Shown piece after piece: positions 1 to 64,000 of a DNA stretch of 64,000 nucleotides. A program made the translations under genes and the position numbers. The stretch covers positions 124,001-188,000 of the forward strand of contig RAZH01000008.1 of NCBI GenBank assembly GCA_003612585.1, in the 5' to 3' direction. Source of the stretch: a bacterium 1XD42-54 (GTDB lineage Bacteria; Bacillota; Clostridia; Lachnospirales; Lachnospiraceae). The notes under the pieces were generated by a model. The model had not been told where the DNA came from, did no database searches, and worked only from the letters and a program-made list of their open reading frames with translations. Position 1 is the first letter of the stretch; every line of letters starts with the position of its first letter.

Positions 1-1
1 A

Positions 2-1417
2 GCTGCTTTTAGTGTCGAGGAAGCAGCGGAAATGGAATTGGCAGTAGGCGATTTTGCAGCTGCTATGGCTACGGATAATATTACGATGAAAGCGATCAAG
101 GATTATTTCCGGAAGCGCAGTGGCAAGCGCCCGGAAAAGGTTTATTCCTTTTCATCAGCGACAAAATACAGCGGCGCCGTTTTTGAGGATGCAAATTACG
201 TACTTGGTGCGCCGGAGTTTATTTTGCAGGAAAACTATGACCAGTACGCTGCGCAGATTGAATGCTGGAGCAGGCAGGGCTATCGTGTGCTTGTTTTTGC
301 AAAGTATCAGGGGATTTTAAATGGTGAGAAGCTCACGCAGCCGGCGGACCCGATGGGAATGATTCTTCTGGCCAATCCGATTCGTGAAAATGCACCGGAA
401 ACCTTCCGTTATTTTGCAAGGCAGGGCGTTAAGATCAAGGTCATTTCCGGCGATAATGCTGTCACGGTATCGGAGGTGGCAAAAGAGGCTGGTATTTCGG
501 ATGCCGATTCTTACGTGGATGCCACGACGCTGACGGATGATGAGCAGCTGAAAGCTGCGGCAGAAAAGTATACAGTATTTGGCCGTGTGACACCGACCCA
601 GAAACGACAGCTTGTAAGTGCAATGAAAAAGGCAGGGCATACGGTTGCGATGACAGGTGACGGTGTCAACGATGTCCTGGCGCTTAAGGACGCAGACTGT
701 AGTATTGCAATGGCGTCCGGCAGCGACGCGGCAGCCCAGGTGGCCCAGATCGTTCTTCTGGAATCCGATTTTGGCAGAATGCCTTCCGTAGTGGCTGAGG
801 GCCGTCGTGTGGTTAACAATATCGAGAGAACAGCCAGCCTGTTCCTTGTAAAGAATATTTTCTCGCTGTGTCTCTCTATCCTGACGATTCTGCTGATGGT
901 CAATTATCCTCTGGAGCCGTCACAGATTTCTCTGATCAGTATGTTTACGATTGGTATTCCTGCGTTCGTTATGTCACAGGAACAAAATACGGACCGTATA
1001 CAGGGCCATTTTCTGAGCAATGTGCTGTTTAAAGCACTGCCCGGCGGTCTGACAGATTTTATCGTCATCAGTTCGCTTTATCTGTTCTGCATGGAGTTTA
1101 ATGTGAGCGAAGGAGATGTATCGACTGCATCGACGATTATTCTGGCTATTGTCGGATTGATGATTCTGTACCAGATCGCATCACCGATGACAAAGATCCA
1201 CTGGATTCTGTGGTTTGGAATGGCAGGCGGTCTGATCTATTGTATGACGTTTGTCAGCAAGGTATTTGCGATTACGGGAATTTCCAAGAAAACGATCATG
1301 CTTCTGGTTATTTTTGCAATCATCACCGAGCCGGTGTTCCGTTATCTGAGTATCGGAATCAGAAAGCTTTCTGAGATGTATATGCAGAGGCGGCAAAGGC
1401 AGAGACACACATCATAA
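2..1417 (+). CDS. P-type cation-transporting ATPase, C-terminal part (5' truncated by window edge)
   Basis: The reading frame is open from base 2, so the true start lies outside the window. The fragment holds the end of the nucleotide-binding domain (LGAPEFIL, the usual KGAPE region), the P-domain motifs around ISGDNAVTVSEVA and MTGDGVNDVLALKDAD (bases about 650-690), and then about six hydrophobic membrane helices. The phosphorylated DKTGT aspartate is upstream of the window. P-type ATPases of this general CtpE/PacL-like shape pump divalent cations such as Ca2+, Mg2+ or Mn2+ across the plasma membrane. I cannot assign the ion. No terminator is visible before pyrH, 73 bases downstream. Confidence 0.9.
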   Translation, partial: AAFSVEEAAEMELAVGDFAAAMATDNITMKAIKDYFRKRSGKRPEKVYSFSSATKYSGAVFEDANYVLGAPEFILQENYDQYAAQIECWSRQGYRVLVFAKYQGILNGEKLTQPADPMGMILLANPIRENAPETFRYFARQGVKIKVISGDNAVTVSEVAKEAGISDADSYVDATTLTDDEQLKAAAEKYTVFGRVTPTQKRQLVSAMKKAGHTVAMTGDGVNDVLALKDADCSIAMASGSDAAAQVAQIVLLESDFGRMPSVVAEGRRVVNNIERTASLFLVKNIFSLCLSILTILLMVNYPLEPSQISLISMFTIGIPAFVMSQEQNTDRIQGHFLSNVLFKALPGGLTDFIVISSLYLFCMEFNVSEGDVSTASTIILAIVGLMILYQIASPMTKIHWILWFGMAGGLIYCMTFVSKVFAITGISKKTIMLLVIFAIITEPVFRYLSIGIRKLSEMYMQRRQRQRHTS

Positions 1418-1444
1418 AATTTAGTAGATTTTGCAGGAAAATGC

Positions 1445-1453
1445 TGGTATACT
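1445..1453 (+). promoter_or_regulatory. Extended -10 promoter candidate for the pyrH operon
   Basis: TGGTATACT is a TG-N-TATACT extended -10 element 38 bases before the pyrH start. The -35 region 17 bases upstream (TAGATT) is poor, which is usual for extended -10 promoters. Seen by eye only. Confidence 0.4.
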
Positions 1454-1490
1454 TTAATCATTAAATTTAGGAATGGAAGGAGAAGAACCC

Positions 1491-2186
1491 ATGAAAAGAG
1501 TTCTTTTAAAGCTGAGCGGTGAAGCGCTGGCCGGAGATAAGAAGACTGGATTTGATGAGCCGACAGTCCTTGGCGTGGCAGAGCAGGTGAAAAAGCTTGT
1601 GGATGCAGGGATGGAGATTGGCATTGTGATCGGAGGCGGAAACTTCTGGCGCGGCCGTTCCAGTGAGCGGATTGACCGTACGAAGGCAGATCAGATTGGG
1701 ATGCTGGCGACTGTGATGAACTGCATTTATGTTTCTGAGATATTCCGTTGTGTCGGGATTGGGACAGCGATTATGACACCGTTTGCGTGCGGTGCGTTTA
1801 CAGAGTTATTTTCAAAAGACAAGGTGAACGAGTATTTTGCCCAGGGACGGGTGGTATTCTTCGCAGGCGGTACGGGGCATCCGTACTTCTCAACAGATAC
1901 AGCGACGGTACTTCGCGCCATTGAGATCGAGGCTGAGGTGATTCTCCTGGCAAAATCAATCGACGGCGTTTATGACAGTGACCCGAAAGATCATCCGGAT
2001 GCGAAAAAATACAGTGAAATTTCCATCCAGGAGGTCATTGACAAAAAGCTCGGGGTTGTGGATATGGCAGCATCGATTCTGTGCATGGAGAATCATATGC
2101 CGATGCTTGTGTTCGGGCTGAATCAGGAAAATAGTATTGTAAATACGGTAAACGGGACATTGGATGGCACAAAGGTTACTGTATAA
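1491..2186 (+). CDS. pyrH: UMP kinase
   Basis: UMP kinase phosphorylates UMP to UDP with ATP in pyrimidine nucleotide synthesis. The 231-residue protein begins KRVLLKLSGEALAG, has the nucleotide-binding VIGGGNFWRG loop near residue 52 and the amino acid kinase signature TGHPYFSTDTATVLRA. An ATG at 1473 is in frame, but GGAAGGAGAAG at 1475-1485 sits correctly for the ATG at 1491, which also matches the usual N-terminus. It is followed after 35 bases by frr, the standard bacterial order. Confidence 0.97.
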   Translation: MKRVLLKLSGEALAGDKKTGFDEPTVLGVAEQVKKLVDAGMEIGIVIGGGNFWRGRSSERIDRTKADQIGMLATVMNCIYVSEIFRCVGIGTAIMTPFACGAFTELFSKDKVNEYFAQGRVVFFAGGTGHPYFSTDTATVLRAIEIEAEVILLAKSIDGVYDSDPKDHPDAKKYSEISIQEVIDKKLGVVDMAASILCMENHMPMLVFGLNQENSIVNTVNGTLDGTKVTV

Positions 2187-2221
2187 GGAAAAATAAGATA
2201 CCATAACAGGAGGAAAGAGAA

Positions 2222-2773
2222 ATGGATGAAAGAATTAAAGTTTATGATGAAAAGATGACAAAAACGTATAACAACCTTTTGGCGGAATTTGGGACGATTC
2301 GTGCAGGCCGTGCAAATCCGAACGTACTGAACAAGATAAAAGTCGATTATTACGGAACACCGACCCCGCTTCAGCAGGTAGGAAATATCACAGTACCGGA
2401 ACCGCGTGTACTTCAGATTCAGCCGTGGGAAGCTTCTCTGGTTAAAGCGATCGAGAAAGCAATTCTGACTTCAGATCTTGGCATCAATCCATCCAATGAC
2501 GGACGTATCATTCGCCTGATCTTCCCGGAGCTTACGGAGGAGCGCAGAAAAGATCTTGTGAAGGATGTGAAGAAAAAAGGCGAGGCGGCAAAGGTTGCTG
2601 TTCGCAATATCCGCCGTGATGCAAATGACTATCTGAAAAAACTTGGCAAGACGGACGTTTCTGAAGATGAAATTAAAGAGTTGGAGGATAAAATTCAGAA
2701 ACTGACAGATAAATATATTAAAGATATTGAGACCGCAGTAGACGAAAAGGGAAAAGAGATTCTGACAGTATAA
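2222..2773 (+). CDS. frr: Ribosome recycling factor
   Basis: With EF-G this factor splits post-termination ribosomes. At 183 residues it has the usual family length, the conserved GTIRAGRANP near residues 25-34, the middle domain VPEPRVLQIQPW, and the helical RRKDLVKDVKKKGEAAKVAVRNIRRDAN stretch (given here only as family landmark near residues 117-138). RBS AGGAGGAAAGAG lies just before the ATG. A hairpin terminator follows directly, separating it from uppS. Confidence 0.97.
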   Translation: MDERIKVYDEKMTKTYNNLLAEFGTIRAGRANPNVLNKIKVDYYGTPTPLQQVGNITVPEPRVLQIQPWEASLVKAIEKAILTSDLGINPSNDGRIIRLIFPELTEERRKDLVKDVKKKGEAAKVAVRNIRRDANDYLKKLGKTDVSEDEIKELEDKIQKLTDKYIKDIETAVDEKGKEILTV

Positions 2774-2781
2774 GATATTTT

Positions 2782-2809
2782 GGGGGCAGCGCCATGCCCC
2801 CCTTTTTTT
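2782..2809 (+). terminator. Intrinsic terminator or attenuator between frr and uppS
   Basis: GGGGGCA (2782-2788) pairs with TGCCCCC (2795-2801) around a 6-base loop, followed by C and seven T (2803-2809). The downstream gene has only a 14-base gap to its start, so this probably gives partial termination within the operon rather than a full stop. Confidence 0.8.
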
Positions 2810-2823
2810 GGGAGGAAAGAGTT

Positions 2824-3531
2824 ATGGTAATTCCGCAGCATGTAGCAATCATTCTTGACGGGAACGGGAGATGGGCAAAAAGTAAAGGAATGCCACGCAA
2901 CTACGGACATATGCGGGGAGCGAAGAATCTGGAAATCATCTGTGAGGATGCCTATCATATGGGAATCAAATATCTTACCGTGTATCTTTTTTCGACAGAA
3001 AACTGGAAACGTTCCAGAGATGAAGTGGATGCGTTGATGAAACTGTTCCGGAGTTACACGAAAACCTGTATCAAGACAGCAAGAGATAACAATATGAAGG
3101 TACGGGTTCTTGGCGATCCGTCTGCCCTTGCTCCGGATTTGCAGGAAAGTCTGAGAAAGCTGGTCGAAACATCAAAGGACAACACGGGATTGAATTTTCA
3201 GATTGCGATTAACTATGGGAGCCGGGATGAGATTGTAAGGGCGATCCGGCGCGTGGCGTCAGACTGCTGCGACGGGAAGCTGTTGCCGCAGGAGATTACG
3301 GAGGAATGTTTTTCGGATTATCTTGATACGGCAGGGATTCCAGACCCGGATTTGCTGATTCGCACGAGCGGAGAGCAGAGACTTTCCAATTATCTGATGT
3401 GGCAGCTTGCCTATACAGAGTTTTATTTTACGGATGTGCCGTGGCCGGCTTTTAAAAAAGAACACCTGCAAAGTGCCATTGAAAAATTTAACAACCGGGA
3501 CCGGCGTTACGGTGGTGTGAAGGAGGAATAG
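2824..3531 (+). CDS. uppS: Isoprenyl transferase (undecaprenyl diphosphate synthase family)
   Basis: A cis-prenyltransferase that extends farnesyl diphosphate with isopentenyl diphosphate to make the C55 lipid carrier for cell wall synthesis. The protein of 235 residues opens with HVAIILDGNGRWAKSKG, in which D12 is the catalytic metal-binding aspartate, and ends with the substrate motif RTSGEQRLSNYLMWQ. An in-frame ATG at 2794 lies inside the terminator stem; the ATG at 2824 with GGGAGGAAAGAG at 2809-2820 is the better start. cdsA follows after three bases. Confidence 0.95.
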   Translation: MVIPQHVAIILDGNGRWAKSKGMPRNYGHMRGAKNLEIICEDAYHMGIKYLTVYLFSTENWKRSRDEVDALMKLFRSYTKTCIKTARDNNMKVRVLGDPSALAPDLQESLRKLVETSKDNTGLNFQIAINYGSRDEIVRAIRRVASDCCDGKLLPQEITEECFSDYLDTAGIPDPDLLIRTSGEQRLSNYLMWQLAYTEFYFTDVPWPAFKKEHLQSAIEKFNNRDRRYGGVKEE

Positions 3532-3534
3532 ATA

Positions 3535-4347
3535 ATGTTTCGTACGAGATTGATCAGCGGAATTGTTCTGGTTGTGGTTGCGCTTGCAGTGATGATTACC
3601 GGTGGGCCGGTGCTTGCAGCGACGTTGCTTGCAATCTCAATTATTGGGTTGTTGGAACTGTATAAAGCGCTTGGCATTGAGGATAAAAGATTTTCTCCGC
3701 TTGCCGCAGTCGGATATTTGGGATGTTTTGGATATTATACAATAGTAATTTCAGGTTTTACAGCATATACTATGACAGCGCTGATTGCTTTGTTGATTCT
3801 GTTTATGGGAGTCTACGTTTTTACTTATCCGCGCTACACAACAGATCAGGTGACGGGGGCATTTTTTGGCGTGGTGTATGTGGCGGTTATGCTCTCCTAT
3901 ATTTATGAGCTCCGCTGTATGAAGAACGGCGCGTTTCTGGTGTGGCTGATTTTCCTGGCATCCTGGGGATGTGATACGTGTGCATACTGCGTTGGGATGC
4001 TGATCGGGAAACACAAAATGGCTCCCAAATTAAGTCCCAAGAAATCCGTGGAGGGTGCCGTGGGAGGCGTAGTTGGTGCAGCGCTTCTGGGCGTAGCCTA
4101 TGCGGCGGCAATTTCCGGACATATAAGTGAAAATGAAAATTACATGGTAAGTTTTGCAATGATCTGTGCGGCAGGAGCGCTCATTTCTATGGTGGGAGAT
4201 CTGGCGGCATCGGCAATCAAACGGAATCATGGGATTAAGGATTATGGAAAGCTGATTCCCGGGCATGGAGGCATTCTGGATCGGTTTGACAGCGTGATTT
4301 TTATCGCTCCGGTTATTTATTACCTGGCGCAGGCGCTGATGGGATAA
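3535..4347 (+). CDS. cdsA: Phosphatidate cytidylyltransferase
   Basis: Integral membrane enzyme making CDP-diacylglycerol from phosphatidate and CTP, the branch point for the PgsA and PssA enzymes also encoded in this window. The protein of 270 residues is mostly hydrophobic helices, with the conserved KLSPKKSVEGAVGG and the family signature near the C-terminus (KRNHGIKDYGKLIPGHGG, then ILDRFDS). It starts three bases after uppS and is translationally close to it. Confidence 0.96.
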   Translation: MFRTRLISGIVLVVVALAVMITGGPVLAATLLAISIIGLLELYKALGIEDKRFSPLAAVGYLGCFGYYTIVISGFTAYTMTALIALLILFMGVYVFTYPRYTTDQVTGAFFGVVYVAVMLSYIYELRCMKNGAFLVWLIFLASWGCDTCAYCVGMLIGKHKMAPKLSPKKSVEGAVGGVVGAALLGVAYAAAISGHISENENYMVSFAMICAAGALISMVGDLAASAIKRNHGIKDYGKLIPGHGGILDRFDSVIFIAPVIYYLAQALMG

Positions 4348-4402
4348 AGCGTCTGTTCTGGAGCATGTGTGGGAGAACACAGGCGAGCGGGAAAGGATAC
4401 AA

Positions 4403-5545
4403 ATGAAAACAATATCACTTTTAGGTTCTACAGGGTCGATCGGTACGCAGACACTGGAAATAGTCCGTGCAAATGGGGATATTCGTGTGGCAGCATTGGC
4501 CGCAGGCAGAAATATAAAACTTCTGGAGCAGCAAATCCGAGAATTTAAGCCAAGGCTTGCTGCGGTATGGGAGGAAAAGGATGCGGCACAGCTTCGTCTT
4601 TCCGTTGCTGATATGCAGGTTACAGTTCTCTCCGGGATGGACGGACTGAAGGCGGTCGCCGTGTGTGAGGAAGCGGAAGTTCTGGTGACAGCGATTGTCG
4701 GGATGATCGGAATTTTGCCGACAATAGAAGGAATACGCGCAGGGAAGGACATTGCTCTTGCGAATAAAGAAACTCTGGTGACAGCAGGGCATATTATTAT
4801 GCCACTGGCAAAAGAATGCGGTATTCGGATTCTGCCGGTGGACAGTGAACACAGCGCCATTTTTCAGTGCTTAAACGGCGAAAATGGCAGACAGATTGAT
4901 AAAATTCTGCTTACGGCATCCGGCGGGCCATTTCGGACAAAGAGCTGGGAAGAGTTGCAGAATGTAGGGCTTACAGATGCGCTGAAGCATCCGAACTGGG
5001 CAATGGGACAGAAGATTACGATTGATTCTGCCAGTATGGTGAATAAAGGGCTGGAGGTAATGGAAGCCAGATGGCTGTTCGGCACGGAGCTAGATCAGAT
5101 TCAGGTAGTCATTCAGCCGCAGAGTGTAATTCACTCGATGGTTCAGTTTCAGGACGGAGCAGTAATGGCTCAGCTTGGGACTCCGGATATGAAACTGCCA
5201 ATTCAGTATGCACTTTATTATCCGGAGCGTCGTTATCTGGCCGGAGAACGGCTGGATTTTGCAAAACTCGGGAGCATTACGTTCGAGAATCCGGATACTG
5301 AGACCTTTAAGGGACTGGCATATGCGTTTGAGGCGGCCAGAATAGGAGGCTCGATGCCAACTGTATTCAATGCGGCAAATGAACGTGCAGTGAGCAAATT
5401 TTTAAAGCAGAAGATTGGTTTTGTGCAGATCTATGAAATCATACGTTGTTGCATGGACTGTCACCGGGTAATAGAACACCCGGATGTGAATCAGATTCTT
5501 GATACGGAACAGAGCGTATACGAATTTATTGAAAGCAGGTGGTAG
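4403..5545 (+). CDS. dxr: 1-deoxy-D-xylulose 5-phosphate reductoisomerase
   Basis: Second step of the MEP isoprenoid pathway: DXP to 2-C-methylerythritol 4-phosphate with NADPH. The NADPH-binding GSTGSIG occupies residues 8-14, the ANKE motif residues 120-123, and the metal ligands lie in PVDSEHSA (D147, E149). Length 380 is normal. An ATG 36 bases upstream is in frame, but GAAAGGATAC before 4403 and the family N-terminus (MKTISLLGSTGSIG) support 4403. It supplies isoprenoid units for UppS in the same operon. Confidence 0.96.
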   Translation: MKTISLLGSTGSIGTQTLEIVRANGDIRVAALAAGRNIKLLEQQIREFKPRLAAVWEEKDAAQLRLSVADMQVTVLSGMDGLKAVAVCEEAEVLVTAIVGMIGILPTIEGIRAGKDIALANKETLVTAGHIIMPLAKECGIRILPVDSEHSAIFQCLNGENGRQIDKILLTASGGPFRTKSWEELQNVGLTDALKHPNWAMGQKITIDSASMVNKGLEVMEARWLFGTELDQIQVVIQPQSVIHSMVQFQDGAVMAQLGTPDMKLPIQYALYYPERRYLAGERLDFAKLGSITFENPDTETFKGLAYAFEAARIGGSMPTVFNAANERAVSKFLKQKIGFVQIYEIIRCCMDCHRVIEHPDVNQILDTEQSVYEFIESRW

Positions 5546-5546
5546 A

Positions 5547-6578
5547 TTGAAGATTCTTATAGCACTTCTCGTGTTCAGCGTCATTATTATCATACATGAG
5601 CTGGGACATTTTCTGTTTGCAAAACTCAATGGAATTACGGTTGTGGAATTTTCCCTGGGTATGGGAACACGACTTCTGAGTCATGAGTGGGGCGGTACGA
5701 GGTATTCTCTGAAACTTCTTCCGTTCGGAGGCTCCTGTATGATGTTGGGAGAGGATGAAGACGAGGACGGTGAGGGAACCTTTGGCAGTAAATCCGTGTG
5801 GGCGAGAATTTCAGTGATTGTGGCAGGGCCGGTTTTTAATTTCCTTCTTGCATTTGTGCTCTCTTTGTTTATTATTGGCAATATAGGTTACGATGTTCCG
5901 ATTCTGTTGGGAGTAAGCGAGGGAATGCCGGCGCAGGAGGCCGGATTGCAGGCCGGTGATCGGATCACGAAGATGAATGGCCGGAGCATCCGTCTGTATC
6001 GTGAAGTGCAGAATTATTCCATGTTTCATGAAGGAGAACCGGTGGTGTTTGAGTATGAACGGGATGGTCAGACTTACACCACAACGGTGGAGCCGGTCAT
6101 GACGCAGCAGGGCTACAAGTATGGAATTTCAGGAAGTGTCAATTACAGGCATAAAACGAATGTGATGGAAACCGTCAAATACAGCGCATATGAGGTGTAT
6201 TACTGGATTGATCTGACGATACAGAGTCTGAAAATGCTTTTGCACGGCGGGGTGAATCTCAACGATGTTTCCGGTCCGGTAGGTGTTGTAGATGTGATCG
6301 GAGATACGTATGAGGAGAGTAAATCAGATGGTCTGTTGTATATCTGGCTGAATCTGATGAATGTCGCGATTTTGCTGACAGCGAACCTTGGAGTTATGAA
6401 TCTTCTGCCGATTCCTGCTCTGGATGGAGGCCGGCTTGTATTTTTGCTGCTTGAAGCGATACGAAGAAAACGTGTGAATCCGGAGACAGAAGCAAAGATA
6501 CATTTTGCAGGTCTGATGTTGCTCCTGGTTTCCATGGTGGTTGTCATGTTCAACGATGTGAGAAAAATATTCTTCTGA
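5547..6578 (+). CDS. rseP: RseP/RasP-type site-2 intramembrane zinc metalloprotease
   Basis: Membrane protease that clips membrane-bound anti-sigma factors or signal peptides in regulated intramembrane proteolysis. The HELGH zinc motif is at residues 17-21 of the first helix, a PDZ domain lies around residues 115-190 (GLQAGDRITKMNGRSI), and the last helices carry NLLPIPALDGGR with the third zinc ligand. I place the start at TTG 5547, one base after the dxr stop, behind GCAGGTGG; the frame extends further upstream, but only inside dxr. Last gene of the operon; ispG and polC, which often follow, are absent here. Confidence 0.93.
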   Translation: MKILIALLVFSVIIIIHELGHFLFAKLNGITVVEFSLGMGTRLLSHEWGGTRYSLKLLPFGGSCMMLGEDEDEDGEGTFGSKSVWARISVIVAGPVFNFLLAFVLSLFIIGNIGYDVPILLGVSEGMPAQEAGLQAGDRITKMNGRSIRLYREVQNYSMFHEGEPVVFEYERDGQTYTTTVEPVMTQQGYKYGISGSVNYRHKTNVMETVKYSAYEVYYWIDLTIQSLKMLLHGGVNLNDVSGPVGVVDVIGDTYEESKSDGLLYIWLNLMNVAILLTANLGVMNLLPIPALDGGRLVFLLLEAIRRKRVNPETEAKIHFAGLMLLLVSMVVVMFNDVRKIFF

Positions 6579-6612
6579 GAAGAAGCGTGGTATATACCGG
6601 TATGAAAAAGAT

Positions 6613-6663
6613 TACCGTTGTCTGATGCGACTGAATAGTTTGGGTCTCAGGCAGCGGTATTTT
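6613..6663 (+). terminator. Probable terminator of the pyrH-rseP operon
   Basis: TACCGTTGTCTGA (6613-6625) pairs with TCAGGCAGCGGTA (6647-6659) using two G-U pairs, around a 21-base loop, followed by TTTT. It lies 35 bases after the rseP stop. Confidence 0.6.
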
Positions 6664-6707
6664 GTTGCATGAGGAAAGATAGATGGAACGTTGCTGCGAA
6701 TAGGACA

Positions 6708-6782
6708 CGCCCTGGTAACAGGCACAAAAACGGGGTTCCAAGCAAAGAAGTCACCCCTTATTTTGTATCTGTTACCAGGGCG
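6708..6782. repeat. 75-bp two-step inverted repeat in the rseP-recA gap
   Basis: The outer 14-bp arms are perfect: CGCCCTGGTAACAG (6708-6721) and CTGTTACCAGGGCG (6769-6782). Inside them ACAAAA (6724-6729) pairs with TTTTGT (6761-6766), and GGGGT (6732-6736) with ACCCC (6753-6757). No T-run follows, so it does not look like a simple terminator. It could be a miniature mobile element, a REP-like repeat or a structured RNA. No second copy of the arms was noticed in this window. Confidence 0.75.
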
Positions 6783-6944
6783 CTGACATTGGAAAAGAGT
6801 TTTTAATCAGGTAAAAGTAAAAAAACGGCTTTATGAAAAGGGCAGATTAATTTTGTTCGAGCAGTTTTTGAAGGAGTCGATTTTAAAGGTGTAGAATGGA
6901 AACAGAACTTTGTTTCATTTGTTCAAGTAATGGTTTTTGCTGTA

Positions 6945-6973
6945 TTGACAAATAGAAAGTTTTTATATACAAT
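6945..6973 (+). promoter_or_regulatory. Upstream sigma-A promoter for recA
   Basis: TTGACA (6945-6950), 17-base spacer, TACAAT (6968-6973). It is close to consensus and lies 162 bases before recA, ahead of the SOS-controlled promoter. Confidence 0.65.
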
Positions 6974-7063
6974 ATGAGATGTATAAAATAAAAAAAGAAA
7001 GTGCGTTGAGGATGATTCAGGAAAAGTGGGTTATGATGTCAGGAAAATTTTATTAAGTAACGC

Positions 7064-7120
7064 TTGACATTTTGCTGTTTTTATACTACGATGGAACAAG
7101 AAAATACGAACGTTAGTTCG
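7064..7120 (+). promoter_or_regulatory. recA promoter with LexA (SOS) box
   Basis: TTGACA (7064-7069), 17-base spacer, TACGAT (7087-7092). Fourteen bases downstream is CGAACGTTAGTTCG (7107-7120), a perfect match to the Firmicutes LexA/DinR operator CGAAC-N4-GTTCG, positioned to block early transcription until DNA damage. Confidence 0.85.
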
Positions 7121-7134
7121 ATGGAGGGAAAGAT

Positions 7135-8220
7135 ATGGCACAGGATGAGAAGCTGAAAGCATTAGACGCTGCGCTTGCGCAGATAGAGAAACAGTTTGGT
7201 AAAGGTTCCGTGATGAAGCTTGGAGATAAAGGAGCAGCTTTGAATATAGAGACAGTGTCGACCGGCGCACTCAGTCTTGATATTGCACTTGGGCTTGGAG
7301 GTGTTCCGAAGGGCAGGATTGTGGAGATATACGGTCCGGAGTCCAGCGGTAAGACGACAGTGGCATTGCATATGGTTGCCGAGGTACAGAAGCGGGGCGG
7401 TATTGCGGGATTTATTGATGCAGAGCACGCATTGGACCCGGTATATGCGAAAAATATAGGGGTAGATATTGACAATCTTTATATTTCCCAGCCGGATAAT
7501 GGAGAGCAGGCTTTGGAAATTACGGAGACTATGGTTCGCTCAGGAGCTGTGGACATTATTATTGTGGACTCTGTGGCAGCGCTGGTTCCGAAGGCGGAAA
7601 TTGACGGCGATATGGGAGATTCGCATGTGGGCCTTCAGGCACGTCTGATGTCCCAGGCACTGCGAAAGCTTACAGGTATTATCAGTAAGTCAAATTGCAG
7701 CGTTATTTTTATCAATCAGCTGCGCGAAAAAGTAGGAGTCATGTTTGGTAATCCAGAGACGACGACCGGTGGCCGTGCGTTAAAGTTTTATTCTTCCATT
7801 CGCTTGGATGTACGCCGGATTGAAGCCCTGAAGCAGAGCGGAGAAGTCATTGGAAACAGAACCCGTGTAAAAGTAGTGAAAAATAAGATTGCACCGCCTT
7901 TTAAAGAAGCAGAATTTGATATTATGTTCGGAAAAGGTATTTCAAGAGAGGGAGATGTTCTTGATCTTGCAGCGAATAATAATATTATCAACAAAAGCGG
8001 AGCCTGGTATGCTTACAATGGCGAGAAGATCGGGCAGGGGCGTGAGAACGCTAAGACTTATCTAAAAGAGCATCCGGAGATGATGGCAGAAGTTGACCGA
8101 AAGGTGCGCGAGCATTGTGGCCTGATCGAAGCAGAGGACGCAGCCGAAGATGAAAACGGTGCGGGAAATACGGCAGCAGAGCCAAACAGAGACACAAAGA
8201 CAGCAGGTGGCATGGTATAA
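7135..8220 (+). CDS. recA: Recombinase RecA
   Basis: Forms filaments on single-stranded DNA, drives strand exchange and stimulates LexA self-cleavage. Walker [10 protein letters not shown] is at residues 67-75, the Walker B stretch is [15 protein letters not shown], and the signature [14 protein letters not shown] lies near residue 180. At 361 residues it has the normal length plus a short acidic C-terminal tail. RBS GGAGGGAAAG precedes the ATG. It is followed by recX and controlled by the LexA box upstream. The pncC/cinA gene often found beside recA is at 41580 instead. Confidence 0.98.
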
Positions 8221-8297
8221 ATACGGATGACGTGACAAAAGCAGCAGTTGATAAAATAGTAAAAGTATAAAAAATAAAAGCATAAAATGATAGAAGC

Positions 8298-8903
8298 ATG
8301 AGACAGATTTGTGAGATCAGAAAGCTGACAGGCGGAAGATATCTGGTGGTTTTGGAGGATGATTTTCAGTTTCCGCTTTATGGAAAAGAGTTGGATCACT
8401 ATGACATTCGGGAAGCAGGAGTACTGCGGGAAGCGGCGGAAACGGAGATTTTGCAGGAGCTTCTTCCGAAGCGCGCAAAGCTTTGCGCTATGCATTTTTT
8501 GCAGAATTCGGATCGGACAGAGGAACAGGTTCGTAGAAAGCTCAGGACGCTTTTTTATCCGGAAGATATCATCACTCTGGCTGTTTCTTATGTAAAGCAG
8601 TATCATTATATTGACGATGTGCGTTACGCAGCCAATTATATAGAATATCGAAGTGACAGTAAGAGTATGCGCCAGCTGGAGCAGGAGTTGTATCAGAAAG
8701 GTATCTCAAAAGAGGATATTGAAGCGGCAAAAGAACAGATTGACTGTCCGGATGAAGGGATTCAGATACGAAACTGGCTGGAAAAAAAGGGATATTCTTC
8801 TGAACAGGCGGACCGCAAGGAAACAGAGAGAATATATCGCTTTTTAGCACGAAGAGGTTACAGTATTTCGGCAATACAGAAAGAAATACGGAATTTTGAT
8901 TGA
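8298..8903 (+). CDS. recX: Regulatory protein RecX
   Basis: RecX-family proteins bind RecA filaments and cap or disassemble them. The 201-residue protein has the tandem three-helix repeats typical of the family (TEEQVRRKLRTLFYP, then SMRQLEQELYQKGIS with ARRGYSISAIQKEI at the end). It lies 77 bases after recA on the same strand with no terminator seen between them, so co-transcription is likely. The RBS is weak. Confidence 0.88.
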   Translation: MRQICEIRKLTGGRYLVVLEDDFQFPLYGKELDHYDIREAGVLREAAETEILQELLPKRAKLCAMHFLQNSDRTEEQVRRKLRTLFYPEDIITLAVSYVKQYHYIDDVRYAANYIEYRSDSKSMRQLEQELYQKGISKEDIEAAKEQIDCPDEGIQIRNWLEKKGYSSEQADRKETERIYRFLARRGYSISAIQKEIRNFD

Positions 8904-8940
8904 ATTGTTGACGAAAATTTTAAAACAGGAGCACAATTAC

Positions 8941-8969
8941 TTGACATAAGTAACAAAACAGTATAGAAT
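8941..8969 (+). promoter_or_regulatory. Promoter for rny
   Basis: TTGACA (8941-8946), 17-base spacer, TAGAAT (8964-8969), 48 bases before the rny start. Confidence 0.7.
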
Positions 8970-9016
8970 TGAACTGTTGTTTACGGACAATGAAAATTGA
9001 ATAAGGAGGTGCTCCT

Positions 9017-10576
9017 GTGCCTGGAACAGTAATGATGGCCTGTATTGCTGTCGTGATTACACTGGTTCTTGCGGTACCGATATCCGTTCTTGTTGCTATA
9101 AATTACAGAAAAAATGTAGTGGAAGCGAAACTTGGCAGTGCTGAGGAAAAGGCAAGACAGATTATTGATGATGCATTGAAGGTTGCAGAGACAAAAAAGC
9201 GTGAGGCACTTCTCGAAGCGAAGGAAGAATCTTTGAAGACAAAGAATGAGTTGGAAAAAGAGACGAGAGAACGCCGGACAGAATTGCAGCGCTATGAGAA
9301 GCGGGTATTGTCAAAGGAAGAAAGTGTTGACAAGAAAGCCGAAGCTCTGGAACGCAGGGAATCAGGTCTTACAGCAAAAGAAGAAGAGCTGAAGAAAAAG
9401 AACGCAGAGGCAGAAAAGCTTCGTGGACAAAGACTCCAGGAACTCGAAAGAATCTCAGGACTTACCTCTGAACAAGCAAAAGAATATCTTTTAAAAACTG
9501 TTGAGGATGAAGTAAAAATTGACACTGCCAAGCTCTATAAAGAGCTTGAGAGCAGGGCAAAAGAAGAAGCAAACAAAAAAGCAAAAGAGTATGTGGTTAC
9601 AGCGATTCAGAAATGTGCTGCTGATCACGTAGCAGAAACTACGATTTCTGTAGTGCAGTTGCCAAATGACGAAATGAAGGGTAGGATTATCGGTCGGGAA
9701 GGCCGGAATATCCGTACACTTGAAACACTGACCGGCGTGGATTTGATCATTGACGACACTCCGGAAGCTGTTATTTTGTCAGGCTTTGATCCAATCAGAA
9801 GAGAAGTCGCAAGGATTGCGCTTGAAAAACTGATTGTTGATGGTCGAATCCATCCGGCCAGAATTGAAGAAATGGTGGAAAAAGCACAGAAAGAAGTTGA
9901 AACAATAATCCGTGAGGAAGGAGAATCCGCGACACTTGAGGTAGGTGTACATGGTATCCATCCTGAACTGGTGCGTTTGCTTGGTCGTATGAAATACAGG
10001 ACAAGTTATGGTCAGAATGCTCTGAAGCATTCCATTGAGGTGGCGCAGCTTTCCGGGCTTCTTGCCGGAGAGATTGGTGTTGATATAAGAATGGCCAAAC
10101 GTGCTGGATTATTGCATGACATCGGCAAATCCATTGACCATGAGATAGAAGGTTCCCATATTCAGATCGGCGCTGATCTTTGTAAGAAGTATAAAGAGTC
10201 GGCGACCGTGATCAATGCGGTTGAGTCCCATCATGGTGATGTTGAAGCGGAGTCACTGATTGCCTGCATCGTTCAGGCTGCGGATACGATTTCAGCAGCT
10301 CGTCCGGGCGCAAGACGTGAAACACTTGAAACATATACAAACAGATTAAAACAGTTAGAAGATATTACAAATACCTTTAAGGGTGTTGAGAAATCCTTTG
10401 CTATTCAGGCAGGTAGAGAAATTCGGGTAATGGTAGTTCCGGATCAGGTAAATGATTCTGATATGGTACTACTGGGAAGAGATATTGCGAAGCAGATTGA
10501 GGCCGAGCTGGAATATCCTGGTCAGATTAAGATCAGCGTAATCCGTGAAAGTCGTGTTGTTGATTATGCAAAATAG
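9017..10576 (+). CDS. rny: Ribonuclease Y
   Basis: Membrane-anchored endoribonuclease that initiates mRNA decay in Firmicutes. An N-terminal transmembrane helix (residues about 4-26) is followed by a long charged coiled coil to about residue 200, a KH domain ([15 protein letters not shown]) and an HD domain with the catalytic pair H367-D368 in [12 protein letters not shown]. Length 519 is typical. The start is GTG at 9017, with AAGGAGGT at 9003-9010. It is a single-gene unit with its own promoter and terminator. Confidence 0.97.
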
Positions 10577-10638
10577 TTTGGACAAGGGTCTGTTGGGAAA
10601 TCAATGTCAATAAGTTAAGCTAAATACACAAGTTCTTT

Positions 10639-10681
10639 AAAGAGTAGATTATACATCAAATGTATAATCTACTCTTTTTTT
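10639..10681 (+). terminator. Strong intrinsic terminator after rny
   Basis: AGAGTAGATTATACAT (10641-10656) pairs perfectly with ATGTATAATCTACTCT (10660-10675) around a 3-base loop, followed by a T run to 10681. Confidence 0.92.
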
Positions 10682-10861
10682 GTAATAAATTTTCAGAAAT
10701 GGCAATATCACCTTTTCTAACATCATTTATTTTTTCTTATTTATTCCATTCTTTTAATGATTCCTTTATTTGGGCAATCATAGATCAAGACACAAAGTGG
10801 GGGGGGCAGATACGTAAATAATAATACACAAAATTTGAAACGAAAAATTGTACAAAAAATA
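10682..10861. other. AT-rich noncoding stretch before the sugar island
   Basis: I see no gene here. The stretch is strongly A/T biased and contains a run of eight G at about 10799-10806, a possible slippage site. It marks the boundary between the rny unit and the accessory sugar genes. Confidence 0.5.
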
Positions 10862-10933
10862 GAAAACAAACAAAAGTAAACGAAAGAGATTGACACATTT
10901 ATGTACACAATATATAATCGAAAACAAACAAAA
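10862..10933 (+). promoter_or_regulatory. GH31 operon promoter flanked by a duplicated operator-like motif
   Basis: TTGACA (10890-10895), 17-base spacer and TATAAT (10913-10918) form a consensus promoter. The 14-mer GAAAACAAACAAAA occurs twice, at 10862-10875 just upstream of the -35 and at 10920-10933 just downstream of the -10. A near copy lies at 22252-22266 in front of the binding-protein operon. This arrangement suggests repression by the DeoR-type protein encoded at 21340. Confidence 0.7.
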
Positions 10934-10966
10934 TAAAAACAAAAATAATCGAAAGGAAAAGAAAGA

Positions 10967-12994
10967 ATGAAAGGAATTACCTGGAAGGAGAGAAATGCTC
11001 TTTGCTGGCGTTATGATACAGAGCTCATGCGAATTGAGACGTATGGTCAGAACAGCTTTAGAGTACGGATTACAAAAGAACCGGATTTTTCCCCAAGAGA
11101 CTGGGCGCTGATTGAGGTAGCGGAGCTCGAACCAGAGATTGAGGTCAATGAGAAGGGATTTACAGTTACCAATGGAAATCTGACAGCAAAGATGGATGAG
11201 TTTGGCGCATTGTCCTTTTATAAGGCTTCTGGTGAATTGCTGTTTGCGGAGCAGTGGCAGACAAGGGATGATCCGGCTAACCATATTCCGCTCATGTATT
11301 ACGGGCATGAGATTAGAAGGCATTTAGGTGAACGTTTGTCGAAATGTACCCTTCGGTTGGAGGCATATGAGGGAGAAAAATTTTTCGGACTTGGGCAGCA
11401 TCAGATTTCTCAACTAGATCTGAAAGGATGTCGGTTTGAACTGGCGCAGAGAAATTCTCAGGCAACGATTCCGTTTGTTGTATCCAATCGTGGCTATGGG
11501 TTTTTCTGGAACAATCCAGGCTATGGCAGCGTTACCTTTGCCAATAATATGACGGAGTGGATTGCAGAAGCATCCACAGATATTGATTACTGGGTAACTA
11601 CAGAGGAAACTCCGGCACAGATCGTTTCCAGATACACAGAAGTTACCGGAAGAGCCCCAAAATTCCCGGAATGGGCAGCCGGTTTCTGGCAATGCAAGCT
11701 TCGTTATAAGACACAGGATGAGCTGCTTAGTGTTGCACGCGAATATGTAAAGCGAGGGATTCCGTTGTCGGTTATTGTGATTGATTTTTTTCATTGGCCG
11801 CAGCAGGGTGACTGGAAGTTTGACAAGAAAAACTGGCCGGACCCGAAAGCTATGGTGGAAAAATTGCACAGTATGGGAATTGAGCTGATGGTTTCCGTAT
11901 GGCCGACTGTTGAACCCCGTTCTGAGAACTATGCAGAAATGAAAGCAAATGGTTATCTGATTCAAAGTGACCGTGGGGTTCGGACGAATTATATCTGCCT
12001 TGGCTCACCGGTTCATTACGATGCCATGAATCCAGGAGCACGTGCCTTTGTCTGGGACCGAATCAAAGAGAATTATCTGGACCCGTATGGCATCCGAATG
12101 TTCTGGCTGGATGAGACTGAACCAGAATATACTTTCTACGATTTCGATAATTACAGACACTATCTTGGAAGCAGTATGGAGGTCGGCAATTATTATCCAG
12201 TGGCCGCAGCACAGGGCTTCTATGAGGGAATGATTCAGTCGGGAATAAAAGATGTAATCAATCTTACGAGATGTGCCTGGGCGGGATGCCAGAAATACGG
12301 GGTTGTCTTGTGGTCCGGCGATATTCAGAGCAACTTCAAGATGCTGAAACTGCAGATCAAAGCCGGGCTCAACGCGGCTGTTTCAGGTATGGCTTGGTGG
12401 ACCACGGATATTGGCGGTTTCTACGGCGGTGATACGCAGTCGGCTTCTTTCAGAGAACTGTTGGTCCGCTGGTTTGAGTACGGTGTGTTCTGTCCGGTTC
12501 TTCGGCTTCATGGACACAGAAAACCGCTTGACGCGCCATCTGGTGAAGTGGAAGAGGTAGCGGATTCTGGTTTATTTGATGTAGAGTCCTGCGGTCCGAA
12601 CGAGCTTTGGAGCTTTGGCGAGGAAAACTACGGGATTCTTAAAAACATGGTTCTGCTCAGAGAAAGACTTCGTCCGTATGTGATGACTGCCATGGATCAG
12701 GCACATAAGACGGGAATTCCGCCGATGAGGCCGCTGTTTATGGATTTTTCTGAAGATATTTTTTGCTGGAGCGTCGAGGATGAATACATGTTTGGCGACG
12801 ATCTTCTGGTCGCACCGATCATGGATGAAGGCGCCCGAAGCAGAACGGTTTACCTGCCGTCAGGCCGCAGCTGGGTCAATGTTTATACGAAGGAACGTTT
12901 TGACGGCGGCCAGACGATCGAGTGCGCGGCGCCACTGGAATACATTCCGGTATTTGCCAGTGATGCGAAGCTGACAGAGCTTTTCCAAAGCTAA
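10967..12994 (+). CDS. Glycoside hydrolase family 31 enzyme (alpha-xylosidase/alpha-glucosidase type)
   Basis: GH31 enzymes release alpha-linked sugars (glucose, xylose, sulfoquinovose and others) from glycosides with retention. In this 675-residue protein the predicted nucleophile is D382 in MFWLDETEPEY and the acid/base is D452 in LWSGDIQSN. The WLDETEPE form resembles the alpha-xylosidase-like branch more than the WNDMNEP form of typical alpha-glucosidases. An N-terminal beta-sandwich precedes the barrel. There is no signal peptide, so it acts in the cytoplasm on imported glycoside. First gene of the island operon; RBS AAAGGAAAAG. Confidence 0.88.
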   Translation: MKGITWKERNALCWRYDTELMRIETYGQNSFRVRITKEPDFSPRDWALIEVAELEPEIEVNEKGFTVTNGNLTAKMDEFGALSFYKASGELLFAEQWQTRDDPANHIPLMYYGHEIRRHLGERLSKCTLRLEAYEGEKFFGLGQHQISQLDLKGCRFELAQRNSQATIPFVVSNRGYGFFWNNPGYGSVTFANNMTEWIAEASTDIDYWVTTEETPAQIVSRYTEVTGRAPKFPEWAAGFWQCKLRYKTQDELLSVAREYVKRGIPLSVIVIDFFHWPQQGDWKFDKKNWPDPKAMVEKLHSMGIELMVSVWPTVEPRSENYAEMKANGYLIQSDRGVRTNYICLGSPVHYDAMNPGARAFVWDRIKENYLDPYGIRMFWLDETEPEYTFYDFDNYRHYLGSSMEVGNYYPVAAAQGFYEGMIQSGIKDVINLTRCAWAGCQKYGVVLWSGDIQSNFKMLKLQIKAGLNAAVSGMAWWTTDIGGFYGGDTQSASFRELLVRWFEYGVFCPVLRLHGHRKPLDAPSGEVEEVADSGLFDVESCGPNELWSFGEENYGILKNMVLLRERLRPYVMTAMDQAHKTGIPPMRPLFMDFSEDIFCWSVEDEYMFGDDLLVAPIMDEGARSRTVYLPSGRSWVNVYTKERFDGGQTIECAAPLEYIPVFASDAKLTELFQS

Positions 12995-13026
12995 TAAAAC
13001 AAACTGGAGAAAGGAGGAATTCAGGT

Positions 13027-13860
13027 ATGATTGATATGACAACAAAAAAACCATTGGTCAATGGTGTTCAGATTCCGTGCCTGGCTTTTGGTACTTGTAC
13101 AGTTGAGCGTAAGCCATATGCGGGATATACCGTTGGTGCGGTTGAAAAAGCGCTTAGAAATGGATTTCGTCTGATCGATACAGCGACCTGCTATGAAAAT
13201 GAGGGGGAGGTCGGGCAGGCGATGCGTGAAAGCGGAATCGCCCGTGAGGATATTTTTGTTCTTACAAAAATGTGGAACGACAATATGCGTCAGGGAACAC
13301 AGCGCGAAGCGATTGAGTACAGCCTGAAAGAGTTGGATACAGATTATGTTGATGCATATCTGCTCCACTGGCCGGTTCCGGGGAAATATATTGAATCCTG
13401 GAAGTACATGGAAGAATTTTACGAGAAGGGCATGGCACGTTCGATCGGGGTCAGCAATTTTGAAATTGATCAGTTGGAGTCACTGTTTGCTTCTTGCAGA
13501 ATCAAGCCAATGATCAATCAGATTGAGGTACATCCGTATAATACACGCAAAGAACTGATTCACTTCTGCAAAGAAAATGATATTGCAGTTATGGCCTGGA
13601 GCCCATTACATCGGGGCCTGATTCTGAACGATCCAGTACTTGAAACAATTGCTGAAAAATACGGAAAAACAACGGCCCAAATCACACTCCGCTGGGATAT
13701 CCAGAATGGAGTGATTCCGATTCCTGGGGCAACAGATGAGGATTTGATCCGTCAGAATACGCAACTGTTTGATTTTGAACTTGTACAAGAGGAGATGGCG
13801 GCAATTGACGCTTTAAATCAGAACCTGTACGAAGGAGATCCACATAATTTTGATTGGTAA
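13027..13860 (+). CDS. Aldo/keto reductase
   Basis: NADPH-dependent reductase of the 2,5-diketo-D-gluconate reductase-like group. The catalytic tetrad is complete: D51 and Y56 in LIDTATCYENE, K81 in VLTKMW, H114 in YLLHWPVPG. The family signature VNGVQIPCLAFGT opens the protein and IPIPGATDEDLIRQN near the end fits the cofactor phosphate site. Length 277 is normal. It is 32 bases after the GH31 gene. In this context it may reduce a keto- or aldo-sugar, but the substrate is not visible from sequence. Confidence 0.88.
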   Translation: MIDMTTKKPLVNGVQIPCLAFGTCTVERKPYAGYTVGAVEKALRNGFRLIDTATCYENEGEVGQAMRESGIAREDIFVLTKMWNDNMRQGTQREAIEYSLKELDTDYVDAYLLHWPVPGKYIESWKYMEEFYEKGMARSIGVSNFEIDQLESLFASCRIKPMINQIEVHPYNTRKELIHFCKENDIAVMAWSPLHRGLILNDPVLETIAEKYGKTTAQITLRWDIQNGVIPIPGATDEDLIRQNTQLFDFELVQEEMAAIDALNQNLYEGDPHNFDW

Positions 13861-13883
13861 AAGGAAGAAAATGGAGGAAAAAA

Positions 13884-14543
13884 ATGGAGAAGAAATTAAG
13901 AATTGGTTTAATCTTGGATATGCATCCGTTTGATGAGATTTCATTCAAGAAAATGTTTGATGAGATGGAGGGAATAGAAGTGGTTCCCATGCTGCTGAAC
14001 AATTATCAGTATGATTATTCTGGAATTAACGACCAGTATGATGGATTTGTATTCTACAATATGTCCATGGAAACTCCTGATCCGGAGGAAACCTTTGCTG
14101 GCGGCCATAAGAAGGTCGGTGAGACGCTCTTTAAAATCGGTGAGAGCGGCCAGGGTATCGTTGTATTGCATCATGCGATTCTCTCCCATCCGGAATGGTC
14201 GGGCTGGAATGATCTGCTGAGTATTCCAGATCGCCGTTTTGATTACTTTGGCGGTGTAAATGTTGACATTCATGTAGCTGAACCGAATCATCCGATTGCA
14301 GAAGGCCTGAAAGATTGGAATATGATTGATGAAACCTTCCTGCTGCAGGATGCTGGTGAGGATTGCGACATTATTCTCAGCACAACCTGTGAAAAGAGTA
14401 TCAAGACTTTGGCATGGGCCAAGAGTTATAAGCAGTCCCGCGTATTTGCGATGTCTCTCGGACATGATGGAGTTGCATTCGGCAACGAATCCTTCAGAAA
14501 GGTTTTGAAAAATGCAATTGAATGGACCTGTAATAAGAGATAA
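13884..14543 (+). CDS. ThuA-like domain protein
   Basis: ThuA-like proteins have a class I glutamine amidotransferase-like fold and occur in catabolic loci for trehalose and keto-sugars; their exact chemistry is often unknown. Landmarks are IGLILDMHPFDEIS, YDGFVFYNMS, GIVVLHHAILSHPEW and the C-terminal RVFAMSLGHDGVAFGNESF. I start at ATG 13884 (219 residues) because GGAGG at 13873-13877 is well placed; an ATG at 13854 inside the previous gene is in frame. It sits 23 bases after the aldo/keto reductase. Confidence 0.82.
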   Translation: MEKKLRIGLILDMHPFDEISFKKMFDEMEGIEVVPMLLNNYQYDYSGINDQYDGFVFYNMSMETPDPEETFAGGHKKVGETLFKIGESGQGIVVLHHAILSHPEWSGWNDLLSIPDRRFDYFGGVNVDIHVAEPNHPIAEGLKDWNMIDETFLLQDAGEDCDIILSTTCEKSIKTLAWAKSYKQSRVFAMSLGHDGVAFGNESFRKVLKNAIEWTCNKR

Positions 14544-14558
14544 CTGAGGTGAGAACAA

Positions 14559-16481
14559 TTGGGAAATAATTTATTATTGGAGCAGATTAAAATCAGAAAC
14601 ACGGTCATGCGCAACCGCATCGTTATGGCTCCGATGGAAGCCAGGCTGAATATGCCAGATGGCGGCGTGAGCAAAGAAATGATCGAATATTATAAGGCGA
14701 GAGCACACGGCGGGGCGGGTGCAGTCATTATTGAGAATACATATATTGATGAATTTTCCAGCCGTTCAGGAATTATTTCTTCTGGTTTTTACAGTGATCA
14801 TATGATTGCAGGCAAGAGTTTGCTGGCTGATGCGATACGGGAGGAGGGGGCTTTGGCTATCATGCAGCTGTCACACGGCGGTCCGCAGGCAAATCCGGCG
14901 GCAAATAACAGCCCAGTCTTGTATCCGTCGCTGTATACGGCACCTTCTGCTGGAAAAGAATATCAGGTTCTTACAGAGGCACAGATTGGAGAGATTGAAG
15001 ACAGCTTTGCGCAGGCATCCCGAAGAGCCTGTTGGGCGGGTTTCAATGGTGTTGAATTCCATGCGGCACATGGCTACCTTCTGAGCTCTTTCCTGTCACC
15101 TCTAAGAAATCAAAGAGAGGACCAGTATGGCGGCAGCGTGGAAAACCGCGCGCGTATTCTGATCGAAGTGTTGAAAAAAGCAAGGAAGAATGTTGACTGC
15201 GATTTTATTCTTGGAGTCAGAATGAATATTTCGGATGGCCTCGAGGGCGGAATGACGGAGGAGCTGGCGGCAGAGACAGCAAAGCTGATTGCGCCGTATG
15301 TGGACTATATTAATCTTTCGGCAGGATTCAGCGAAACCTGCGGCAAGGTGATGATCACTCCGTGTTATGTGGATGCGCCTACGTTAGCTTCACAAATCCG
15401 AAATGTATATCAGGAGATCAAAGATTTGGTGCCCGTGTTTGGCGTTGGAGCGCTGGATTACAAATCCGGTGAGGAATGTTTGGAGCAGGATTGCTTTGAT
15501 GCAGCTGTTTTTGGGCGTGCGTTTATTGCAGATCCGGATTGGCCCAATAAGTTAAGCAGTGGAGAGGCAGCGGACATCAGACCGTGCTGCCGCGGCAATG
15601 AAGGATGTTTTTCACGTATGCTGAAAGGACTTCCGGTTCGCTGTGAGTTAAATCCTGCGGCAGGACAGGAAGAAAAATATCAGCTGAAGAAGGCCAAAAA
15701 GAAAAAAAGGATCATTGTAGTCGGCGGAGGTACGGCTGGTATGGAATGTGCCCGGATCGGTGCATTGCAGGGACATGAGATGGTTCTGTTTGAAAGCAGC
15801 GGCCGGCTCGGCGGACATCTGAATGAAGCCGGTGTTCCGGCATTCAAGGCCGGGCTCAGGAGATTTATGGAATGGCAGATTCGTCAGATGAAAAAGCTGA
15901 ATGTCAACGTTCGCCTGAACAGAAGGGTAAGCGCAGAAGAAATACAGAATATGCAGTTTGATCACGTCATTGTTGCAGTCGGTTCGAACTATATTGTTCC
16001 GCCAATCAAGGGGGTGGAGCGTGCTATCAAGCCGGATTGTTACGATACAGAGCAGATGAAGGATAAATATGTTGCGGTGATCGGTGGAGGTATGGTTGGC
16101 GCAGAGACCGCACTGCACCTTTCTGGAGAGAAGGTAAAGGGTGTGGCTGTTCTGGAAATGCGCGATGCAATCGCACCAGAGCATGACCCTGTTGCCAGAC
16201 AGATCCTGGCAGACAAGCTGGAGCAGAATGGTGTTAAAGTGCTGCTTGGCTGCAGAGCCTCTGCAATTGAAGAAGAGCGGATTCTTTATTTGGATGAGAA
16301 TGGGGAGACAAAAGAAGTCCGGGCCGAGGCAGTTATTTTAGCTACCGGTTTGAGAGCAGACAGTGAGCAGGTAAGTGCGTTCAGGAAACTTCCGAACGCA
16401 GTATGTGTCGGCGACTGCATTAAGGCTGGCAAGGTATACCATGCGACACATGAAGCTTGGAAGGCAATGCTTAATTTATAG
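14559..16481 (+). CDS. NADH:flavin oxidoreductase, old yellow enzyme / 2,4-dienoyl-CoA reductase type
   Basis: A three-part flavoprotein of 640 residues like BaiCD/BaiH and 2,4-dienoyl-CoA reductase: FMN TIM barrel (residues 1-330, with MQLSHGGPQANP and EFHAAHGYLLSSFLSPL), an iron-sulfur segment (about 340-365), and a dinucleotide-binding part with VVGGGTAGMECARIG and VIGGGMVGAETALHL. Such enzymes reduce activated C=C bonds. The cysteine spacing is unusual: C343, C344, C350 and C362 are present, but the expected second ligand at 346 is glycine. Start is TTG 14559 after GAGGTGAG. Confidence 0.88.
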   Translation: MGNNLLLEQIKIRNTVMRNRIVMAPMEARLNMPDGGVSKEMIEYYKARAHGGAGAVIIENTYIDEFSSRSGIISSGFYSDHMIAGKSLLADAIREEGALAIMQLSHGGPQANPAANNSPVLYPSLYTAPSAGKEYQVLTEAQIGEIEDSFAQASRRACWAGFNGVEFHAAHGYLLSSFLSPLRNQREDQYGGSVENRARILIEVLKKARKNVDCDFILGVRMNISDGLEGGMTEELAAETAKLIAPYVDYINLSAGFSETCGKVMITPCYVDAPTLASQIRNVYQEIKDLVPVFGVGALDYKSGEECLEQDCFDAAVFGRAFIADPDWPNKLSSGEAADIRPCCRGNEGCFSRMLKGLPVRCELNPAAGQEEKYQLKKAKKKKRIIVVGGGTAGMECARIGALQGHEMVLFESSGRLGGHLNEAGVPAFKAGLRRFMEWQIRQMKKLNVNVRLNRRVSAEEIQNMQFDHVIVAVGSNYIVPPIKGVERAIKPDCYDTEQMKDKYVAVIGGGMVGAETALHLSGEKVKGVAVLEMRDAIAPEHDPVARQILADKLEQNGVKVLLGCRASAIEEERILYLDENGETKEVRAEAVILATGLRADSEQVSAFRKLPNAVCVGDCIKAGKVYHATHEAWKAMLNL

Positions 16482-16494
16482 GAGGAAACGGGAA

Positions 16495-17208
16495 ATGAAA
16501 AAGAAAATTACAGTACAGGATGTAGCCGATGTATTGGATCATTCTCTGCTGCGCCCGGATATTACAGTCAGCGAACTGGTAGAGGGCTGTACCCTGGCTA
16601 AGGAATACAAAACAGTATCTGTCTGTGTCAGACCGTCTGATTTGCCGATTGTCTGCAAGGAACTTGAGGGAACCAAGGTACTTCCGACAACAGTTATCGG
16701 CTTCCCGCACGGGACCTGTACAACGGAAACAAAGGTATTTGAAACCGTTGATGCTGTAAACAAAGGGGCAGTTGAAGTAGACATGGTCATGAATATCGGT
16801 CGTTTTTTGAGCGGTGAATATGATTATGTCGCCAGAGATATTGCAGAAGTGGCTGCAGCTGCACATGAGGGAAATGCGAAGCTGAAGGTGATTTTTGAGA
16901 ATCATTATCTGACCGATGAGCAGATTGTAAAAGCCTGCGAGATTGCAAAGGCAGCCGGCGCTGATTTTATTAAGACCTCAACAGGCTACGCAGGCTCCGG
17001 TGCAAAGCTTCCTGATCTGAAGATTATGGTCGATCATGCAGACGGCATGCTGGTTAAGGCAGCCGGCGGTGTAAAGACCCTGGATGACTGTCTGGCCATT
17101 ATGGCTCTGGGAGTTGTCCGCTGCGGCACCCGTTCTTCTAAGGCTATTCTGGAGGAGGCCTGCGTGCGTGCAAAAGACGGGCAGTTATTTTTGAATACAG
17201 AAGAATAA
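16495..17208 (+). CDS. DeoC-family class I aldolase
   Basis: Deoxyribose-phosphate aldolase family enzyme that cleaves a sugar phosphate through a lysine Schiff base. K160 in DFIKTSTGY is the predicted Schiff-base lysine, with K188 in VKAAGGVK and D96 in VEVDMVMNIG as partners, all as in E. coli DeoC. Length is 237. The start at 16495 follows GGAGGAAA at 16481-16488. Because it sits in a sugar island with a kinase and not with nucleoside genes, its substrate may be another deoxy- or keto-sugar phosphate. Confidence 0.88.
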   Translation: MKKKITVQDVADVLDHSLLRPDITVSELVEGCTLAKEYKTVSVCVRPSDLPIVCKELEGTKVLPTTVIGFPHGTCTTETKVFETVDAVNKGAVEVDMVMNIGRFLSGEYDYVARDIAEVAAAAHEGNAKLKVIFENHYLTDEQIVKACEIAKAAGADFIKTSTGYAGSGAKLPDLKIMVDHADGMLVKAAGGVKTLDDCLAIMALGVVRCGTRSSKAILEEACVRAKDGQLFLNTEE

Positions 17209-17229
17209 TGAACGAAAGGATGGAGGGTA

Positions 17230-18756
17230 ATGGGGCGAAAAATCATTGGCTGGGATTTAGGGACTGGCGGAAATAAGGCTTCTTTGTATGACGAATCCGG
17301 AATGTGTCTGGCATCGGAATTTGTTTCATACGATACATATTATCCACAGCCGGGCTGGCATGAACAGCGTCCGGATGACTGGTGGGAGGCTGTAAAGGAA
17401 AGCACGAAGAGACTACTCAGGAGTACGTCCATTAATCCGGAAGAGGTTGTATGCTGCGGTATTTCCGGACATAGCCTCGGCGCTGTTCCGATTGGCAAAG
17501 ACGGCGGGCTGCTTCGTGAAAGAACTCCAATCTGGTCAGATACCAGAGCAGTGAAACAGGCAAATGAGGTGTTTTCCCGGTATGCGGAAGAAGACTGGTA
17601 TATGCTGACTGGCAACGGATTTACTCCGGCAATGTATGCAGCTTTTAAAATCCTTTGGTACAGGGATGAAGAACCGGCTATGTTTGAGCAGATTGATAAA
17701 GTGATCGGAACAAAGGACTATGTCAATTACAAATTGACGGGGCGCCTGGCAACGGACCCTTCGTATGCATCCGGCTATGGCGTATGGGATCTGAAAGCGT
17801 GGAACTATTCTGATGAACTGATCAAGGCCATGGGACTTCCGGCAGAGATTTTCCCGGAAGTAGTACCATCCACACAGGTGATTGGCAAGATCAGAGGAGA
17901 AGTGGCCGCAGAGCTGGGGCTTTCTGCCAATACCTCAATTGTAGCCGGAGGCGTAGATAATTCCTGCATGGCGCTTGGGGCAAAAGCTTTTCGCGAGGGA
18001 AGAGTTTACAATAGCCTTGGTTCATGCTGCTGGATTGCAGTGTCAAGTAAAGCGCCTCTTTTGGAACAGACATCACGCCCATATGTTTTTGCACATGTGG
18101 TCCCTGAGTATTATGCATCCGCTCTTTGTATTACTTCCGGCGGAACAAGCTTTCGCTGGGTTCGCGACCAGCTCTGTAAAGATCTGATGAAGCAGGCTGA
18201 TGAGAGTGGTGAGGATGTTTACGATCTGATGGGAAAAGAGGCGGAAGGCGCAACTGGTGCAGACAGTATGATTTTCAATCCAAGTCTGGGCGGCGGCATG
18301 CCGATGGATAAGAGCGCCAATGTCCGCGGAGGATATGCAGGACTGGATCTTTCACATACCCGTGCGGACATGATCCGCGCCGCTATGGAGGGTATCGCAT
18401 TCGGACAGCGTGCATGTCTGGATAAGATTCGCGAACTGACTGACATTGAGGAAGATATTCTTCTGGTCGGCGGAGGCAGTAAGAGCGCGCTCTGGTGTGA
18501 GATTTATGCAAATATCTATCGTGCTACGGTTCTGAAATCAAATATTGATCAGCAGGCAGCTGCTCTTGGTGCAGCAGCCTGTGCGGCCGTTGGCTATGGT
18601 TTGTGGGAAGACTTTGACCGAATTGACGAGCTGCATGAGATTGAAGCAGTCATTGCTCCGAATCCGGAGGCTGTGGAAAAATATAATCATCAGTACGGGT
18701 TCTACCAGTCATTGAATGATTCGCTGTGTGATCTGAGTGATCAGATGAATGTGTAG
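17230..18756 (+). CDS. FGGY-family carbohydrate kinase
   Basis: ATP-dependent sugar or polyol kinase of 508 residues. N-terminal phosphate-binding GWDLGTGGNKASLYDESG, hinge-region GVDNSCMALGAKAF and the C-terminal FGGY signature around DILLVGGGSKSALWCEIYAN are all present. The closest well-known relatives by eye are xylulokinases, but the substrate is open. It lies 21 bases after the aldolase with GGAGGG as RBS. Phosphorylation before aldol cleavage is the likely role. Confidence 0.88.
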   Translation: MGRKIIGWDLGTGGNKASLYDESGMCLASEFVSYDTYYPQPGWHEQRPDDWWEAVKESTKRLLRSTSINPEEVVCCGISGHSLGAVPIGKDGGLLRERTPIWSDTRAVKQANEVFSRYAEEDWYMLTGNGFTPAMYAAFKILWYRDEEPAMFEQIDKVIGTKDYVNYKLTGRLATDPSYASGYGVWDLKAWNYSDELIKAMGLPAEIFPEVVPSTQVIGKIRGEVAAELGLSANTSIVAGGVDNSCMALGAKAFREGRVYNSLGSCCWIAVSSKAPLLEQTSRPYVFAHVVPEYYASALCITSGGTSFRWVRDQLCKDLMKQADESGEDVYDLMGKEAEGATGADSMIFNPSLGGGMPMDKSANVRGGYAGLDLSHTRADMIRAAMEGIAFGQRACLDKIRELTDIEEDILLVGGGSKSALWCEIYANIYRATVLKSNIDQQAAALGAAACAAVGYGLWEDFDRIDELHEIEAVIAPNPEAVEKYNHQYGFYQSLNDSLCDLSDQMNV

Positions 18757-18776
18757 TTTTTATGAGGTGAGAAAGA

Positions 18777-19733
18777 ATGAAATGTGTATTTGTAGAAAAA
18801 GTAAATGAAGTTGTAGTGAAAGAGGTTCCAATCCCAAAGATCAACGATGATCAGGTTCTGATCAAGATGGGGATCGCCTGCATCTGTTCCAAGACAGATA
18901 CCCACATTATCCAGGGAATCTATCCGGCTGCGAATCCGTTCCCTGCGTATCTGGGCCATGAGGCAGCCGGAACCGTTGTTGAGGTAGGCAAGAATGTTAC
19001 GGGATTTAAGCCGGGCGACCGGGTAGCATACAAGGGCGAAACCGGCGTTATGGCAGAGTATACGGCGCATACTCCGGATCTGATGTTTAAGATTCCGGAT
19101 AACTGCTCTTTTGAAGCAGCGGCAATGATGGAGGTTTCCTCGTGTGCATACTCTCTGGTCAGACAGTGTGTAAAACCTGGCGACCATGTCCTGATCTCTG
19201 GCCAGGGCTGTGCAGGCACCTTTGGTCTGATCTTTGCAAAGCTGGCGGGTGCAACACAGATCATTGTTACAGATCCGTCAGAATTTAAGCGGGAGCGTTC
19301 CATGCGTTACGGCGCAGACTTGGCGCTTGATCCCAATGCTATTGATGTTGTCAAAGAGTCAAAAGGACTCACCGATGGCAAGGGCTTTGATGTAGTGCTG
19401 GAGTTTTCCGGTGAATGTGAGCCCATGCAGCAGACGGTTTATTGTGTACGCTGCCAGGGAACGATTGGTATGTTCGGTGTATGCTGCAAACCGGTTCCGT
19501 TTGATTTCCTGGAGTTCCATTGTAAGTTTGCACGTTTGATTTCTACCGGTCACGAATATGCATACAACAAGGTTCCATACATAAAGATGCTTGATTTTCA
19601 GCAGAAGGGTCTGATCAACTTTGACGAATTTGTTACTCACAAATTCCCGTTCACGGATGTCCAGAAGGGACTTGACCTGATTGCAGCAGGTGATAAGAGT
19701 ATTCTTCGTATTGGCCTAACACCAATTGACTGA
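18777..19733 (+). CDS. Zinc-type medium-chain dehydrogenase (first copy)
   Basis: MDR-superfamily alcohol/polyol dehydrogenase of 318 residues. Predicted catalytic zinc ligands are C37 (ICSKTDTH), H61-E62 (LGHEAAG) and the glutamate of MMEVSSCAY. The cofactor loop reads GQGCAG. The four-cysteine structural zinc lobe found in many family members is missing, which explains the short length. A paralog at 25882 shares the layout, including GQGCAG and TGHEY. Last gene of the GH31 operon. Confidence 0.87.
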   Translation: MKCVFVEKVNEVVVKEVPIPKINDDQVLIKMGIACICSKTDTHIIQGIYPAANPFPAYLGHEAAGTVVEVGKNVTGFKPGDRVAYKGETGVMAEYTAHTPDLMFKIPDNCSFEAAAMMEVSSCAYSLVRQCVKPGDHVLISGQGCAGTFGLIFAKLAGATQIIVTDPSEFKRERSMRYGADLALDPNAIDVVKESKGLTDGKGFDVVLEFSGECEPMQQTVYCVRCQGTIGMFGVCCKPVPFDFLEFHCKFARLISTGHEYAYNKVPYIKMLDFQQKGLINFDEFVTHKFPFTDVQKGLDLIAAGDKSILRIGLTPID

Positions 19734-19775
19734 TAAAGATGAACAGATGGGTTAAAAAACAGAACTGGTAAACAG

Positions 19776-19817
19776 TCAGACCGGTTCAATCGCGCAGATT
19801 CGATCAAACCGGTCTGA
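19776..19817. terminator. Hairpin between convergent genes
   Basis: TCAGACCGGTT (19776-19786) pairs perfectly with AACCGGTCTGA (19807-19817). It sits in the 88-base gap between the dehydrogenase and the convergent ABC ATPase gene. No proper T tract adjoins it on either strand, so its efficiency as a bidirectional terminator is unclear. Confidence 0.55.
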
Positions 19818-19821
19818 GAAG

Positions 19822-21336
19822 TCAAATGGTTGAAGTTTCGCTGAATTTCAATTTTTCTTGATAAACGGACATGGCAATCGCATATTCTGAAAGTTGTGGC
19901 TTACACAGTTCTGCGCTAATTTTGCCGTCTTGCAGGATCAGTACCCGGTCACACATACCTGCCAGCTCTGAGAAATCAGAGGAACACAGCAGGAGCGCGT
20001 TTCTTTTGGACACGTAGGAATTGAATAGATTATAAATGTCGACCTTTGAGTAGGAATCGAGGATTTTGGTTGGTTCATCAGCAACGATGATTCTTGTGTT
20101 GCTGAACAGGAGCCTTGCCAGAATAATCTTCTGTTGTTCGCCGAAGCTGAATTTATGAAGTGGTTTATCGGCTTCAGAGATGTTCAAAAGAGCTAAATAG
20201 TGATTACCGATTTTCAGCTCCTTTTGACCATTGACAAAGGATAAATCTGAAACAGCATTCAGATCGGAAATTGTAATATTGGAAGTCGGAACCATTGCCG
20301 GGAAAATGTTTTTCTGAGGCTCGTCGGAAATGTAACCGATGTGTTCATTCGCTGCCTGTGCAGGATTAAAGATCAGACTGCCACTGGAATGAGAGTAGAT
20401 CGTTCCTCTTTTCAGCGGATTGACACCAATAAGAGCCTGCGTGAGTTGGGTTCTGCCTGAACCGGCTGCTCCTGCGATACCTAGGATTTCACCGGCATGC
20501 AGCGTGAAGCTGATCCCAGATAAAGTGTGATTTCTGGTGGTAAGATCAGTGACTGTCAAAAGGTCCTCGCACGGAACGGAATGTCCGGGAAACCTGGGAT
20601 AGGCGAGTTTTCGAATATTGGTTCCGTACATGTAGCTGGCAATATCTTTCGTATTTAAGTCGGATTGATCAAGCGTCAGATAACGGTCTTTTCCACAGAT
20701 AATGGTAATACGATCTGCCAGTGAAACGATTTCTGAAATTTGATGTGAAAAATAGAGTAAAGTGATTTTTTCCTGTTTCAGCTTGTTCAGGAACAGATTG
20801 AACTGGTGCATATGTATTCCATGAATGTCAAATCCGCCGTCATCCCAGATCAGAATATCTGGCATGATGATGTAAGCAATCATCATTTCGACTAGTTGTT
20901 TTTCGGCAAGAGAGAGAGCACTGACAAAAGTATCAAGCTCGAAACTTACCTGAAATTCATCCAGAAATTTCATGGCAAGGGAACGGATAGACTTCTGGGA
21001 ACGGGCGTCCATGCAATAGACATAGATATTGTCGAATACTGTCATATTATCAAACAAGCCGACATTTTGACGAATCGTATGAATTCTGTGTTTTTTTGCG
21101 GGAATGAGAGCACCCGGATGATAGACAGTATCCCCAATGGTAATTGTCCCGTTCTGAAAAGGAAGCAGACCGGACAAAATTCGGACCAGGGTACTTTTGC
21201 CGGCAGCGTTCTGTCCGAGCAGATAGTGTACTTCACCGGGAAGTATCTCCAGATTGAAATCAGTGAAAATCGTTTGGTCAGTAAAAGAAAAGGACATATT
21301 CCGGAAAAAAATGCTGCTGTGGGTTTTTAAATCCAT
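19822..21336 (-). CDS. RbsA-like duplicated ABC ATPase, partly degenerate
   Basis: A 504-residue two-domain ATPase of the sugar ABC family (RbsA/MglA). Domain 1 has a good Walker A (GQNAAGKST) but a changed Walker B, ILIWDDGGFD, where the usual sequence is DEPTS, so the catalytic glutamate is replaced by aspartate. Domain 2 has the usual degenerate Walker A (GAAGSGRTQ) and an intact ADEPTKILD. No permease or binding protein accompanies it on this strand. Its AGGAGG lies in the last codons of the upstream DeoR-type gene, three bases from its ATG. It may have a regulatory role or serve as an alternative ATPase. Confidence 0.85.
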   Translation of the reverse strand: MDLKTHSSIFFRNMSFSFTDQTIFTDFNLEILPGEVHYLLGQNAAGKSTLVRILSGLLPFQNGTITIGDTVYHPGALIPAKKHRIHTIRQNVGLFDNMTVFDNIYVYCMDARSQKSIRSLAMKFLDEFQVSFELDTFVSALSLAEKQLVEMMIAYIIMPDILIWDDGGFDIHGIHMHQFNLFLNKLKQEKITLLYFSHQISEIVSLADRITIICGKDRYLTLDQSDLNTKDIASYMYGTNIRKLAYPRFPGHSVPCEDLLTVTDLTTRNHTLSGISFTLHAGEILGIAGAAGSGRTQLTQALIGVNPLKRGTIYSHSSGSLIFNPAQAANEHIGYISDEPQKNIFPAMVPTSNITISDLNAVSDLSFVNGQKELKIGNHYLALLNISEADKPLHKFSFGEQQKIILARLLFSNTRIIVADEPTKILDSYSKVDIYNLFNSYVSKRNALLLCSSDFSELAGMCDRVLILQDGKISAELCKPQLSEYAIAMSVYQEKLKFSETSTI

Positions 21337-21339
21337 ATG

Positions 21340-22167
21340 TTATTCCTCCTGAATGATCGGCTGATCAAGGTCATTTTCGAAAGCGGTAAACAATTTAATC
21401 CCGGAATCAAAGCAATGCTTTTTAAAGCCATTGGGAATGTTTGACGTAGTTATGATGGTCTGTGCTTCACAAAGATCTGCCAGATGATACAAGGAACGCT
21501 TGTTGAATCTGGAAGATTCAAATAAAAAGATTACTTCATCACTTTGCTTTTTAAGATGCGTATACAGATTTGTGATTTCGTTGATGGAGATCATCAGGCC
21601 CTGTTCGAACGATACCGCATCAACGCCCACAAATGCCTTATTAATGTACAGCGTATCCAGGAAATGATCGGAAGCTGTTCCATAGTAGGCGTGGATTCCG
21701 TTGACATTGTAGAGCTGTCCGCCGAGCGAGAACAGCGTAACGAATGGTACGGAAGACAGGCACACGGTGATATAAAGGCAGTTCGTAATCACAATTACAT
21801 GGGAAAGTTGCCGGCTCTTTTTCAACTCGTCAGCAATAAAACAGCCAAAGTCATCTCCGCCGAGGAAGATGATGTCTTCATTTTGGATATATTGTGTACA
21901 AAGTGCAGAGATTTTCAGCTTTTCTTGAGAACGCGGGACCGGACAGCTAAGCTGCAGTGCTGTTTGTTTGGGTAAAGCAGCGGGGGATTCCTTCAGAACT
22001 GCACCGCCGAACTGCCGTACCAGAAAGCCTTCCTGTTCAAGCTGTTCAAGATCCTTGCGAATTGTAACTTCTGTTACATGAAGCAGTTTGGAGAGCGAAG
22101 AAACTGTGATCCTTTTATGTTCCAATAGCTGTTTGCGAATTTCATTTTGCCGTTCAGTTACAAACAT
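21340..22167 (-). CDS. DeoR-family transcriptional regulator
   Basis: The protein has 275 residues: an N-terminal DeoR winged helix (RQNEIRKQLLEHKRITVSSL then LLHVTEVTIRKDLEQLEQEGFLVR) and a C-terminal sugar-phosphate sensor domain with FLGGDDFGC and FVGVDAVSFEQGLM. Such proteins usually repress sugar operons until a phosphorylated intermediate binds. It is divergent from the binding-protein operon and co-transcribed with the degenerate ATPase. It is the best candidate to bind the GAAAACAAA-type motifs at 10862, 10920 and 22252. Confidence 0.9.
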   Translation of the reverse strand: MFVTERQNEIRKQLLEHKRITVSSLSKLLHVTEVTIRKDLEQLEQEGFLVRQFGGAVLKESPAALPKQTALQLSCPVPRSQEKLKISALCTQYIQNEDIIFLGGDDFGCFIADELKKSRQLSHVIVITNCLYITVCLSSVPFVTLFSLGGQLYNVNGIHAYYGTASDHFLDTLYINKAFVGVDAVSFEQGLMISINEITNLYTHLKKQSDEVIFLFESSRFNKRSLYHLADLCEAQTIITTSNIPNGFKKHCFDSGIKLFTAFENDLDQPIIQEE

Positions 22168-22211
22168 ATCTTCTCCTAAATGGAAATTTTATTATTAATT
22201 ACAGTAAGTAT

Positions 22212-22266
22212 AGTATAGCAAAAGAGGAAAAAAAACACAAGTATTCGAAATGAAAACAAAACAAAG
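22212..22266 (-). promoter_or_regulatory. Promoter of the DeoR-ATPase unit with shared operator-like motif
   Basis: On the reverse strand TTGTGT (22240-22235) and TATACT (22217-22212) are 17 bases apart. Directly upstream of this -35, between the divergent genes, is GAAAACAAAACAAAG (22252-22266), which resembles the duplicated motif at the GH31 promoter. No good -35 is visible for the forward binding-protein gene; its -10 may be TATAAA at 22283-22288. Confidence 0.6.
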
Positions 22267-22320
22267 TACAGGTATTATGTGATATAAAACAATAAAAATA
22301 AGAAAAGGAGAAACAAAACA

Positions 22321-22368
22321 ATGAAAAAAACAATGAAAAAAACAATGAAAAAAACAATGAAAAGAGCA
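22321..22368 (+). repeat. 12-bp in-frame tandem repeat at the start of the binding-protein gene
   Basis: ATGAAAAAAACA is repeated exactly three times (22321-22356), followed by a fourth imperfect unit ATGAAAAGAGCA (22357-22368) and another ATG. Each unit encodes MKKT, so the signal peptide n-region is a repeat with four or five alternative in-frame start codons. Confidence 0.95.
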
Positions 22369-23295
22369 ATGACAACCATCGTGACATTGGGACTGGCAAT
22401 GGGGACGGCTTTCTGCGTACAGGCTGCAGAAGGTGAGAAACTAGTTGGCGTATCCGTATCAGATTACTCGAACATTGGACTGCGTCTGCTTTGTGATACG
22501 ATCGCAGAGAGACTGACAGAAGCAGGATATTCGGTAGTAGAATTGGATGGGAAAGAGGATCAGGCAGTTCAGATCGGTGATATTGAAGACATTATCAATC
22601 AGGGGGCTGAAATGATTATTTGTGCAGCTGTTGACTCTATTGGTATTCGGCCGGCTGTTGAGGCGTGCAATGCGGCTGGGATTCCGTATCTGAATATAAG
22701 CCAGTTCCTGGATGATTCACTGCTTGATCAGATTGCGGGTGATATCACCGCAGATAATTATTCAGCGGGATATACTCTTGGTGAAATTATGGCTGAAGAT
22801 CTGGGTGGAGCAGGCGATGTTGCTATGTATACGTTTAATTCATCCTTCGTTTGTGCAAACCGTTCGGACGGTTTTCGAGATGCGTTGAGCCAGTATCCGG
22901 AAATTCATATAGTAGAAGAGTTTGATGGTCTTGATGTTGCTGTTGAGTCTGGCCTTAAATTTGCTGAGGACTGCCTCCAGAAATATCCGGAACTGAAGGG
23001 CGTCTTTTGTGTGAACACAAACATTGGTGTAGGTGTGGCAGCCGCTATGGAATCAGCAGGAAAGAGCGGGGATACCTTTGTTGTTAGTATTGACGGGTAC
23101 GAGGGTGAGCTAAAAGCTATGGCAAATGGTTCTCTGGATGCCACTGCAATCTATCCAATGCGTGAGATGGCTGATATCGCCTCTGAGTATGCGCTTACTA
23201 TTCTTGAAACCGGTACAACTCCGGATAAGCCGGAACTGAATTTCACCGTTGTTACAGAAGAAAACTACGAAGAACTGAAAAATTACTGGAACTAA
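22321..23295 (+). CDS. Sugar ABC transporter substrate-binding protein
   Basis: Periplasmic-binding-protein type 1 fold (ribose-binding family), 324 residues. The N-terminus has the repeated MKKT n-region, a hydrophobic core (IVTLGLAMGTAF) and an AxA-like cleavage site before AEGEK. A classic lipobox is not evident, which is unusual for a Gram-positive binding protein. Ligand-binding landmarks include QGAEMIICAAVDS, NRSDGFRDAL and VSIDGYEGELKAM. First gene of the transporter operon; RBS AAAAGGAGA at 22303. Confidence 0.9.
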   Translation: MKKTMKKTMKKTMKRAMTTIVTLGLAMGTAFCVQAAEGEKLVGVSVSDYSNIGLRLLCDTIAERLTEAGYSVVELDGKEDQAVQIGDIEDIINQGAEMIICAAVDSIGIRPAVEACNAAGIPYLNISQFLDDSLLDQIAGDITADNYSAGYTLGEIMAEDLGGAGDVAMYTFNSSFVCANRSDGFRDALSQYPEIHIVEEFDGLDVAVESGLKFAEDCLQKYPELKGVFCVNTNIGVGVAAAMESAGKSGDTFVVSIDGYEGELKAMANGSLDATAIYPMREMADIASEYALTILETGTTPDKPELNFTVVTEENYEELKNYWN

Positions 23296-23326
23296 TTTTG
23301 GCTGTGCTTTGAGGGTAATGCTCATA

Positions 23327-23359
23327 CTGGGGCGGCAAAGAGTTGCTTTGCCGCCCCAG
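23327..23359 (+). other. Intra-operon GC-rich hairpin
   Basis: CTGGGGCGGCAAAG (23327-23340) pairs perfectly with CTTTGCCGCCCCAG (23346-23359) around five bases, in the 88-base gap between binding-protein and ATPase genes. There is no T tract. Such hairpins commonly protect the 3' end of the abundant binding-protein mRNA while letting some transcription through. Confidence 0.8.
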
Positions 23360-23383
23360 TGCTTCAAACGAGGAGAACACGAC

Positions 23384-24898
23384 ATGAACGAACACAAGAT
23401 TTTGGAAATGAAGCAGATCAGTAAAAGTTTCTCTGGTGTCCAGGTTCTGAATAATGTTGACTTATCTCTTTATCCAGGAGAGGTTCGGGCTCTGGCTGGA
23501 GAAAATGGTGCCGGCAAATCGACACTGATGAAGATTCTCGGCGGAATTTACACAAAGGATACAGGGGAGATATACGTTGACGGAAAGCTTCAGGATATTT
23601 CATCTGTAGAGGTTGCAAAGGAGTTGGGTATTGCTATTATCCATCAGGAGATCGTTTTGGTTCAGGATATGTCTATTGCAGAGAATATTTTCCTGGGCAG
23701 AGAACATTCCGCTGGATATGGACTGGTCAATTTCAGAAAAACATATGAAGAAACACAAAAGCTGATTGACAGACTGGAAATCAGGGGGGTTACTCCGCAG
23801 ACAATGGTAAAGGAGCTGAGTATTTCTCAGCAGCAGATGGTCGAGATTGCACGTGCACTTTCTACAAATGCAAGAATCATCGTAATGGACGAGCCAACTT
23901 CTTCATTGACTGACAGTGAGGTCACTAAGTTGTTTGAACAGATTAGACAGCTTAAAAAAGATGGTATTGCGATGATTTATATCTCTCATAAAATGGACGA
24001 AATTTTTGAAATTGCGGATCGTATCACAGTCATGCGTGACGGATGCCATATTATGACGGAGTCCATTGCAGACACGAATTACGATCAAATCATCCGCAGT
24101 ATGGTAGGACATGAGATCACCGACTATTATCCTGAATTCAGGGCACAGCCGGGGGATGTCATTCTGGAGGTAAAGAATTTAACAACAGACCGGGTCAAGG
24201 ATATTTCATTCTCGATTCGAAAGGGAGAGATTCTGGGACTGTCCGGACTGGTAGGAAGCGGCAGAACTGAGCTGGCAGAGGCATTGTTCGGTATTGATCC
24301 GATTCATTCCGGCGAGATTTTGCTGAATGGGGAAAAGATTTCTGCCTTATCTCCAGAGGAGGCAATCAAAGCTGGCATTGCAATGGTACCGGAGGATCGC
24401 AAAGACAAAGGTCTGTTTTTAACGAATACAATCAATTTTAATATGACAATCACTGTGATCGATCGATTGATCTCAAAGCTGATCTGTAATAAAGAAAAAG
24501 AAAAGAAGATGCTTGATTCATATATCAATCAGCTGCATATAAAAATGGCCAATTTGGAGCAGAGTGTAATTGAGCTGAGCGGAGGAAATCAGCAAAAAGT
24601 GGTTATCTCCAAATGGCTGGCAACAGAACCGAGTGTACTTATTTTAGATGAGCCGACCCGAGGAATAGATGTAGGCGCGAAATCAGAGATCTATCATCTG
24701 ATGGTTAAGATTGCCGAAATGGGTGTGCCGATCATTATGATTTCATCGGAACTGCCGGAAATTATGAATCTGAGTTCAAAAATTGCAGTTATGTGTGAAC
24801 GAAAGCTGGTAAAGATATTTGACCTAGCAGAGGAAACACCAACACAGGAAACTATTATGCATTATGCCACAGGAGGTTATCGAAATGAAAAAAAGTGA
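23384..24898 (+). CDS. Sugar ABC transporter ATP-binding protein (RbsA/MglA-like)
   Basis: The canonical 504-residue duplicated ATPase of this transporter. Domain 1: Walker A GENGAGKST, signature LSISQQQMVEI, Walker B VMDEPTSSL. Domain 2: GLVGSGRTEL, LSGGNQQKV and LILDEPTRGID. All catalytic residues expected for RbsA are present, in contrast to the paralog at 19822. I start at ATG 23384 after AGGAG; the longer frame begins inside the hairpin region. Its stop overlaps the permease start by 14 bases. Confidence 0.94.
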   Translation: MNEHKILEMKQISKSFSGVQVLNNVDLSLYPGEVRALAGENGAGKSTLMKILGGIYTKDTGEIYVDGKLQDISSVEVAKELGIAIIHQEIVLVQDMSIAENIFLGREHSAGYGLVNFRKTYEETQKLIDRLEIRGVTPQTMVKELSISQQQMVEIARALSTNARIIVMDEPTSSLTDSEVTKLFEQIRQLKKDGIAMIYISHKMDEIFEIADRITVMRDGCHIMTESIADTNYDQIIRSMVGHEITDYYPEFRAQPGDVILEVKNLTTDRVKDISFSIRKGEILGLSGLVGSGRTELAEALFGIDPIHSGEILLNGEKISALSPEEAIKAGIAMVPEDRKDKGLFLTNTINFNMTITVIDRLISKLICNKEKEKKMLDSYINQLHIKMANLEQSVIELSGGNQQKVVISKWLATEPSVLILDEPTRGIDVGAKSEIYHLMVKIAEMGVPIIMISSELPEIMNLSSKIAVMCERKLVKIFDLAEETPTQETIMHYATGGYRNEKK

Positions 24899-25871
24899 CA
24901 CGGGAAATTTTGCACGGAACAATCCAGTCGGACGTTTCATCAGCCGGAATGCAATGATTCTATCCGCGCTGATCGTGATGGGTATTGTGCTGTCTCTGAT
25001 CAGCAGTTCGTTCTTTTCCAGTGCAAATGTGTTATCTGTTTTACGACAGGCGAGCACCAATGCGATTTTGTCGATGTCAATGGCAATGGTATTAATCATA
25101 GGATGTATTGATCTTTCTATCAGCAGTTCACTGGCTTTAAGCGGCGCGTTATGTGTCATTATGATCAACAACGGGGTTCCGATTTATTTAGCGCTTGCAG
25201 TGACTCTGGTATTTGGAGCTTTTTGCGGGCTTCTCAATGGTGTTATGGCAGCTTTTACCGATATCCCGCCGTTTATCATTACGCTGGCTACGCAGCAGTG
25301 TTTCCGAGGAGCAGCTTACCTGCTGACCGATGGCCGAACTATTATGTGCTACGACGACACTTTTACAAAGATCGGTGCCGGCAGCTTTCTTGGGATTCCA
25401 GTGCCGGTTGTTATTGTTCTAATCGTTCTTGTTATTGCTGCTATTATTCTCAGCAAATCCAAATTCGGAAGAAGAATGTACGCGATCGGCGGCAATAAAT
25501 CAGCGGCTGTTTATTCCGGTATCAAGGTTAAAAAAGTAACTGTGATCGTATACGTGCTTACGGGAACCTTGGCTTCTCTGGCAGGTATTGTGCTTTGCTC
25601 GAGAACCTATTCTTGTCAGCCGACAGCCGGTACCGGATATGAGTGTGACGCGATCGCAGCAGCTGTTCTGGGCGGCGTCAGCTTTAATGGAGGCGTTGGT
25701 ACGGCCGGCGGAGTTATGCTGGGGTCACTGGTTATTGCTTTTTTGAATAACGGCCTGAATATGCTGCATGTGCATGCATATTGGCAAACTATTGCAAAAG
25801 GTATTGTTATTCTGATCGCTGTTTTCTTTGATACCATGAAGGTTGAAAAGATGAGAGGAAGAAAGGTATAA
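24885..25871 (+). CDS. Sugar ABC transporter permease (RbsC-like)
   Basis: Membrane component of 328 residues with eight to ten hydrophobic helices and the family landmarks ANVLSVLRQASTNAILSMSM, GRRMYAIGGNKSAAVYSGI and AAAVLGGVSFNGGVG. The start at 24885 lies inside the ATPase gene and is preceded by AGGAGG at 24871-24876, indicating coupled translation. With the two preceding genes it forms a complete importer for a monosaccharide or small glycoside. Confidence 0.94.
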   Translation: MKKSDTGNFARNNPVGRFISRNAMILSALIVMGIVLSLISSSFFSSANVLSVLRQASTNAILSMSMAMVLIIGCIDLSISSSLALSGALCVIMINNGVPIYLALAVTLVFGAFCGLLNGVMAAFTDIPPFIITLATQQCFRGAAYLLTDGRTIMCYDDTFTKIGAGSFLGIPVPVVIVLIVLVIAAIILSKSKFGRRMYAIGGNKSAAVYSGIKVKKVTVIVYVLTGTLASLAGIVLCSRTYSCQPTAGTGYECDAIAAAVLGGVSFNGGVGTAGGVMLGSLVIAFLNNGLNMLHVHAYWQTIAKGIVILIAVFFDTMKVEKMRGRKV

Positions 25872-25881
25872 GGTAGAAACT

Positions 25882-26835
25882 ATGAGAGCAGTTTTTGTTG
25901 AGAAATATAATCAGTTAGCTGTAAAAGATGTTCCGGTTCCGCAGATAAAAGCGAATGAAGCGCTGGTCCGAATGGAGATTGCTAATATCTGCAGCCAGAC
26001 AGATACACATATGCTGCAGGGAATCTATGACTGTGGCAAGAAACCGCCGTTTATTCTGGGACACGAGGCTGCCGGACAGATTGTAGAGGTTGGTGAACTG
26101 TTGAAGGGACGTTTTCAAGTCGGTGATCGGGTGGCCTACAAAGGAATGTATGGCGTGATGGCTGAATATGCAGCCATTCCGGAAAATGAAATGGTTAAGA
26201 TACCGGACACGGTCAGCTATGAGGCAGCTTCTATGTTTGAAGTCTCTGCCTGTGCTTATGCACTGATCAGACAGACTGTGCAGATGGGAGATAAGGTGCT
26301 CCTGATCGGCCAGGGCTGTGCAGGGCTTCTGGGGACTATTTTTGCAAAGATTGCAGGAGCTGCTCAGGTCATTGCAGTGGATATCAATGAATATAAGCGG
26401 ATACTTGCAAAAAAATACGGCGCTGACGTGGTGCTTGATCCTGCGCAGGCAGACTATGAGGAACAGTTGAGCAGGCTGTCCGGGGGAAAAGGGTTTGATG
26501 CAGTGGTGGATTTTGCAGGTATCCCGTCTACCATGAATTCCTGTGTTCAGTGGATGCGAAAGCAGGGAAGAATCGGGATGTTCGGAGTCAACTGTAAACC
26601 GTTTGCTTTTGATTTCTTTCAGCTGCATGACAAAGAAGGAGTGATCTATACTGCCGGACATGAGTACGATTATAATGAGATTCCGTACAGAAAAATGTTG
26701 GATTTTACGCTTTCCGGACAGATTGACCTGCATGATTTTGTCACGCACAAAATCAAGCTGGAGAATGTACAGAAGGGATTTGACATGATACGGGACAAGG
26801 ATGAGACCGTGCTGCGTATTGGCCTGATTCCGTGA
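25882..26835 (+). CDS. Zinc-type medium-chain dehydrogenase (second copy)
   Basis: A 317-residue paralog of the dehydrogenase at 18777. It keeps C37 (ICSQTDTH), H61-E62 (LGHEAAG), the glutamate of MFEVSACAY and the cofactor loop GQGCAG, and also lacks the structural zinc lobe. It follows the permease by ten bases. Having one copy at the end of each operon suggests either two oxidation steps on related intermediates or two substrates fed into one pathway. Confidence 0.87.
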   Translation: MRAVFVEKYNQLAVKDVPVPQIKANEALVRMEIANICSQTDTHMLQGIYDCGKKPPFILGHEAAGQIVEVGELLKGRFQVGDRVAYKGMYGVMAEYAAIPENEMVKIPDTVSYEAASMFEVSACAYALIRQTVQMGDKVLLIGQGCAGLLGTIFAKIAGAAQVIAVDINEYKRILAKKYGADVVLDPAQADYEEQLSRLSGGKGFDAVVDFAGIPSTMNSCVQWMRKQGRIGMFGVNCKPFAFDFFQLHDKEGVIYTAGHEYDYNEIPYRKMLDFTLSGQIDLHDFVTHKIKLENVQKGFDMIRDKDETVLRIGLIP

Positions 26836-26850
26836 TAAGAGAAACTAAAA

Positions 26851-27006
26851 ATGAGAGAATACTATGAAAACATGAGTGCTGTGCAGCTGCGTGAATATGT
26901 GGGAGATATTTCTCAGCTTGCCAACGCGCGCGAAGGAAGGCTGACCGACGGACGTTCGGACGGTATGCGGAGGCAGAAAAAGGGCTTGCACATTATACAC
27001 CTATGA
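26851..27006 (+). pseudogene. Remnant resembling the N-terminus of a DUF4432 (aldose 1-epimerase-like) gene
   Basis: A 51-codon frame starts 15 bases after the dehydrogenase. Its residues 8-39 (MSAVQLREYVGDISQLANAR, then EGRLTDGRSDGM) resemble from memory the start of DUF4432 proteins, which are about 350 residues long. It then ends in unrelated sequence and a stop. The rest of the gene is missing, so I read this as a deletion remnant. A functional peptide is possible but less likely. Confidence 0.5.
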
Positions 27007-27079
27007 AAAAACGACAAATGGATACCAGGAGCAGGTATTTTGTCTGGCTTTCAATGATTGTGGGGAAGATCGTTCCAAA

Positions 27080-27119
27080 CAGGGACAGGAATGACTCATG
27101 CGAGTCACACCTGTCCCTG
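27080..27119. repeat. REP-like two-step hairpin
   Basis: CAGGGACAGG (27080-27089) pairs with CCTGTCCCTG (27110-27119), and inside it TGACTC (27092-27097) pairs with GAGTCA (27102-27107) around ATGC. The compact, perfect palindrome with a two-base internal loop looks like repetitive extragenic palindromes mobilised by IS200-like (RAYT) transposases. No such transposase is in the window. Confidence 0.7.
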
Positions 27120-27185
27120 AAACTTTTATTGATAAAATAAAATATATAATATGGAATTTTTGCGGCAAAATTAAGAAATCCTTTC

Positions 27186-27214
27186 GTGACAAAATGCAAG
27201 TTTGCTATTATACT
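27186..27214 (+). promoter_or_regulatory. Promoter candidate for the secreted unknown
   Basis: GTGACA (27186-27191), 17-base spacer, TATACT (27209-27214), about 125 bases before the gene at 27339. Confidence 0.5.
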
Positions 27215-27338
27215 TAGGAAAGAGAAGGAAATAATTTGAAGGATTGTGATCGTTTGATTCGGAAGATTATTTCAGAAAAATCATTTATGATATTACTTCA
27301 GAAAATGGTTCAGAAAAGGGATTCAGGAGATCGTGTTT

Positions 27339-28040
27339 ATGAAAGTGTTGGAAAAGAACAGACAGAAGTTACGGTTAATTGGCGTGATTATGCTGGCAGG
27401 ATTTGTGTTCCGTGTGGGGGGATTTTCAGGAGTACATGTATCGGCAGCAGAGAGCTTCGGCTATTTTGACGAAGCGGGAAACTGGATAGAGGGTGTTCCA
27501 GGGGAATTAGAAGATTTGGAAATGATGGATGGTGAATCTTATGAAGAGCCATCGTTGGAAGTGGATACACCAGAGACAGAGGCTGTGAAAAAAACAGGAA
27601 GCTATAAGTCTGCTGAGGGATGGTCTGTGGATGATTTTGCCAGCACAGAGGAGAAAACCGTATATAAGCTGGATGGATATGTAGGGACGGAAGGGACTTC
27701 GACGATAGCCTGCAGTTATCTTGATACAAACTATTCTGTACTTGAGTATGAACAGCTTCGCGATATGCTGACGAATAATCTGTTGTACAGCAATGTCAAT
27801 GCACAAATCAGTGCGAGCGCTGTTTATACGAATGCAAAGGACTATCTCTATATTCTTCTGGTTGATGATACTGCACAGGATTACCGGAATATATACTGTT
27901 ATGCAGTTGGTGATTATCGCTGCTTCTGTGTAGAAGTGAAAGAGTACCGGACTGAGGCAGAGCAGCTGAGGGCACAGGGAGAGAAAACACCGCAGGAAGC
28001 CGGTCAGGGAATTGCGGAAAGCTTTGTCTGGAATGCGTAA
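27339..28040 (+). CDS. Secreted protein of unknown function
   Basis: I do not recognise this 233-residue protein. A basic start (KVLEKNRQKLR) and hydrophobic core (LIGVIMLAGFVFRVGGF) ending near VSAAES look like a Sec signal peptide. An acidic, proline-containing linker (residues about 40-80) follows, then a domain with several Tyr and Cys residues. I chose ATG 27339 over GTG 27333 because AGGAGA at 27325-27330 is better spaced. The next gene begins 12 bases downstream and may be co-transcribed. Confidence 0.7.
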   Translation: MKVLEKNRQKLRLIGVIMLAGFVFRVGGFSGVHVSAAESFGYFDEAGNWIEGVPGELEDLEMMDGESYEEPSLEVDTPETEAVKKTGSYKSAEGWSVDDFASTEEKTVYKLDGYVGTEGTSTIACSYLDTNYSVLEYEQLRDMLTNNLLYSNVNAQISASAVYTNAKDYLYILLVDDTAQDYRNIYCYAVGDYRCFCVEVKEYRTEAEQLRAQGEKTPQEAGQGIAESFVWNA

Positions 28041-28052
28041 GAGGAATGCCGT

Positions 28053-28916
28053 ATGATTCAGGATTTAGGGACGCATAGATTTCATAATGAATATTGTGAG
28101 ACGGCAGCGGATGGAGAAAGTCGGGTGATCTGCTGCAGAGGGCGGGAGATTTTCGTGAATTGTAAGGAGGATCGGATTTCCTTTCTGACTTATGCCCAGG
28201 TTATCAGCTGTTTTCCCGAGCTTGCAGGAAAAGAAACGTACTTGTTTTCGATTGATGAGGTGACTTACTTTCTGTTCCGCGGACAGCCGGGTGAATTCCT
28301 TTCGGAAAGAGCGGATGATGTGTTTCAGGGATTTTCTTGGGAAAAGCCGGAGCGCATGCGTACCGCGTTGCCGCGGGAAATGGCATTTGCAGGCGTGACA
28401 GGAATGCAGCTTTCCAGCTGGTACAAAAGCAGGAGATATTGTCCGTGCTGTGGGAGTGCACTAGAGCATAGTACGAAAGAGCGTATGCTGTACTGTCCGA
28501 ATTGTGGACAGGTAGAATATCCTAAGATATGTCCGGCTGTCATTGTTGGCGTGATACATAAAGATAAGATTCTTCTAACCAAATATGCAGGCAGGGCATA
28601 CACGAAATATGCTCTGATTGCCGGATTTACTGAAATTGGTGAGTCTATCGAAGACACCGTGCGCCGTGAGGTGATGGAAGAGGTTGGACTTCGCGTAAAA
28701 AATATCCGCTACTATAAAAGCCAGCCATGGTCATTTTCAGATACACTGCTGATGGGATTTTTCTGTGAGGTGGACGGAGACGATACCATTCGTCTTGATG
28801 AGACAGAGCTTTCTGTAGCAGAATGGCATGTAGCGCAGGAGGTGCCGGAGGATGACGGCGTTAGTCTTACAAGGGAAATGATGCGTGTATTTAGAGAGAA
28901 AATGATATTTCGTTAA
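28053..28916 (+). CDS. nudC: NAD+ diphosphatase-like NUDIX hydrolase (NudC family)
   Basis: The protein has 287 residues: an N-terminal domain, a four-cysteine zinc ribbon (CPCCGSALEHS and CPNCGQ), and a complete NUDIX box, GFTEIGESIEDTVRREVMEE followed by VGL. The SQPWSF motif after the box is the NADH pyrophosphatase signature. NudC enzymes cleave NAD(H) to NMN(H) and AMP and can remove NAD caps from RNA. A strong terminator follows. Confidence 0.92.
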   Translation: MIQDLGTHRFHNEYCETAADGESRVICCRGREIFVNCKEDRISFLTYAQVISCFPELAGKETYLFSIDEVTYFLFRGQPGEFLSERADDVFQGFSWEKPERMRTALPREMAFAGVTGMQLSSWYKSRRYCPCCGSALEHSTKERMLYCPNCGQVEYPKICPAVIVGVIHKDKILLTKYAGRAYTKYALIAGFTEIGESIEDTVRREVMEEVGLRVKNIRYYKSQPWSFSDTLLMGFFCEVDGDDTIRLDETELSVAEWHVAQEVPEDDGVSLTREMMRVFREKMIFR

Positions 28917-28966
28917 GAATCAAGAAAAATCTTAAAGGAAATGGAACAGGAATAAAAAATTATAAA

Positions 28967-29017
28967 CGAATCGCCGCAGATATTGATTTTGTCTGTGGCG
29001 ATTCGTTTCGTTTCTTT
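28967..29017 (+). terminator. Intrinsic terminator after nudC
   Basis: CGAATCGCCGCAGA (28967-28980) pairs with TCTGTGGCGATTCG (28992-29005) with one G-U pair, followed by TTTCGTTTCTTT. It lies in the gap to the convergent GH13 gene. Confidence 0.85.
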
Positions 29018-29067
29018 ATATAAATATAAAAACATTTATAAAATTTGGTTTGGCGGTTTCGTCTTAT

Positions 29068-30735
29068 TTATAAAAGTTCAAGCACAACAGCCTGATATCC
29101 CTGAAGCTGAGCCACATTGCCATTTAGATTCAGCTGTGGGTAATTGTTCGCAAGGATGCGAAATTGATCAGCAGGTAAGCATACATCCTGCGGTTCTTTC
29201 TGATAGTTTGCCAGTATGAGCAGCGTCTGCTGTTCACTTTTTCGGAAAAATGCCATCAGATTTTTCTGTTCCCTCAGATACGGAAGCATTCTTCCGTATA
29301 CGATAGTCTCTTTGTAGTCAGGATTTTTACGCAGAGCAATCAGCTGTTTGTACCAGAAAAAAACAGAGTCTCTGTCATGGAGCTGGGAAGCAGCATTGAT
29401 GGAAACATAATTGGGGTTTACCTGTAGCCATGGCGTGCCTGTGGTAAAGCCTGCACAGGGGGCATCACTCCACTGCATGGGAGTACGGGCGTTGTCACGG
29501 CTGTACATAGATACTGCTTTTAGTGCTTCTGCTTCAGAAAGTCCGGCATTGAGTGCATTTTGATATTCGTCGAGTGAGCTGATGTCGTCTACCTCGTCAA
29601 TAGAGCTGAAACGTGTATTTTCCATGCCGAGTTCCTGTCCCTGATAGATAAAAGGAATACCGCGCATCATAAGAGTGATGGCGCCAAGCATTTTTTTGCT
29701 TGTATCATTGATCTCTTCATTGGCCAGATAATAACTGACACCGCGCGGTTCATCATGGTTTTCAATGATGTTTGCATAAAAACCAATATCCTGAATTGCT
29801 TCCTGCGCATCAAAGCAGCAGTTTTTATAGTCTTCCGGTGTGATAGGTTTCCGGTCATACCAGCCTTTATCGCTTCCGCCAAAGCAGGTAGTGGAAAAAT
29901 CAAACATGGTGGAGAAATGACCGTTTTCTCCTATGAATTCTTCCAGTTCTTCCGGTTTCGCGTTGAATACCTCGCCTACGGTGAATGCATCGTACTGTGC
30001 GAAGGTCCGGTTTTTCATTTCGTGCAGGAAGGTTCCGACGCCCTGCGCTTCTTTTAGCATATTGTGAATGGCGGACAGGCCGTCGGGCCGGTCGATTGGA
30101 TAATCATGGAAGGGCAATGTTTTTTTAATATTGATGATTGCGTCAATCCGAAAGCCGCCCAGACCTTTATCGAGCCACCAGTTAATATTTTTATAGACTT
30201 CTTCGCGTACCTCCGGATTTTCCCAATTCAGATCCGGCTGTTTCTTATGGAAAACATGCAGGTACAACTTGTCCGTCCCGGGCAGGGGTTCCCAGCAGGG
30301 GCCTCCGAAATAAGACCGCCAGTTGCAGGGAAGTCCTTTGGAGGCGTCTTCCAGATAAAAATATTTTCCATATTTTCCGTTCGGGTCCGCCATGGCTTTC
30401 CGGAACCATTCATGTTCGTCAGAGCAATGGTTCACAACCAGATCCATTAAAATTTTAATGCCGCGTTTTTGCGCTTGCTCAATCAGCTCATCCATATCTT
30501 CCATTGTCCCGAATTTCGGATCGATCTGATAATAGTCTGCGATATCGTAACCTTGGTCAGCCAGTGGGGAAAGATAGATCGGGGAGAGCCATAAAATATC
30601 AATACCGAGTTCAGCGAGATAGTCCAGTTTCTGTATAATTCCACGGATATCTCCGATTCCGTCTCCATTCGTATCATAAAAACTTTTCGGGTAAATCTGA
30701 TACGCAACTTTATCATGCCACCATTTTTTTTGCAT
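29068..30735 (-). CDS. malL: Alpha-glucosidase, GH13 (oligo-1,6-glucosidase / MalL type)
   Basis: Cytoplasmic GH13 enzyme of 555 residues that splits glucose from malto- or isomalto-oligosaccharides. It has nucleophile D198 in GGFRIDAI, acid/base E255 in TVGEVFN and transition-state stabiliser D328 in IENHDEPR. The residue after the nucleophile is alanine (A199); in characterised relatives valine there favours alpha-1,6 links, while alanine or threonine favours alpha-1,4, so maltose-type substrates may be preferred. The gene is monocistronic, with the AraC-type regulator gene just upstream on the same strand. Confidence 0.92.
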   Translation of the reverse strand: MQKKWWHDKVAYQIYPKSFYDTNGDGIGDIRGIIQKLDYLAELGIDILWLSPIYLSPLADQGYDIADYYQIDPKFGTMEDMDELIEQAQKRGIKILMDLVVNHCSDEHEWFRKAMADPNGKYGKYFYLEDASKGLPCNWRSYFGGPCWEPLPGTDKLYLHVFHKKQPDLNWENPEVREEVYKNINWWLDKGLGGFRIDAIINIKKTLPFHDYPIDRPDGLSAIHNMLKEAQGVGTFLHEMKNRTFAQYDAFTVGEVFNAKPEELEEFIGENGHFSTMFDFSTTCFGGSDKGWYDRKPITPEDYKNCCFDAQEAIQDIGFYANIIENHDEPRGVSYYLANEEINDTSKKMLGAITLMMRGIPFIYQGQELGMENTRFSSIDEVDDISSLDEYQNALNAGLSEAEALKAVSMYSRDNARTPMQWSDAPCAGFTTGTPWLQVNPNYVSINAASQLHDRDSVFFWYKQLIALRKNPDYKETIVYGRMLPYLREQKNLMAFFRKSEQQTLLILANYQKEPQDVCLPADQFRILANNYPQLNLNGNVAQLQGYQAVVLELL

Positions 30736-30808
30736 CGTAGGTCCCTCTTTTCTGATAAATTTATGCAGGTAATTGCATAAGACTGTTCCACAGTGATAGC
30801 TTTGTTTT

Positions 30809-30855
30809 ATACTTTATGATAAATAAAGTATAGTGTCATTCGGAACGAATGTCTT
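30809..30855 (-). promoter_or_regulatory. GH13 gene promoter with palindromic operator
   Basis: Reverse-strand AAGACA (30855-30850) and TATACT (30832-30827) are 17 bases apart. The spacer contains the palindrome CATTCGGAACGAATG (30837-30851). A second inverted repeat, ATACTTTAT with ATAAAGTAT (30809-30817, 30823-30831), overlaps the -10. Either may bind the adjacent AraC-type regulator or a sugar repressor. Confidence 0.55.
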
Positions 30856-30867
30856 ACAATTATGTGA

Positions 30868-31770
30868 TTAAAAACTACGATATTTTGACTTTTTTAGGCG
30901 GTATTGCAGTGGTGTGGTTCCGGTTTGGCGGCGAAATTCCCGAAGAAAATTTCCCAAATTAAAGAAACCGCATTCCAGGCAGATTTCAGTGACCTGCATG
31001 GAGGTATCTGCAAGCAGGTCCAGCGCGCGGCGAATCCGGTATTCGTTTATGTATGCAATCGGAGAGGAACCGGTCATTTTTTTGAAAAAGCGGCAAAAAT
31101 ACTGTTCGTTCAGGTTTAAGATGGCAGCCAGATCATGAATACATATTTTTTCCGTATAGTGTGCATGAATATAAGAAAGCACGGTCTTGATGTTTTCGAC
31201 GTTTTCATTTTTCGGATTCTTGGTCTGACAGAGCAGATTGTTTTCTGCGAGATATCCGAGAATATTCAAAAGAGACGCTTTGGCAAAAATTTGCGGTACC
31301 GAAGGATCTGGAAGCGTCTTGGAGGCGTCAAGGCGGGCAATCAGTTTTTCGTATTCAGAAGATATCGCAGGATAGCAGGCCATGGAAGGCGAAATCGTAC
31401 GCGGGAACAGAAGGTTTCCATGTGCGAGCGGCAAAAGCAGACGGCTTTGTGCATCATCGTTCGAGAGGAAGTTGAGCATATAGGGGGAGAATACAACGGC
31501 AGATTCCAGACAGCATTCGGTTCCGTGAATCTGATGGAGCTCCCCGGAATGGACAAAAAAGAAACATTCTGAGTGAATTTCATAATGCTCTGTATTGATT
31601 TCAAGTGTGAAATGGCCTTCTTTAAAATGAATGATTTCGAGTTCCTCATGCCAGTGCAGGGAAGTAAAAAAACTGCGTGTAAACGAATCAGCATGATAAC
31701 AGGCACAGCGAAACGTCTGGCTCCCATGCGTGTGTTTCTCTTTTAAGGAGAGAGGATTTTGTGAATACAA
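30868..31770 (-). CDS. AraC-family transcriptional regulator
   Basis: 300 residues: an N-terminal cupin-like sensor domain (SLHWHEELEIIHFKEGHFTL) and a C-terminal double helix-turn-helix (KICIHDLAAILNLNEQYFCR and the signature around VTEICLECGFFNLGNFLREF). Start is TTG 31770 behind AAGGAGG. Given its position next to the GH13 gene, it probably activates alpha-glucoside use. Confidence 0.9.
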   Translation of the reverse strand: MYSQNPLSLKEKHTHGSQTFRCACYHADSFTRSFFTSLHWHEELEIIHFKEGHFTLEINTEHYEIHSECFFFVHSGELHQIHGTECCLESAVVFSPYMLNFLSNDDAQSRLLLPLAHGNLLFPRTISPSMACYPAISSEYEKLIARLDASKTLPDPSVPQIFAKASLLNILGYLAENNLLCQTKNPKNENVENIKTVLSYIHAHYTEKICIHDLAAILNLNEQYFCRFFKKMTGSSPIAYINEYRIRRALDLLADTSMQVTEICLECGFFNLGNFLREFRRQTGTTPLQYRLKKSKYRSF

Positions 31771-31837
31771 AGCGATTTCCTCCTTTGGGGATTGTGCAAA
31801 TCCAAAAAATTCGTAAGTTTATGATAACATATCTAAC

Positions 31838-31866
31838 TTGAGTTCACTATCTATTTGTATTATAAT
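31838..31866 (+). promoter_or_regulatory. Promoter for the PepV-like dipeptidase
   Basis: TTGAGT (31838-31843), 17-base spacer, TATAAT (31861-31866), 53 bases before the start codon. Confidence 0.75.
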
Positions 31867-31919
31867 TATAACGAAGTACATTTCAAGATATGGTCTTGAT
31901 CAGACAGGAAGGATTCCAT

Positions 31920-33425
31920 ATGTACAAAGAAAAAATTGATGCTTACATTGACAGCAAGAAAGATGAGCTTCTGAACGATTTGATGACTCTGGTGCGGATT
32001 GACAGTCAGAAGGGAGAGTCGTCGGAAGGAAAACCATTTGGAGAAGGACCGGCGAGGGTGCTTCAGGAGGCAGAAAAGCTGCTGCAAACATACGGTTTAT
32101 ATGTGAAAAATTATAATAATTACGTGGTGACAGGAGACCTTTTTGAGGGAGAAAAGGGCCTGGATGTGCTGGCGCACCTGGATGTTGTTCCGGCATCAAA
32201 AGACTGGAGTGTGACACAGCCATTTGAACCGAAGATTGTCGACGGCAGGATCTATGGCCGTGGAACTGCGGATGACAAAGGACCTGCGGTTGCTCTGCTT
32301 TATGCGATTCGGGCAATCAAGGAACTTGGGATTCCGATGAAAAAAAGTGTACGCATTGTGCTTGGCTCTGACGAGGAGTGTGGCTCCGGTGATCTGGCAT
32401 ATTATTACAGCATTGAAAAAGAGGCGCCCTATACGTTTACCCCAGATGCTGATTTCCCGGTGATTAATATTGAAAAGGGACGTCTGGAGGCAAGCTTCCA
32501 TGCATCGTTTGCGGATGGACTGAAGCTGCCCGGGATTGTCAGTCTTGCAAGCGGCGACAAGGCAAATGTTGTGCCGCAGCGTGCGGGCATGGTGATTGGC
32601 GGCCTTGAGAAAACAGCGCTTGCTGCATGTGCAGATAAGGTGACGGCTGAAACAGGAGTAGCCTTTACACTTCGGGAAGTTACAGAGGAAATACTGACAT
32701 CTCAAATAGAAGAGAATATGAATGCAGAGTATGTCCGGGACACCATGGACGAAGCGAAAAAAGACTGTGATTCCGCAGTTTTCTTTTTCGTGGAGGCACG
32801 GGGGCAGGCAGCACATGCATCTACTCCGCAGGAGGGGAAAAATGCGCTGACAGCGATGCTTCGCCTGGCAGCAACGCTCCCGCTTGCAGAGTCTGAGGGC
32901 TTGCAGGCTGTGAGGGCGCTTGCAGAACTGTTTCCATATGAGGATACCTGTGGAAAAACACTTGGGATTTACCGTGAGGATGAAGAGTCGGGTGCTGTGA
33001 CACTGTGCTTCAGCATACTGCGCTGTACGGCCCATGGGCTGTCAGGTGTTTTTGACGCCAGGCTGCCGGTTGGGTGTACAGAAGAAAATACGAAGGTTCC
33101 AGTGAGAGAGAAACTGGCAGCGCGCGGCATTTGTATGGATGACAACCAAATGGTAAAGCCTCACTGTGTGCCAGGCGATTCGGATTTTGTAAAAACACTG
33201 CTTGGAAGCTATGAGCGGTATACCGGAATCAAAGGCGAACCCCTTTCCACTGGCGGAGGTACCTATGTACATGCGCTGGAGCGGGGCGTGGCATTTGGAT
33301 GTATGGTACCGGAGGTCGATAATCATATGCATGGGGATGATGAATTTATGGTGATTGAGCAGCTGGTTCTGAGTGCCAAAATATTTGCAGATGCGATTAT
33401 TAAAATATGCAATGAGCTTGCATAG
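31920..33425 (+). CDS. pepV: Dipeptidase PepV-like, M20 family (Sapep)
   Basis: A 501-residue di-zinc metallopeptidase that hydrolyses dipeptides in the cytoplasm. Landmarks are the metal-binding LDVLAHLDVVPASKDW, GRGTADDKGPAVALLYA, the catalytic glutamate pair in GSDEECGSGD and the C-terminal STGGGTYVHALERGVAFG. ATG 31920 with AGGAAGGA upstream was preferred over the in-frame ATG at 31890. It may recycle peptides as an amino acid source. Confidence 0.92.
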   Translation: MYKEKIDAYIDSKKDELLNDLMTLVRIDSQKGESSEGKPFGEGPARVLQEAEKLLQTYGLYVKNYNNYVVTGDLFEGEKGLDVLAHLDVVPASKDWSVTQPFEPKIVDGRIYGRGTADDKGPAVALLYAIRAIKELGIPMKKSVRIVLGSDEECGSGDLAYYYSIEKEAPYTFTPDADFPVINIEKGRLEASFHASFADGLKLPGIVSLASGDKANVVPQRAGMVIGGLEKTALAACADKVTAETGVAFTLREVTEEILTSQIEENMNAEYVRDTMDEAKKDCDSAVFFFVEARGQAAHASTPQEGKNALTAMLRLAATLPLAESEGLQAVRALAELFPYEDTCGKTLGIYREDEESGAVTLCFSILRCTAHGLSGVFDARLPVGCTEENTKVPVREKLAARGICMDDNQMVKPHCVPGDSDFVKTLLGSYERYTGIKGEPLSTGGGTYVHALERGVAFGCMVPEVDNHMHGDDEFMVIEQLVLSAKIFADAIIKICNELA

Positions 33426-33554
33426 CTGAGTGGAATGCGCAGTATATACCGTAAATAGAATAACAGGTTCCGGAAATCGGTTCCAGCAATTATAAATGAA
33501 ACTCCGGCGAATCTTATACTGTGGATGAATCCGGAGGAAAAGGAGAGGGTCATG

Positions 33555-34790
33555 ATGAAAACACCAAGTACAGCAGCACTGGAAAAAATCTACGGAGAAA
33601 GCGAGGTAAGCCGGAAACGTTATGAGTCACTGGCGGAGAATTTTGAGAAAATGTTCCATTCAGATAAAATGGAATTCTTTACAGCTCCGGGAAGAACGGA
33701 AATTGTCGGCAATCACACAGATCACAATGGGGGAAAGATTCTGGCGGCTAGTATCAGCATGGATACGATCGGAGCTGCATATCCAAGCGGCGACGATACT
33801 GTGACGATTGTCAGCGAGGGCTATGCCGGAAAGGTTGTCATTGATCTGAAGAAACTGGCGGATGTGCCGAAGAACAGAGGGACACTTTCTCTGGTGGCCG
33901 GTATGCTGACAGCAGCAAAAAAAGCTGGCTTCCAGGTGGCAGGTTTTAATGTCTATGTTTCGACAGAGGTGATCAGTGCGGCAGGCGTGAGTTCCTCCGC
34001 TTCTTTTGAGATGCTGATCTGCTCGATTGTCAATTACTTTTTCAATGAAGGAAAGATGCGCTGCATTGATTATGCAAGACTTGGTCAGTATGCAGAGAAT
34101 CATTACTGGGATAAGGCGTCAGGTCTGATGGATCAGATGGCATGCGCAGCGGGAGGAACAATTCTTCTTGACTTTTCAAAAAATGATGAGGAACTCTGTG
34201 AGCAGGTAGATTTTTCTTTTTCACAGATCGGATATGATCTGGTTATTGTAAATACGGGAAAAGGCCACGCAGATCTGAGTGAGGAGTATTCCAGTATCCC
34301 GCAGGAGATGCGGCAGGCGGCTGTGGCAATGGGAGCAGGTTTGCTTTATGAACGGGATCTGGATACGCTGCTTCAGAATCTGTCAGAAATTGACAACGAT
34401 CGCGCAATCCTGCGCGCGCTGCATTTCTATGAGGAAAACAGACGCGTGGACGAGGCATATGCGGCAGCGAAAGCTAAGGATGCAGCAGCATTGCTGAACG
34501 CCATCGAAGCGTCAGGGCATTCGTCCTGGGAGTGGCTGCAGAACTGCTATACCCTTCAGGATTATAAGGAACAGAAGATCACACTGACGCTGGCACTGAC
34601 AAAGCTGTTCCTTGACAGGACGAAAAGAGGAGTATGCAGGGTGCATGGCGGCGGTTTTGCGGGCGTCATCGCATGTGTGTTGCCGAAAGAGGAGACACAG
34701 GATTATATGAATTATATCTCCGGTTTTGTGGGTAAGGAAAATGTATATCCAATGAATATCCGTCTGTTTGGAGCAGGACACGTGGAATAA
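33555..34790 (+). CDS. galK: Galactokinase (GHMP kinase family)
   Basis: Converts galactose to galactose 1-phosphate. The galactokinase signature is present in altered form (GRTEIVGNHTDHNGG, usually GRVNLIGEHTDYNGG), as are the ATP-binding AGVSSSASFEMLI and the C-terminal VHGGGFAGVIACVLP. Length 411. Several ATGs occur; 33555 lies eight bases after AGGAGA. No other Leloir gene is adjacent. The altered signature leaves room for a related sugar kinase. Confidence 0.85.
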   Translation: MKTPSTAALEKIYGESEVSRKRYESLAENFEKMFHSDKMEFFTAPGRTEIVGNHTDHNGGKILAASISMDTIGAAYPSGDDTVTIVSEGYAGKVVIDLKKLADVPKNRGTLSLVAGMLTAAKKAGFQVAGFNVYVSTEVISAAGVSSSASFEMLICSIVNYFFNEGKMRCIDYARLGQYAENHYWDKASGLMDQMACAAGGTILLDFSKNDEELCEQVDFSFSQIGYDLVIVNTGKGHADLSEEYSSIPQEMRQAAVAMGAGLLYERDLDTLLQNLSEIDNDRAILRALHFYEENRRVDEAYAAAKAKDAAALLNAIEASGHSSWEWLQNCYTLQDYKEQKITLTLALTKLFLDRTKRGVCRVHGGGFAGVIACVLPKEETQDYMNYISGFVGKENVYPMNIRLFGAGHVE

Positions 34791-34864
34791 TTTGCGATGC
34801 TGACAGAGGAAAGTAATCTGCTGGAAAGGATTTCTGGATAAAAAGATAAGGTCAGATCATTATA

Positions 34865-34907
34865 AGTCCCGGCTGAAGTCATATTTGATGTTCAGCCGGG
34901 ACTTTTT
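34865..34907 (+). terminator. Intrinsic terminator after galK
   Basis: AGTCCCGGCTGAA (34865-34877) pairs with TTCAGCCGGGACT (34891-34903), followed by T5. It lies between convergent genes, but the T tract is on the forward strand. Confidence 0.9.
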
Positions 34908-34936
34908 GTGCACAGGCGTGGCAGAAGAAATGCCGC

Positions 34937-36679
34937 TTAGTCGGACAACAGGCGGATTCCTGAGATATCTGAAGCAATCATCATGGAATAATTCGTGTAA
35001 TATACGACAAAACCGGGCTTTGCTCCATTTGGTTTTTTGACGTGCTTTTTTTCGATATAGTCAATCTCTACTTTTTCCGCGCCGCGGTTTTTGGAATAAT
35101 AGGCGGCAAGCCGTGCAGCTTCTTCAAAGGTCCGATCCGGCAGCTCTTCACCGCGGGATTTTACGATCACATGAGAACCGGGCGCTCCTTTGGCGTGGAA
35201 CCACCAGTCGTTTCCGGAGGCCAGCTTGAAGGTCAGTTCATCGTTCTGATAATTGTTTTTTCCAACATACATATCATAGCCGTCTGAGGAAATATAGTGA
35301 AACGGCGTGGATGTGATTTTTACTTTTTTTCCAGTATATTTGCGGCGAATGTAGCCGGCATCGGTCAGCTCTTCCTTGACCTGTACGAGATCTGCCTCAG
35401 ACAGGGCCATGTCCATGAAGGTACAGATGGATTCGAGCTGTGTGATCTCAGCCTGTGTTTCCTGAATATGTTCGGAGAGCGCTTCCCAGGTACGTTTTAG
35501 TTTGTTGTATTTTTCAAAATATTTTTTTGCATTTTCCTGGGCGGTCATGGTGTCGTCAAGCGGAATTGTGATCATTTCGTTTGTGTAATAGTTCAGCGCT
35601 TCCAGCTTTTTGTCCCCTGGTTGTGCTTCATAGCCATAAGTGTTCAGCAGTTCACCGTAAATCCGATACTTATCGCGCTTTTCCGTATCTTTGAGCTGGC
35701 GGCTTTGGAGCTCATATTTTTTGCGGCAGCGATCCAGTGCTGTGGTTGCAATGCGGCGCAGGTCTGAAGATTTCTGGCGGATGCGTGTCACCGTATTTTT
35801 CATGGCGTAATACTGCTCCAGCATGGAAGAGGCGGAAGCGAACGGAACACATTCCAGATCCCGGTAAAGAGTCAGCGGTATGGAAGAAAATTCAACCGGA
35901 ATATGGTTTTGATCGTATATAATAGATGGCGCAAAATTGGCGGCCTGGACTTCTTCCATCATCAAGGAAAACTGGCGATAAAGGTGGAGCTGGGCCAGTT
36001 CTCCGATGGAATTTGCGCTCTGTGAGGATTCCAGGCAGGCACGGTGGCAGACTTCCTCTGCGATGACCGGGCTGATGCCAGTATAGGTCGTATAGATCGC
36101 TTTTGCCAGCGGCATTGGTTTGGAAAACACAGTACTGCGAAATTCCTGTTCAGAGGAAGCAAGCGGGTCGCATTTTTCCTGCGTCATTGCGATAAAATAT
36201 GGACGTCCAGGAAGTACCTCGCGCACGGAGCTGGTCTGTGCAGAAACGTGCTTGATGCTGTCCAGAATCATGCCCTTATCGTCGCAGAAAATGATGTTGC
36301 TGTGCTTGCCCATCAATTCCACAACCAGATCTTTGTGGCAGAGGTCTCCAAGCTCGTTAAAATGCTCGATTTCGAAATGAATGATCCGTTCAAGGCCTGG
36401 CTGCCAGATGCGCATCAGCTTTCCGTTGCCGATGTGCTTGCGCAGAAGCATACAAAAATTCGGTGCAGTCATCGGGGACGGTTTATTTCCTTCTGTCAGG
36501 TAGATGAGCGGGAGGCTGGCGCTTGCCGAGAGAAGCAATCTGCGCTGACCGGCCGGTCCTTTGAAGGTCAGCAGAAGTTCATCCGGTTCCGGCTGTGCAA
36601 TTTTGCTGATTCGTGACCCTTTTAACTGTTCGCTTAATTCTGAAACAATATTTGAAATGACAATTCCGTCTAATGCCAT
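34937..36679 (-). CDS. rqcH: RqcH-type NFACT protein (ribosome quality control)
   Basis: The bacterial Rqc2/NEMF homolog; it binds stalled 50S subunits and adds C-terminal alanine tails to the nascent chain. 580 residues from MALDGIVISNIVSEL: NFACT-N (1-200), coiled coils (about 270-440) and NFACT-R with DWWFHAKGAPGSHVIVKS. In the segment matching the functional Asp-Arg pair of B. subtilis RqcH, this protein has Glu-Arg (GLERII). Older annotations call it a fibronectin-binding protein. The reverse-strand frame continues 51 bases upstream, but the family N-terminus supports 36679. Confidence 0.9.
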   Translation of the reverse strand: MALDGIVISNIVSELSEQLKGSRISKIAQPEPDELLLTFKGPAGQRRLLLSASASLPLIYLTEGNKPSPMTAPNFCMLLRKHIGNGKLMRIWQPGLERIIHFEIEHFNELGDLCHKDLVVELMGKHSNIIFCDDKGMILDSIKHVSAQTSSVREVLPGRPYFIAMTQEKCDPLASSEQEFRSTVFSKPMPLAKAIYTTYTGISPVIAEEVCHRACLESSQSANSIGELAQLHLYRQFSLMMEEVQAANFAPSIIYDQNHIPVEFSSIPLTLYRDLECVPFASASSMLEQYYAMKNTVTRIRQKSSDLRRIATTALDRCRKKYELQSRQLKDTEKRDKYRIYGELLNTYGYEAQPGDKKLEALNYYTNEMITIPLDDTMTAQENAKKYFEKYNKLKRTWEALSEHIQETQAEITQLESICTFMDMALSEADLVQVKEELTDAGYIRRKYTGKKVKITSTPFHYISSDGYDMYVGKNNYQNDELTFKLASGNDWWFHAKGAPGSHVIVKSRGEELPDRTFEEAARLAAYYSKNRGAEKVEIDYIEKKHVKKPNGAKPGFVVYYTNYSMMIASDISGIRLLSD

Positions 36680-36760
36680 AGAAAAGCCCCCTGTTCTGTT
36701 GTGAAATAATTCTCTTAACCTGCCCATCATATCAGATTAAAAAAGAAAAGACAATTGTCA

Positions 36761-36789
36761 TTGACGGTTTTTCACCGATCGTTTATAAT
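36761..36789 (+). promoter_or_regulatory. Promoter of the yicC-remA-gmk-rpoZ operon
   Basis: TTGACG (36761-36766), 17-base spacer, TATAAT (36784-36789). It implies a transcript start near 36796 and a leader of about 175 bases before yicC. Confidence 0.8.
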
Positions 36790-36795
36790 AAATTC

Positions 36796-36971
36796 AATAT
36801 GGACACTTATGCCCGGAGACTATTTCGGGCTTTCGTATGTGCAGGGGCACATGCGAAAATGAGTTGCTGCGGCAGCTCGTACGCGCGAGACAGTCGGGAG
36901 AAAATTTTCACTGCCCGATTTCAGGAAGATTTTTTATAGACAGACAGATCCGGTCAGGAGAGGAAAGGAAA
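36796..36971 (+). promoter_or_regulatory. Structured 5' leader with consecutive hairpins
   Basis: Three hairpins follow each other: GCCCG/CGGGC (36811-36830), TTCGTATGTGC/GCACATGCGAA (36832-36857, one G-U) and GAGTTGC/GCAGCTC (36861-36878, one G-U). A further possible pairing is TCGGG (36894-36898) with CCCGA (36914-36918), before a T6 run at 36930-36935. The layout resembles a cis-regulatory leader or attenuator. I do not recognise a known riboswitch class. Confidence 0.6.
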
Positions 36972-37850
36972 ATGATTAAGAGCATGACAGGCTTTGGTAG
37001 ATGCGAACATCACCAGGGCAGCAGGAAGTTTACAGTTGAGATGAAAGCGGTGAATCACCGCTATTTTGACGTAAATATCAAAATTCCAAAGAAATTCAGT
37101 TTTTTTGAGTCAGCGATTCGCATGGAGCTGAAAAAATACGTCCAGCGTGGAAAGGTTGACGTATTTGTTACATATGAAGATTATACAGAAGAAAATGCCT
37201 CGCTGAAATACAATGAAAGTATCGCGGCGCAATACCTGAAATATTACGCTCAGATGGCGGAAGCCTTTCATCTTGAGAACGATATCCGGGTTTCGACGCT
37301 GGGGCGTTGTCCGGAAGTCTTTACGATGGAAGAGCAGGACATTGACGAAGCGGAAATCTGGGGAGTGCTCGGCGAAGCCCTGAAGGGGGCGTGCAGTCAG
37401 TTTGTGGAAGCGCGGGAACGTGAAGGGGAAGCTTTGAAGCTGGATATCCTTGACAAATTGGAGAGAATGGAAGAAAATGTAACTCTCGTTGAAAAACGCT
37501 ATCCAGATATCATTGCAGAATACCGCAAAAAGCTGGAAGATAAGGTAAGAGAACTTCTCACAGATGCACAGATTGATGAAAGCCGCCTGGCGTCAGAGGT
37601 CGTACTTTTTGCAGATAAGATCTGTACGGATGAAGAGACGGTGCGTCTGCGCAGCCATATTCATACCATGCAGCAGGAGCTGCGCGCAGGAGGTAGCATT
37701 GGACGCAAGCTGGATTTTATCGCGCAGGAAATGAACCGCGAGGCAAATACGATTCTCTCAAAAGCAAATGATCTGGAAACGTCCAATATTGCAATTGATC
37801 TGAAAACGGAGATCGAAAAGGTCCGTGAACAGATTCAGAACCTGGAATAA
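36972..37850 (+). CDS. yicC: YicC/YloC-family endoribonuclease
   Basis: A 292-residue protein beginning IKSMTGFGRCEHHQGSRKFT, the family hallmark, with VEMKAVNHRYFDVNIKIPKK next and a conserved C-terminal region around GRKLDFIAQEMNREANTILS. YicC-family proteins have been shown to act as endoribonucleases. The start at 36972 follows GGAAAGGAA; an in-frame ATG lies 135 bases upstream within the structured leader and is unlikely. Followed by remA, gmk and rpoZ as in many Clostridia. Confidence 0.92.
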   Translation: MIKSMTGFGRCEHHQGSRKFTVEMKAVNHRYFDVNIKIPKKFSFFESAIRMELKKYVQRGKVDVFVTYEDYTEENASLKYNESIAAQYLKYYAQMAEAFHLENDIRVSTLGRCPEVFTMEEQDIDEAEIWGVLGEALKGACSQFVEAREREGEALKLDILDKLERMEENVTLVEKRYPDIIAEYRKKLEDKVRELLTDAQIDESRLASEVVLFADKICTDEETVRLRSHIHTMQQELRAGGSIGRKLDFIAQEMNREANTILSKANDLETSNIAIDLKTEIEKVREQIQNLE

Positions 37851-37863
37851 TTTGGAGGACCAC

Positions 37864-38139
37864 ATGGCAGATTTGGTCAACATTGGTTTTGGCAATTATG
37901 TAAATACACAGAAGGTGGTTGCTGTAGTCAATCCGGATGCTGCGCCGATCAAGCGGATGGTGCAGAATGCACGCGAAGCGCAGAAAGTGATTGATGCGAC
38001 GCAGGGGAGGCGCACGAAGTCAGTGCTTGTGCTGGAGACGGAACAGATCGTTCTCTCTGCGATGCAGCCGGATACGATAGCCAGAAGATTTGCCGCTAAT
38101 ATAATGGCGGAACAGGATATGAAGGGAGAAGAGCAATGA
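37864..38139 (+). CDS. remA: RemA/DUF370 family DNA-binding regulator
   Basis: A small 91-residue protein, ADLVNIGFGNYVNTQKVVAV at the start, matching RemA, which in Bacillus activates matrix operons and forms oligomeric DNA-binding rings. The start is ATG 37864 behind TTGGAGGACC; a longer frame starts inside yicC. Its stop overlaps the gmk start by four bases (ATGA), indicating translational coupling. Confidence 0.92.
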   Translation: MADLVNIGFGNYVNTQKVVAVVNPDAAPIKRMVQNAREAQKVIDATQGRRTKSVLVLETEQIVLSAMQPDTIARRFAANIMAEQDMKGEEQ

Positions 38140-38771
38140 ACAGAAGGGGAATCCTTGTAGTGGTTTCCGGTTTTTCCGGGGTCGGAAAAGGTACGCTTAT
38201 GAAACAGCTCACAGAGCGTTACGGCTATTATGCACTGTCTATATCCGCGACGACACGCGCACCGCGGGAAGGCGAGGAGGATGGACGGGAGTACTTTTTC
38301 AAGACAAAGGAAGAGTTTGAAGAACTGATTAGGGAAGACCGGCTGGTTGAGTATGCATGTTACTGCGGCAATTATTACGGGACGCCGCGGGATTATGTGG
38401 AGGACCAGATGGATCAGGGCCGGGATGTGATTCTGGAGATTGAGCTTCAGGGCGCTTTGAAAATTAAAGAAAAATATCCGGAGGCGCTTCTGCTGTTTGT
38501 CATGCCGCCGGATGCCGCGACATTGGTGGAGCGTCTGAACGGGCGCGGTACGGAAGCGCGGGATGTTGTCCGGGAGCGGCTTGCAAGGGCGGTCGAGGAG
38601 GCGGCCGGAGCGGTGCAGTACGATTATATGATTATTAATGATGATCTGGAGCAGAGTGTGGAAGAGGTACACTATCTGATTGACAGCCAGCATAATAAAA
38701 TAAGCCGGAACCTGGATTTTGTAGAGCAGGTCCGCAAAGAACTTATCACATTTTCGAAAGGAGAATTATAA
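38136..38771 (+). CDS. gmk: Guanylate kinase
   Basis: Phosphorylates GMP to GDP. The P-loop is SGFSGVGKGT (residues 11-20), followed by the GMP-binding SISATTRAPREGEEDGREYF and the lid region RGTEARDVVRERLARA. 211 residues is normal. It overlaps remA by four bases and is followed by rpoZ after one base. Confidence 0.96.
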   Translation: MNRRGILVVVSGFSGVGKGTLMKQLTERYGYYALSISATTRAPREGEEDGREYFFKTKEEFEELIREDRLVEYACYCGNYYGTPRDYVEDQMDQGRDVILEIELQGALKIKEKYPEALLLFVMPPDAATLVERLNGRGTEARDVVRERLARAVEEAAGAVQYDYMIINDDLEQSVEEVHYLIDSQHNKISRNLDFVEQVRKELITFSKGEL

Positions 38772-38772
38772 T

Positions 38773-39036
38773 ATGTTGCATCCATCTTATTCTGATTTGA
38801 TGAAAGTAGTAAACAGTGAGGTAGAGGAAGGAAATGAGCCGGTCGTAAACAGCCGTTATTCGATTGTTCTGGCAACAGCAAAGCGTGCGCGCCAGATCAT
38901 TGCACGCCAGTCCAAGGACGATCTCGATGTGCTGGTGGTATCTAAGCCGCTCTCAAAAGCAGTTTCAGAATTAAATGAAGGAAAGATCAAGATTGTTCCG
39001 GAGGAAGAAAAAGAAGAAATACAGGCCGAAGAGTGA
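38773..39036 (+). CDS. rpoZ: RNA polymerase omega subunit
   Basis: 87 residues with the omega landmarks YSDLMKVVNSE, NSRYSIVLATAKRARQI and KPLSKAVSELNEGKI, then an acidic tail. It binds and stabilises the beta' subunit. Its position directly behind gmk is conserved in many bacteria. Confidence 0.95.
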   Translation: MLHPSYSDLMKVVNSEVEEGNEPVVNSRYSIVLATAKRARQIIARQSKDDLDVLVVSKPLSKAVSELNEGKIKIVPEEEKEEIQAEE

Positions 39037-39060
39037 GACGGAAACGGGGTGTGATAAGCA

Positions 39061-39729
39061 TTGAAAGAGGTTAAACAATTCAGCAAAAGTTATATTCTGG
39101 TTTCAGCACTGTACGTTGTACTGGGGATTGTATTGCTGGCGTGGCCAGGGACCTCAGTGAAGATGATTTGCTATGGCCTTGGTTTTACAATGGTGGTTCT
39201 CGGTATCACATACGGAATTATTTATTTTACCAAAGACAATCTGGCCGGTTTTTTGCAGATGGATTTGGTGATCGGTATCATTTGCCTTTCTTTTGGCGTT
39301 TTCATTTTGCTTAATCCGACCTTTTTGTCAACGGTGCTTCCATTTGCAATGGGGATCATTCTGCTTTTGGGCGCAGTGGTCAAGATTCAGAGCTCGCTCA
39401 ATATGCGCCGTCTGAAATTCGGAAAATGGTACCTGGTACTGATCTGTGCTGTGGTAATTATTATCATGGGCATTGTGTTGCTGTGTAACCCGTTCCAGGA
39501 AGAACAGTATATGATTCTTTACATCGGTATCTGTCTGATTCTGGATGGACTGACGAATCTGACTTCCCTGATCTGTATTCAGATGCGGGTAAGAAAGCTT
39601 GCGCGGATTCAGAAAGAGCATCCGGAGGTACAGCTGAAGGATCTCCTGGAGCAGAAGGAAAAACATGACGGGCAGAATACGGATATCATAATTCCAGAAG
39701 GAAAAAAGGATGCCGGGAAGCAGGAGTAA
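39061..39729 (+). CDS. DUF308/HdeD-like membrane protein
   Basis: A 222-residue protein with about six hydrophobic helices in the paired arrangement of the DUF308 (HdeD) family, for example VLGIVLLAWPGTSVKMICYG and ICLSFGVFILLNPTF, and a charged C-terminal tail. E. coli HdeD is linked to acid resistance, but the function here is unknown. Start appears to be TTG 39061; the RBS is poor. Expressed with rpoZ and rimO by position. Confidence 0.75.
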   Translation: MKEVKQFSKSYILVSALYVVLGIVLLAWPGTSVKMICYGLGFTMVVLGITYGIIYFTKDNLAGFLQMDLVIGIICLSFGVFILLNPTFLSTVLPFAMGIILLLGAVVKIQSSLNMRRLKFGKWYLVLICAVVIIIMGIVLLCNPFQEEQYMILYIGICLILDGLTNLTSLICIQMRVRKLARIQKEHPEVQLKDLLEQKEKHDGQNTDIIIPEGKKDAGKQE

Positions 39730-39732
39730 TCC

Positions 39733-41070
39733 ATGAAAATATTTTTTGTTTCGCTTGGATGTGATAAAAACCTCGTTGATTCAGAAGAGATGTTGGGGCT
39801 GCTTGGAAGCAGAGGTTATACATTTACGGATGATGAGACAGAAGCGGATGTGATTGTGATCAATACATGCTGCTTTATCAATGACGCAAAAGAGGAAAGC
39901 GTCCAGACAATTCTCGAGATGGCAGAATATAAAAAGGCCGGGAGCTGCAAAGCGCTGATTGTGACGGGGTGTATGGCACAGCGCTATCGGCAGGAAATAC
40001 TGGATGAGATAGAAGAAGTGGATATGGTGCTTGGCACCACCGCGTATGAGGAGATTGTGCAGGCAGTGGAGCAGGCGGTTGGCGGTGCGCGTGCAGTGGA
40101 GGAGAAGCCCCTTGCGTATCTTCCGCAGCCGGGGGAAAGCAGAATTTTGACAACGGGCGGCCATTTTGCATATCTGAAAATAGCGGAGGGATGTAACAAG
40201 TGCTGTACATACTGCATCATTCCGAAGCTGCGTGGAAAATATCGCAGCGTACCGATGGAACGGTTAATTGCGCAGGCAAAGATGCTGGCGGAGCAGGGCG
40301 TAAAGGAGCTGATTCTTGTCGCACAGGAGACTACGGTTTACGGAATGGATCTGTATGGACGGAAATCGCTGCATCTTCTGTTGGAAGCGCTGTGTAAAAT
40401 ATCTGGCATCCGTTGGATTCGTGTCCTGTATTGCTATCCGGAGGAGATTTATGATGAGCTGATCGAGACAATGAAGCGGGAGCCCAAGATATGTCATTAT
40501 CTGGATTTGCCGATTCAGCATGCCTCAGACGCAGTGCTGCGGCGTATGGGACGCCGGACAACGAAACAGGATCTGCTTTCGATCATAGAAAAGCTTCGCA
40601 GGGAGATACCGGATATTGTACTGCGTACGACGCTGATTGCGGGATTTCCGGGGGAGACGCAGGAGCAGCATGAAGAGCTGATGGATTTTATTGATGAGGT
40701 GGAGTTCGACCGACTCGGTGTGTTTGCCTATTCCCAGGAAGAGGATACGCCGGCAGCAGGTATGCCGGATCAGATTGATGAGGAGACGAAGCTCGCCCGT
40801 CAGGAGGCGCTTATGGAGCTTCAGCAGGAGATCGCCTTTGAAAAGGCAGAAGCGATGGTGGGCCGTACGGTCATCGCCATGGTGGAAGGCAGTGTGGCAG
40901 ATGAAGATGCCTATGTTGCACGAACTTATGGAGATGCGCCGAATGTAGACGGCTTGTTGTTTATTAACACCGGTGAGATGCTGCATTCTGGAGATTTTGC
41001 AAAGGTTCGGATTACCGGTGCGGCAGAATATGATTTGATAGGAGAGATAGCAGATGAATTTGCCGAATAA
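39733..41070 (+). CDS. rimO: Ribosomal protein uS12 methylthiotransferase RimO
   Basis: Radical SAM enzyme of 445 residues that methylthiolates an aspartate of ribosomal protein S12. The N-terminal MTTase domain carries VSLGCDKNLVDSEEMLG, which distinguishes RimO from MiaB, with further cysteines in NTCCFIND and VTGCMAQRY. The SAM cluster motif is CNKCCTYC (C-x3-C-x2-C). A C-terminal TRAM domain ends the protein. It overlaps pgsA by 17 bases. Confidence 0.96.
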   Translation: MKIFFVSLGCDKNLVDSEEMLGLLGSRGYTFTDDETEADVIVINTCCFINDAKEESVQTILEMAEYKKAGSCKALIVTGCMAQRYRQEILDEIEEVDMVLGTTAYEEIVQAVEQAVGGARAVEEKPLAYLPQPGESRILTTGGHFAYLKIAEGCNKCCTYCIIPKLRGKYRSVPMERLIAQAKMLAEQGVKELILVAQETTVYGMDLYGRKSLHLLLEALCKISGIRWIRVLYCYPEEIYDELIETMKREPKICHYLDLPIQHASDAVLRRMGRRTTKQDLLSIIEKLRREIPDIVLRTTLIAGFPGETQEQHEELMDFIDEVEFDRLGVFAYSQEEDTPAAGMPDQIDEETKLARQEALMELQQEIAFEKAEAMVGRTVIAMVEGSVADEDAYVARTYGDAPNVDGLLFINTGEMLHSGDFAKVRITGAAEYDLIGEIADEFAE

Positions 41071-41593
41071 ACTTACTGTATTTCGGGCATGTATGGTACC
41101 TGTTTTTGTGTTTGTAATGCTGTGGGACGGCCTGGGCGAATATGGAAAATATGTGGCTGCGGCCGTTTTTATTCTTGCAAGTGCCACGGATTGGCTTGAT
41201 GGGTATCTGGCAAGAAAGAACGGGCTTGTGACTGATTTTGGAAAATTCATGGACCCGATTGCTGATAAGCTTCTTGTCTGCTCTGCGATGATCTGTCTTG
41301 TGGAAAATGACGCGTTGGCGGCATGGATTGTGATTATCATTATCGGACGTGAGTTTATCATCAGCGGCTTTCGGCTGGTGGCATCTGACAAAGGCACCGT
41401 GATTGCTGCCAGTTACTGGGGGAAATTTAAGACCGTATTCCAGATGATTATGGTGATTCTGCTGATTCTGGATTTGGGCGGTGTTTTTGATACGATTGCA
41501 GAGGTGGTTGTATGGATTTCGCTGATCCTTACTGTGATTTCACTCATAGACTATCTGTACAAAAACTGGAGTGTGATGGATGGACAGATGTGA
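41054..41593 (+). CDS. pgsA: CDP-diacylglycerol-glycerol-3-phosphate 3-phosphatidyltransferase
   Basis: Membrane enzyme that starts phosphatidylglycerol synthesis. The complete CDP-alcohol phosphotransferase motif is visible in two parts: DWLDGYLARK and TDFGKFMDPIADK (residues about 46-73), with all four aspartates. 179 residues, normal. It overlaps rimO upstream and pncC downstream, so the three genes are translationally coupled. Confidence 0.95.
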   Translation: MNLPNKLTVFRACMVPVFVFVMLWDGLGEYGKYVAAAVFILASATDWLDGYLARKNGLVTDFGKFMDPIADKLLVCSAMICLVENDALAAWIVIIIIGREFIISGFRLVASDKGTVIAASYWGKFKTVFQMIMVILLILDLGGVFDTIAEVVVWISLILTVISLIDYLYKNWSVMDGQM

Positions 41594-42062
41594 GACAAAA
41601 CTGGTCGAGATTTTGCGGCAGCGGCAGTTGCAGATGACTACGGTAGAGTCCTGTACCGGCGGAATGGTTGCCGCTGCGGTTACGTCGGTTCCGGGGAGTT
41701 CGGAGGTGTTTCAAAGAGGCTTTGTGACATACTGCGATAGGGCAAAGCAGGAACTTGTGGGTGTCCGTCAGACGACTCTGGAACAGTATACCGCGGTGAG
41801 CGCACAGACGGCGCAGGAGATGGCAGAAGGCGGGGCAAGGGCAGCTCTGGCCGACTGCTGTGTTTCTGTTACAGGCTACGCAGGGCCAGATTCAGGAAGC
41901 GGGGAGCCGGTAGGACTCGTTTATATCGGTTGCTTTTGTTGTGGAAGGGTGGAAGTGGAAGAACATCATTTCATTGGCGAGCGTCAGGAAATACGTGAGC
42001 AGGCGGCAGGCCGTGCGATCGCTTTGCTTTTAGAGATGCTGACTGAGTCAGAAAAGAATTAG
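41580..42062 (+). CDS. pncC: CinA C-terminal domain protein (nicotinamide-nucleotide amidase)
   Basis: A 160-residue stand-alone CinA C-terminal domain, which deamidates NMN to NaMN in pyridine nucleotide salvage. Signature ESCTGGMVAAAVTSVPGSS is at residues about 21-39 with GYAGPDSGSGEPVGLVYIG later. The N-terminal competence/damage domain is absent. Start ATG 41580 overlaps pgsA. In many Firmicutes a full-length cinA lies next to recA, but here recA is far away. Confidence 0.92.
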   Translation: MDRCETKLVEILRQRQLQMTTVESCTGGMVAAAVTSVPGSSEVFQRGFVTYCDRAKQELVGVRQTTLEQYTAVSAQTAQEMAEGGARAALADCCVSVTGYAGPDSGSGEPVGLVYIGCFCCGRVEVEEHHFIGERQEIREQAAGRAIALLLEMLTESEKN

Positions 42063-42071
42063 AAGTTTCGG

Positions 42072-42122
42072 GTGCTTTTTGCAGGAAGGCTTTGAATAAG
42101 GCCTTCAGCAAAAAGCACTTTT
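42072..42122 (+). terminator. Long terminator hairpin after pncC
   Basis: GTGCTTTTTGC (42072-42082) pairs with GCAAAAAGCAC (42108-42118) and inside it GAAGGC (42085-42090) with GCCTTC (42101-42106), followed by TTTT. It closes the yicC-to-pncC operon. Confidence 0.88.
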
Positions 42123-42161
42123 GGTTATCGGTATTTTCATCTATCTTTTTATTCGTATAAA

Positions 42162-42443
42162 CTATCTGCGTTTCATTTGCTTCATAATGGCGCAGATTTT
42201 ATCAATTCTCTGTATTTCTTCTTTTGATTTTCCCATTTTCATTACTTCGATAATCGCATCTGTTTCCGCAGAATCAAACGACATATTGTTTTCTTTGGAC
42301 TGTGCCGAGGCGGACATCAAAAAAGGAAGCAGTTCGTTTGGACTTTTTCCTTTTGCCTGATCTGCCATGGAAAGCAGCATTTGCAGTTTGTTCGGGTCAA
42401 TTCCGCCAAGCGCGGGATTTTGCATCCAGGAATTATCACTCAT
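42162..42443 (-). CDS. Small conserved-type hypothetical protein
   Basis: 93 residues, not recognised. It has a Gln/Met-rich helical N-terminus (GIDPNKLQMLLSMADQAKG), a serine/asparagine-rich middle and a basic end (IDKICAIMKQMKRR). No signal peptide or membrane helix. It lies 84 bases downstream of another unknown gene on the same strand, and the two probably form a small unit. Confidence 0.7.
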   Translation of the reverse strand: MSDNSWMQNPALGGIDPNKLQMLLSMADQAKGKSPNELLPFLMSASAQSKENNMSFDSAETDAIIEVMKMGKSKEEIQRIDKICAIMKQMKRR

Positions 42444-42527
42444 ATTATGTTCGATCCTTTCTATAATAAAAAGATTTTAAGATTGTTTTACATTTTATAA
42501 TTATGTAAAAAACAGTCTTGTTCTATA

Positions 42528-42971
42528 TTATGGGGCATCGGGCAGATTGTGCGCATCTTGGGGCGGGAAATCGTAATCCGGAAGGTTTTCATCAAAACTG
42601 CTGTTAAAATTTCCTGTGAACAGGTTCAGCGGAAAATCAGCGATGCCGGTGTCGGAGGACTGAGAGAACATGGAGGAGAGTTCCATAACAGAGAGAATCT
42701 GAATCCACTGATCCAGAAAGGCCTGTTCTTTTTCTTCACAGTAGTTGCGGATGTCGTTCAGAATATCCAGCATATCAGGAGATTCGGAGGAAGCGCTGCA
42801 TGCAGTGACGACGGATGTATTTTTCTGATAGAATGATATGACGTTCTGAATTTCCATCATTTTGATGAGGATGGAAAGTGTACGCTGATTTCCTGAAGCG
42901 ACGTAGGGAAGGAAGGCTTTTATAAGGTGAAGATGATTCTGGTTTGCAATTTGGTCGAGGGGGGTCTGCAT
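42528..42971 (-). CDS. Hypothetical protein
   Basis: 147 residues from the ATG at 42971, which has GGAG eight bases upstream; the longer frame to 43295 runs into noncoding DNA and is unlikely. Start reads MQTPLDQIANQNHLHLIKAF, followed by helical sequence and an acidic, Pro/Asp-rich C-terminus (NLPDYDFPPQDAHNLPDAP). No known domain recognised. Paired with the gene at 42162. Confidence 0.65.
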   Translation of the reverse strand: MQTPLDQIANQNHLHLIKAFLPYVASGNQRTLSILIKMMEIQNVISFYQKNTSVVTACSASSESPDMLDILNDIRNYCEEKEQAFLDQWIQILSVMELSSMFSQSSDTGIADFPLNLFTGNFNSSFDENLPDYDFPPQDAHNLPDAP

Positions 42972-43106
42972 GAATTGGCTCCGGAATCTTTTTTGATAGT
43001 TTATGTAAGGTGGGGCGGAAATATGATTATGGGAATATGATATGGTACCAGGATTCTCGGAACGTGGGGATCTGGCTTGTAAGAAAAGTGGATGGAGGAT
43101 GCAGAG

Positions 43107-43292
43107 ATGGGATTTCATACAGTAATAGAAGGAAATGCTTTTTATGAGGTTGATGACGACTGTCTGAGAAAACGCAGGAAAGAAAATGATACAGCTGCAA
43201 AGGATATGCTGAAAGGAAACGCGAATCAGAGAACTGATCAGGGAATGAGTCCGAAAATAGGAGGGAATGGCAGAAATCGAAGTTTCCGATAA
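43107..43292 (+). CDS. Small hypothetical protein
   Basis: 61 residues from ATG 43107, preceded by GGAGG at 43094-43098: GFHTVIEGNAFYEVDDDCLR then a charged, polar tail. Not recognised. The well-placed RBS and a terminator right after the gene support it as real. Confidence 0.6.
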   Translation: MGFHTVIEGNAFYEVDDDCLRKRRKENDTAAKDMLKGNANQRTDQGMSPKIGGNGRNRSFR

Positions 43293-43301
43293 CATGAGAA
43301 A

Positions 43302-43325
43302 GCGGGGCCGAAGCCCCGCCTTTTT
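43302..43325. terminator. Terminator between convergent small genes
   Basis: GCGGGGC (43302-43308) pairs with GCCCCGC (43313-43319) around CGAA, followed by T5 at 43321-43325. It serves the forward gene and may also stop the reverse Gly/Cys-rich gene. Confidence 0.88.
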
Positions 43326-43343
43326 AAAATGGATGAGAATCCA

Positions 43344-43583
43344 TTAGCATCCGCAGCCACCGCCGCAGTTGCCACCGTTTCCGAGGAAGCTGCCATTGCC
43401 GCAGCCGCCACAGAACAGAAGCAGAAGGATAATCCAGCAGCAGTCGTTGCCGCCGTTGCCGCCGAAGCCGCAGCCACCGTTTCCATTGCCGCAGAATGCG
43501 AGCAGGATCAGCAGTGTGCAAATAGAAATCCCGTTGTTGCCTTCACATCCACATCCACAGTTTGTAGCAGTTAAATCACTCAT
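43344..43583 (-). CDS. Gly/Cys-rich small protein, spore-coat-like
   Basis: 79 residues with repeated glycine, cysteine and asparagine (for example CGNGNGGCGFGGNGGNDCC) interrupted by two short hydrophobic segments (ISICTLLILLAFC and WIILLLLFC). GGAGGAAAACGAA precedes the ATG. The composition resembles small sporulation or coat proteins of Bacilli and Clostridia (YjcZ-like) and insect chorion proteins. The GCC-rich complementary strand yields alanine-rich shadow frames. Function inferred from composition only. Confidence 0.7.
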   Translation of the reverse strand: MSDLTATNCGCGCEGNNGISICTLLILLAFCGNGNGGCGFGGNGGNDCCWIILLLLFCGGCGNGSFLGNGGNCGGGCGC

Positions 43584-43703
43584 TTCGTTTTCCTCCGAAA
43601 TTGATATTTACAATGTATCATATGCTTCAGGGAGGAAGGTGTTACGGAAAGTGATCATTTTTGAAAAAAATTTTTTTGTTTGTGAAAAGTGGTATGACAG
43701 CTG

Positions 43704-45455
43704 CTACAGTCGCAGGAAGGATTCAAAAATTCCGTAAACATTCATGAGGCCATATCCCATTTCCCGGTTTGGGTATGTATAATTGTTGTTGCGGGTCGCT
43801 CCCCGCTGGAAAAGACTTTTGATTTCGCGTGGCGTAAAATACCGTGGGAAATCGCGAAGAAGGCCGCTTTCTACCACCAGGGCAGTGGCGCCCGCGGTCA
43901 GCGCGGAAGCTGCGCAGGAGCCGGTACGGGGGCCGTAGAGCGCTCCGGGAGAAGCTGCACCAGGACTTTGGCTGGATAGAGGAGCGGTGATATTTACGCC
44001 CGGGGAGACAAAACTTGGCTTTACGAGATTGTTTCTGGTATAGCCGCGCCCGGAGTTTCGGAACATGCTTCCTGCATACGCGTCAAACGTACCAACGGAC
44101 ATAATCGCCTCTGCACAGGATGGGTTTACAAGCGTGGTATCCGTGTTTGGGGTATAAAAACGGACATCAGGGCTGACAAGGCCGGTAACTGGAAGCCACA
44201 TATGAAAAATTCCATTTACATAGGAAAGGTTTGAGACACGGACTCGCCAGACGCCGGGTGTCGGTGTTTCAAAACGAATTTGAGCCATCTGAGAGCCGCT
44301 CAGCATTTCAACAATTGCATAATTCAGATAAATTTTGCTGTATTCCAGAAGAAAGTTAAATTCATGAGTCATAAAATCGCGTGGCTGTACGGGCTGAATG
44401 GTTTCGCCAAGCGGAGAGATAAAACCGATGCTGTAAAGCTCCGGCGCGTCTGCCCAGAATTCCAGAGTAAAGCCGGAACTTTCCTTCTCTACGAGAATTT
44501 CCACATCAGTGTATGGCTCAGAACGGTCAAGAGTTCCAAGGAAATGATGTCCCTGACCGACCTCATTTCCAGTACCGCTGACCACATATACCCCGGTATT
44601 GAACTGTGCGGAGGTCAGGACATCTTCAAGCGGCGTATTTCCGGTGTGTCCCCCCTGGTTGGAGCCGAGGGTCATACAGATGACCAGAGGCATCTGCAGC
44701 TTTCGGGAAACATCGACCATATACCGGATACCAAGCATCAGGTCTGTTTCCTGATAGGCCAGTGCGTCTTCCGGGATCATAAAATAATCCCGAAGATATT
44801 GCTTGGCGGGTTTTAATTTAACTGCAATAATGGTACTGTCCGGAGCAGCCCCGATGAAGTCTGCACTTGCATCCGGAGTACCGCAGGCAATGCCGGCCAT
44901 GGCGGTTCCGTGCCCCAGTTCATCTCGCTGAGGCACGATTTCATATGGATCAGGAGAAAAGAGTGCCTGATTAATTTGCTCTCTGGTGTATTCTGTGCCG
45001 TACATAAGCCCATCCGGTGCAGGACCGGTCTGAATGGTCTGATCCCAGATTCGCATGATTCGGGTGGTGCCGTCCAGTGCACGAAATGCGGGATGCGTAT
45101 AATCAATACCGGAATCAAGAAATCCGATCAGCACCCCTTTGCCGGAAAGGGAAAGAAACGGCTGGTTTTGCGCGGATAAAATTCCGCTGGTCTCAAGGCT
45201 TACCGTGTCAATGGAGGTGAAAAGCTTTGGCACGCCAGGATAACCGATCTGCTCCATAGTAATAAGCTCATCAGAAAAAGGTGCATGCAGGATACTGTAT
45301 TGTGCGTCAACAATCTGTGGTGAGAGCTGATTCAGCTCCGAAAGCAGTGTTTCCGGTGCAAGTTGGTACCGGAAAATAATGTCGGAGTATTCTTCAGAAA
45401 GGGCAGGCGGGATTTCCGGGGCCTGCGCAGAAAATAGTTTTGTGCGATGATTCAT
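43704..45455 (-). CDS. Subtilase-family protease, Csp-like
   Basis: S8 peptidase of 583 residues with triad residues in IGFLDSGIDYTH (Asp), ELGHGTAMAGIA (His) and RTGSCAASALTAG (Ser, in place of the common GTSMAAP). A large insertion domain lies between His and Ser. Size and layout resemble the Csp germination proteases of Clostridia that activate the cortex lytic enzyme SleC, but other Lachnospiraceae subtilases share them. No signal peptide. I start at 45455, where GGGAG sits eight bases upstream, rather than at 45500. Confidence 0.85.
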   Translation of the reverse strand: MNHRTKLFSAQAPEIPPALSEEYSDIIFRYQLAPETLLSELNQLSPQIVDAQYSILHAPFSDELITMEQIGYPGVPKLFTSIDTVSLETSGILSAQNQPFLSLSGKGVLIGFLDSGIDYTHPAFRALDGTTRIMRIWDQTIQTGPAPDGLMYGTEYTREQINQALFSPDPYEIVPQRDELGHGTAMAGIACGTPDASADFIGAAPDSTIIAVKLKPAKQYLRDYFMIPEDALAYQETDLMLGIRYMVDVSRKLQMPLVICMTLGSNQGGHTGNTPLEDVLTSAQFNTGVYVVSGTGNEVGQGHHFLGTLDRSEPYTDVEILVEKESSGFTLEFWADAPELYSIGFISPLGETIQPVQPRDFMTHEFNFLLEYSKIYLNYAIVEMLSGSQMAQIRFETPTPGVWRVRVSNLSYVNGIFHMWLPVTGLVSPDVRFYTPNTDTTLVNPSCAEAIMSVGTFDAYAGSMFRNSGRGYTRNNLVKPSFVSPGVNITAPLSSQSPGAASPGALYGPRTGSCAASALTAGATALVVESGLLRDFPRYFTPREIKSLFQRGATRNNNYTYPNREMGYGLMNVYGIFESFLRL

Positions 45456-45525
45456 CAGGAGAACTCCCAAGAAAGGCATTTTATTAAAAATATGAGACAT
45501 GTAAAGAAAAAATACGGTTTGGGAA

Positions 45526-45891
45526 CTAGTTTTGATTTACATGTTTTTTAATGGCCTCGAAGCTTTCACGACTGATGACATGCTCAATTTTGCAGGCGTC
45601 TTCGGCTGCCGTTTTGGGGTCCACGCCGAGCGCAGTCAGCCAGGAGGAGAGCAGCAGATGCCGTTCGTAGATTTCTTCAGCGATCGCACGACCGGATTCC
45701 GTGAGTGTAATAAAGCCGGATTTTGCGACAGCAATATGATTTTTTTCACGGAGGTTTTTCATGGCAATACTGACGCTTGATTTTTTGAAGCCAAGCTCAG
45801 CGGAAATATCTACTGCACGGACAACTGGCAGTCTGTGGCTCAGGATAAGAATTGTTTCAAGATAATTTTCAGCAGATTCGTTGATGATCAT
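45526..45891 (-). CDS. DtxR-family iron-dependent repressor
   Basis: 121 residues: winged helix (VVRAVDISAELGFKKSSVSI) and the metal-binding dimerisation domain; no SH3 domain. Compared with MntR, the ligand segment reads DACKIEHVIS, with Cys where MntR has Glu99, as in DtxR/IdeR (C102-E105-H106). His of YERHLLL is kept. This points to iron rather than manganese sensing. Start is 45891 with GAGGTG upstream. It is divergent from feoA and likely regulates it. Confidence 0.88.
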   Translation of the reverse strand: MIINESAENYLETILILSHRLPVVRAVDISAELGFKKSSVSIAMKNLREKNHIAVAKSGFITLTESGRAIAEEIYERHLLLSSWLTALGVDPKTAAEDACKIEHVISRESFEAIKKHVNQN

Positions 45892-45915
45892 GGTAACACC
45901 TCGCATTATTCAGAA

Positions 45916-46001
45916 TTCTATTCGTTAGTATACCATAAACACTGAAAATGGTAAATATAAAAAAAGTTGTTGACTTCTAATTGCAGTTAGAATATACTAA
46001 C
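45916..46001 (+). promoter_or_regulatory. feo promoter with DtxR-type operators
   Basis: TTGACT (45970-45975), 17-base spacer, TATACT (45993-45998). The dyad GTTAGAATATACTAAC (45986-46001) covers the -10, and TTCTAA-N6-TTAGAA (45976-45993) overlaps it upstream. A related sequence, TTCTATTCGTTAGTATA (45916-45932), lies next to the regulator start, suggesting autoregulation. Confidence 0.7.
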
Positions 46002-46036
46002 TATGAAGCAAAAAGTGTGAGAAAGGAGGAATAAAA

Positions 46037-46246
46037 ATGCCGTTATCAATGGCGAGAGCGGGAGAACCCAACATCATCAAGAAGGTCGGAGGAAAAGAGG
46101 GAACAAGACAGTTTTTGGAGAAACTCGGTTTTGTGGCCGGCGGAACGGTTACTGTTGTCTCTGAAGCAGGGGGGAATCTGATCGTAAATGTGAAAGAATC
46201 CCGCGTTGCGATCGGAAAAGACATGGCGAATCGGATTATCATTTGA
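46037..46246 (+). CDS. feoA: FeoA-family protein (first)
   Basis: A 69-residue SH3-like protein, a partner of the FeoB ferrous iron transporter. Typical features: IIKKVGGKEGTRQFLEKLGF, followed by GGTVTVVSEAGGNLIVNV and the conserved end VAIGKDMANRIII. RBS AAAGGAGG. Two feoA genes before feoB are common in Clostridia. Confidence 0.92.
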   Translation: MPLSMARAGEPNIIKKVGGKEGTRQFLEKLGFVAGGTVTVVSEAGGNLIVNVKESRVAIGKDMANRIII

Positions 46247-46267
46247 CTGACAGAAAGGGAAGCGCTT

Positions 46268-46489
46268 ATGAAAACGTTGAAAGAGGTTGCCTGCGGAGAG
46301 ACCGTAAGGGTATCAAAACTGACCGGAGACGGACCGGTCAAGCGAAGAATCATGGATATGGGAATCACAAGAGGAGTGGAGATTTTTGTTCGGAAGGTTG
46401 CTCCGTTTGGAGATCCTGTGGAGGTGACGGTAAGAGGGTATGAGCTGTCACTTCGCAAGGCAGATGCGGGTATGATACAAGTAGAATAG
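46268..46489 (+). CDS. feoA: FeoA-family protein (second)
   Basis: 73 residues, with VKRRIMDMGITRGVEIFVRK, PFGDPVEVTVRGYELSLRK and a C-terminal MIQVE. It differs clearly from the first FeoA, so the two may have distinct roles at FeoB. It starts 21 bases after the first copy. Confidence 0.92.
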   Translation: MKTLKEVACGETVRVSKLTGDGPVKRRIMDMGITRGVEIFVRKVAPFGDPVEVTVRGYELSLRKADAGMIQVE

Positions 46490-46595
46490 ATTCTATTTTT
46501 TTAAATAAGAGTTAGTTGAAACTAATATAAAATAGTTGAAGCAAATATAAGGTAGAGAAAACAAATTTGAACCATAAGGCAAGAAGGAGTAGGAA

Positions 46596-48743
46596 ATGTC
46601 AATTAAAATTGCACTTGCAGGAAATCCGAACTGCGGAAAGACAACGCTGTTCAATGCACTGACAGGCTCCAACCAGTTCGTGGGAAACTGGCCGGGAGTG
46701 ACTGTCGAGAAAAAGGAAGGAAAGCTGAAGGGATACAAAGATGTGACAATCATGGACCTTCCCGGCATTTATTCGCTTTCTCCGTATACACTGGAGGAGG
46801 TCGTTGCGAGAAATTATCTGATTCACGAGCGGCCAGATGCGATTATCAATATTGTGGATGGCACGAATCTTGAGCGGAACCTTTATCTGTCCACACAGGT
46901 GATGGAGCTTGGTATTCCGGTTGTCATGGCAGTCAATATGATGGATCTCGTAAAAAAGAGCGGAGACAGGATTTCTGTTACAAAGCTGAGCCAAAAGCTT
47001 GGATGCGAGGTAATTGAGATCTCTGCTTTGAAGGGGACTGGTGTTTTGGAGGCAGCTGAGCGGGCTGTGGCGCTGGCAAAGAAAAAGGATGCGTCTGCAC
47101 CGGTACATCAATTTGCTCCTGAGGTGGAGCAAGTCATTGCCGAGGTAGAACAAAAACTTGCCGGGAGTGTTCCGGCGGAACAGAAGCGTTTCTTTGCGAT
47201 TAAGCTTCTGGAGAAAGACGACAAAATTGCCTCAGTGTTGAAGAACGCTCCTGATGTTGAAACCGAAATTAAAAAGCTGGAAAGTAAATATGACGATGAC
47301 ACGGAAAGCATTATTACAAATGAGCGCTATGTGTACATATCATCCATAATCGGAGAATGCTGTAAAAAGTCCGGCAGGCAGAAATTAACGAATTCTGATA
47401 AAATTGACCGGATTGTCACAAACCGCTGGCTGGCGCTTCCAATTTTTGCGGCGGTCATGTGGCTGGTTTATTATATTGCTATATCAACGGTGGGCGGATT
47501 TGCAACGGACTGGACGAATGATGTACTGTTCGGTGAAATTATTCCGCCAGCTGTTTCCGGTTTCCTGGAGCGTATAAACTGTGCATTGTGGCTGCAGGGA
47601 CTGATCGTTGACGGGATTGTGGCCGGCGTGGGAGCCGTTCTTGGTTTTGTTCCGCAGATGCTTGTACTGTTTTTGATGCTCGCTTTTCTGGAAGCGTGCG
47701 GGTATATGGCAAGAGTGGCGTTTATCATGGACCGGATTTTTCGAAAATTCGGGCTTTCCGGAAAATCTTTTATTCCGATGATGATCGGGATGGGATGCGG
47801 GGTTCCGGGGGTTATGGCATCGAGAACGATTGAACATGACAGAGACAGGAAGATGACAATCATGACAACGACCTTCATTCCATGCGGCGCAAAGCTTCCG
47901 ATTATCGGACTGATTGCAGGCGCATTGTTTGAGGGCTCCGCATGGGTGGCTTTCAGCGCCTATTTTGTAGGAGTTGCAGCGATTGTGTGCTCCGGCATTA
48001 TTTTGAAAAAGACGCAGATGTTTGCGGGTGATCCGGCTCCCTTTGTCATGGAACTACCGGCGTACCATATGCCGACAGTCGGAAATGTACTGAGAAGTAT
48101 GTGGGAGCGCGGATGGTCCTTTATCAAAAAGGCAGGTACGGTGATTCTTTTTTCTGCAATTATTTTATGGTTTCTGCAGGGCTTTGGCTGGGTGGAAGGT
48201 TCGTTTGGCATGCTGGACGCCGAAGAACTGGAATACAGCATTCTTGCCCGGATCGGAACGGTTCTTGCACCGCTGTTTGCGCCGCTTGGCTGGGGAGACT
48301 GGAAGTCTGCCGTAGCAGCGATTACAGGTCTGATTGCAAAAGAAAATGTGGTGACGACGTTTGGCATTCTTTATAATATCGCGGGTGAGGTTGCGGAGGA
48401 TACTCCGGATTTGTTGACAGCGGTCGGCGCAGGCATGACAGCACTTGGAGCATATTCATTTTTGATTTTTAATCTGTTGTGTGCACCGTGTTTTGCAGCA
48501 ATGGGAGCGATCAAACGTGAAATGAATAATGCGAAATGGTTTTGGTTTGCAATTGGTTATCAGTGCGGACTTGCATATATCGTATCGCTTTGTATTTATC
48601 AGCTCGGATTGCTTTTTGCAGGAGGAAGTTTTGGCTTGGGAACAGCAGTTGCAATTTTGCTTGTGCTTGGCTTTTTGTTTCTGTTGTTTCGCCCGTACCG
48701 CGAAAGTAAGACGTTGAACATAACAGGAAAAGGATTGGCATAA
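46596..48743 (+). CDS. feoB: Ferrous iron transport protein FeoB
   Basis: A 715-residue membrane GTPase that imports Fe2+ under anoxic conditions. The N-terminal G domain shows G1 GNPNCGKTT (residues 9-17), G3 DLPG and G4 NMMD, followed by a helical switch domain and a C-terminal membrane part with two gate motifs (KSFIPMMIGMGCGVPGVMA and TFIPCGAKLPI). RBS AAGGAG. Probably repressed by the adjacent DtxR-type protein when iron is sufficient. Confidence 0.96.
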   Translation: MSIKIALAGNPNCGKTTLFNALTGSNQFVGNWPGVTVEKKEGKLKGYKDVTIMDLPGIYSLSPYTLEEVVARNYLIHERPDAIINIVDGTNLERNLYLSTQVMELGIPVVMAVNMMDLVKKSGDRISVTKLSQKLGCEVIEISALKGTGVLEAAERAVALAKKKDASAPVHQFAPEVEQVIAEVEQKLAGSVPAEQKRFFAIKLLEKDDKIASVLKNAPDVETEIKKLESKYDDDTESIITNERYVYISSIIGECCKKSGRQKLTNSDKIDRIVTNRWLALPIFAAVMWLVYYIAISTVGGFATDWTNDVLFGEIIPPAVSGFLERINCALWLQGLIVDGIVAGVGAVLGFVPQMLVLFLMLAFLEACGYMARVAFIMDRIFRKFGLSGKSFIPMMIGMGCGVPGVMASRTIEHDRDRKMTIMTTTFIPCGAKLPIIGLIAGALFEGSAWVAFSAYFVGVAAIVCSGIILKKTQMFAGDPAPFVMELPAYHMPTVGNVLRSMWERGWSFIKKAGTVILFSAIILWFLQGFGWVEGSFGMLDAEELEYSILARIGTVLAPLFAPLGWGDWKSAVAAITGLIAKENVVTTFGILYNIAGEVAEDTPDLLTAVGAGMTALGAYSFLIFNLLCAPCFAAMGAIKREMNNAKWFWFAIGYQCGLAYIVSLCIYQLGLLFAGGSFGLGTAVAILLVLGFLFLLFRPYRESKTLNITGKGLA

Positions 48744-48768
48744 TCACGAACATAACAGGAGGAAACAG

Positions 48769-48906
48769 ATGGGGACAGGGATTGTTTTATTATTTCTGGC
48801 AGGCATAATTGTGTTGGCTGCACGGAGCATGAGAAAGGATAAAAAAGCAGGAAAATCTCTGCACTGCGGATGCGACTGCAAACACTGCGGCGGACATTGC
48901 AGATAG
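48769..48906 (+). CDS. FeoB-associated Cys-rich membrane peptide
   Basis: A 45-residue protein: one N-terminal membrane helix (GIVLLFLAGIIVLAA), a basic stretch and a Cys/His cluster (LHCGCDCKHCGGHC). This is the layout of the short Cys-rich proteins found behind feoB in Firmicutes. Start at 48769 follows AGGAGGAAAC. It probably helps in iron handling at FeoB; its mechanism is not known to me. Confidence 0.85.
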   Translation: MGTGIVLLFLAGIIVLAARSMRKDKKAGKSLHCGCDCKHCGGHCR

Positions 48907-48948
48907 GAAACAGTCCGCAAAGCGGTTAAAAAACAGAGTAAAAAGATC

Positions 48949-49007
48949 AGAAACAGTATCTGTGGTTTGTTTGCCAATGCATGACGAGACAGATGCTGTT
49001 TCTTTGT
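48949..49007 (+). terminator. Probable terminator of the feo operon
   Basis: AGAAACAGTATCTGT (48949-48963) pairs with ACAGATGCTGTTTCT (48989-49003) with one G-U, across a 25-base loop; a short TTG tail follows. Confidence 0.6.
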
Positions 49008-49042
49008 TATATACCACTTACGTTTGCCAGGCAAGGACAGTA

Positions 49043-49071
49043 TTGTCTCAAAAAAAGAAGTGTGATATAAT
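49043..49071 (+). promoter_or_regulatory. Promoter for the Hpt gene
   Basis: TTGTCT (49043-49048), 17-base spacer, TATAAT (49066-49071), 48 bases before the start codon. Confidence 0.7.
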
Positions 49072-49118
49072 GTGGACACTTAGTGTATGTTTTCAGAATG
49101 TATGGAGGAGGGATAAGA

Positions 49119-49481
49119 ATGAGTTTACAATCATGTTATGAAGCGTTTGGGGGAGATTATGAGGGGGTAGTGGCACGTCTGCGCAGCGAAAGGCTGGTGC
49201 AGAAATTTGTATTGAAGTTTTTAAACGATGGAAGCTTTGCATTGCTTTGTCAGTCACTGAAAGATAAAAATCATGAGGAGGCATTTCGGGCGGCACATAC
49301 ATTGAAAGGCGTATCGCAAAATTTAAATTTTACAAGATTGTATGAGTCCAGCAGCCAACTTACGGATGAGCTGCGTGACGGATGGGGCGATCGTTTCGAC
49401 GAGCTGGCGGCTCAAGTTGCATCAGATTATGAGCAGACTGTTGCAGCAATCAGAACGCTGCAAGAAGAGGTTGGCGTTTGA
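49119..49481 (+). CDS. Stand-alone Hpt (histidine phosphotransfer) domain protein
   Basis: 120 residues forming one four-helix Hpt domain; the phospho-accepting histidine is H60 in RAAHTLKGVSQNL. Such proteins shuttle phosphate between receiver domains in phosphorelays. No histidine kinase or response regulator is encoded nearby, so the partners are elsewhere. Start 49119 behind GGAGGAGGGAT. Confidence 0.88.
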   Translation: MSLQSCYEAFGGDYEGVVARLRSERLVQKFVLKFLNDGSFALLCQSLKDKNHEEAFRAAHTLKGVSQNLNFTRLYESSSQLTDELRDGWGDRFDELAAQVASDYEQTVAAIRTLQEEVGV

Positions 49482-49691
49482 GAAGTTTTGGCCTGCTGTC
49501 GTTTTCGCTTTTTCTGTGCATACTTTTCTTTTGCAGAAATCAGGCGTTGTACAAGTTTCCAAATTTTTCCGGTTGATTTTGCAAAAAGAGAAGGGTAGAA
49601 TCGGTTAAAGCGATAAAGAATCTGTAAATAACAGGAAAAATTAACTGGAGGCGAGAAGTACAACTATAATAATTTGGGAGCGAGAGACATT

Positions 49692-50168
49692 ATGCAGCAG
49701 AATAAAATAGAAGAATTTGCATTTTTATATTTGTGTGGAGAAGATGACAGAAATTTACTTTTGGGGAACGTATCGTTATCCTTTGAAGATTTTGACCGTT
49801 TGACTTATCTGGCAAATCATTTTGGATTGCAGGAATACGGTGCGGAGTTGTGGAATAGATACGGAAGAGCTTTTCACCAGCAGTATGAGTTGCTTGGGGC
49901 GTTGAGTTCCGGCGCAGATTGCGATGCGATTCTGCGGTCAGTCATGGATCCGGAGCAGGATAAAAATGAGGAAAAGAAAGTGGACAAGGAAAATGAACAG
50001 AGTCAGGATATAAATGCTGAACAGAAAGTTTTTGCAGGTGTTACGGCATATGACAAAGATGTTGCGATGCACGAAAAGTGGATTTCAGATTTTTGTACGA
50101 ATGCGCCCACTGCCGAGACTCGGAAGTTTTTGCAGAAGCTGGATCGTGATCTCTGTACAGTAGAATAA
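49692..50168 (+). CDS. Hypothetical protein with acidic linker
   Basis: 158 residues, not recognised. An N-terminal helical part (NKIEEFAFLYLCGEDDRNLL, LSFEDFDRLTYLANHFGLQE) is joined by a Lys/Glu/Gln-rich linker (residues about 98-120) to a C-terminal segment. No signal or membrane helix. RBS GGGAGCG. The 210 bases between it and the Hpt gene hold no other gene I can support. Confidence 0.6.
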   Translation: MQQNKIEEFAFLYLCGEDDRNLLLGNVSLSFEDFDRLTYLANHFGLQEYGAELWNRYGRAFHQQYELLGALSSGADCDAILRSVMDPEQDKNEEKKVDKENEQSQDINAEQKVFAGVTAYDKDVAMHEKWISDFCTNAPTAETRKFLQKLDRDLCTVE

Positions 50169-50219
50169 ATGTGACCCTTTTTCTTCTACCGCATATCGTG
50201 TAGTATGGAGGAAAAGGAA

Positions 50220-51122
50220 ATGAATCGTGTAAGGGCACAACTGCATGCGGAAGAGGCGTATCGGGCAGGAATTACCGGAAGAGGAGTTACAGTTGCCATT
50301 TTGGATTCCGGTATCTGCTATCATCCCGATTACGCAGATCGAATTGTGGCGTTTCGGGATTTTGTAAACGGAAAGGCTATGTGTTATGACGACGCCTCTC
50401 ATGGGAGCCATGTGTCAGGGATTTTGGGTGGCGATGGGAAAAGCAGCAGAGGACGTTATCGGGGAATTGCGCCTGGTTGCGGACTGATTCATTTGAAGAT
50501 CCTGGATAAATATGGACAGGGGAATCTGGAAAATATTATTAGCGCCATGGATTGGGTGGCTGAGAATCGGGAAAGATACAACATTCGTATTATGAATCTT
50601 TCAGCAGGCGCCTCAAAGGATGATGCAGACTATGGAGCTAAAGCGCTGGTAAAGGGCGTGGAGGCTGCGTGGGATGCCGGGATTGTTGTGGTAGTGGCAG
50701 CGGGAAATATGGGGCCGGCATCCGGCAGCATTACGGTGCCGGGAAACAGCAAAAAGGTGATTACGGTGGGCGCCTCGGATGATTTTGCCAGAGGAGGACG
50801 CGGGATGTATGTGGAATATTCTGGCTGCGGACCAACGCGGGAATGTATCTGCAAGCCTGAACTGGTAGCTCCGGGTACGGGAATATGGTCGTGTTCACCG
50901 TCTTTCAGGCAGGGGAGGTACTATAGTGTAAAAAGTGGCACCTCTATGTCAGCGCCTGCGGTTGCCGGATGTATTGCCTTACTTCTGGAACAGGAGCCAA
51001 AGCTTACGAACGTTGAAGTCAAAATGCGATTGAAAGAATCTTCCAGAGATCTTGGCTATCCGAAGAACCGCCAGGGGTGGGGAATACCGGATCTTCGAAA
51101 ATTGCTTCAAATAGAAAGATAA
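50220..51122 (+). CDS. Subtilisin-like serine protease (S8, AprX-like)
   Basis: A compact 300-residue subtilase with a complete triad: Asp in VAILDSGICYHP, His in ASHGSHVSGIL, Ser in GTSMSAPAVAG, and the oxyanion Asn in VAAGNMGPAS. There is no signal peptide or prodomain, so it is probably intracellular, like AprX or Isp enzymes. GGAGG at 50207-50211 fixes the start at 50220. It differs strongly from the Csp-like subtilase at 43704. Confidence 0.92.
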   Translation: MNRVRAQLHAEEAYRAGITGRGVTVAILDSGICYHPDYADRIVAFRDFVNGKAMCYDDASHGSHVSGILGGDGKSSRGRYRGIAPGCGLIHLKILDKYGQGNLENIISAMDWVAENRERYNIRIMNLSAGASKDDADYGAKALVKGVEAAWDAGIVVVVAAGNMGPASGSITVPGNSKKVITVGASDDFARGGRGMYVEYSGCGPTRECICKPELVAPGTGIWSCSPSFRQGRYYSVKSGTSMSAPAVAGCIALLLEQEPKLTNVEVKMRLKESSRDLGYPKNRQGWGIPDLRKLLQIER

Positions 51123-51153
51123 AGACAGGAAAAGCGATTTTTCTGTCTTTTTT
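51121..51153 (+). terminator. Terminator after the AprX-like gene
   Basis: AAAGACAG (51121-51128) pairs with CTGTCTTT (51143-51150), with extra A-T pairs inside, followed by T3. It overlaps the stop codon by two bases. Confidence 0.7.
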
Positions 51154-51362
51154 GCTGAATTGTAAAGAAAATGTAAGGAAAACGTACAAAGCATGTTATA
51201 TTTGTGTGATATTATACAAATAGTTTTGAATTTTTGTCCTAAGAAAAAAGTGAATTATAATTAAGATTTATTTAAAGAAATCTCTTATAAGATTCATTAG
51301 TATAGAATGGTAAGGACGATTTTTATGCCCTTATCATTTTGTTTGGAGAATGGAGTAAAAGT

Positions 51363-52070
51363 ATGTCTTTAAATAAAAGAGTATCGGCGATTCTGCCAGT
51401 GTATGGATGGATTCCGCTGATTGCAGAATTCATTTTGAACAGCACGGTGTATGGCGGTGCAAAAATGATTGCAGGAGGCTGGCACCATTATAATATGGAA
51501 ACGGCATTGGACCAGGCGATTCCGTTTCTGCCATGGACACTGGTGATTTATTTCGGATGTTACTTGTTCTGGATTGCGAATTATGTTCTGACTGTCCGGG
51601 TGAGCAGCAGGGAAGACGCTTATCGTTTCCTGAGTGCTGATTTTCTGGCAAAGCTCCTATGCTTTGTATTTTTCCTGCTTTTGCCAACCACGAATACAAG
51701 GCCGGAGATTACAGGAGATGGCATGTGGGATATGGGGATTCGTTTCCTGTATTGGATTGATTCGGCAGATAATCTTTTTCCGTCGATTCACTGTCTGACG
51801 AGCTGGATGTGTTATATCGGAATCAGAAAACAAAAAAGTGTACCGGCCTGGTATCGGACGTTTTCCTGTCTGATGGCGGTTGCGGTATTTATCTCCACAC
51901 TGACAACAAAGCAGCATGTTCTGGTGGATGTGGCCGGCGGCGTGTTTCTGGCGGAGATCTGTTATCTGATTGCGGGACGTACCGCTCTTGCAAAGTGGTA
52001 TGGAACAATTTTTGATAAAGCGGCAGCGTGTGTTTTTGGGAAGCCAGGAAAAACTTTATCGCGCGGATAA
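51363..52070 (+). CDS. PAP2-superfamily membrane phosphatase, variant motifs
   Basis: 235 residues with about five membrane helices and the three PAP2 motif regions in modified form: LLPTTNTRPE (motif 1), PSIHCLTSW (motif 2, usually PSGH) and STLTTKQHVLVDVAGG (motif 3, with H and D kept). Members act on lipid phosphates or as lipid phosphate transferases. First gene of a lipid operon. The 240 bases before it are AT-rich without a clear gene. Start is ATG 51363 after GGAGTAAAAGT. Confidence 0.8.
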   Translation: MSLNKRVSAILPVYGWIPLIAEFILNSTVYGGAKMIAGGWHHYNMETALDQAIPFLPWTLVIYFGCYLFWIANYVLTVRVSSREDAYRFLSADFLAKLLCFVFFLLLPTTNTRPEITGDGMWDMGIRFLYWIDSADNLFPSIHCLTSWMCYIGIRKQKSVPAWYRTFSCLMAVAVFISTLTTKQHVLVDVAGGVFLAEICYLIAGRTALAKWYGTIFDKAAACVFGKPGKTLSRG

Positions 52071-52113
52071 AGGATGAGGTTTGTTGGGATAAAAGTGTTT
52101 CCGCGGCGACAGG

Positions 52114-53211
52114 ATGAATATGGGAAGGATTCCGGGAACAAAAGGAGCAGTCAGATTGGGTAAAGTAAAAAAAGTAATATTGAATGCAGCTATATTTTTC
52201 CTGGTACTCGGACTTACGGTGTACGGAGTTTTCCACGGGGAAGATATGGGAGAACTGAAGGAGGCCATTGGACAGGCAAGGCTTGGATGGTTGTTGCCGG
52301 CGGTCGGGTGTGTATTTATTTTCATATGGGGCGAGTCGATCATCATCTGGCATATGATGTGTTCGTATGGGATTCGACTGAAAAAGAGAATCTGTTTTCT
52401 TTTTTCTTCTGTCGGTTTTTTCTTCAGCTGCGTAACGCCTTCCGCAAGTGGCGGACAGCCCATGCAGATTTATTTTATGAAAAAAGAAAAAATTCCGATT
52501 CCTGTGGCAACGGTGATCCTCATGATTGTTACGATTACCTATAAGCTTGTGCTGGTGGTGATCGGTTTGGGAATTATTCTGTTTGCAAGGGATTTTCTGC
52601 ATGCATATCTGGGTGAAATCCTTTTCGTGTTTTATCTTGGAGTTGCATTAAATGTTTTCTGCGTGACGTTCATGATGGTGCTGGTGTTTCATCCGTCTCT
52701 CGCCAAACTGATGATGCTCAAGGGGCTGTGGTTGCTGGAAAAGCTTCATCTGATGCGCCATAAGGAGGAGCGGACGAAAAAGCTGGAAGCATCCATGGAT
52801 ATGTATAATGAAACAGCGGCGTATATGAGTACGCATATGTGGCTGATGGTACGGGTGTTTTTGATCACCTTTGGTCAGAGAATTGCGTTGTTTGCAGCAA
52901 CGTGTTTTGTATATCAGTCATTTGGACTTTCCGGGACCAACTGGATGGTGACATTGACTCTCCAGGCGGTGATTTCGGTATCGGTCGATATGCTTCCGCT
53001 GCCGGGCGGAATGGGAATCAGCGAAAGCCTGTTTCTGGTTATATTTAAACCGGTATTCGGAGCCCTGCTGCTTCCGGGTATGATACTCAGCAGGGGACTT
53101 GGTTATTACAGTGAGCTGTTGATTTCGGCAGTATTTACACTAGTTGCAGTCGTGGTATTTCAGAGAAAACAGGATGAAAATGCAGTACAGAGGAAAAGAC
53201 AGAGTTATTAA
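52114..53211 (+). CDS. Flippase-like membrane protein (LPG synthase TM region / UPF0104 family)
   Basis: 365 residues with eight or more hydrophobic helices. Landmarks of the family are FFFSCVTPSASGGQPMQIYF and SVDMLPLPGGMGISESLFL. It matches the membrane flippase part of MprF but lacks the aminoacyl transferase domain, like YbhN-type proteins. Lipid translocation is inferred from family and from the neighbouring pssA and psd genes. ATG 52114 has a weak RBS; ATG 52120 is an alternative. Confidence 0.82.
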   Translation: MNMGRIPGTKGAVRLGKVKKVILNAAIFFLVLGLTVYGVFHGEDMGELKEAIGQARLGWLLPAVGCVFIFIWGESIIIWHMMCSYGIRLKKRICFLFSSVGFFFSCVTPSASGGQPMQIYFMKKEKIPIPVATVILMIVTITYKLVLVVIGLGIILFARDFLHAYLGEILFVFYLGVALNVFCVTFMMVLVFHPSLAKLMMLKGLWLLEKLHLMRHKEERTKKLEASMDMYNETAAYMSTHMWLMVRVFLITFGQRIALFAATCFVYQSFGLSGTNWMVTLTLQAVISVSVDMLPLPGGMGISESLFLVIFKPVFGALLLPGMILSRGLGYYSELLISAVFTLVAVVVFQRKQDENAVQRKRQSY

Positions 53212-53238
53212 CAGAGAAAGAGAAAAGTGGGGGAAGCA

Positions 53239-53873
53239 ATGATTGGATTTTATGATTATACGGTGGTGCTGACTTATTTAAGTCTTGCAAGTGGTATTAT
53301 TGGAATGTTCTGTACGTTTACGGGGCACATGCACTGGTCTATTTTCTGCCTGGCTTTGTGCGGGCTTTTTGATACGTTTGACGGCAAGGTAGCCCGCATG
53401 AAAAAGAACCGGACTGAAGAGCAGAAACATTTTGGGATTCAGATTGATTCGCTGTGTGATATCGTATGTTTTGGGGTTCTTCCGGTGGCGATCTGTTATC
53501 ATTCTGGAATGAACAGTCTTCCTGGCGCAGCAATTTTGATTTTTTACTGCCTGGCAGGACTCATTCGTCTGGCGTATTTTAATGTGATGGAGGAAAAGCG
53601 GCAGCAGGAGACGGCAGAAAACCGTAAATATTATCAGGGGCTTCCGATTACTTCAATTGCGGCAATTCTGCCGTTGATACATATCAGTGCAGCGTTGTTG
53701 CAGCGGCATTTTCTTCCGGTTCTGCATGTAGGTATGCTAATTACAGGAGGCCTGTTTATCTTGAATTTTAAATTTCGAAAGCCGAATAATAAGGAGCTGG
53801 CAGCGATTATTGCGGTTGTGGCAGTCGTGGTGTTGTATATGGCAGTTTATTACAAATGGGGAGGGATGTTCCG

Positions 53874-53898
<25 letters not shown>
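53239..53898 (+). CDS. pssA: CDP-diacylglycerol-serine O-phosphatidyltransferase
   Basis: CDP-alcohol phosphotransferase of 219 residues. Motif seen as FDTFDGKVARMKK and FGIQIDSLCD with all four aspartates, then membrane helices. The substrate serine is inferred from the overlapping downstream psd gene. Start ATG 53239; GTG 53227 is in frame but contains the RBS (GGGGGAAG). It overlaps psd by 25 bases. Confidence 0.9.
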
Positions 53899-56290
<2,392 letters not shown>

Positions 56291-56399
56291 AACCGAAACT
56301 GTTCGAATGGTGAAAGAATGGGAAGGCCTATGCGAAATAGGAAAATCCTGTGAAGTGAAATGGTTTGAAATGGCTGGAAAGGAGAAAAGGCGGAAGGAT

Positions 56400-56428
56400 T
56401 TGACGGTTAGTGGAAACGATGATAGAAT
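56400..56428 (+). promoter_or_regulatory. Promoter for icd
   Basis: TTGACG (56400-56405), 17-base spacer, TAGAAT (56423-56428), 60 bases before the icd start. The 109 bases between glpK and this promoter hold nothing I can support. Confidence 0.65.
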
Positions 56429-56487
56429 GTAGCGGATAGACAGAAGATGCTTTTACAGCGTGCACAGGCTTTACAGGAGGAGACTTT

Positions 56488-57705
56488 ATGGAAAAAATTA
56501 AGATGAATACCCCGCTTGTTGAGATGGATGGGGACGAGATGACGAGAATTCTGTGGAAAATCATCAAAGATGAGCTGATTTATCCGTATATTGATTTAAA
56601 GAGTGTATATTATGATCTGGGACTTGAAAATCGAAATGCCACAAATGATCAGGTAACGATTGACAGTGCCAATGCCAATAAAAAATATGGTGTTGCTGTA
56701 AAGTGTGCGACAATTACACCAAATGCAGCCAGAATGACGGAATATAATCTGAAAGAGATGTGGAAAAGTCCGAATGGAACCATTCGTGCGATTCTGGATG
56801 GTACGGTATTTCGGACCCCGATTACGGTAAAAGGCATTGAACCGTATGTGAGGTCGTGGAAAAAACCGATTACAATTGCGCGTCACGCATATGGTGATGT
56901 TTATAAAAATGCAGAGATTGATGTACCGGGACCTGGAAAAGCAGAGCTTGTCTTTACAGGTAGCGACGGAAGTGAGATCCGGGAACCGATTTTTGAATTT
57001 AAAGGTCCGGGCGTATTGCAGGGCATGCACAATCTGGACAGCTCGATTGAAAGCTTTGCGAGAAGCTGTTTTAACTATGCATTGGATACAAAACAGGAGC
57101 TCTGGTTTGCAAGCAAGGACACAATTTCCAAAAAGTATGATCATACGTTCAAAGATATTTTTCAGGAGATTTTTGACGCTGAGTACAAAGAGAAGTTTGA
57201 CGCGGCGGGAATCACATATTTTTATACGCTGATTGATGATGCGGTGGCTCGCGTAATGAAGTCTGAGGGCGGTTTTATCTGGGCCTGCAAAAATTATGAC
57301 GGCGATGTTATGAGCGATATGGTATCTTCTGCCTTTGGTTCGCTTGCAATGATGACATCTGTCCTGGTTTCTCCGGATGGAAATTATGAGTATGAGGCGG
57401 CACATGGAACGGTGCAGCGTCATTATTATAAGCATCTGAAGGGTGAGGAGACGTCCACGAACTCTGTGGCAACGATTTTTGCATGGACGGGAGCGCTGCG
57501 TAAGCGCGGTGAGCTGGATGGCATTGCGGCGCTTGAGCAGTTTGCAGACCATATGGAGCAGGCTGTGATTTCTACGATTGAAAGTGGAAAAATGACAAAA
57601 GATCTGGCCCTGATCACTTCTTTGGAGCATGTAACGGTTCTGAACAGTGAAGAATTTATCAAAGCGGTTCGGGAAGCTTACGATGCGATCTGTGCAAAGG
57701 GGTAA
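56488..57705 (+). CDS. icd: NADP-dependent isocitrate dehydrogenase (eukaryotic-like homodimer type)
   Basis: Oxidises isocitrate to 2-oxoglutarate. 405 residues; [20 protein letters not shown] at the start, substrate-binding [17 protein letters not shown] and metal-binding [20 protein letters not shown] place it in the branch shared with eukaryotic IDH1/2 rather than the E. coli Icd branch. GGAGGAGAC precedes the ATG. No other TCA genes are adjacent; in an anaerobe it likely supplies 2-oxoglutarate and NADPH. Confidence 0.94.
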
Positions 57706-57734
57706 ATGTTTCCAGAAAAAGCAGGAAAATTTTA

Positions 57735-57763
57735 TTGCATAACGGGGCATACTGGAGTATACT
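57735..57763 (+). promoter_or_regulatory. Promoter of the probable 6S RNA
   Basis: TTGCAT (57735-57740), 17-base spacer, TATACT (57758-57763), giving a start near 57770. Confidence 0.7.
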
Positions 57764-57769
57764 TAGAAT

Positions 57770-57950
57770 AGCTTCTGGGGTGTGCGACACTCTTATCATT
57801 TTGAACCTACATTTACTTTTATGGGATTCCTATATCGCGCAGAAATATGTCAGGCCTCCATTATGCAGAGGAAGACAGACAGCTGCGTTGCGGTTACCCA
57901 CCTAGCTTTGCTAGGAGTCAAAAGATAGGAACCGGCACTCTGGATTTGAA
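57770..57950 (+). ncRNA. ssrS: Probable 6S RNA
   Basis: The region has its own promoter and terminator and folds as one long imperfect rod. TCTGGGGTGT (57774-57783) pairs with GCACTCTGGA (57935-57944) as the closing stem. TTCCTAT near 57827 pairs with GATAGGAA (57924-57931), and ACCTAGC/GCTAGGAGT forms an internal hairpin. This closed-rod layout with a central bubble is that of 6S RNA, which holds sigma-A RNA polymerase. The sequence also recalls clostridial 6S from memory (GAACCTACATTTA, AGGAAGACAGACAGCTG). No open frame of note runs through it. Confidence 0.68.
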
Positions 57951-57956
57951 TGCAGT

Positions 57957-57991
57957 GCGGCAGGATTCGCAAGAATCACTGCCGCTGTTTT
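57957..57991 (+). terminator. Terminator of the probable 6S RNA
   Basis: GCGGCAG-GATTC (57957-57968) pairs with GAATC-A-CTGCCGC (57973-57985) around GCAA, followed by TGTTTT. A stable hairpin with a short T tract. Confidence 0.85.
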
Positions 57992-58055
57992 ATGCACAGA
58001 ACCGTGCGGAAAATGGTTTGTGGATTTTGATAAAATACAGACAGAGGGAATTGTG

Positions 58056-58535
58056 ATGGAAAAAAGGAAGATGAAAAGAGTGGAGGATTCTATGGCCGAG
58101 CAGTCGCATCTTCTGATGCCTCGCTGTTTGAACGCTGCCGGATTTTTGTTTGGCGGACAGCTTCTGGCATGGTTGGATGAGACGGCCGGCATTGTGGCAA
58201 AAAGGCATGCGCAGATGAATGTGGTGACAGTGGCCATAGACAATATGTACTTCAAGTCCGGAGCGAAGCTGAATGACACGATTGTTCTGATTGGGCGTCT
58301 GACTTATGTCGGGCATTCCTCCATGGAAGTGCGGATTGATACGTATGCGGAATCTCTGAACGGTATACGGACGATGATTAACCGGGCATATTTTGTCATG
58401 GTGGGAACGGACGAGCAACAGCGGCCCGTGGAGGTACCGGGGCTGATCGTTGAGGGTGTGACGCAGCAGATTGAATGGGAGGCCGGAAAAAAACGGGCGC
58501 AGCTGCGGAAGCTTCGAAAAAACGAGGGTTATTAG
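58056..58535 (+). CDS. Acyl-CoA thioesterase, hotdog fold (YciA/ACOT-like)
   Basis: 159 residues with AAGFLFGGQLLAWLDETAGI, the hotdog helix carrying the catalytic aspartate, and VDNMYFKSG-like substrate strand (VAIDNMYFKSGAKLND). Hydrolyses acyl-CoAs in the cytoplasm. Start ATG 58056 after AGAGGGAA; the in-frame ATG at 58020 has no good RBS. Confidence 0.88.
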   Translation: MEKRKMKRVEDSMAEQSHLLMPRCLNAAGFLFGGQLLAWLDETAGIVAKRHAQMNVVTVAIDNMYFKSGAKLNDTIVLIGRLTYVGHSSMEVRIDTYAESLNGIRTMINRAYFVMVGTDEQQRPVEVPGLIVEGVTQQIEWEAGKKRAQLRKLRKNEGY

Positions 58536-58546
58536 AAGGGACGTAA

Positions 58547-59041
58547 GTGGGTATGGGTAATTATGAGAGAGTACGGCACGAATTTCCACCAGTGTACAAC
58601 GAAAACAGCAGAATTTTGATCCTGGGAAGCCTGCCTTCCGTAAAATCAAGAGAGCAGATGTTTTATTATGGACATCCGCAAAACCGGTTCTGGAAAGTGA
58701 TTGCCGGGTTGACCGGAGCATCTGTCCCATCCACGATACCGGAGAAAAAAGCGTTGCTGCTTGCACAGGGAATAGCGGTTTCGGATGTGATTGCAGAATG
58801 TGATATTATTGGGTCCAGTGACAGCAGCATTCGAAATGTAATCCCCATGGATTTACAGGAAATTTTGGAGAATGCGAAGATCAGACAGATTTACGCGAAT
58901 GGAAATACCGCCAAAAAATTGTTTGAGCGGTTTCAGCAGAAGAGCTGTCAAAGAGATATTATTGGTCTACCGTCGACCAGTCCGGCCAATGCGGCGTATT
59001 CGCTGGACCGGCTGATCGAGGCTTGGACGTGTATTTTATAA
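58547..59041 (+). CDS. DNA-deoxyinosine (hypoxanthine) glycosylase, UDG superfamily
   Basis: 164 residues with ILILGSLPSVKSREQMFYYG and HPQNRFWKVIAGLTG near the N-terminus and LPSTSPANAAYS near the C-terminus, the pattern of family 6 UDG-like enzymes that remove deaminated adenine (hypoxanthine) from DNA. GTG 58547 lies six bases after AAGGG; ATG 58553 is an alternative start. It may share a transcript with the thioesterase. Confidence 0.85.
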   Translation: MGMGNYERVRHEFPPVYNENSRILILGSLPSVKSREQMFYYGHPQNRFWKVIAGLTGASVPSTIPEKKALLLAQGIAVSDVIAECDIIGSSDSSIRNVIPMDLQEILENAKIRQIYANGNTAKKLFERFQQKSCQRDIIGLPSTSPANAAYSLDRLIEAWTCIL

Positions 59042-59088
59042 AAGGGGGAAATTCCCCTTTTTTATTATGGAGAAGAATTTTGTTTCTT

Positions 59089-60396
59089 TTAGAGTGTCGT
59101 ATGTTCTCTGACATAATTTTGCAGTTGGCCGTACATCTCGGTAAAGCCGATTCCAAATTGCTGTGCGAGGTGACAGACGCTGTCGTTTTCCGGGTAGTAA
59201 TAAGTATCGTTTTCGTAAGTACAGCATTTTATGTCAGCCATTCCCCAGGGGGTTTCCACTGCAAGGATGCGCCGGTCCAGTTTTGTGCGCTGAAGCTCCT
59301 GGCATCGGATTCCGATCGTAGTGGTGTTTCGGAAGATAATGCTTTCCATTGTTTTGCGGTTTTCAGGGAGGCAGATGACTTTCAGGAGCTGGCCCGGCCG
59401 GTTTTTCTTCATGTAGATTGGTATGAAAAATACATCAAGTGCCCCTGCTTCCAGAAGCTGCTTCATGGTGAAGGAGAGAGCCTCTGCACTACAGTCATCA
59501 ATGTTGGTTTCAAGTGTCAGGATGGTATCTTGCGTATCTGCGTCCAGGGATTCAAGAAGCATGGCACGCAGAAAACCTGCTGTCGCGTAATCACGTTTTC
59601 CGGCTCCAAAGCCGGTTTTTTTGATGCGAAATTGTGTCGGTAGTTTTTCGTCTGATTTCAGGGCAGCCGCGATTGCAGCCCCTGTCGGAGTAACAAGCTC
59701 ACCTTCTACGGAGGAGAACTTCAGTGATAGCTGATGTCTGGAGGCAATCGCCGTAACTGCCGGTACGGGCACAGGAATCAGTCCATGCTGACAGCGAATC
59801 TGTCCAGAACCATCCGTAAGTGCAGAAACAACAATGCAGTCAGGCGCCAAATTGTCGAGACATACGGCAAAGGCCACGATATCAACAATCGAGTCTACCG
59901 CCCCCACTTCATGGAAGTGCACTTCATCAATATTTTTACCATGAACAGATGCTTCCGCTTCTGCAAGGATACGGAAAATCTGAAGGGCCAGTTCCCGGGC
60001 GTTGTCCGTCAGATCACCTGCGCAGATGATTTCTATAATGTCGTTTAGATTCCGGGCATCGTGATGCGCATGCTCTTTCTGAGACTGGTGCTCGTGGGAA
60101 TGCAGGTTCTCCGAGGAGTGCGTGTGTTGGTTTTTGCTGTTGTGTACGGGCTGATTTCCATGCAGGTAATTCATATCGTGGTCATGGTTGTCCTGCTGGA
60201 GAATTACATTGAAGTCGCAGGCACGAATGCCGGACTTCAGTACATCTTTTATTTCAACGGTATAACCGGACATTGGAAGACTGTCAAGTGCCTGGATAAG
60301 TTTTTTCTGATCAGCGCCCAGGTCGATAAGGGCTGCCACTGCCATGTCACCGCTGATTCCAGATGTACATTCTATATATAAAGTAGTTTGAGACAT
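59089..60396 (-). CDS. larC: LarC nickel-insertion protein (nickel-pincer cofactor synthesis)
   Basis: 435 residues. LarC inserts nickel into the pyridinium bisthiocarboxylate cofactor of lactate racemase and related enzymes. Landmarks: YIECTSGISGDMAVAALIDL, then a His-rich segment at residues about 71-112 suited to metal storage, VHFHEVGAVDSIVDIV and LETNIDDCSAEAL. In Lactobacillus the gene is split by a programmed frameshift; here it is one frame. CAGGAG precedes the start at 60396. larA, larB and larE are not in the window. Confidence 0.92.
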   Translation of the reverse strand: MSQTTLYIECTSGISGDMAVAALIDLGADQKKLIQALDSLPMSGYTVEIKDVLKSGIRACDFNVILQQDNHDHDMNYLHGNQPVHNSKNQHTHSSENLHSHEHQSQKEHAHHDARNLNDIIEIICAGDLTDNARELALQIFRILAEAEASVHGKNIDEVHFHEVGAVDSIVDIVAFAVCLDNLAPDCIVVSALTDGSGQIRCQHGLIPVPVPAVTAIASRHQLSLKFSSVEGELVTPTGAAIAAALKSDEKLPTQFRIKKTGFGAGKRDYATAGFLRAMLLESLDADTQDTILTLETNIDDCSAEALSFTMKQLLEAGALDVFFIPIYMKKNRPGQLLKVICLPENRKTMESIIFRNTTTIGIRCQELQRTKLDRRILAVETPWGMADIKCCTYENDTYYYPENDSVCHLAQQFGIGFTEMYGQLQNYVREHTTL

Positions 60397-60624
60397 TGTA
60401 GTACGCTCCTGTTTGAAAATTTTGATAAAGTCCATTTTATAGTAACACAGAAAGGGAAGAGTGTGCAAGTGAATAAAGGAAAACAGCAGATGGATGGAAA
60501 AAGTAGGAGAAAATTACGGGAATATTTCAGCTGAAACAGGGGAGGATAAACAGAAAGCAGCGCTTGATTTGTATCGGTGCTGCTTTTGGAATCTTAATTT
60601 TGCGCGTGAAAGGCAGGAATAATT

Positions 60625-60933
60625 ATGCTTGAGATTGAAAGTAAGACACAATTCGAAATGGAAGTATTGCGGGCGGATAAGCCTGTACTGGTGGATTTTT
60701 ATGCGGAATGGTGCGGGCCGTGCAAAGCGATTGCGCCGTTGATCAGAGAGCTTTCTGAAGAGTCGGATTCTTATTATGTAGGGAAAGTAAATGTAGACGA
60801 ACTGCCGGACTTGGCATTGGAGTATCGTGTGGCGTCTGTTCCGACACTTCTCGTTTTTAAAAATGGGGAATGTGTCAGCCGCGGTCTGGGTTTAATGAAC
60901 CGAAATGAAGTTGAGGCGCTGTTGCAAAACTAG
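60625..60933 (+). CDS. trxA: Thioredoxin
   Basis: 102-residue disulfide reductase with the active site WCGPC at residues 29-33, the buried Asp in LVDFYAEW, and the cis-proline loop [14 protein letters not shown]. Normal length. RBS GGCAGGAATA is moderate. The 155 bases before it contain no gene. Confidence 0.95.
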
Positions 60934-61111
60934 AGGACTGCCCTGCCAGGCATCATTTTGCACGCGAGAAGCTGGGCGCTTTTGGCAGTACGCGTTTGCG
61001 CATTTCCTGAAGCAGCTGGAATTGAGCTGAAAACAGGTTTCGGTGCGGCTACAGATCCATGCTGCTTTGAAATAAATTTTTGTTGCCAGCGAGTGCCAGC
61101 TGCATTATAAT
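60934..61111 (+). promoter_or_regulatory. Noncoding gap and guaA promoter
   Basis: At the end of this gap TTGCCA (61083-61088), a 17-base spacer and TATAAT (61106-61111) form the guaA promoter, 125 bases before the start codon. I see no purine riboswitch fold and no gene in the rest of the stretch. Confidence 0.65.
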
Positions 61112-61236
61112 GTACGGAGTTAAGGGTGTTATCTGCTTAAAGATTAGGAAAAGGATTATTTTTTATATGCAGATGAACGGTGGGGACGCAGCGTGGGAAG
61201 CTGTGGGAGAGCAGAAACAGGAAATGGAGAAAAAGC

Positions 61237-62781
61237 ATGAAAAGAGAAACTGTCATTGTTCTTGATTTTGGAGGACAGTACAATCAGCTGATCGCACGGC
61301 GTGTCAGAGAATGCAATGTATATTGTGAAATTTACTCTTATAAAACAGATTTTGAGAAGATTAAAGCAGCAGAGCCGAAAGGGATTATTTTTACAGGTGG
61401 TCCGAACAGCTGTTACTTGCCGGATGCTCCTACATATACAAAGGAAATTTTTGAGCTTGGTGTCCCGGTTCTTGGTATTTGTTACGGGGCTCAGGTTATG
61501 ATGCAGCTGCTGGGCGGAAAAGTGGAAAAAGCCCCGGTACGGGAGTATGGAAAAATTGAAGTGACAGTAGATCAGAGTTCTCTGCTTTTTCAGGATGTAT
61601 CGGAAAAAACGATTTGCTGGATGAGCCATAATGATTATATTTCAAGCTTGGCCCCTGGTTTTATGGCCAGTGCACATACAGATAATTGTCCGTATGCGGC
61701 AATGGAACACACAAAAAAGAAGCTGTATGCGACGCAGTTTCATCCGGAGGTGCTGCACACAAAAGAAGGCCAGAAGATGCTTTCTAATTTTGTCTTCAGG
61801 GTTTGCGGGTGCGCGGGCGATTGGAAAATGGATTCTTTTGTGCAGCAGTCGATTGCAGCCATTCGTGAAAAAGTCGGGAATGGCAAGGTTTTGTGCGCGC
61901 TTTCAGGCGGTGTGGATTCTTCTGTTGCAGCGGTTATGATGGCAAAGGCAGTGGGAGAGCAGCTCACCTGTGTATTTGTGGATCACGGCCTCCTTCGCAA
62001 AAATGAAGGAGACGAGGTGGAGGCAGTATTCGGTCCGAATGGTCCATACCATCTGAACTTTATACGTGTCAATGCGCAGGAACGTTTTTACAGCAAATTA
62101 AAAGGGGCAGAGGAACCGGAGCATAAGCGCAAAATCATCGGTGAAGAATTTATCCGTGTGTTTGAGGAGGAAGCCAAGAAGATCGGAAAAGTTGATTTTC
62201 TGGTGCAGGGTACCATTTATCCGGATATAGTGGAAAGTGGCGTTGGCGGTGAGTCTGCCGTGATCAAATCGCATCATAATGTCGGAGGGCTTCCGGATTT
62301 CGTGGATTTCAAAGAAATTATTGAGCCGCTTCGGGATCTGTTTAAAGATGAGGTGCGCAAAGCCGGTCTTGAGCTCGGCATTCCGGATTATCTCGTGTAC
62401 CGTCAGCCGTTCCCGGGTCCGGGCCTTGGCATTCGTATTGTTGGCGAGGTAACGGCCGAGAAAGTAAAAATGGTTCAGGACGCAGATGCTATCTGGCGCG
62501 AGGAAATAGCAAAAGCCGGCTGGGATAAAAAAATAAATCAGTATTTTGCAGCACTGACAAACATGAAATCGGTCGGCGTCATGGGGGATGAGCGGACGTA
62601 TGATTACGCGGTTGCGTTGCGCGCCGTGACGACGACAGACTTCATGACAGCAGAAAGCGCGGAGGTTCCGTGGGAGGTGATCGGCAGGGTGACAAGCCGT
62701 ATTGTCAATGAGGTGAAGCATGTGAACAGGGTGTTGTATGATTGCACGGGGAAACCGCCGGCTACGATAGAGTTCGAGTAA
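61237..62781 (+). CDS. guaA: GMP synthase (glutamine-hydrolysing)
   Basis: Makes GMP from XMP, glutamine and ATP. 514 residues: class I amidotransferase with nucleophile C82 in LGICYGAQV and the His-Glu pair in QFHPEV; ATP pyrophosphatase with P-loop [14 protein letters not shown]; dimerisation domain with [14 protein letters not shown]. Start 61237 after GGAGAAAAAGC; an in-frame ATG 57 bases upstream is less likely. The 3' end of guaA is a known integration site for genomic islands. Confidence 0.97.
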
Positions 62782-62790
62782 CGGATAAAA

Positions 62791-62832
62791 TCCCGGAAAT
62801 GCTGATAAAATGGGCATTTCCGGGAGTGTTTT
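62791..62832 (+). terminator. Terminator after guaA
   Basis: TCCCGGAAATGC (62791-62802) pairs perfectly with GCATTTCCGGGA (62814-62825), followed by GTGTTTT. Confidence 0.88.
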
Positions 62833-62840
62833 ATGCCGTT

Positions 62841-62860
62841 TGGCTCTAAAATGGCTCTAA
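62841..62860. repeat. Short tandem repeat downstream of guaA
   Basis: TGGCTCTAAAA and TGGCTCTAATT occur back to back (about 62841-62862). The forward frame ATG CCG TTT from 62833 would read MPFGSKMALII before a stop, which could be the tail of a lost integrase or an attachment-site remnant. This is suggestive only. Confidence 0.35.
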
Positions 62861-62909
62861 TTATTTGAGGAATACTGGATTTTGGGCGGGTATCATGATA
62901 CCTGCTTTT

Positions 62910-63377
62910 TTAATACAGAGGAATTTCGCCCTCATAGTTGTCGGCTCTTTCCAACAGGGGACCGGTTGCACCCATTGTAAAAGCTATATCACTGCTTCGG
63001 ATAGACAATAGTTCCATTCCAATCTTCAGATTAAGAAAATCTAATATCTGCTGATTAAGCTGAATTACACCATTCTCTGAAATATTTACCCAACAGTATG
63101 ACCGCCCTTTGTATTTGACAAATTCGCCCTCTGCGGTCTGATAATTCAGTAAAGCCGGATTATCAGTAAGAATGTGTCCTAACTTTGATGGTTCTAACAA
63201 TCCTTTTCTTGTCACACAAAAGCCGCCAGTGACCTTGCTTCCAGTAAAAAGATAGACTTTTCTCTCTGCTGTGGCGTTGTACTCTGTAAGAGCCTGTGTT
63301 GGGAGATGGATTGTCAAGTCATCTCGTATCAGCGATTTTCCGAAAATAAATTTACCGCCTTTATTCATCTGTGGCAT
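62910..63377 (-). CDS. Hypothetical protein with two AbrB-like (swapped-hairpin) halves
   Basis: 155 residues, no confident family. Two similar halves are visible: FIFGKSLIRDDLTIHLPTQA followed by VYLFTGSKVTGGFCVTRKG, and YCWVNISENGVIQLNQQILD followed by MELLSIRSSDIAFTMGATG. Each looks like a beta-hairpin domain of SpoVT/AbrB type, so DNA binding is possible. It lies in an AT-richer stretch behind guaA and ends 78 bases after its terminator. Probably part of an integrated element. Confidence 0.65.
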   Translation of the reverse strand: MPQMNKGGKFIFGKSLIRDDLTIHLPTQALTEYNATAERKVYLFTGSKVTGGFCVTRKGLLEPSKLGHILTDNPALLNYQTAEGEFVKYKGRSYCWVNISENGVIQLNQQILDFLNLKIGMELLSIRSSDIAFTMGATGPLLERADNYEGEIPLY

Positions 63378-63531
63378 ATATCATCAACTCCTTTTCTTAA
63401 AAGTGGAAGTCCACTATACCACAAGAAAATTCAAATGTCACTAAGGCTCTCTAAAGTGTGGCAAGTTATTTTTCGGCATAGCGAGAATGATTAGTTGTCG
63501 GGATATATTTTTTAGAGAGAGCCTGTTGCCT

Positions 63532-64000
63532 CTAATTGTTTTCGGAAGCGTTATTCTCCGAGTAGTAATGGAACGCTTTTACGATATAATCAGAAGCCCC
63601 TTTTCCATATTTACTGTCAGTCATGCTTTTAATATAATCGCTTGAATATGTGTCGATAAGAACATTGATATAGGGCTTATCGAGGGATACGCTGGTGCTA
63701 TTTTCCTGTATAAGCCGCAATAGTTCGTGTACAATGGATTGTATTTTAGGGGAGGAAACATCTTCTGACAAATTAGTGGTTAGTCTGCCATACAGAATAT
63801 CAGATTGTTTTCCAATTTCTTTCACTTCTTCCGTTAGTTGTGTTTCCATGAGTTCAGAGAAATGCTCTAAATTATGTTTCATGGCTTCGGTGTATTTTTC
63901 AATACTGCCGAATTGGTGAATAGCAAGTTTAGCTACCTCTGCTTCATCATCTTTAATTTTTTGAATAAACATATCAAAATTTTCAATACTTCCCCAGTGC
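63532..64000 (-). CDS. TipAS-domain protein, probably MerR-family regulator (5' end outside window)
   Basis: The frame is open to the window edge, so the start is unseen; an internal ATG is at 63972. The visible 156 or so residues resemble the C-terminal TipAS antibiotic-binding domain of MerR-type TipAL regulators, for example HWGSIENFDMFIQKIKDDEA, LAIHQFGSIEKYTEAMK and the end SKYGKGASDYIVKAFHYY. Such proteins bind thiopeptide-like drugs and activate resistance or efflux genes. The MerR DNA-binding domain would lie beyond 64000. Confidence 0.75.
   Translation of the reverse strand, partial: HWGSIENFDMFIQKIKDDEAEVAKLAIHQFGSIEKYTEAMKHNLEHFSELMETQLTEEVKEIGKQSDILYGRLTTNLSEDVSSPKIQSIVHELLRLIQENSTSVSLDKPYINVLIDTYSSDYIKSMTDSKYGKGASDYIVKAFHYYSENNASENN

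Follow-up and report, generated by a model that had tools for sequence, protein, structure and literature searches.

The gene set at positions 10967-26835 of the window, by which we mean the whole 64,000-nucleotide stretch of DNA that was analysed, is organised as two plus-strand operons, here called A and B, which are separated by a minus-strand DeoR-family regulator and a second, divergent sugar-type ABC ATPase (Table 1). According to the open reading frames and Pfam matches, operon A encodes, with intergenic gaps of 13-32 bases, a GH31 hydrolase, an aldo-keto reductase (AKR), a ThuA-family protein, an OYE/BaiCD-type flavoprotein, a DeoC-family aldolase, an FGGY kinase, and an MDR dehydrogenase (MDR1), followed in operon B by a substrate-binding protein, a CUT2 ATPase, a permease, and a second MDR dehydrogenase (MDR2). 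These comprise all the genes named in an earlier sequence-only reading of the region; the DeoR gene, the divergent ATPase, and a broken-off DUF4432 stump did not appear in it.

Table 1. Features of the locus, with positions in the window and the basis of each assignment.
Feature	Position	Strand	Basis or remark
Two exact copies of GAAAACAAACAAAA, candidate DeoR operator	10862-10875, 10920-10933	+	Flank the promoter-like site, one per side
Promoter-like TTGACA-17-TATAAT, 12/12	10890-10918	+	48 bases from GH31 start codon
GH31 hydrolase, no evident signal peptide (by eye)	10967-12994	+	PF01055/PF21365/PF13802
AKR, Dkg-like	13027-13860	+	Below cut-offs: DkgA 235.6 vs 425 bits, DkgB 206.5 vs 327
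ThuA-family protein	13884-14543	+	PF06283, 70.3 bits
OYE/BaiCD-type two-part flavoprotein, HAAHGYL, altered Fe-S motif CCRGNEGC	14559-16481	+	Oxidored_FMN plus pyridine-nucleotide reductase half
Deoxyribose-phosphate-aldolase-family protein (DeoC), variant clade VCVRP, FPHGTCTT, GTRS	16495-17208	+	TIGR00126, 204.8 bits vs cut-off 117.3
FGGY kinase, GHSLG motif, xylulokinase-like	17230-18756	+	334.2 bits vs XylB (TIGR01312) cut-off 380.25
MDR1, 318 aa, short form	18777-19733	+	Pfam; end of operon A
Inverted repeat, probable two-way terminator	19777-19816		Between convergent MDR1 and orphan-ATPase genes
Orphan divergent CUT2-type ATPase paralogue	19822-21336	-	Pfam
DeoR-family regulator	21340-22167	-	Best NCBIfam match AgaR, 127 bits vs cut-off 260
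CUT2 substrate-binding protein	22321-23295	+	PF13407
CUT2 importer ATPase	23381-24898	+	Pfam
CUT2 importer permease (BPD_transp_2)	24885-25871	+	Pfam
MDR2	25882-26835	+	Pfam; end of operon B
DUF4432 N-terminal stump, broken-off	26851-27003	+	tblastn against whole window (match at 26851-26970); after MDR2

In the regulatory DNA, GAAAACAAACAAAA had two matches within one mismatch in the window against 0.08 expected. Promoter-like sites as such were not in excess in the region (25 compared to 28.5 in shuffles), the site upstream of GH31 being the only 12/12 match listed. The segment 19752-19822, which holds the hairpin at 19777-19816, reached -24.8 kcal/mol (z = -5.14; 0 of 200 shuffles equally good), and the start of the substrate-binding-protein gene consists of four 12-base repeats with an ATG in each. 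The likeness of the operon A promoter to the gap separating the DeoR and substrate-binding-protein genes was weak: among 60 random sequences from a Markov model, 11, 5, and 2 did equally well at lengths of 20, 24, and 28, respectively, as did 13 of 200 when the alignment allowed gaps. When compared to the A- or T-rich gaps upstream of the DeoR genes of L164, L165, and L166, the operon A promoter was equalled by 7, 0, and 16 of 200 randoms and the window's own DeoR gap by 14, 61, and 41. An AgaR-like operator pattern, queried in what we take to be its form, gave no site within one mismatch in the regulatory gaps and only sites with two mismatches. The putative operator connects operons A and B only weakly, a circumstance that suits the view that the GH31-to-MDR1 operon and the DeoR/importer operon are unrelated chance neighbours, as does the recurrence of the full gene set in none of the loci examined. 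We consider this very unlikely. The two operons are tied together because MDR1 and MDR2 are 54% identical and close one operon each, while searches with MDR1 came up empty in 390 other genomes of the class at E <= 1e-50 (up to five candidates scored per genome) and in 46 congeners at 1e-40. Moreover, the kinase, importer, DeoR, and orphan ATPase co-recur in three other genera, and the DUF4432 stump, from a presumably mutarotase-like family, links operon B to loci in which operon A's kinase-aldolase pair recurs. The stump aligned with the DUF4432 proteins of L189 (40 aa, 47.5% identity, E = 4.6e-7) and L161 (55 aa, 38%, E = 2.2e-7).

Regarding the hydrolase, the nearest solved relative is the alpha-xylosidase MeXyl31 (5zn6, E = 9.5e-242, near full length), with which the motifs FWLDETEPE (from residue 379) and LWSGDIQSN (from residue 448) align; we take the aspartates in these motifs to be the GH31 nucleophile and acid/base. 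The kinase is closest to the XylB model (334 bits) but below its cut-off, and bears GHSLG where the best XylB of its own genome (L174) bears GQMHG, QMHG presumably being the substrate motif of E. coli XylB. Such similarities would fit an oxidoreductive xylose route, in which GH31 frees D-xylose, the AKR forms xylitol, an MDR enzyme forms D-xylulose, and the FGGY kinase forms xylulose 5-phosphate, with DeoC, OYE, and ThuA as side activities; the AKR and MDR families, both present in the cluster, include xylose reductases and xylitol dehydrogenases. This route is nonetheless decidedly unlikely given the score and motif of the kinase, the two xylulokinases above the TIGR01312 cut-off encoded elsewhere in the genome, the kinase's partner in the closest loci, which is DeoC and not an AKR or MDR, and the lack of an explanation for DeoC, OYE, and ThuA. 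Since those two XylB kinases and another, higher-scoring deoC exist elsewhere in the genome, the kinase and aldolase copies of the window look dedicated.

The best relatives of ThuA among 294 other genomes of the order were 30-33% identical, and against plasmids ThuA and MDR1 gave only distant matches (<=34% among the matches listed). The OYE protein matched 70 loci in genome contigs, all at <=34% identity, of which six were offered to the Fe-S alignment; the second cysteine of the Fe-S motif, conserved in all 33 other aligned rows, is replaced by glycine in the window. No ortholog of OYE, MDR1, or MDR2 was found in the genomes sampled, in which at most three candidates for OYE and five for MDR1 were scored per genome, a depth at which one could be missed.

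The aldolase keeps the EVDM, FIKTSTG, and VKAAGG motifs, which we take to be the catalytic motifs of deoxyribose-phosphate aldolase. The FGGY family mostly phosphorylates ketoses and polyols, with which DERA chemistry, acting on a 2-deoxy-aldose phosphate, fits awkwardly. Compared to the genome's other DeoC, the window copy has VCVRP instead of VCVNT, FPHGTC instead of FPLGAM, and a GTRS loop instead of GAGN, this loop reading GTSS and GVSA in the two solved homologues shown. Arginine in this C-terminal loop was rejected as a hallmark of the variant clade, as two other aligned DeoC proteins carry it after a two-residue insertion. Another possibility concerns the use of 2-deoxyribose or 2-deoxy-sugar glycosides, with the FGGY enzyme in place of DeoK, DeoC as a true deoxyribose-phosphate aldolase, and the DUF4432 protein of the relatives as a mutarotase. 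To our knowledge, there is no FGGY deoxyribokinase, and the two dehydrogenases would be superfluous for such a route. The above-cut-off score and the retained lysine and aspartate motifs agree with it, and PMC6365646 describes a known pathway in which a kinase and an aldolase convert deoxyribose to acetaldehyde and glyceraldehyde 3-phosphate. With the three variant segments of DeoC also counting against it, we regard this use as unlikely.

Conservation was assessed in samples of genomes around 11 kinase-clade loci (all matches of at least 45% identity in the kinase searches), 20 GH31 relatives (47-53% identical, stretches of 4.8-19 kb; further GH31 matches existed), and six OYE relatives taken from a far longer match list. 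The full eight-family set was absent from all these neighbourhoods. Co-conservation of the eight families, which the sequence-only reading had proposed as a check, failed, with GH31 and ThuA each near 0 of 11 kinase-clade loci and an AKR near one (26% identity); the surroundings of the 20 GH31 relatives did not resemble the window and held no more than generic ABC ATPases, one FGGY gene (30%), and one partial AKR (28%). That reading had also named a lack of co-occurrence elsewhere as something that would refute it. In the genomes sampled, this lack applies to the full set, found nowhere else searched, but not to the kinase-aldolase-importer-dehydrogenase core, and the kinase-aldolase core is common to some other bacteria.

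This core consists of a GHSLG-motif FGGY kinase adjoining the variant DeoC (VCVRP, FPHGTCTT, GTRS). Three genomes from two other genera (G423, G496, and G825) carry the pair in what we call type 1 loci, with kinases 67.9, 66.5, and 61.3% and aldolases 77.7, 77.7, and 57.7% identical to those of the window, respectively. The kinase and aldolase trees are concordant and place the window in well-supported clades with these genomes; judged from the sequences, the pair descends jointly with that of the type 1 loci. In all three genomes, the pair adjoins a CUT2 importer, whose binding proteins share 62-81% identity among the three, and at least two SDRs (by Pfam for G825 and G423, and for G496 via 88% and 95% identity to G423). 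DUF4432 is present at the loci of G496 and G825 and was not found in 48 kb of G423; the stump retained after MDR2 ties the window to these loci. The window's binding protein is only 28% identical over 186 aa to that of the type 1 locus L161, and at 1e-4 the binding proteins of the remaining type 1 loci gave no match, so that the compound imported probably differs. Identities of 36-47% were found between the importer ATPase and the main CUT2 ATPases of 8 of 11 related loci, a generous count, as the CUT2 genes of L162 lie about 7 kb from the kinase (48% identical) and closer to a second FGGY gene.

In a second arrangement, type 2, the DeoR, orphan ATPase, and FGGY genes are adjacent (G740, G743, and G851), and in L164-L166, from three genera other than that of the window, an equivalent of the orphan ATPase has DeoR on one side and FGGY on the other. 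Four further loci of the kinase clade also carry OYE- and MDR-family genes, and three of these have DeoR and the orphan ATPase as well; the OYE and MDRs of the window and of type 2 are family matches, not orthologs. An OYE in a sugar operon had been called unusual in the sequence-only reading, which proposed an unsaturated or deoxy-sugar intermediate or a reduced aglycone. Near a clade kinase it is not unique, occurring in 4 of 11 other loci, three of which are one orthologous locus, in stretches of 12-20 kb, compared to 0 of 20 GH31-relative control stretches (4.8-19 kb). In terms of gene families, the locus is a mosaic composed of a type 1 core, type 2 regulator and orphan-ATPase families, and GH31, AKR, and ThuA genes of neither.

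The type 1 loci also bear on a FucK-FucA-like ketose-1-phosphate route, in which dehydrogenases would form a ketose from a polyol or sugar, the FGGY kinase would phosphorylate it, and the aldolase would release DHAP and an aldehyde. A type 1 SDR of G423 reaches 343.7 bits with the GolD/DthD dehydrogenase model, whose cut-off is 286, and this family has a polyol role. DERA-type enzymes, however, use aldehyde donors, which counts against this route. According to PMC6079011, 6-deoxyhexose routes pair a kinase with an aldolase, a layout shared by the window, but aldolases of the FucK-FucA kind are class II metal enzymes, and this route appears improbable.

We favour, with a probability of roughly 60% for the whole scheme, the view that the locus is inducible and serves the breakdown of a single small compound taken up by the cell, either a glycoside or a sugar derivative. 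Its gene content, operon layout, DeoR regulator, and CUT2 importer are firm as assignments from sequence; from these we infer the substrate and the step order. The compound would enter intact through the CUT2 importer, its alpha-linkage would be cleaved by a cytoplasmic GH31, and the oxidation state would be adjusted by the two MDR enzymes together with the AKR and OYE, the MDR pair perhaps replacing the SDRs of the type 1 loci. The GHSLG-type FGGY kinase would phosphorylate the product, and the DeoC variant would yield triose phosphate and a short aldehyde. Operon membership suggests that GH31, AKR, and ThuA act in the same pathway, and ThuA may, by analogy, serve a keto-sugar step. It is highly improbable, in our estimate, that the locus builds its own deoxy-sugar, with an enone arising from an MDR-derived keto-sugar by loss of water or of the glycosidic partner, OYE reducing the C=C bond to give a 2-deoxy sugar, the GHSLG kinase phosphorylating it, and the DeoC variant releasing acetaldehyde and triose phosphate. 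If true, this would be a reductive sugar-deoxygenation route doubling as an anaerobe's electron sink, and the kinase-aldolase relatives in at least three other genomes would use other entry substrates. The pair is kept at up to 68% (kinase) and 78% (aldolase) identity while dehydrogenases, regulators, and entry enzymes vary, and its persistence across differing loci points to one central sugar-catabolism reaction in the class. These two small soluble proteins could assign four loci at once, and their assignment would help to show the role of the sugar-operon OYE.

When compared to known systems, the idea of a compact catabolic locus outside known pathways was borne out within those tested here, none of which fits. 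The gene set was described in no title or abstract start of the literature searched, which excluded most subscription papers and bioRxiv preprints outside PubMed Central and is weak evidence of absence. Like the DeoK-DeoC pathway, the window combines a sugar kinase with a DeoC-family aldolase; DeoK, however, is a PfkB-family kinase, whereas the window's is an FGGY enzyme (0 PfkB among 13 cluster ORFs), and the window adds dehydrogenases, GH31, ThuA, and OYE, with its DeoC in a variant clade separate from the other DeoC of the genome. The Lsr (autoinducer-2) operon likewise joins a CUT2 importer, an FGGY kinase, and a DeoC/LacD-superfamily aldolase, but the window kinase scores 197.4 bits against the AI-2 kinase (NF008187) cut-off of 528, and the only NCBIfam model matched by the aldolase is that of deoxyribose-phosphate aldolase. 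MeXyl31-type alpha-xylosidases share both catalytic motifs with the GH31 protein, a candidate alpha-xylosidase by sequence similarity, while the window's gene context occurs in 0 of 20 fetched GH31 relatives. The thu operon, devoted to 3-keto disaccharide use, also bears a ThuA-family protein, but its ThuB is a Gfo/Idh-family dehydrogenase, a type found in none of the 13 cluster ORFs. The two nearest ThuA relatives (L004 and L005) adjoin AP_endonuc_2 TIM-barrel genes. The A. tumefaciens operons for beta-elimination of 3-keto-glycosides (OGE, PUE, levoglucosan), according to PMC10628242, resemble the window in placing redox steps around glycoside cleavage and differ in that the 13 ORFs include neither AP_endonuc_2 nor Gfo/Idh and the cleavage enzyme is a GH31. 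Finally, the OYE protein has the two-part architecture and HxxHGYL motif of BaiCD, bilirubin reductase, and 2,4-dienoyl-CoA reductase, but it reaches 420.5 of 825 and 375 of 750 bits for the BaiCD and bilirubin reductase NCBIfam models, its second Fe-S cysteine is missing, and its gene lies in a sugar operon.

The locus of bacterium 1XD42-54 is real and well bounded. ORF calls and Pfam recovered every gene that the sequence-only reading had named, each where it had been placed. The genes form an operon A running from GH31 to MDR1, with intergenic gaps of 13-32 bases, and an operon B composed of an importer and MDR2, which diverges from a DeoR/ATPase pair. A promoter-like site (12/12 match) ends 48 bases 5' of the GH31 start codon and has one exact copy of GAAAACAAACAAAA on either side; the operator similarity between operons A and B was weak. 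The gene preceding operon A, which we take to be RNase Y-like, is separated from it by a terminator-like hairpin with a T tail. The binding-protein gene opens with four ATGAAAAAAACA-like 12-base repeats that all contain an ATG in frame and yield MKKTMKKTMKKTMKRAM. Outside the sugar locus, the window carries another FGGY kinase whose NQRET motif is glycerol-kinase-like.

Features of the window and of the loci compared with it; coordinates with an L number refer to loci fetched from genomes.
Feature	Coordinates	Strand	Remark
Terminator-like hairpin	10639-10677		before operon A
GH31	10967-12994	+	operon A, first gene
AKR	13027-13860	+	operon A
ThuA	13884-14543	+	operon A
OYE-type flavoprotein	14559-16481	+	operon A
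DeoC	16495-17208	+	operon A
FGGY kinase	17230-18756	+	operon A
MDR1	18777-19733	+	operon A, last gene
Hairpin	19777-19816		z = -5.1; between operon A and the convergent minus-strand pair
Orphan CUT2-type ATPase	19822-21336	-	convergent to operon A
DeoR regulator	21340-22167	-	paired with orphan ATPase
Binding protein	22321-23295	+	operon B
12-base repeats	22321-22368		start of binding-protein gene
ATPase	23381-24898	+	operon B
Permease	24885-25871	+	operon B
MDR2	25882-26835	+	operon B
DUF4432 stump	26851-27003		immediately 3' of MDR2, end of operon B
Second FGGY kinase	54812-56212		NQRET motif
Orphan ATPase equivalents	L164:8235-9737, L165:8398-9858, L166:7997-9463
Nearest ThuA relatives	L004:1495-3033, L005:638-2139
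Large gene	L187:7440-9701, L189:10729-12906		between DeoC and FGGY

The conserved core of the locus is its kinase-aldolase pair. A kinase relative with 62% identity was found in G825 among 199 other genomes of the family, and relatives with 68% and 67% identity were found in G423 and G496, both of another family, among 172 other genomes of the class. In these three genomes (type 1 loci), a DeoC gene 58-78% identical to that of the window and a CUT2 importer lie near the kinase, together with two SDRs (by Pfam in G825 and G423, by similarity in G496). The kinase and DeoC trees agree in uniting the window with the three loci L161, L187 and L189 (100/100 for the kinase, 96/95 for DeoC). All four DeoC proteins of this clade carry the motifs VCVRP or CCVRP, FPHGTCTT and GTRS, in contrast to VCVNT, FPLGAM and GAGN in the genome's other DeoC (L172); the arginine of the GTRS loop is shared by two aligned DeoC proteins that do not belong to the clade. 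Since the genome encodes this other DeoC and two XylB proteins above the cut-off elsewhere, the kinase and aldolase of the cluster look like dedicated copies. The window binding protein stands apart from its type 1 counterparts, matching one of the three at 28% over 186 aa. In G423 and G496, a large gene lies between DeoC and FGGY; the 753 aa protein of G423 combines LacI DNA-binding, periplasmic-binding and extracellular solute-binding domains in a single chain according to Pfam, and the G496 copy is 86% identical to it.

Operon B is tied to the same pathway family by a DUF4432 gene stump that the sequence-only reading had overlooked. In a whole-window search, it matched the DUF4432 protein of L189, the G496 locus, with 47.5% identity over 40 residues (E = 4.6e-7). 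Longer DUF4432 genes are situated near the kinase in G496 and G825, and none was found in 48 kb of G423. The presence of DUF4432 in two related loci and, as a stump, after MDR2 is thus separate evidence placing operon B in the pathway family of the operon A kinase and aldolase. A passage of PMC5570504 names a DUF4432 protein and says no more of it.

A second, related arrangement with divergent gene sets (type 2) was found in G740, G743 and G851, three further genera of the family (loci L164-L166). On one side it contains DeoR, the orphan ATPase and an FGGY 45-47% identical to the window's, and on the other a binding protein, AP_endonuc_2, MDR, permease, ATPase and a single-domain OYE (Pfam assignments from the G740 copies). 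G507, from another family, bears an OYE, an MDR and an AP_endonuc_2 whose identities to the G740 copies are 64%, 62% and 55%, along with a 54% FGGY and a 33% DeoC, within one 20-kb stretch. Among the 11 non-window loci of the kinase clade, CUT2 ATPase and permease occurred in 8 (one approximately 7 kb distant), DeoC and MDR in 6 each, and OYE (three orthologous) and DeoR (one at 26%) in 4 each. The proposed co-conservation of eight families did not hold, as GH31 and ThuA were found in 0/11 of these loci and AKR in 1/11 (26%). OYE appeared in 0/20 stretches around GH31 relatives. GH31, AKR and ThuA are extras of the window, seen in neither type 1 nor type 2. The OYE and MDRs of the window share no more than 24-35% identity with their type 2 counterparts, making them family matches rather than orthologs. 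Taken together, the comparison of loci indicates that the window joins the type 1 kinase-aldolase pair to the regulator, orphan ATPase, OYE and MDR families of type 2.

Several single genes were rare. For the OYE, no relative above 35% identity was detected in 97 other near relatives (E <= 1e-60) and none above 37% across 390 other class genomes (E <= 1e-80; three or fewer candidates scored per genome). Of 294 other genomes from the order, 3 gave a ThuA match; one of these was partial, and the other two reached 30-33% near full length. MDR1 is 54% identical to MDR2, and itself and MDR2 were its sole matches, with none in 46 congeners (E <= 1e-40) or in 390 other class genomes (E <= 1e-50; five or fewer candidates scored per genome). 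On this basis, the whole locus went undetected in the genus genomes and the class sample searched.

Individual proteins also showed unusual features. In the OYE Fe-S motif CCRGNEGC (residues 343-350), the second cysteine is replaced by glycine, while CxxC is present in 33/33 other aligned rows; its electron path may consequently differ from that of BaiCD. The orphan ATPase, which follows DeoR in the window and three other genera, has divergent signature motifs in the alignment and no adjoining second permease gene in any of them; possible roles are those of a second importer subunit and of a regulatory ATPase. MDR1 and MDR2 lack the cysteine-rich lobe, presumably a structural zinc site, that is aligned in the L164 and L165 MDR proteins. 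The two nearest ThuA relatives directly adjoin AP_endonuc_2 TIM-barrel genes, a pairing reminiscent of keto-sugar metabolism, and by eye a nearby ORF looks like the closing part of a sugar-binding protein.

The sequence itself shows which genes are present and how they are laid out, the classes of regulator and importer, and that the kinase and aldolase descended together. In the proposed pathway, a small glycoside would be taken up and cleaved by GH31 in the cytoplasm, followed by redox adjustment, phosphorylation and, finally, aldol cleavage. Because a type 1 SDR scored above the GolD/DthD dehydrogenase cut-off, entry may also proceed via a polyol or ketose. The kinase-aldolase pair, rather than the eight-family list, is the best handle on the locus.

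A literature search of titles and abstract openings found no publication describing the gene set, and the available sections of PMC3245297, on FGGY evolution, do not mention a group with the GHSLG motif of the window kinase. When compared to known systems, the window kinase differs from XylB in score and motif, the flavoprotein falls under the cut-offs of both BaiCD and bilirubin reductase, and the tested features set the locus apart from Lsr, thu and 3-keto-glycoside elimination operons (PMC10628242). The GH31 is similar to MeXyl31 over near-full length. In the known deoxyribose route, a kinase and DeoC give acetaldehyde and glyceraldehyde 3-phosphate (PMC6365646), and 6-deoxyhexoses yield DHAP and lactaldehyde through a kinase working with a class II aldolase (PMC6079011); judged by sequence, the locus could follow either route or the polyol or ketose entry. 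The locus, earlier named the best candidate in the window for an undescribed system, is most likely a variant of inducible kinase-aldolase sugar catabolism, a known kind, and not a new class.
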